Source: Chromera velia (Eukaryota > Sar > Chromeraceae). Taken from it: a DNA stretch of 24,315 nt. The notes beneath the pieces were generated by a model. That model saw only the letters and a program-made list of their open reading frames with translations. It was not told the DNA's origin and did not search any database. This document shows, piece after piece, positions 1-24,315 of this stretch. A program made the translations under genes and the position numbers. How positions within the stretch are numbered: the stretch's first letter is position 1; every line of letters begins with the position of its first letter. The DNA is taken from positions 1 to 24,315 of the forward strand of contig JAHBMJ010001945.1 in the NCBI GenBank assembly GCA_018398765.1. Reading direction: 5' to 3'.

Positions 1-75
1 GAGAGGGAGAGGGAGAGGGAGAGGGAGAGGGAGGGAGAGAGAGAGGGAGCGAGAGAGAGAGAGAGGGAAAGAGAC
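1..75. repeat. GA-rich microsatellite (GAGAGG/GA)n
   Basis: Purine-only tract made of GAGAGG hexamers that passes into GA dinucleotides, running from the left edge of the window. It lies downstream of the ankyrin gene's stop codon and may continue outside the window. Confidence 0.9.
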
Positions 76-141
76 TCTTCTCAATGAACGTTTCCGCTCC
101 AGCTGCCAGAAAGGATAACTTGCACAAAAACAAACGTCCAT

Positions 142-185
142 TGAGAGCTTTGAAACGCATGCCCAATGAGTGAGAGCTTTAAAAC
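142..185. repeat. Short direct repeat downstream of the ankyrin gene
   Basis: TGAGAGCTTTGAAAC at 142-156 recurs as TGAGAGCTTTAAAAC at 171-185 (14 of 15 identical), 29 bases apart. It lies 17 bases beyond the stop codon of the minus-strand gene, so it would fall in the 3' UTR. No function is evident. Confidence 0.6.
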
Positions 186-201
186 AAATTCACCCGTCAA
201 T

Positions 202-2148
202 TCAGCTGACCTCTGTCACTCCAGCCGAAGCCAGAAGGGGCAGGTTGATACCCAAAGGGCAGGGCCCCTCTGCCGGAAAGAGACCCCTCAACGCTCTTTG
301 CAGTCCCTCCATGTAGATCTTCTTCGACTCGCTGTCGCCATCACGAGAGACTTCAATAGCCGTGAAGCTGACAGCAGTAACTCTTCGCAGTTTCGCGAAA
401 GCGCACAGCAACCGCTTAAGGCTGATAGCGAGGTGTGAAGACTCGTCTAGGGAGGGAAAAGGATGGTACGGCAACATTCCTGCTCCGTCAAACGCGGACC
501 CCTCGAGGCCGAGCACTTGAGGTTGCAGTCTGCCTGCTAGCGTCGGGTCAGCAGCGACATACTCGACGAGTGCAGCCAGTTGGAGAGCTGCTTGGGGGTT
601 CATCTCCTTTCGGGTCTCTCGGGAAGAAGCCCAGGAGCCGTCTGTCAACACTCGGAGCTTCTGGACGGATCGGTGGAGGAAGTTTTTGTACATAGCCTTC
701 ACATCATCCGCATCGGCTCCGTTTGTGAATTTTTTCGTGTCAATGGTTTCGTCAAATGCTAGCGGGCTGGCGGGGATACAGAGTGAAGACTGATTCTTCT
801 TTTTCGGGCTTTCTCCATCGGTGTCGTCGCTCAGAACCTGAGCGAGTGGCTTTAAGGCGGTGACTGCTGACTCGAACCAGCACCACCCTCTCTCGATGTA
901 TGGAGTGGCGTTTGGCGCGCTTTCAGATACCTTCATTGAGCGGATGACGTGTGTATGTGGGCTGCTGTAGATGATATCTATTTTGTGCAGACCTTTTTCT
1001 AACACCGTGTGTGGGGCATCTGTGTGTTTTCCGCCCGGGGCGCGTTGAAAGAGGGAGAGGTAGTCCCAAAAGACAAATACCGTCACAGAAGAGCCTTCCT
1101 GAGCCCACCAGTGCTTGTCTAGTTGCTCGAGGACACTTCGGAGCCGGAAGCCGTCAGGGTCGGAGTGCTCTTTCGACAGCCAAGGGTAACTGACAGCCAC
1201 GAGTTTGAAAGGCGCTCCAACAGGGTGTCGGAGGTCGGCTGCTAGTGTGCGAGCGGAGAAGGGCTGGCAATCTACTCCAAGATATTTCGCTGCTTCTGCT
1301 ACCTTCTGACGAGACGGCAACTTCGCATCTCGCTCCAGTAGAGATCTGAGGAAGTCCAAAGGCCAGAATGCGACGGCCTCGCTGTCAATCAAGGAACTCA
1401 GATCATTCCACTCTGACACCATTTCTGCCGACCATGGATCGTCCATCCGCTCTCCGCTCTTCAGTCTCTCAACCACCTGCATCTTTCCCGCGTCCTTGGC
1501 AACTGCGAGTGCTGTGTTTCCGTTGGTGTCTTTTAAAGAGAGGTCAGCCCCTCGTCTGAGCAGGAGCTCTACGAGACGAATGTGCCCCCTTGCCGCAGCG
1601 TGAATGAGGGGTGTCTGGCCCTGTGAGTCAGGAACATTCACAACGTTTTGGGATGCACTGCCTGGCCGTGCGAGGAGACACTCAACCATCTCTACATCTT
1701 CGTTCTTCACTGCAAGCATTAGGGCGGAATTTCCTTGTTGGTCCTCTATGCTCATGTTGCTCTTCGCATCGAGCAGCAGCCGCACGATATCCATGTGGCC
1801 GTTGAGAGAGGCCCACATCAGGGCTGTCTTTCCGTCGCTGTTCTGCATGTCCACGTTGGCCTTCCCGTCGACCAGCAGCCGCGCAGTGTCCTTGTGGCCG
1901 TGGAGAGAGGCCCACATCAGGGCTGTGTTTCCGTGCTTGTCCTGCATATCCACATAAGCCTTTCCGCAGTGGATCATTTTCTTAACCTTCTGGAGATCTC
2001 CCTCTTTGGAGGCCATGATGAGGGACTCTGGGTCTGTCTCCTCTTTCTCCTCTCCTTCTTCTTGCAGTAAGACCGGTCCCGGAGAAGAATTCTCCATTCT
2101 GCAGTCATGCATGCAGGCGCGATGAAGTGAATGAGCAACGAGGATCAT
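202..2148 (-). CDS. Ankyrin-repeat protein with C-terminal SYPWL/WDY/RGWCWFE domain
   Basis: A single uninterrupted frame of 648 residues with no splice signals needed. Residues about 40-230 carry six ankyrin repeats, which are protein-binding helix-turn-helix units. The clearest are 71-103 and 104-136, with GNTALMWASLHGH and GKTALMWASLNGH; their DNA is nearly identical, a sign of recent 99-bp duplication. Residues about 315-430 form a second conserved block with VAVSYPWL (317-324), VFWDYLSLFQ (359-368) and ERGWCWFES (419-427). I recall this kind of block, reminiscent of HET-like or TIR-like folds, from dinoflagellate, chromerid and oomycete proteins, but no biochemical function is assigned. 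No signal peptide or membrane span is seen. The start is taken as the first Met; Met18 (codon 2095-2097) is a good alternative because residues 1-17 overlap a TGCATGCA site. The gene shares orientation with the kinase gene but is 4 kb from it. I am sure of the ankyrin part; the role is unknown. Confidence 0.88.
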   Translation of the reverse strand: MILVAHSLHRACMHDCRMENSSPGPVLLQEEGEEKEETDPESLIMASKEGDLQKVKKMIHCGKAYVDMQDKHGNTALMWASLHGHKDTARLLVDGKANVDMQNSDGKTALMWASLNGHMDIVRLLLDAKSNMSIEDQQGNSALMLAVKNEDVEMVECLLARPGSASQNVVNVPDSQGQTPLIHAAARGHIRLVELLLRRGADLSLKDTNGNTALAVAKDAGKMQVVERLKSGERMDDPWSAEMVSEWNDLSSLIDSEAVAFWPLDFLRSLLERDAKLPSRQKVAEAAKYLGVDCQPFSARTLAADLRHPVGAPFKLVAVSYPWLSKEHSDPDGFRLRSVLEQLDKHWWAQEGSSVTVFVFWDYLSLFQRAPGGKHTDAPHTVLEKGLHKIDIIYSSPHTHVIRSMKVSESAPNATPYIERGWCWFESAVTALKPLAQVLSDDTDGESPKKKNQSSLCIPASPLAFDETIDTKKFTNGADADDVKAMYKNFLHRSVQKLRVLTDGSWASSRETRKEMNPQAALQLAALVEYVAADPTLAGRLQPQVLGLEGSAFDGAGMLPYHPFPSLDESSHLAISLKRLLCAFAKLRRVTAVSFTAIEVSRDGDSESKKIYMEGLQRALRGLFPAEGPCPLGINLPLLASAGVTEVS

Positions 2149-2448
2149 GCGTTGTGAGAGTAGGACTCTTTCGACATCCGTAATCTACATGCATACACCC
2201 CTCGACATGCATGCACTCTCTCATCCGTGTTTTTGTTTCAGTTCCAGAGGGAGCAAGGGAAGGTCAGTTCTCAAATGAATCCAACGCTGCATGCACAGAA
2301 TGGCTGCAGGCAAACAAAAGGCCATGCACAGACAATAAGGAAAACGGCAGATGCTCATACGCACAGCTTGGAGGAAGAGCAACTTCTGCGAAAATGGAGT
2401 CGGAGAGACAGACAGGGAGACATATCCACATCCATCATGCATGCATAC

Positions 2449-2846
2449 AGGCAGGCAGACAGGCAGACAGGCAGACAGACAGACAGACAGACAGACCGAC
2501 AGACCGACAGACCGACAGACCGACAGACCGACAGACCGACAGACCGACAGACCGACAGACCGACAGACAGACAGACAGACAGACCGACAGACCGACAGAC
2601 CGACAGACAGACCGAACAGACCGACAGACCGACAGACCGACAGACCGACAGACCGACAGACCGACAGACCGACAGACAGACCGACAGAACGACAGAACGA
2701 CAGAACGACAGACCGACAGACCGACAGAACGACAGACCGACAGACAGACAGAGACCGACAGACCGACAGACCGACAGACAGACAGACCGACAGAACGACA
2801 GACAGACAGACAGACAGAGACCGACAGACAGACAGACCGATAGAAC

Positions 2847-2877
<31 letters not shown>

Positions 2878-3018
2878 CGACAGACCGACAGACCGACAGA
2901 CCGACAGACCGACAGACCGACAGACCGACAGACCGACAGACCGATAGAACGACAGAACGACAGACAGACAGACAGACGGACAGACCGACAGACCGACAGA
3001 ATGACAGAACGACAGAAC

Positions 3019-3050
<32 letters not shown>

Positions 3051-3199
3051 GCTAGACAGACAGCTAGACAGACAGCTAGAGAGACAGACAGACAGACAGA
3101 CCGACAGAACGACAGAACGACAGAACGACAGACAGACCGACAGACAGACAGACCGACAGACCGACAGACTGACAGACAGACAGACAGACAGACAGACAT
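2449..3199. repeat. Tetra/octanucleotide array (CAGA)n / (CAGACCGA)n
   Basis: About 750 bases of CAGA units interleaved with the octamer CAGACCGA, and variants CAGAACGA, CAGAGA, CAGCTAGA. It opens with CAGG units (2449-2472). A four-base period has no stop in any of the plus frames and cycles through the same Thr-Asp-Arg-Gln peptide, and the minus frames give Cys-Leu-Ser-Val. The long open frames here are therefore repeat artefacts. Blocks of the octamer separated by pure CAGA runs suggest repeated expansion of a mixed unit. The right end abuts a pyrimidine-rich core (3197-3232) that recurs near 24100. Confidence 0.97.
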
Positions 3200-3232
3200 A
3201 CTATATGGTTTCTTTCCCTCCTTTCCTTCATG
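3197..3232. repeat. Pyrimidine-rich core flanking the CAGA array (copy 1)
   Basis: The sequence CTATATGGTTTCTTTCCC followed by TCCTTTCCTTCATG sits between the CAGA array and a short CAGACGGACAGGCAGA tail. Closely related copies occur at about 24096-24132 and 24147-24191, again next to CAGA units. Confidence 0.75.
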
Positions 3233-4440
3233 CAGACGGACAGGCAGACAGACAGGCGGGCAGGCCGAACAGGCCGCGAGGCAGATAGACACACGTGTAA
3301 GCCCGGCAGGATCGATGCATGGGACAATTGATGCATAATGATCGTCAGGTCAACCAATCGAAAGACATGTATGAGAGGAAGGGACGAGAATGGACTCCAT
3401 GGAGGCTGACTGACTTGTGATTCGGGTTCTTCCTTCTAAAGTCATGCAGCCTGTGCCGCCGTGTGGGGGCCCACACTTCCCCGAGGGTCTCTTGCATTTC
3501 CTCCTCCGGCTTTCTGCTCATTTCCTCCGGGGACCCCTTGGCGATTCCCCCCCTGTCCCTTTCCTCCCCTTTGGCGCATTTTTGGCTGCTGGAGATTCTG
3601 CAGAGACGCAGGAAAGCCGGCAGGCAATTAGGCATGCAGGCCGGCGAATGGCCATCAGCAGTATACGCATACATGGTTGAGGGACTGCACACAGAGAGAG
3701 AAAGAGGCGTGTCCACCCGTAGATAGACGCGTACTTCGCTGCACAGCTCCCCGGCCGCCCGTGACAACAACGCATGTGCTCAGAATGTTCGGAATCCGCA
3801 TGACTGCGTGTAATAATTATTGCGTGTAGAAAGCACCCGCAGCCTCGAGTTAACTGAGAGTGCACAGCAACTCGAATGATACTTTCACGGGGCATGGCTG
3901 CAAGAGCGGCTCTGAGTGGTCCGCATGCACATCACATAGACGTTATCTGCACGGACCGATTAATTGTATGTGTCTGACCTTTCTGCGGCGGTCTGGTGTT
4001 GCGAAGAAGAACTCCCGTCCCCTTCACAAGAGACCTGTCTTTTTTGTTCTTCTCGAGGACCGCTACCATCTCGGGAGTGTGTTCCTCCGTTTTTGAGGCA
4101 GAAAACGTTTCGCGCAAACTGGTGAAAAGGCGCAAAAAGAAGGCCTCTATCTTTAGAAACTGCATGTATTCATTGCGCATGGCCAGAAATTAAATTAATG
4201 CATGCATGGATGGAATCTGCGATGAAACGCGGCGTCGCGCGCGCGATCGATCTGCGTGATCTTGCATGCATGCCCCGGCATGCATACACCGGGCAATGCA
4301 TAGCATCTGACGCACGCAAGCGTTCGAACGACCCCGGAAAGCAATTAAGAAGAGTTAGTTTGTTAATCTGGCGCACACAATTTTTCAAAATAAGTAATCG
4401 AAGTCACACCTATTTTCGTCGCTCGTAGTCTTAGGATGGA
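3233..4440. other. Intergenic region without a supported gene
   Basis: The stretch begins with degenerate CAGG/CAGA units (to about 3290) and then has mixed composition near 50% GC. Open frames on both strands (for example 3345-3770 minus) are short, overlap each other, and show no recognisable motif. TGCATGCA occurs at 4199-4206 and 4263-4270. It separates the 5' end of the ankyrin gene from the first AT-rich transposon-like block. A promoter for the minus-strand ankyrin gene would be expected just right of 2148, inside or before the repeat array. Confidence 0.55.
3932..4180 (-). CDS. Possible small ORF, 82 residues, unrecognised
   Basis: A minus-strand frame whose composition is less skewed than its neighbours. 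It starts MRNEYMQFLKIEAFF, has an amphipathic stretch over residues 1-30, and is followed by a Lys/Glu/Thr-rich part. No family is recognised, no splice partners were found, and opposing frames (3860-4096 and 3996-4193 plus) are also open. It could be a terminal exon, a small gene or chance. Listed only as a candidate. Confidence 0.15.
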   Translation of the reverse strand: MRNEYMQFLKIEAFFLRLFTSLRETFSASKTEEHTPEMVAVLEKNKKDRSLVKGTGVLLRNTRPPQKGQTHTINRSVQITSM

Positions 4441-4480
4441 ACAAATCGACAAACTAGGTTAGATCCGCCTCTCATATATG

Positions 4481-4674
4481 GGGACGCGGCATGCATGAAA
4501 AAACCTTTAATCACAGTCTCCCCAATTTTTTTTCTTAGTTAAAAGTTAGGTATACATATCCTGTATGGAAAAATATGTTTAACTCCGACAGTTTGAGAGC
4601 TAAAAGTAATTTTTTTCTTTTTTCGACCACTTGAAATGATGATTGAGGGTTTTGTCATGCATGCCGCATCCTCA
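4481..4674. mobile_element. Fold-back (MITE-like) element with GCGGCATGCATGA arms
   Basis: The arm at about 4481-4512 (GGGACGCGGCATGCATGAAA...) pairs with the arm at about 4641-4674 in inverted orientation. They share the exact 13-mer GCGGCATGCATGA and a further 15 or so bases (AAACCTTTAATCA against AAACCCTCAATCA) with one gap. The 130 bases between are AT-rich and non-coding. The size (about 195 bp) and structure fit a non-autonomous DNA element. No target duplication was identified. Confidence 0.5.
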
Positions 4675-4914
4675 CTTAAAATATATACGATTTAAAAAAA
4701 AAAAAAATCAAATTAACTTTTTTTTCCTCTATGTGTAGCATTGTCTAACAATTTCCAGCGAACCGGGACCGGCACTTAGCTCACCAGCTTTAACCATCTC
4801 AATTCTACTCAATTGAATTCGTTTCAATTGAAATATACATATTCTATCTTGTATACCCAGATTTTGAATCGCTATCGATCTTACAGATTGCCACAGATTC
4901 CTACCCTAATTCTT

Positions 4915-5177
4915 ATGACCTCCCTGAACCTAACTACTACTTGAAAGTTCAAGCCGCATTTTTGGATAAGCTTAGAAGTCTGCGCCGCAAGCATAGATTA
5001 TTTATGGTCTCTTGAAAGCCAAAGCCGCATATCTGGACGGTGTCTTGACCGTTTTAGACCGTCTACGCCGCAGGCGTAGGCGGTCTCTTGAAAAACGATG
5101 CCGCAGGTGGAGATCATCTTGATTCAAAAGTCACAAGTTAGATTTTTTCAAGTGGCACTTAGGTTCAGGAAGGTTAT
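4915..5177. mobile_element. 263-bp TIR element with three internal ~72-nt repeats
   Basis: Terminal inverted repeats of 19 nt: 4915-4933 (ATGACCTCCCTGAACCTAA) and 5159-5177, its inverse with 2 mismatches. Inside are three tandem units starting with CTTGAAA at 4940, 5011 and 5087 (spacing 71 and 76), each followed within 20 bases by GCCGCA and, in the first two, a purine-rich TGGA. One unit includes an imperfect palindrome at about 5056-5086 (AGACCGTCTACGCC / GGCGTAGGCGGTCT). Non-coding. Fits a miniature inverted-repeat transposable element; no clear target duplication was found. Confidence 0.6.
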
Positions 5178-5323
5178 TCCTATGCTATGATCATTATTTT
5201 AATATCTTTATTTTTATATTATTTTAATACTTAATTGTGGTTAAGCTTAAGGTCTATCATTCATACCAATTCTAAACTTGGATCAAGAATCATCTAGATA
5301 ATAATCCATTGATATATATACTA

Positions 5324-5353
5324 TTACTACTACTACTACTACTACTACTACTA
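5324..5353. repeat. (TAC)n trinucleotide microsatellite
   Basis: About nine uninterrupted ACT/TAC units in the AT-rich block, preceded by TATATATA. Confidence 0.9.
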
Positions 5354-5421
5354 TGTGACTACTTCTCTAGTTGAGTAACTTGAGTAGAAGCTGCATGCAC
5401 GTCAGACATTTGGCATTGGGC

Positions 5422-5890
5422 CAGAGTTGTGAAAAGCCCCGGGTTCCATATGTTAAATACTGGAAATGCCGAGCCGTCTGGTATTTAAGCTAAATGCTGT
5501 TATATTCCAGTATTTTAGACCCCCTCCCGGCCCCTTCTGAGCAACTGGGGGGCAAGGGGCGGGCCGGGGGGTAAATGCATATGTGTAAGTTCTAAAGATG
5601 CTAAGGTTAGGCCATGGTTAGGCCAAAAAATATCGTGCATGGCCTGACCGCGTTCACTTTTTTTGAAGAAAAAAAAGTTGGCCATCAATTTTTGCCGAGA
5701 AATCCTCCAACAACATGACATTTCTTCATAAAGTTCTCCTTCCAACCAGTTTACTAGGATTTTTAAGGTTGTATATATTTCTTTTCAAACTTTAGGGACG
5801 GTCTAAACGGTATCTATAATGTAAAATTCCGGAAATGCCGGGCCCTCTGGCACTTAAACTAAATGCCGAAAATGCTGGAACACAACCCTG
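5422..5890. mobile_element. hAT-like non-autonomous element, 469 bp
   Basis: The left end CAGAGTTGTG (5422-5431) is the inverse of the right end CACAACCCTG (5881-5890), 9 of 10 matching. CAGRG is the usual start of hAT-family ends. The direct repeat ATTGGG lies one base outside the left end (5415-5420) and immediately outside the right end (5891-5896), a plausible decayed target duplication. Inside, a 55-60-nt module (around GGAAATGCCG...CTCTGG...ACTAAATGC) is present twice in the same orientation, at about 5453-5511 and 5820-5878. No transposase frame. Confidence 0.5.
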
Positions 5891-6459
5891 ATTGGGTGGG
5901 AGGCCAATCTTCCAGACATAAATCAAAATTTTTAATCAAAATCCGAATTTGAATCAATAACGGGAAGTCTTACTGTGGAAGTTGCAGCGGAACCAAACAA
6001 TTAATCTAGAATTAATCAATCAAGCAATGTATAAAAAAATCATTTAAAAATGAGTGAAAAAAAAAATCAAATTATTTTATAAATAATTAAAAAAAAATTT
6101 CATTATAATTGAAGTTGACAGTGAAATTTCTGACTATCAAAAAATCTAGTGACTCTTCGGAGCTAGTCAGTAGTCTAGTTATTGCATCATAATACGAAGG
6201 GCTCGGACTCGGACTTTGAGACTTAAGCTGGGTTCTAATTTAAAGGTGGGACTACAATTGATTTTAACTTGGCTGGCGGTCCAGCGCTGGGTGTCAAACA
6301 AAAAAGTCTATGCACCGTGTCACACGACCTGCTTGACCTTCACCCTGTCAGTGGCTTTCAGTCAATGAATCGCTGTTTGACCTTTACAGCCGTTTTGAGA
6401 TCTAGTTTGAGATTCAACTTTGAGAATCTTAACTCGCCCGGTAAATCACTCTCAAGCTC

Positions 6460-9281
6460 TCAATCATCCAACGCGTCATCGCTGTTTACACCAAGCTTTT
6501 GCAGCTCCGCTCGAAGGGCTTCCGGCCTGCACGGTTTGGGCAGCACGGCGTCCGCTCCTGCCTCCTTCAAGGCTGCCATTCCGGTACCCGCCACTTCCCC
6601 TGTGATGCCCAGCACTATCGGCTGCTTGATGCTCGGCTGAGAAAAAAACTCTCTCAGCCTTCTGACCGTCTCTGGGCCATCGATACCCGGCATGTCTTTG
6701 TCCATCAAAACAACGCGAATTCGGTCGGACGCCCCCCTGCAGGCAACCACCTGAAGGGCCCTCTCACCCGAGAGACACATCCAGGGGCGAAACCCCAAAC
6801 GTTCCATTGCACGGAATGCACCAAAAGCGCAGATCTGCAAAAAGAGAAATAAAATAAAAAGACAATGAGGTGATGATTGATCAGTCATTCTCTTCCCGTT
6901 GTATTTGGAGAGGAACACCGGAAGGCACTGAATGTGCAAGCAGGCACACTCAAAGAGAGATAAAGAGAGAGAGAGAGAGAGCGAGAGCGAAAGAGAAAGA
7001 AAGAGGAGACGAGACCTGTGTGTTCACGCAGAAGAATGAAGAGAAAGAGATTGGCCCCAACCAAATATGCCTGTTTCACCCAACCCCCCTCTGGTCCTTC
7101 TTCCCGTCCTTCCTTTCCTTCCCAGTCGTTCTTTCTTTCCTTCCTTCCTTTTGATCCACCCCCCTACCCACCCAAATATCGTCCACAACAAGACAGTCGA
7201 AGTCCTTCGCATACGCCTGCACCTGCTCTGCCATCATGGGCGGGATGTTGGAGGGAAGCCCTTCAAGCGTGGGGGGCATCGGCAGGTCGGCCTCAGTCTG
7301 GACCTCCGCCTCCTCCTCCTGTTGCTGCTGCTGCGGTTGCTTTTGCTGCAGCTGTGTCTCTGAGAAATCGGCTGAGGTTGCGATTACTCCAGGTTGACGG
7401 CTTCCATTTGCGTTGCCGTCTGTGGGAGGGGAGAAAACGGGAACTGCGAACGACGCCTGCTCACTCTGAGCCAGTGCCCCAATGCCAATGCCAGGCTGAA
7501 TTGATGTGTCACCTACCTTTGCCCTCTCCTCAGCCAGCAGACTTCGCCGTAAAAGGTCTCTGCTACTGCTGCTGCAATTCTTTTGTTGGTGCGAAGCGGA
7601 GCTATCACGTGCGGATTCGCCCGACGAATTCTCTCCCCCCCCTTTCGGACTTTTTTCAGTTGCACAAAGTACTTCACGGGCCGGATTTGAATTATGGGCT
7701 GCGATAGCTCGGAAAAAAAATTCCTTCTGGCCCTCAGTCAGTACTCTCTTGAATCGGGAGCTCATGGGACTAGCGATAGCGTCTGAGGGCTGTGGATCTC
7801 GAGGGACAACGGCTACTCCCCTCATCCCCCAACTGGCCCCGACAGGCGGCGCCTTTCTCTCTGCAAACGAGCGGCGGCTTTCCTGTGCAAGGAGAGCTTC
7901 CCCCAGACACAACGACACAGCAGACGGGTCCGCAGTCTGAGTGCATCCTGAGCCCCCCTGCCCCTGATTCTGGTTTCTTTCTTTTCCTCTTCCTGTCAAT
8001 GACCGCCGATCGAAAGCAGAAGAAGAGAACGGAAAGCTGCCCTCACGACTTCCCCTTCTCTGTCGCCGCTGCTCGAGGAGGGGAGATATCAGAGGTGCAA
8101 ACAGTGAAAAAGAGAAGGTTGACCCTGTGCCGTGACCTTCCGACTCTGCCCCGACCCTACCCCCCCAATGGGCCTCCACAAACATTTTGGAAATGCAGAG
8201 ACCCAAACCAGTCCCCCCACCCCTTTGGAGTTCCCCCGACCGGATCTGACTGTACGCAAGAAAAAGTTTCTCTCTGTCAGAAGCACTCAACCCTTCCCCC
8301 GAGTCCGTCACTGACAAAAGAATCTGAACCCACCCACTTACCTCATCAGAGGAGGGAAGGCCGGTGGACGTTCTGACCACATCACAGAGTCTCTCTTTTT
8401 TTTCTTTTTCGGACTGGCCTCTGCTTTCACTTTCTGACAGAATGCACTCTGGAGGCAAAGCGGTTTGGATGAGTCTGCTAATTTGGAAACGGAGAGTGAC
8501 CTTTCCTTTTGCCTTCGTGAACTTGCGCGCATTGCTCAGAAAATTTACTGCGACCTGCCGGAGGTGCAACCAGTCGGCTGCTACTGCCACTCTTTTTGAC
8601 ACAAACGATTCGTCAAGGTCGGGGGCGACTTCAATATTCACTCTGAAATCAATTTGGGACGCTTGCATGGAGAGCCTCTCGAGATCTGAGAGCTCTCTCA
8701 ACCATACGAGGGGATCACAAATAGAGACAATGTACTCGAACCCCCTTTTTTGGACTTTTTCGAGAGTCAACACATCGTCACACACCGATTTCATGGCCTC
8801 AAGGGAACCCCGAATCTTTTTCTGAAGAAACTCGATTTCCATCTTCTGCGCTGTCATGAACGATTCGCTTTCCTTCTGGTCAATGGAGCCGTTCGTCTTT
8901 TCTTTTTTTGGGTGCTTCTCTTCCTCTTTGCCCAGCACACCCCCACCCTCTCTTTTTGTTTTTATTTGAGACGAAAGAGAGAGAGAGAAAGCGCGGCGGC
9001 TGGTGAACTCCAGGTCGTCGAGCAGAAACATGGCACCGCTTATGGGGTTCCTCATTTCATGCATCATATACGACCTGCATGCACACGGATGGCCGGACGC
9101 AGATGGATACATACATACAGGCATAAGCAAGTAAGGAGGGGAGGAACGTTTTTCCTTCACTCTTACCCTTGTCTTCGTTTTCACTTATTCAAGCACATCT
9201 TGTTTCACTCCTGATTTCACAACAGCCCTGCTGCGATCATACCCATCTAACTTCTTAGACAGACCGACAGACGGGCACACA

Positions 9282-9312
<31 letters not shown>

Positions 9313-10296
9313 GGGTGCGCGCAGAGAGAGAGAGAGGGAGACAGACAGCGACTTACGGGCAGAAAACGGGGGAAAGGAAGGAGAAAGAAAAGGGTGAGCA
9401 CGCATGAGACGGGCAAATCAGTTCTCCCTCTTTCACGAAATCAAACCAAGGGAAAACGCACAGCTTAACAGACAGAGAACTTACAGGTACTTCTTTTTCC
9501 TCCCTCAACAGCAAGATATCTGGAGAGACCGAAGCCAGGAGAGGAAGGAAAGAAGGCAGGGAGACAGACAGACAGACAGACTGACTGACAGAAATCTTCG
9601 ATAGCTGTCTTCCGCCTCTTTTCTGAGCAAGTTCATCTCGAAGCAGTCCCTGAGTGTCCCCCTTCTGCCGTGAGTCGAGACGGCCAGCAGGAGAATACAG
9701 GTGAGGACGGGTATAATCGTCGCAATCCCCTCTGTTAAGCCGAAGTCGCAGAGCGAAAGATGTAAGAAAGACCACACGCACGCATGCGCACCAACAGCAT
9801 AATTGTACGCAAGTCTGTCCATGTCAAACATGCTCAACATGATGGTTGGCCACAGACCGTCAAGCACGTGAGCACCTTTGTACTCTGACCGGATTTCGGC
9901 ATCAGCAGAGAGGGCGTACGTCAAAGAATTCACATCAAAACAAACCGTGATTGCAATTAGAGTCGAACTCAGATACGTATCGAAGGAGGCTTCGGGGCGG
10001 TTTCTGAGGAATGGCGCAGCAAGAAACAAGTGAAGAAACGTTTCGAACAATACAATAGCAACATTAGTACCAGGAATCTCTTCACCCTCGAGGTTGTCGT
10101 CTTCTTCTGACGGGAAAACCATTTGAAAAAGAGACGGAAACAGGAAGAGGACCAGCGTCACTGCGATCGCGAGAACGATCAACAGAGCGGCTCGGGAGAG
10201 TTGCTGCTTGGCTGCGTGCACACGCCAGGCCCGGAACGTGGGAAGACTGCCAGCAGTGCTACCGAAACTCTCCCCTGCGTTGGCCATTGCGTTCAC
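6460..10296 (-). CDS. Membrane hybrid sensor histidine kinase with C-terminal receiver (3 exons)
   Basis: Exons on the minus strand: 10296-9590, 9074-7172, 6834-6460. Introns are GT-AG and all joins keep frame, giving 994 residues. The first join reads ...YRR-F-L-S-Y-M-M-HEMRNP, exactly the run-in expected for an H-box. Residues about 38-225 hold several hydrophobic spans, probably about six membrane segments. The DHp H-box has His241 in HEMRNPISG. The ATPase domain has the N-box (NFLSNAR, Asn413), G1 (DSGEG, 493-497) and G2 (GTGLG, 523-527). A 300-residue Ser/Gln-rich linker with a polyQ/E stretch follows. The receiver starts at VVDD (Asp867, Asp868), has the likely phospho-acceptor Asp915 in LMDKDMPGIDG, Thr948 and Lys970, and is split by intron 2 just after VVDDIW. 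A basic low-complexity insertion (about 262-309) lies between the DHp helices. Expected role: ATP-driven autophosphorylation and relay to its own receiver. The sensed input is unknown. Confidence 0.88.
6835..7171 (-). other. Intron 2 of the histidine kinase gene
   Basis: Donor GTGGGT (7171-7166) and acceptor TTTTTGCAG ending at 6835 on the minus strand. The coding-strand sequence carries a CT microsatellite (6964-6985 on plus as GA). The intron interrupts the receiver right after its acidic pair VVDD. Confidence 0.8.
9075..9589 (-). other. Intron 1 of the histidine kinase gene
   Basis: Donor GTCAGT (9589-9584) lies in a GTCA/GTCT microsatellite; acceptor TGCATGCAG ends at 9075. It carries GAGA, (CG)n and (CA)n tracts when read on plus (about 9278-9345), i.e. 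CT, CG and TG on the coding strand. Splicing restores CTG-TCG (Leu-Ser) just before the H-box. Confidence 0.8.
9278..9345. repeat. (CA)n(CG)n(GA)n compound microsatellite
   Basis: Consecutive alternating CA, CG and GA tracts within kinase intron 1. The (CG)n part can adopt Z-form geometry in principle; no function is implied. Confidence 0.9.
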
Positions 10297-10740
10297 TTAT
10301 TTTCTCCTTTACGATTCTGAATTGATTGGGCGAAAGAAGCAACACTGCGCGCAACGGGTCAATCTACGATCGAATATTGTCTGAGCTAGAAGACGAAGAA
10401 CCTTCGTTTCACCTTCAGAAGAAGTCCGACAAGCAGCCCTTTACATGGCAATCTCTTGCAACATCTTGCAACAGAGTCAACAATTGACGCTCAGCAGTTA
10501 TGTCAGAGCAGTTCGAAGATGTTCGAAGGAAATATATATATCGAACTTAATTCACCTGAGACAGCTAGTCGATCTGGCTGATATCTGGCTGTCAATGGCT
10601 GTCAATCCAGGCTCACTGAGAGTGTGTCAGACTGACGCGGTCTATATAGTGGCTCGGCCATAGCTCGCGGTCATCACCCCCGAGCCTTGCATGCATGCTC
10701 GGAAATTTGCCATGCATACCGATACGCTCAGTCACGTACA

Positions 10741-10777
10741 TTCAATGTCGAAATTGTGTCGAATCCTCGACATTGAA
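10741..10777. promoter_or_regulatory. Perfect 11-bp inverted repeat in the divergent promoter region
   Basis: TTCAATGTCGA and its exact reverse complement are separated by 15 bases (AATTGTGTCGAATCC, itself containing another GTCGA). It could be a dimeric protein-binding site or a hairpin. It lies about 450 bp upstream of the kinase start. Confidence 0.45.
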
Positions 10778-11189
10778 CACACAGACAAGCAAGAACTACG
10801 TTTCAAATACGCACGTAGACGGACTGTTGAGAGCCGCATAGATTGTCAATCTTTTGTCGGCACTCCGACACCTGCTTGTCCGGTTTCCCTGCACGTCCAC
10901 ATACAGCTGTTGGAGCAAGCAACACATCATTCAACTGACCCCATGGAGCTGTGAAATCGCACAAAGAGCAAAACGCAACTCATGATTGACAGCGGTGTCA
11001 AGCGATGAGAAGGACGTGAGGATCAGAATCAAATCTGCTTTGATGTCAGTTGCCCTAGCTGCCGCTTGATAGGCATTTGCATGCAGACTCCTTACCCCCT
11101 CTTCCCCAATGCATACATACATGTATCTACATCTCTCGTCTGCATGTTTCGTCTTGTGTTTGAACGCAGGCATCGCATGGGAATTGGGG

Positions 11190-11539
11190 GCTTTCCGTTG
11201 CTCTCTCTACTCCACCTGATCCCTTGTGAGGGTGCCTCCTTGCTGGGAGCAGGTGTGAGGGCAGAGGCCTGGAAGGCAGGGACCCTGCTTCCCCCTGGTG
11301 CCCTCCTCCAGCCTTTGGAGGGTCCCTCCGACCTTGTGCACCCCAGGGGTGTCAGAGGAAGAGGGGCTCTCTGGGACTCCCCTCAAACAGCGGGAGTTCC
11401 AGAATACCATGTTCCAGGGTTCCACCAAAGAGCGCACACTCCAGAGCCTTCCCTTCTTCAAAGAGAGGGCAACTCAAGTCAACCTCAGTTGCGCATTCTC
11501 GGAGCGGGCCCTGAGGCCCTGGCATTCTCCCAGAAGGGG
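11190..11539. other. GC-rich region with degenerate internal periodicity, upstream of gene 3
   Basis: GC content rises well above the surroundings, and several overlapping frames on both strands stay open. Short GGGACC/GGTCCC and GGAGGG/CCCTCC palindromic words recur. From about 11385 a loose 33-42-base period of AAAGAGCGN...TTCCC type is visible. It is in frame with the first exon of gene 3 and could encode an N-terminal extension, but the composition does not look like the rest of that protein. It may be a degenerate minisatellite or a CpG-type promoter region. Confidence 0.4.
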
Positions 11540-13585
11540 ATGCAGAAGTTGACATACGAGGAACTTAAGCCCCCCGGCTTGACCGACCAGCAGAAGGTGA
11601 CGCTCAAAGACGTGATCCACGACATCTTCGCAACGACAGACGACCAGGAAGGTCTGGTGGAGTTGGACGAAGACATTCTGCAGGGGGTCAACGCGATTCT
11701 TCTCCCGGTGGTCAAGGCTGCTGCGGTGATTTGTGTGGAGGCAAAGAAGCAGACCAGCCGGAAGGAGTACAAGACTCTCCTGGATGTTGACCTGGTTGCG
11801 GGTGCCACAGAGCAGGGGGACCCAATCAGGAAGTGGAAGAGGAAGGACACCGGGGCTGAAGTGAACGTGGAAGAGGTCAGTCTGACAGCGGCTGCATGTG
11901 CGCACAATGGTGTCGGAAGCTAGGCAGGTAAAGACAGAGGCGGCCGGAGAGAAACGCAGACCAACAGATACGGTAGGCAAATAGGTGGGCAGACAGGCAG
12001 GAGAGACTGGGGGGGCAAAGGGTAGGAAGACAGGCAGACAGAAAATCAAAAAGGCGGGTGAGCACGAGGGCCCTCAGGTTTGTTTGAGAGGCGTCCAGGT
12101 GCAGAGACAGACAGACAGAGAGGGAAGCAGAAATATTACAACACGTAAGCGGACAGGAAGGCGACTGTCTTCCCTCCCCTTGCTTGGACCTTCGACCATT
12201 CTGTCCCCCCTGTCTGTTGCTCGCAGATCAGGGTGATGATGCCAGACGGCTCCTTTACCCTAGAGCCCATGGAGGTGATCAACCGTGCGGAGACGGAGGA
12301 GGAGTTTGAGGAGAGGAGGCTCGAGCTCTTCAGAGACGCACAGTGGGTCCTCAGCAAATTGCAGGTGCGTTGGAAAAAAAAAGAAAGAAAAAGGAAAGGA
12401 AACAAAGGCAGAAACAGAAGCAAGAACATATGAGATTGAGACGTGGTCAGATTCCGATCCTGTCTTTCCTTCCCTTCTCTGCAGACAGAGGGGTCGAGTA
12501 TTTGCGTCGTCCTTTTCATTACCCCTTTCCGTCCCTGCACACAAGTATTCTTTGGAGCTTTCACTGTTCATTTCATTCGATTGATTTTTCCCGTTCTTCT
12601 TTTCCCGCCTCGATCAACTCTTCCCCCTGCAGGCCGAAATCGACTATGACGCCCTCCGAATGCGTCGGAAGACCGCCCTGTTGGTTGATATTTACAACTC
12701 CCGTCACATCTCAGAGGACTCAAAGGAGGACCAGATCATGTCTCTGTCCTTCAACAGACAGAAACTCCCGGAGGTCTTCCAAACATGGGTAGGACAAACG
12801 AATCCAACCGACGTGGGAAATATACAAAGAAGGAAGGATCTGCGAATTGCGATTCAAAAATCGCAAGAAAAAACAGCACAGAAACTGGCAGATATCGCCG
12901 ACGAGAGGGAAAGAGAACGACAACAACAGGCTGCAGCTATTGCGAGCAGTTCAGGCAGCGGCACCCCTTTCGTTCCTCCACCGTCCGAACAACAGAAGGA
13001 GATTCAGAGACAAAGAGACGCCCTCATCAGAGAACAGCAAGCGAAGGTACAACAAATTGAACAAGAATATATGACCAGATTGCAAGCCCTGGGACCCTCA
13101 ACAGCAACCACATCTTCCTCCACCAGTTCTCAGGGAACTGCGGGCGCGCCTTCGACTCAGATGACCATGGGGACATCAGTGCCCGCCTACCACTATGCAG
13201 GCAATCAGCTGGGACTCAACACAGCGACACAGGCCTCAAGTGACCGCATTGATTCATACGAGCCTGAACAGGTCCGTGTCGACCTGCCTGTCTGTGCCTT
13301 TCTTTGTGTGTCTGTGGAAAGGTGAGCAGCTCATGCAGACGCGGTCCTCAAGACCGGCACAGTCGATCAGTGATGAATTCTTGTTTTGAAATGGATTTGG
13401 AGGGCAAACAATTTAAGGACGGAATGGAACCTTTATGGGTCAATCAGCGGCAGAGTGCGGGCGCACAATTGTCCGAGATTTGAAGCCTCTGCACTATGCC
13501 GTCTTTGTCAACCCTATGGCCGTCTGTCCGTGTGCCTTTCTCTCCCTATCTCTCTCTTTCTCTCTCCCTCTCTCTGTCTATCACA

Positions 13586-13624
<39 letters not shown>

Positions 13625-14496
13625 GGAGAGAGAGACTTGTTCACCTCCCTCTCCTCCCTCGCTGTTGTCGCAGGAGCGCGTTCTCTTCGAGGAGTCCTTC
13701 TTGAACACTTTGTTTGAGGATGTGAAGGAGACGGCAAAGAACGCCGTTGCGGAGAGGTCCATGATGGACATTGGGATCTTCAAGACTCAACAGGCGGCCT
13801 TCAAGGCTCAGAAGAGACTCCAGGCAGCAAAGAGGCTCTTCAAGAAAAAAGGAGAAGCAGTCATCGCTCTCCTCTTCGACCACGGACTCACCGGACTCAC
13901 ACCCGATCACAGGTACGCAGGGGCATCGAGAACCGATCTGCGTTTCTTTCTTTCGGTCATGGTACATGCACTTTTGTGAGTCCATTGTGGAGACTCATAC
14001 ATGATTCCTCAATTAACAGAGAAAACCCTTGTCTCTTCTCGTGGAGACACCAACCCATCAGTTTGGTCACACAAATTAAGTGTTGCCAGTGAGGTGCCCC
14101 CAATAAACCAAGCATCCGGACTGACCTGGCATGCTTTGCCCTGGTTCATTTTCTCTTCCTCTTTTGTGCGCCTCGCTCAGTTGGATTCTCCTAGATGGAT
14201 AAGCATGCTGAATTTGCATGCATGAATCAAAAAGAGAGATTGTTTTGAATGTCCAACCTGTGTGATCATCAGAGAATTCCTGATCATCGGAATCGGAGCG
14301 TTCGGGCTCCACGGACTGGACAGGTCGGTGGGGTCTGTGGCCTCGGCAGCCGCGGCAAGGGACGAGGATGCTCTGGTTCTGGATGAGATTAAGGAGAACG
14401 CCTCCCTCTGTCTGCGCTCCCGTATGTCCTACGTCGGGTTCGAGAGCAAGGCAGAGAACGCAATTGAGGCTCTTCAGGTGGGTGGGTGGGGGGGGA

Positions 14497-14563
<67 letters not shown>

Positions 14564-15190
14564 GTTCATGAGTTTGTTGGTCTATGTTGTTTTGTCTGCC
14601 CGTTCGTCTCCTTCTCCCTCGCTCTTCCTTTTCTATCTGCTCCTTCTCCTTTTTCATCTCGCTTCCAGTCCTTTCATCCTACTGCGTGCCTGCCTACCCA
14701 TCCGTCTTTCTGCATTTCTGTATTCCACCTTAACCCCCCCCTCCCCGGGGACCCCAATATCTCTCGCACACAAGATCACGCTAGAAGAGAGTCTTGTATG
14801 ATTTCAGTCAGTGTCATTCCATTCTTATTGATAGAAAGCAACGATTCGAGGGCATGAAGGATATCGAGTGGATTGTTAGGTGCTGACGTCCTAGAACCCT
14901 ATCAAGAGCCCATCACAAAAATACGAGAGAGACCGGTTGAGAGACTGTGTGAGTGAGAGAAAGAGTGATTGAGCGACCGACTGGCTCTGTATATCAGAGA
15001 GTGAGCACGTCATTCAGTTACTCAATGATTGAGTGATGTTCTTTCTGTGCAGGTAACAATCAACAAGCTGGCCGCGGACAGCGCCACCCCGCGAGACGAA
15101 TTCTACTCACAGCTGCAGCGCACCAAAGACGAGATGCAGGCGATCTACCAGATCCGCACGATCGTCAGACAAGAGGTCCTCGGGTACTAG
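11540..15190 (+). CDS. Unrecognised six-exon gene, 564-residue protein
   Basis: Exons 11540-11875, 12227-12364, 12633-13271, 13674-13912, 14273-14477, 15053-15190. All introns are GT-AG; only the fourth splits a codon (AG-A, Arg). The stop is TAG at 15188. I do not recognise the family. Residues 1-158 are mixed acidic/basic with helical stretches (EEEFEERRLELFRDAQW). Residues about 220-300 are a Glu/Arg/Gln-rich probable coiled coil (ADERERERQQQ..., QQKEIQRQRDALIREQQ), followed by a Ser/Thr-rich disordered stretch. Residues about 370-564 are helical again (AAFKAQKRLQAAKRLFKKKG; an Ala/Gly-rich segment; a C-terminus IRTIVRQEVLGY). No signal peptide or clear membrane span. The start is uncertain: the first exon's frame is open upstream to a Met at 11066, but Met 11540 precedes the first sequence with protein-like composition. 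It is divergent from the kinase and convergent with IFT80. Confidence 0.75.
13586..13632. repeat. (CA)n then GA-rich microsatellite in gene 3 intron 3
   Basis: An ACAC tract of about 35 bases followed by GAGAGA, preceded by a CT-rich tract (13538-13580), all inside the intron 13272-13673. Confidence 0.9.
14501..14560. repeat. (TC)n(TG)n microsatellite in gene 3 intron 5
   Basis: TC dinucleotides run directly into TG dinucleotides within the intron 14478-15052, starting about 24 bases after the donor GTGGGT. Confidence 0.93.
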
Positions 15191-15817
15191 ACCACTCCCA
15201 CACAGACAGAAGCACGCAGGTCCTCGGTTGTTACACAGTATGGAGCCTCGGCGACAGGCGGACTCTTGATCAATGACTGAGCTCTGCCAGTATGAGGCTC
15301 TGGCTCAAGCACCCTGCCAGTGTCTTTCACAGTACAGATGCCTGCACGTGCAAGAAACATTCAAAACTTGAAAGGCGCGGAGCCATGAGAATGGAAAACT
15401 CACAGCCAGCCCTACAGTACCAAAAAATGAAATTACATCTCAAAATCATGCACCCACATAAGAAATGAAATAGAAAAAGACAGAAACACAAAACAAAACA
15501 AATATATGTACAAGTCTAGCTATATATGTACAAGTTAGTACAATTAAGTATCCAATGCTATCCATGATGTTTTATAAAAGTTTTTACTGTAAAGCTTTAT
15601 TTACAGCCATGCATGTACAATTACGGACTAGATTAAAGATAGGATTAATTAAGGAAAACATCTAAAAAATTTATCAAATTAGTATCAATCATGCCTCACA
15701 ATCATCCATTGAATTCAATGAATTTACTAGTGAATTTAATACTTAAATTAAATCAACATCTAGATCAACATGAATAAAAAAACCACTATTTTATTTCAAA
15801 TTATCCCTATATATTAT
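15191..15817. other. 3' flank of gene 3 passing into AT-rich DNA
   Basis: About 280 bases of mixed composition that probably contain the 3' UTR are followed from about 15470 by AT-rich DNA with TATATATGTACAAGT duplicated near 15502-15535. No gene or RNA is seen. Confidence 0.5.
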
Positions 15818-16086
15818 GATTCTGCCGGACTATTTCTCCAGAATTTTAGAATTCAAAATCTTGGTTCTAGGGATTATAAAGACTAAAATCCTGGATCCTT
15901 GGATTTTAGAAATGAATGCCAGGATTTTACGGGATTTTACGGGATTATATCTTAAAAATTATCTTTCCCGTAAAATTCCGTAAAATCCTAGGAAGAGGCT
16001 AGGATTTTAGCTTTCTTCCAGGATTTTAGATTTTAAAATCCTAGGTATAGGGATTATATTTTTAACGTTAAGAGTCCGGCAGAATC
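15818..16086. mobile_element. 269-bp MITE with perfect 14-bp TIRs and AAAATCC palindromes
   Basis: GATTCTGCCGGACT (15818-15831) is the exact reverse complement of AGTCCGGCAGAATC (16073-16086). The interior is filled with both orientations of TAAAATCC/GGATTTTA (for example CCAGGATTTTA and TAAAATCCTAGG), so the single strand could fold into many stems. Non-coding. No target-site duplication is obvious. Related AAAATCC words continue to the right of the element and recur at 18299-18352. Confidence 0.65.
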
Positions 16087-16128
16087 CTGGGCAAAATCCG
16101 CCAAAATCCGCTAAAATCCTGGCCAAAA
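16087..16128. repeat. AAAATCC-type repeat, left flank of the 2.17-kb element
   Basis: Three AAAATCC words in tandem. The 20-mer at 16103-16122 (AAAATCCGCTAAAATCCTGG) is repeated exactly at 18304-18323 on the other side of the 2.17-kb element. Confidence 0.7.
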
Positions 16129-16206
16129 CACTTCGTGCCCTGGTCGGGTTGACCCTTGGGCGCTAAAAACCGACCGCGTGGTTCGCACAAAAAAAAAAAT
16201 TTGTCA

Positions 16207-16285
16207 AGTTTTGCGTTTTCCTTAAAATTTAATTATAAAACCTATATATGTTTTCATAATTAAATTCAAAGGAAAACGTAAAACT
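16207..16285. repeat. Long imperfect hairpin inside the 2.17-kb element
   Basis: The arm 16207-16236 (AGTTTTGCGTTTTCCTTAAA...) and the arm 16256-16285 (...AAAGGAAAACGTAAAACT) are near-perfect inverses of about 30 nt around a 19-nt loop that includes TATATATG. Confidence 0.7.
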
Positions 16286-17200
16286 CCGCCATGATAACCC
16301 TCTGACAGGGTAATTCAAAATGAGTTTTTTTAATTTTAATAGTCAGACATTTGGGGCTCCAGGCAACATTTTAGCATCCACCACGGCTGCGTGCACGTTC
16401 TAAAGCTACCGAAGGGGTGGCCGGTGTCATTCGCGGAACATAAACACATAAAAAATGCATGTATGTCAAATTTGGTCGCCAAAAAGCTTCAAAAAGCCTG
16501 ACTGCTGACCCGACCTTCTTGAGGGTCGACTGCAATTTTCCTTTCAGACAGCTCCCGGTGAATTTTTTTTGTATGACCACTTGGGGGACCTTCCAACTGA
16601 TGCAACAGGATGCTTTTTGGGTGAGGGATCCAACTCTGGATAGACCAGAAGGTGAGCTCTTTCCTAGGCTTTTTCATGAATTTCTCTTTGTGCTGTAGGT
16701 GCATGTGTCAGATAACCATTTTTTTGTGTCTAAGTCCCCTAGAAAGTGGTTTTGGCTAAACATTTTGGGCTCTCTGGGTTTATAGGAGCAAAGAGCAACT
16801 CTCTATGGGGCAAAGATTGGGTAGAACGACTGTTGGATGGATCAAGAGCCTCAGTTAGGTCTCATCTGACATTATATGATACACACAAATCTTGAGGTAC
16901 CTCCAGTGAGGTCGAAAGGGGGGATGAAGTCTGGCTGGTGGTCATGATTTGATCTGCACTTCTATGAATGAGTATTCCGCGGACTTAAAAGACTGTGGCA
17001 GTGCTGATTTGACCTGACAGTGTCAAAAGGCCTTGTGTGGTTGCCAGATTGACTGATGTGCCTCTGTGGACCTTGTTGGACATTCAGTCTGATTCATGAA
17101 TTTGGCCGTTCTCTGCCCTCTCTGCTCCTCTAGACGTTGGATTTCTCTCTGCTACTAGATTAATAAGAGGCCAAAGAGTCTCTTAACTTCGTTGCAAGCA

Positions 17201-18023
17201 GCAATCTATACACTTGAACTTCAAGAGTTAGCCGGATAGCGCAGTAACTTTAGGGTCCATGACCTCCTAAAGTTACCGTACTTTAGTAACTTTTACAGAT
17301 GCCTTAAATTTACTAAACTACAGTAGGAAGGGCCCCCCGGAAGGCTATGCTATCATAATGAAACTAGTGTTTGCACTGTTTTTTTTAACTAGAGTAATAC
17401 TGTTTTAAAATGTTTTCTCTGCTTCAGATATGCGGCAAAATGATTTAAAGCTGCTATCAGTTCAAGATTTAGTTAAAACATTTTCAACACTTTACTTAAT
17501 CATCCGCCATCATCCATGATTCAGTGCCAGACTTATCGACAAATCATTGTGTTTAAACAGTGCTTCTTTGGAGCTTTAGATACAGATTCACTGGGTTTTG
17601 ACTGCGCTGTCACTGCGGAAAAATTCAGTCCAAAATTGAGACTCACAGTCACCAACTATGACGTTTAGCTGTCACAGACATGATCTTTATTTTAAATCAT
17701 TACATCAATAAGAGAGTGCTTTATAGTGTCTTGTACGCTGTATTATGGTCACTATAAGCTTAAACTTGGTACACACTTTTACCTGCAGAGAAAAAGAAGG
17801 AGAGACAGGAAGTATAACGGTTCTTAACTACGTGGGAAAGTGCGGTAACGGGCCTGAAAAGTTTTTGAACATGGCTTAGAAAAGAGTAAAATTATGGTAA
17901 CTTAACCTCTCTAACAGGTTAAAAAAAGCCGTCAGTAACCGGTAAAAAGTTACATAATTCTAGTAACGTGACTTTTTTGCAAAAGTCCTTTAGTAACTCT
18001 TAAGGTCCAAGTGTAGCAATCTG
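17201..18023. mobile_element. hAT-like non-autonomous element (807 bp) with 8-bp target duplication
   Basis: Termini TACACTTGAACTTCAAGAGTTA (17209 on) and the inverse of 17994-18015 match at 19 of 22 positions. They are flanked by GCAATCTA (17201-17208) and GCAATCTG (18016-18023), 7 of 8 identical, as expected for an 8-bp target duplication. The subterminal regions are packed with AGTAAC/GTTAC words, including the hairpin GTAACTTTAGG (17244-17254) / CCTAAAGTTAC (17266-17276). Such subterminal repeats are typical transposase-binding sites in hAT elements. No transposase is encoded. Nested within the 2.17-kb element. Confidence 0.65.
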
Positions 18024-18295
18024 TTGACAAAAAGACAAACAGAAGCTCTATATTCAATATTTCACACTTCCTATATAAAACGACTTAGTGATAATTTCAG
18101 ACTTTGAGCCTATGGCTTAGACCCGACCGGGTCAATATTATTATAAAAATCAGGTTTCGTCAGGTTTTAGGTCCATGCAAATTTCTAGCCTCGTATCGGT
18201 TGTGGTGCGCTCGGAGCGCATGTTCACACACTTTTCCTTTATAATTTTGGTCGGTTTTTAGCGCCCAAGGGTCAACCCGACCGGGACACGAAGTG

Positions 18296-18360
18296 AATCC
18301 CGTAAAATCCGCTAAAATCCTGGGCTAAAATCCCACAAAATCCTGGCTACCTGCAAGATA
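18296..18360. repeat. AAAATCC-type repeat, right flank of the 2.17-kb element
   Basis: Four TAAAATCC or CAAAATCC words. It shares the exact 20-mer at 18304-18323 with 16103-16122, in the same orientation. Confidence 0.7.
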
Positions 18361-18761
18361 AAGAAAGAATGCTCCCTGCTAAGCCTTCTTGTTGGATCTC
18401 TTCTTTTCTCTTCTTTTTGGTGTAAACTTTGACTGCAAAGCCAGATGGATAAATAAGGAAAGAAGGCATAAAAAACATTGTGTATCACCAGCCTCTTTTC
18501 TTTTTCTGCAAGAGTCGGGTTTATGCGTATATCCATTCTCGTGAGGGTGAAGATATAGAGAGAAGTCTTCTTGCTTCTTGTTGGCTCACTCCTTCTCCTG
18601 CGTCCTTCTGCAGACCTCCAAAGAAAAACAAACAAAAAGTGGAGAACGGGCCACAGACAAAGAGACAGAGAGATAGAGAGATAGAGACAAGAAAGATTTG
18701 TTGGTAGGGGGGTCCCTCCTTACTTGCCCGCAATAAAATAAGACTGAGAAACTAGGGAAAG

Positions 18762-18823
18762 GGATCGAAATACCAACTGCAGTTTCAGGCTCAAAGCCAT
18801 CATCAGGGACTTACAATCGATCC
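18762..18823 (-). ncRNA. Possible hammerhead-ribozyme-like motif
   Basis: On the minus strand: GGATCGA, 11 bases, CTGATGA (18806-18800), a GGCT/AGCC stem with a 3-base loop, GAAA (18786-18783), the self-complementary run CTGCAG, then GGT...TCGATCC. The CTGATGA and GAAA core words are in the right order. A 7-bp outer helix (GGATCGA with TCGATCC) plus CC/GG near the core could form stem I with an internal loop, as in the short-stem-III hammerheads of Penelope-like retroelements. Weak point: the first stem II pair would be U-U, not G-C. Activity is unproven. Confidence 0.3.
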
Positions 18824-19251
18824 TTTTGGCAAATGAGAATTTTGTTGCTGTCACTTTGATTATATATACTCAACAACCAGAAGTGCCTCTTAATACGGCC
18901 TGAATGCACAAAAACAATATTGAACAATGCGACGCATTCAGATATTTTTGAGTGAGACTAAAATTGCATATTAGGTTGGCATGGCTCATTGGACCCAGAC
19001 CAGCGCCATGTATGGCTTATAGCACTGATTGCGTATAGGCCGGGGTTACATGCGATTTCTGCATGCATGCATAATCAACTAGAAAAGACGAAATGCAAAT
19101 ACAAAGATAATACAATAGGAATTGTATAACATAGAAAATGAATCTATGCATGCGAATATAAATTGAAATAAATCAGTGTCAAGCATAAACAGGTACTATT
19201 ATGAATGCTACACTGCATATGCCGATGCTAACTGCCACGGGAGACAAACAA

Positions 19252-19347
19252 GGCTGGCCAAACAAAATCGTTTTAATTTTTCTAAAGAAAAAATTAAAAC
19301 GGCTGTAGAAAAATTAAAACGGCTAGCCAAACAAAAACCTTTTAATT
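19252..19347. repeat. Duplicated and palindromic GGCTRGCCAAACAAAA unit
   Basis: A 27-base segment at 19252-19278 recurs at 19321-19347 (24 of 27 identical). Between them lies a palindrome at 19269-19301 (CGTTTTAATTTTTCT / AGAAAAAATTAAAACG). Non-coding; looks like debris of a small fold-back element. Confidence 0.5.
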
Positions 19348-19713
19348 CTTCCTGCGGGTTACTTTAATAATTATTGGTTTACGTTAATACTTTACTACTA
19401 TGCAGGTTTAGGTATGCATAATGAAATGCTTAAGCTGTTTGTACTTCTAGGTCGATTACACTTCAAATTCTTGTAGATTCTTCTTTCAAATTTTAAAAGT
19501 TGTAGTTCCTCCTTAGCAGTGGACCACGAGGAGCATCCATATTATTAGGGAGACAATAAGCTGGGCTAGAGATAAATGAATTTCAATGAATAAAATGTCA
19601 GTGTATTCCACTTTTCATATAGAAAATTAATTAAACAAAATTTAAAAATTTGATAATATAAAAAAACAGAATAATTTCTTTTATCAGTAAGAGGCTGTAT
19701 CTTCTTGAAAGTC

Positions 19714-19974
19714 TTAATCACCGCCTCCTTCGTTTTCTTGTTCCTTTTCTGCGGCTATTTTCGCTTTGATCGCATCCCAGTCCACGTTGATCTCCTGCAC
19801 CAATACACACACAGACGCGAAAGTCGTGAAGAAGGAAGCGCAGGAAAAATGCGTGTGTAAGTCCTTCAAAAACGGACCGGATGGTCAGGGAGCGCTTCAG
19901 TTCAACGCAGAGGTTTCCTTCCGATGAACCGATGGAGGCATGCGGCAAGGAAGTGACAGACAGGGAGAGAGAGT

Positions 19975-20014
<40 letters not shown>

Positions 20015-21587
20015 AGCGAGAAAACACCTACAGATTGTACACAAAGGGACATCCGAGAGAGTGTCTGGTGAGAAGAAGGACGAGGTTAGTACGTGCTCAG
20101 ACAGGAGAGGGGCGAACCGAAAGATGAATTTCGACACACTGACTCACACGGGCAGTAGACACACAAAGAGACAGACAGAGACGCAAAAGAAAGAAAAGAG
20201 GAATCACGCAGAGCAACCAGCCAACCTTGGAGATTTTTTCGAATTTAGGGTTTGACTCCTTGTGTCTCATCTCCTCCAAGAACATCGCCCGGTACCCCAA
20301 CACTGTGTCCACGTGCGTTTTGTGATGCACTGCAAGCTCCAGAGCAGACTGCAAAGAAAGGGAAAAAAGAGAAAATTACTTCACGGAAGATCGACAGTCT
20401 TCATGCAGAATTCGGAGCGACGAATACAACAGAATCTCTCTAGATAAAAGCGGTCATATTGACAATCAATGTATTGTCATTCGGAAACATCAAAGTGAAA
20501 TGCAGTAAAACAGTGAGTGTCAGAGTTCAAAAAAGGCAATCATCCGCCTACAGCCCAATTTCCCGTCGCCCCACCAGTTGACAGGATCTGAACCTCTCTG
20601 CTACCTCTTGTCTCGTCTCCCTCTCCGCGTATGTCTCTCTTTTTCACAAGGTAGCACCCGTTCTGTCTGTAAGAGAAGTGTGGACTCACCTCCCACCGAT
20701 GCAACCTGATGAGCATCTTGATGGCCCTGCAGAGACAGAAAGCGGTCAAGATTTATGATTTGATGTTTGTTTTATCAAGACAACTGAAAAGGGGGAGCAT
20801 GCAAATTGGCAGAAAAACAGAGAGACCGGTAGGCACCCGGACACATCGGCAGATGACTAGGACAGGACATCAGTGTCTTCCAAGGAGGATCCAAAAAGAA
20901 GGGCAAAGAGGAAATCCCCCCACAAATACAAACTGGAAATCTGCAGAAGTGCGCGAAAATATTCGATGTAACAGACACGCCCATTCATCCTCTCCCCTCA
21001 GCAAATGGTGCACTCCCCTGCCCCACCTGCCTCTCTACTCACTATCCAGCACCTCTTCATAGCTACTCAATGCACAGCTGTGGGTTCATGGACACACACA
21101 ATGCTCAAGCAAAACAACGCCCTGAGAACACTCATTTGATCTGCTTTCATCTGACTCGCGCCGCCCCCCCGACTTTGCCAGTTTGTTTCGCTGTCCAACG
21201 AAATTGATTGAGTCCAGTCCGACTTACTTCCTGCCTACCGACTCACCTGTAGACCATTTTGTTCCGAAGAAGGATCTGAACCGCCTCCTCGGGCTTCCTG
21301 CAGAACAAGGCCAACTCTGCTGCCCGCAGCGTCTCGTTCTTCAGAGTTGTCACGTGGGCGATGTACTGAACTTTGTCGACTTCGTCTAGAGCCGCCAGGG
21401 AGATCTCGGCAGTCTGCAACTCTCTGCAAACATGGCCTCAGACAGAGAAGAGAAGAGAAGAGAGCGACAGAAGACAAATCAGAACATGCATCAAAGTTTC
21501 ACTGCACTTCCTCACTAAGCGTGGGCATTCTCCCCTCTCAAATGTTACGAGTGGATGATCTTTTCACCCAACGGAGCGCCGCAGTGG

Positions 21588-21622
<35 letters not shown>

Positions 21623-23870
21623 TGATTGTGCATGTGCGTCACTTTTGTTCAGCAGTTTTTTGGCAGAAGGAAGAACGGAGGGGAAACAAATGCAAACAGA
21701 CAGACAGGGATACACTGGTCAAAGAGAGGCCAAAGAGATGGAGAGACACAACACCGAACTATGCATGTCCATCTGCGTTCATATTCACAGAGAAGCCGCA
21801 AAAGATACACACACAAAATTAGGAACAATTCGCTCTCGATCAGACTTTTGCGTGACGATCAGTGCCCCCAGACACGCTTCATGATTCCAAGGGCAAACAA
21901 GCCATAAAAACCAAACCACAGAGACACCAGACACACACATACATACACACACATACACACCAATACCAACACCAACACACACACACACACACACAGAGAG
22001 ACACAGACAGACACACAGACACACACACCAACACACACCAACACACACACACACATATGCAGACAAGCACACAGAGGAAGACAGTCGAAGCGCCCACACA
22101 CAAAAATGAACACGTACCGCGCGTTCAGGCCCATCGCTGCTAGAGATGCCCACAGGTGTGGCGCCTTCACGAACCGGCAGAGTCGAATGGCTTTCTCCCT
22201 GCACACAAAAACAAAAAGAGTTAACCAGTAGGGCTTCCAGCAGCACCCCCTTGCTTCATTCAGCAGTCACGCGACCCATGCAGGGATCGCACAAATTCAT
22301 CGTCTTACATAAATACATTCTTTTTTTTTGTTCAAAGGGAAAACTCGGGCTCAAGGCCCTTGCAGCAATCTCTGCAAACGTACAAAAATTGACTTTACAA
22401 CCCCACTCACCCACTCACTCACTGACCACTGTCCCCCATCCACAAGTTTGTACAGAGGCACCGCGTAGGGCGACACCGAGAGGAACACCAGGGCCCCGTC
22501 CAGTCGTCTCACCGTCACGTGGGGACCCGAAAAAGCCGCAATCTGGCAGAGCTTACCACAGTTGCCCGCCTCCTTCGTTGACTGCATGCAGGTACCCAGA
22601 GGACAGGGGGTATAACCACAAAAAAAACGGCAGAAGAGTGCAGCCATCCACCAACCTCCTTCTGCCGCAAAGGAGAAAAGCGAGGAACATAACTCGTCAA
22701 GCACACTTTAAGAGGTCTCACGTACTCAGCTGGAAAGCCTATTCGTCTGTCTGCAGCAAAGAAAAGAAGCGACGAAAAAATAATACCCACGGGTAGGCAT
22801 TCTGGCTGACCGTCGCAAGGGGCAGAAGATCTGGGTCGATGAACAGAGCCGCAGGGTAAGTCCAGCAGACAAGTTTGTTGTCTGCAACCCCCGCGAGCAT
22901 GTCGGTTTCGTCGTTCCACGCGAAGGTCTCAACCATCTGGGCGAGCTTCACGAGTCCAGGCCTGCACCAGGGCAAGTCGAGCGAAAGAAAGTGAGAACGT
23001 TCAAAAGAGAAAGAAAGAGAAGGTTGTCAATCAGTAAGGGGCTACTACGTCAACAGAGAGAGAGAGGCCATCACGGACAGGTCTCTTGAGAAAATCCCAC
23101 AAAACCCTTTTTTCCCCTTCCTGCTCTGGTTTTTGACTCTGGTCTTGTGCTCCGTGGCCCTCTTTCTCCTGGTACCTCGCAACAAACATCAACCGACCGT
23201 CTCCCTTCCTCCATTGCCCTACTCCCCCCCAATTCAACTTCACACCGCTGTCCCTCCCTTCCACTGACTTACTTGTGTGCAAGGGAGATGAAGACGTCTT
23301 TGTTTTTGTCCATCAACGCAATCTTCCTGTCTCCTCCCCCTCCATGGTGATTCAATGCCACGACCTCGACCTCCACTTTGTGCTCCACAGGGGACCCCAT
23401 GGCCTTCCCAGTGTGCGCATCGAAAAGTCGAATCACCCGGGGGTTCTGAGCGTCGACCTGCACACACACACACTCACACCCCATGTGCAAGTTCAATCAT
23501 TTGCACGCAAGTACCCCAACAGCGACTGAAAGTTTGTTGTTCCTACTACGAGACATTGGAAGGAGCTTTCGAGGAGAATATCGCGTCTTTACGTAGGAAA
23601 TGGATACAGAGAAACAAGGCAAATAATGAGTGCAAAAGCCTACAGCAGAGGAGGAAGCAAAACGGTCACACCGCCTGCGTTTCCCTCCGAGGAGAAAGTT
23701 TAGCCACACGCTTGTATCCCGTCTTTTCTGATTCACACTCTACCAGCAGAAAACAGACTGACGATGCAGACTGCGTCCTTTGCCACTGCGAGAGTGGAGT
23801 GGTTGAGGAATTCCGTCCTCAGTCCGGGCACACGGATAGTGCTCAGCAGACGGCCCTCGTAGGAGTACAC
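19714..23870 (-). CDS. IFT80: Intraflagellar transport protein IFT80, C-terminal part (9 exons, 5' end outside window)
   Basis: Exons, minus strand, in transcript order: 23870-23763, 23457-23273, 22961-22787, 22581-22427, 22198-22118, 21423-21247, 20726-20690, 20348-20226, 19794-19714. All have GT-AG introns, and together they give 373 residues plus TAA. Recognised from family-typical stretches in the correct order: VYSYEGRLL, ALMDKNKDVFIS, FAWNDETDML, AIRLCRFVKAPHLWASLAAM, DEVDKVQYI, ALELAVHHKTHVDTVLGYR and the ending INVDWDAIKAKI. The first exons cover the end of the second WD40 propeller; the rest is the alpha-solenoid tail. IFT80 is a subunit of the IFT-B complex that carries cargo along cilia; about 770 residues is usual, so the first half lies beyond 24315. 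One exon is only 37 nt. The gene implies a flagellated stage. Transcription converges on gene 3. Confidence 0.93.
19978..20014. repeat. (GA)n microsatellite in the last IFT80 intron
   Basis: About 35 bases of GA on plus, i.e. CT on the IFT80 coding strand, within the intron 19795-20225. Confidence 0.93.
21588..21622. repeat. (GGCA)n tetranucleotide microsatellite
   Basis: About eight GGCA units in the IFT80 intron 21424-22117. It is a relative of the CAGA family (CAGG variant), also seen at 2449-2472 and 23883-23894. Confidence 0.93.
21930..22055. repeat. (CA)n-rich imperfect microsatellite
   Basis: Long interrupted ACAC/ACCAAC tract on plus (TG on the IFT80 coding strand), in the same intron as the GGCA array. 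It keeps frames open on both strands by chance. Confidence 0.92.
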
Positions 23871-24095
23871 CTGTAGTACATACGCAGGCAGGCAGGTAGG
23901 TGGGGAGGGGGCTGTGTGGGAAGAAGACGTGTGTGTTACAGAAAGGATTTGGGACAAGTAGAAGAGCGACCCACGTCTAGAACATTGTGTCCTTCGTGAA
24001 ATTATGAGACCTCCGCAAACCCGAGAAAGAAAAAGACACTAGCAAGAGAAAAACAATGAAGGAAAGGTAATTGAGCAATCAAAGACCGACAAACA

Positions 24096-24191
24096 GACTA
24101 CATGTTTCCTTTCCCTCCTTTTCTTCATGAACACAAAAGACAGACAGACTATATGTTTCTTCTTCTTCTCCCTCCTTTTCTTCATGAACAC
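24096..24191. repeat. Pyrimidine-rich core, copies 2 and 3 in tandem
   Basis: Two copies of GACTAYATGTTTC...CCCTCCTTTTCTTCATGAACACA, at about 24096-24132 and 24147-24191, separated by AAAGACAGACA. They match the core at 3197-3232 and are likewise attached to CAGA units. Confidence 0.75.
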
Positions 24192-24266
24192 AACAGACAA
24201 AAAGAAAGAAAGAACAAAGACAAAAGAACAGCACCAACAATCAAACAGCGTGGGCAGGGGGCCCCA

Positions 24267-24267
<1 letters not shown>

Positions 24268-24315
<48 letters not shown>
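24268..24315. repeat. (CAGA)n microsatellite at the right edge
   Basis: Pure CAGA units, at least 11, continuing past the end of the window. Confidence 0.95.

Follow-up and report, generated by a model that had tools for sequence, protein, structure and literature searches.

Cores beside CAGA microsatellites in a Chromera velia contig read as 3′ ends of a truncated, probably Penelope-like retroelement

Introduction

A stretch of 24,315 nucleotides of Chromera velia DNA (the window) carries the same short core next to CAGA microsatellites at two distant sites, which raises the question of how one unique sequence came to accompany the same tetranucleotide repeat twice. A sequence-only reading had described a core of ~33 bp, likened its layout to the mini-me elements of Diptera, and proposed that a mobile, retroposed element seeds such arrays genome-wide. 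These proposals were followed up in the window and in the assembly to which it belongs (177.8 Mb, 4040 contigs).

Results

The cores in the window

The whole window was scanned by blastn using four single genomic copies as references, with the copy at L018 left out, and tandem repeats were located by TRF. The core beside the CAGA array was found at the first site, at 3201–3232, and as TRF placed the array at 2447–3198, the interval 3197–3232 that had first been read as array and core is mostly core, with the array immediately to its left. Two cores were likewise found at the second site, by blastn and in the sequence, as head-to-tail copies. The best match of the scan was copy 3 (E 8e-51, 116 bp, 96.6% identity, to the copy L028 on contig C90), and the other matches had E 4e-11 (38 bp, 94.7%) and E 6e-8 (54 bp, 81.5%), the 54-bp match extending into CAGA units around a core that is itself 32 bp. 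The features, with the copies worded as the putative retroelement ends argued for below, are as follows.

2447–3198, no strand: 752-bp CAGA/CAGACCGA microsatellite array flanking copy 1 at its 3′ (tail) end (TRF period 4, 188.8 copies, 75% matches; sequence)
3201–3232, minus strand: copy 1, putative 32-bp 5′-truncated retroelement 3′ end, sense strand CATGAAGGAAAGGAGGGAAAGAAACCATATAG then TATGTCTGTCTG (blastn to single genomic copies; sequence)
3233–3257, no strand: degenerate CAGA units flanking copy 1 at its 5′ end (TRF rows 3232–3257 and 3233–3255)
24098–24148, minus strand: copy 2, putative 5′-truncated 3′ end, ..TTTTGTGTTCATGAAGAAAAGGAGGGAAAGGAAACATGTAG (blastn to single genomic copies)
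24149–24264, minus strand: copy 3, 116 bp, putatively 5′-truncated, ending AACATATAG then TCTGTCTG (blastn E 8e-51; sequence)
24267–24315, no strand: perfect CAGA array, 12.2 units, flanking copy 3 at its 5′ end and reaching the contig end (TRF)

The 5′ boundary of copy 2 is fuzzy by some bases at its junction with the tail of copy 3. The minus strand shows the core as a fixed 3′ end, ..AACATATAG(TCTG)n, of copies whose 5′ truncation varies. The idea of a ~33-bp unit was therefore given up: the 3′ end is fixed, but the shared sequence upstream of it differs in extent, from 32 bp in copy 1 of the window to more than 1 kb across copies.

Dispersed copies with a fixed 3′ end

The 17-mer CCCTCCTTTYCTTCATG had 551 exact matches in the assembly (274 forward and 277 reverse) and its reversed-pattern control had 0, an abundance that chance does not explain. 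The sequence CAGACTAT stands 8–28 bp before CCCTCCTTTYCTTCATG at 322 places. The first 30 of the 551 matches in contig order, lying on 19 contigs, were read individually. A common 3′ end, TAGTCTGTC within 60 bp, was present in 22 of them, the remaining eight being near variants or mutated, while the alignments of these 30 copies to single genomic copies stopped 41 to 329 bp from the 3′ end and no fixed 5′ end was found among them.

Among the 100 matches listed, which are spread over 70 contigs, all 21 neighbour pairs less than 2 kb apart had the same orientation, as against three of the nine pairs further apart. Head-to-tail clusters were read at L016, L017 and L035–L037, and clusters with equal spacing (on C461, 148 bp three times; on C124, 69 bp twice) show local tandem duplication. 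A 437-bp upstream piece gave 40 matches, eight of those listed being full-length at 100%, its own place included. Walking upstream, copies were found to have 0.8–1.2 kb in common, mostly 94–100% identical. A light-harvesting-like ORF was seen by eye in one of the loci (L078).

TCTG units on both sides

On the 3′ side, a TCTG 8-mer in the sense-strand orientation was present within 96 bp in 28 of the 30 copies read; in 24 of the 30 it lay no more than 40 bp from the estimated end. At the 5′ breakpoint of trimmed alignments, the sense-strand 8-mer lay within 44 bp in 23 of the 30 copies and within 6 bp in 21, and the opposite orientation occurred in none (0/30). The untrimmed count, 17/30, was too low because the alignments had run into TCTG. 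The seven copies without the 8-mer at this breakpoint are L010, L011, L018, L020, L021, L022 and L038. TCTG 8-mers on either strand are frequent in these loci, being present in 341 of 2799 background windows. Core-bearing copies are dispersed, with a fixed 3′ end, variable 5′ truncation and, in most copies read, TCTG on both sides in one orientation. Target-site duplications would be masked within such an array.

A genome-wide count of CAGA arrays with four or more perfect units gave 3744 array ends, interrupted arrays entering more than once; the reversed pattern (1624 and 1689) counts the opposite end of CAGA arrays and so provides no null. The 551 exact cores can cap at most about 15% of the counted ends. 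The proposal that the element seeds arrays throughout the genome therefore holds only in part, the counted ends far outnumbering the exact cores. In 23 of 30 copies the truncated 5′ end, too, carries two or more TCTG units, which favours insertion into existing arrays over the birth of arrays from the tail alone.

A reverse transcriptase upstream of the 3′ end

The upstream walk reached an ORF whose C-terminus is finger-like, and a reverse transcriptase (RT) with Penelope-like motifs; RT sequence remains at eleven matches. Contigs C3362, C3740, C2578 and C829 carry RT-bearing copies. In L087, RT motifs and the finger-like CPKCKATFSSERGLTTHQTHPNG lie in a single frame of 404 codons, and in L088 a 665-codon frame comprises RT and linker and stops just short of the finger. 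L089 is a decayed copy with stops, which runs from a CxC/GHVLT region through the RT and the finger into 408 bp matching the 3′ part of L073 at 82%. The RT motifs, recognized by eye, are LPYLYIIPKMHK, FDFTTMY, GLPMGTNCSPELSNL and LIDD; the RT carries PKMHK, and a Pro/Ser-rich stretch and the finger-like motif lie at the C-terminus. DCPCKKH..GHVLT, a single short motif and weak alone, lies upstream of the RT in L089 and L090. L090 departs from the element within the coding part, and no copies extending far upstream of the CxC region were found.

Over 262 codons of the RT part and linker, L087 and L088 differ with dN 0.012 and dS 0.085 (7 nonsynonymous and 14 synonymous codons), and part of the RT-coding sequence is under coding constraint. 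The predicted RT-coding sequence is linked to the abundant 3′ ends through the common 3′ sequence. Since L089 is only 82% like L073 in that part, the RT-bearing and the abundant young copies would be related subfamilies.

The type of reverse transcriptase

By hhalign, the element RT matched one hand-entered sequence of a Penelope-like element (PLE) with E 9e-5 and a probability of 59.5%, and matched three other RTs of the genome, each a single sequence, with E 0.45, 0.32 and 0.023; the first two are LINE-like, one of them a 136-aa fragment, which makes this a weak test. The RVT_1 model gave a weak match to the element RT (E 0.0092, 16.1 bits, cut-off 29.6) and scored the hand-entered PLE at 1e-10. 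In a PF00078 profile search, with 150 of 1759 candidates scored, the element RT was not among the matches listed. A group II RT model of NCBIfam matched with E 0.047. For the L088 frame, a PDB sequence search returned nothing relevant, only a spectrin chain (E 0.15), and Pfam returned weak matches under the cut-offs (Sec6, E 0.0019; Topoisom_I, E 0.014). The finger also stayed under the Pfam cut-offs (best E 0.025).

GIY-YIG domains (PF01541) had 14 matches in the genome, five of them over the cut-off, and none lay on a contig that carries RT or N-terminal sequence of the element; the GIY-YIG-matching contigs C3977 and C773 do carry 3′-end copies, but 15–17 kb distant. In the sequence covered, which lacks the 5′ terminus of the element, no hammerhead ribozyme was found: eight sources gave none at gathering, and L073 and L089 gave none at E ≤ 1. 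A mir-341 match in L089 (E 2.2e-6, 40.9 bits, gathering 90) lies by eye on TCGG/TCTG repeats and was taken as chance. Folding of the 3′ end was no better than that of shuffles (z 0.74 and −0.61), and an RNA structure is accordingly not claimed.

Discussion

Taken together, the fixed 3′ end and the RT-linked upstream sequence indicate that the window holds three 5′-truncated copies on its minus strand. The three cores are likely to be the 3′ ends of copies of a single retroelement family, most probably a PLE with kinship to the permuted Naiad/Chlamys elements. Retroposition of the core-bearing copies is well supported, and the earlier view of a mobile, retroposed element tied to CAGA/TCTG agrees with hundreds of copies in one orientation. 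The assignment to PLEs, drawn from motifs and one hand-entered reference sequence, is likely.

The Naiad/Chlamys PLEs of Craig et al. 2021 reportedly have an N-terminal GIY-YIG endonuclease, CxC before the RT and PKxHK within it, and are said to show a microsatellite insertion bias and 5′-truncated copies in partial tandems; to our knowledge they have no hammerhead ribozyme. The present element is like them in its CxC upstream of the RT, its PKxHK motif, its microsatellite bias (TCTG 8-mer 5′ in 23/30 and 3′ in 28/30 copies) and its partial tandems of 5′-truncated copies. It differs in that no GIY-YIG was linked to it, in its C-terminal finger-like motif and Pro/Ser-rich stretch, and in a target that is a tetranucleotide repeat identical to its own 3′ tail.

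One alternative is an ordinary LINE (non-LTR), or a LINE-mobilised SINE, that has a (TCTG)n tail and targets microsatellites. LINEs characteristically show 5′ truncation, a fixed 3′ end and a tail of simple repeats, and LINE-like RTs are present in the genome (L093 included; labelled by eye). A C2H2 finger is also found in R2-like LINEs, and some R1-clade LINEs have microsatellite target specificity. Such microsatellite-targeting LINEs share with the element a specific microsatellite as insertion site, but differ in RT type. Against a LINE, the element RT was unlike the two LINE-like RTs in the weak hhalign test (E 0.45 and 0.32), and it has PKMHK and the CxC..GHVLT region, which we take to be typical PLE features. 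A LINE is on balance unlikely.

Alternatively, the core could be carried along by the microsatellite as a passenger, spreading from one CAGA array to another through gene conversion and unequal crossing-over with no transposition. The equal spacings on C461 and C124 would fit such exchange, but the 100 matches listed sit on 70 contigs, many 5′ breakpoint positions accompany a constant 3′ end, and the 3′ region belongs to RT-coding sequence under constraint, so that this explanation is very unlikely.

A mini-me/DINE-1-like DNA element with its own proto-microsatellite is scarcely credible and was set aside on structure: the short core beside GTCT units does resemble the GTCY repeat in block A of DINE-1, as given in the part of PMC2374699 available, but the 30 copies read have variable rather than fixed 5′ ends, related longer copies encode RT, and what was taken for an internal core is the 3′ terminus common to 5′-truncated copies. 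The same part of that source describes for DINE-1 a conserved core in an element with no significant ORF, subterminal inverted repeats and a tendency to insert between TT, features that set the Drosophila elements apart from the present one beyond a short core near GTCY-type repeats.

Further likenesses to PLEs come from other sources. PLEs are described with 5′-truncated copies in tandem or partial tandem (PMC11167929, excerpt), which the 21/21 co-oriented close pairs among the 100 matches listed resemble, a trait that is not PLE-specific. Endonuclease-deficient PLEs prime from exposed chromosome ends (PMC3846280, excerpt); as in these, the target repeat flanks the 5′-truncated copies on both sides and no endonuclease was seen. 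Unlike the telomeric elements, which insert at chromosome ends beside telomeric repeats, the copies lie, as far as contigs show, within contigs beside CAGA arrays, and the arrays lie between genes inside contigs (window 2447–3257). Rice Micron, to judge from a cited title, is similar in having a specific microsatellite as insertion site. No microsatellite link was found in the excerpt of PMC7943196, and literature joining Chromera with Penelope gave, in the text retrieved, only a match on foraminiferan mitochondria.

On the preferred reading, the element RNA would terminate in ..AUAUAG(UCUG)n, and a nicked or broken CAGA array would offer a 3′ end in CAGACAGA that could pair with the UCUG tail and prime reverse transcription; the source of the nick and the priming are steps that we infer. 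Synthesis would usually stop early, and the resulting copy, tens to hundreds of bases long, would have a fixed 3′ end and a 5′ end that falls back within the TCTG units. Head-to-tail clusters would arise as further copies insert into the same arrays and as these promote tandem duplication. A tentative and rather doubtful further interpretation, by analogy with telomere-primed PLEs at chromosome ends, is that this Penelope-like retroelement has no endonuclease of its own: pairing of the repeat tail would replace site-specific cutting, and internal CAGA/TCTG microsatellites would be invaded since the element RNA terminates in that repeat. As every insertion would add tail units, element and microsatellite may then feed each other.

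The puzzling 'microsatellite with core' can be explained as retrotransposition. Hundreds of insertions into one repeat in one orientation provide a copy-rich system for reading target choice from sequence, with a bearing on primer choice by telomerase-like RTs. According to a 2025 paper (PMC12477816), PLEs were unreported in TSAR before Ectocarpus; should the host be an alveolate, at which the light-harvesting-like ORF of L078 no more than hints, the element would extend the range known for PLEs.

The core is a dispersed family with a fixed 3' end

The sequence-only reading had placed one shared core beside CAGA arrays at two distant sites of the window, and it was present at both (3201–3232 and 24098–24264), as follows.

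2447–3198: CAGA array of 752 bp with copy 1 at its edge (TRF)
3201–3232, minus strand: copy 1, a 32-bp core piece (sequence, blastn)
24098–24148, minus strand: copy 2, head to tail with copy 3
24149–24264, minus strand: copy 3, head to tail with copy 2
Up to the contig end (24,315): perfect CAGA array adjoining copy 3 (TRF)

On the minus strand, copies 1, 2 and 3 end in ..CATATAG, ..CATGTAG and ..CATATAG, respectively, and TCTG units (the complement of CAGA) come next, with TATG as the first unit after copy 1.

Elsewhere in the window, an ORF with ankyrin repeats was found at 205–2184 on the minus strand (Pfam Ank_2, E 1.5e-36). On the same strand, a histidine-kinase ATPase domain within 7079–9184 is followed by a receiver domain within 6463–7023, and 6463–9184 may perhaps be a single intron-containing gene for a hybrid sensor kinase. 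Short 10- and 23-bp repeats (15922–16119 and 18303–18346; TRF), which carry the motifs GGATTTTACG, CCGTAAAATT and CAAAATCC at several places, are perhaps traces of another element.

The genome search that had been proposed placed the core at hundreds of positions: CCCTCCTTTYCTTCATG gave 551 exact matches in the 177.8-Mb genome (274 and 277 per strand), and the reversed CCCTCCTTTYCTTCATG, used as a control, gave 0. The core is a dispersed family. CAGACTAT stood 8–28 bp before CCCTCCTTTYCTTCATG at 322 places, a strict count, as CTAC or other variants occupy that position in copy 2 of the window and in several of the copies read.

Those copies were the first 30 of the 551 in contig order, on 19 contigs, and are partly non-independent, some sharing one cluster. 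On the TCTG (sense) strand, TAGTCTGTC lay within 60 bp downstream in 22 copies, the remaining eight having near variants of it or being mutated, and a TCTG 8-mer was present within 96 bp on the 3' side in 28/30. The upstream end varied: alignments with four single genomic copies stopped at distances of 41–329 bp from the 3' end. At this 5' breakpoint a sense-strand TCTG 8-mer lay within 44 bp in 23/30 copies (within 6 bp in 21) and one in the opposite orientation in 0/30. Stricter or untrimmed counting gave 17/30 (5') and 24/30 (3'), against a background of 341/2799 windows at the same loci on either strand. In shape, the core copies are 5'-truncated retrocopies.

Among 100 matches listed (70 contigs), all 21 neighbour pairs no more than 2 kb apart had the same orientation, as did 3/9 of the more distant pairs. 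Copies on contigs C461 and C124 showed equal spacings, indicating local copy gain by tandem duplication; tandem arrangement is a known feature of Penelope-like elements (PLEs), according to an excerpt of PMC11167929.

The core belongs to a reverse transcriptase-coding element

Longer copies have 0.8–1.2 kb in common upstream, mostly at 94–100% identity, and among the matches listed for a 437-bp upstream piece, eight covered its full length at 100%, one of them being the piece itself; such near-identity suggests recent activity. At locus L073, an ORF upstream of the tail encodes a motif resembling a finger, along with a stretch rich in Pro and Ser. One 404-codon frame at L087 holds the reverse transcriptase (RT) motifs together with a finger like that of L073, and a 665-codon frame at L088 holds the RT and linker and stops just short of the finger. 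Pfam matches to the finger were below cut-offs (best E 0.025). L089 (contig C3362) is decayed, with stops and an internally duplicated part; it extends from a CxC..GHVLT region across the RT and finger into 408 bp matching the 3' part of L073 at 82%. The stretches read of the RT-bearing copies stop short of the tail, and the RT is linked to the core through the 3' sequence in common; judged from this overlap, the 3' region with the core belongs to the RT-coding element. The core is the 3' end of a retroelement, and the likeness to dipteran mini-me elements drawn in the sequence-only reading fails.

At L090 and L091, the N-terminal region seen in L089 lies directly downstream of TCTG units. L090 departs from the element partway through the coding region and is thus not a case of the fixed 3' end. 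By eye, L091 (C2464:35600-37800) passes from the RT region straight into the 3' sequence, as expected of a non-autonomous derivative with an internal deletion. In the genome, eleven matches on ten contigs were obtained for the C-terminal half of the RT and three for the N-terminal region. Between L087 and L088, dN was 0.012 and dS 0.085 (262 codons of the RT part and linker, with 21 differences, which is few), indicating that this stretch evolved as protein.

The RT is probably of Penelope type

The RT carries the motifs PYLYIIPKMHK, FDFTTMY, GLPMGTNCSPELSNL and LIDD, preceded by an N-terminal CPC..GHVLT..GARFR region, and these resemble features of PLEs. The Pfam match to RVT_1 was weak and below cut-off (E 0.0092), while a PLE reference sequence scored far better with RVT_1 (1e-10). 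In hhalign, the element matched this one PLE sequence at E 9e-5 (probability 59.5%), compared with 0.45 and 0.32 for two LINE-like RTs (one of 136 aa) and 0.023 for one LTR-like RT from the same genome, the LINE-like and LTR-like labels being our own. The motifs and hhalign support, and do not prove, a PLE-type RT. A search of PDB sequences with the element frame gave nothing relevant. As a first look at RVT_1 in the genome, 1759 candidates were obtained, 150 of which were scored, most spans being ~480 bp.

A GIY-YIG search of the genome gave 14 hits, 5 over cut-off, and none on contigs with RT or N-terminal pieces, but the copies found extend too short a way upstream to judge; a search for a hammerhead ribozyme found none. 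The element probably represents a new family of PLEs. That it belongs to Naiad/Chlamys, which are permuted PLEs, is plausible, with no endonuclease linked to it in the copies found. Naiad/Chlamys elements have a microsatellite bias, which resembles the CAGA/TCTG targeting seen here.

Arrays as targets

The earlier proposal of a mobile element seeding arrays genome-wide holds for the mobile part, a retroelement 3' end, and only in part for the seeding. Array ends numbered 3744 (1779 + 1965; arrays of at least 4 perfect units, interrupted arrays entering more than once), so that the 551 exact cores, counted with degraded cores left out, can cap at most about 15% of them. For the most part, the element makes use of arrays.

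If a target strand has CAGACAGA at its end, it could pair with the UCUG tail of the element RNA, and the paired end would then prime copying of that RNA. Such priming predicts TCTG on the same strand on both sides, and among the 30 copies read no 5' breakpoint had it reversed. It would resemble endonuclease-deficient PLEs, which prime from chromosome ends and finish flanked by telomeric repeats (excerpt of PMC3846280).

At 8/30 loci read (L013, L014, L015, L021, L027, L028, L029 and L032), the same tail also follows another terminal sequence, which on the sense strand reads ..GACGATATAG(TCTG)n or a close variant and is absent from the window; this suggests a second family or subfamily on the same arrays.

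No description of a CAGA/TCTG-targeting PLE was present among the literature matches listed for Chromera retrotransposons, LINE or Penelope, for PLEs in connection with microsatellites or algae, and for non-LTR elements that target microsatellites. The chromerid genome paper puts the transposable elements of Chromera at about 30 Mb and does not mention Penelope in its main text (PMC4501334). According to part of a 2025 Ectocarpus paper, PLEs were unreported in TSAR before Ectocarpus (PMC12477816). With the core as a retroelement 3' end, the observation is weightier than first stated, and priming between tail and target, if true, would explain the choice of target without special recognition.
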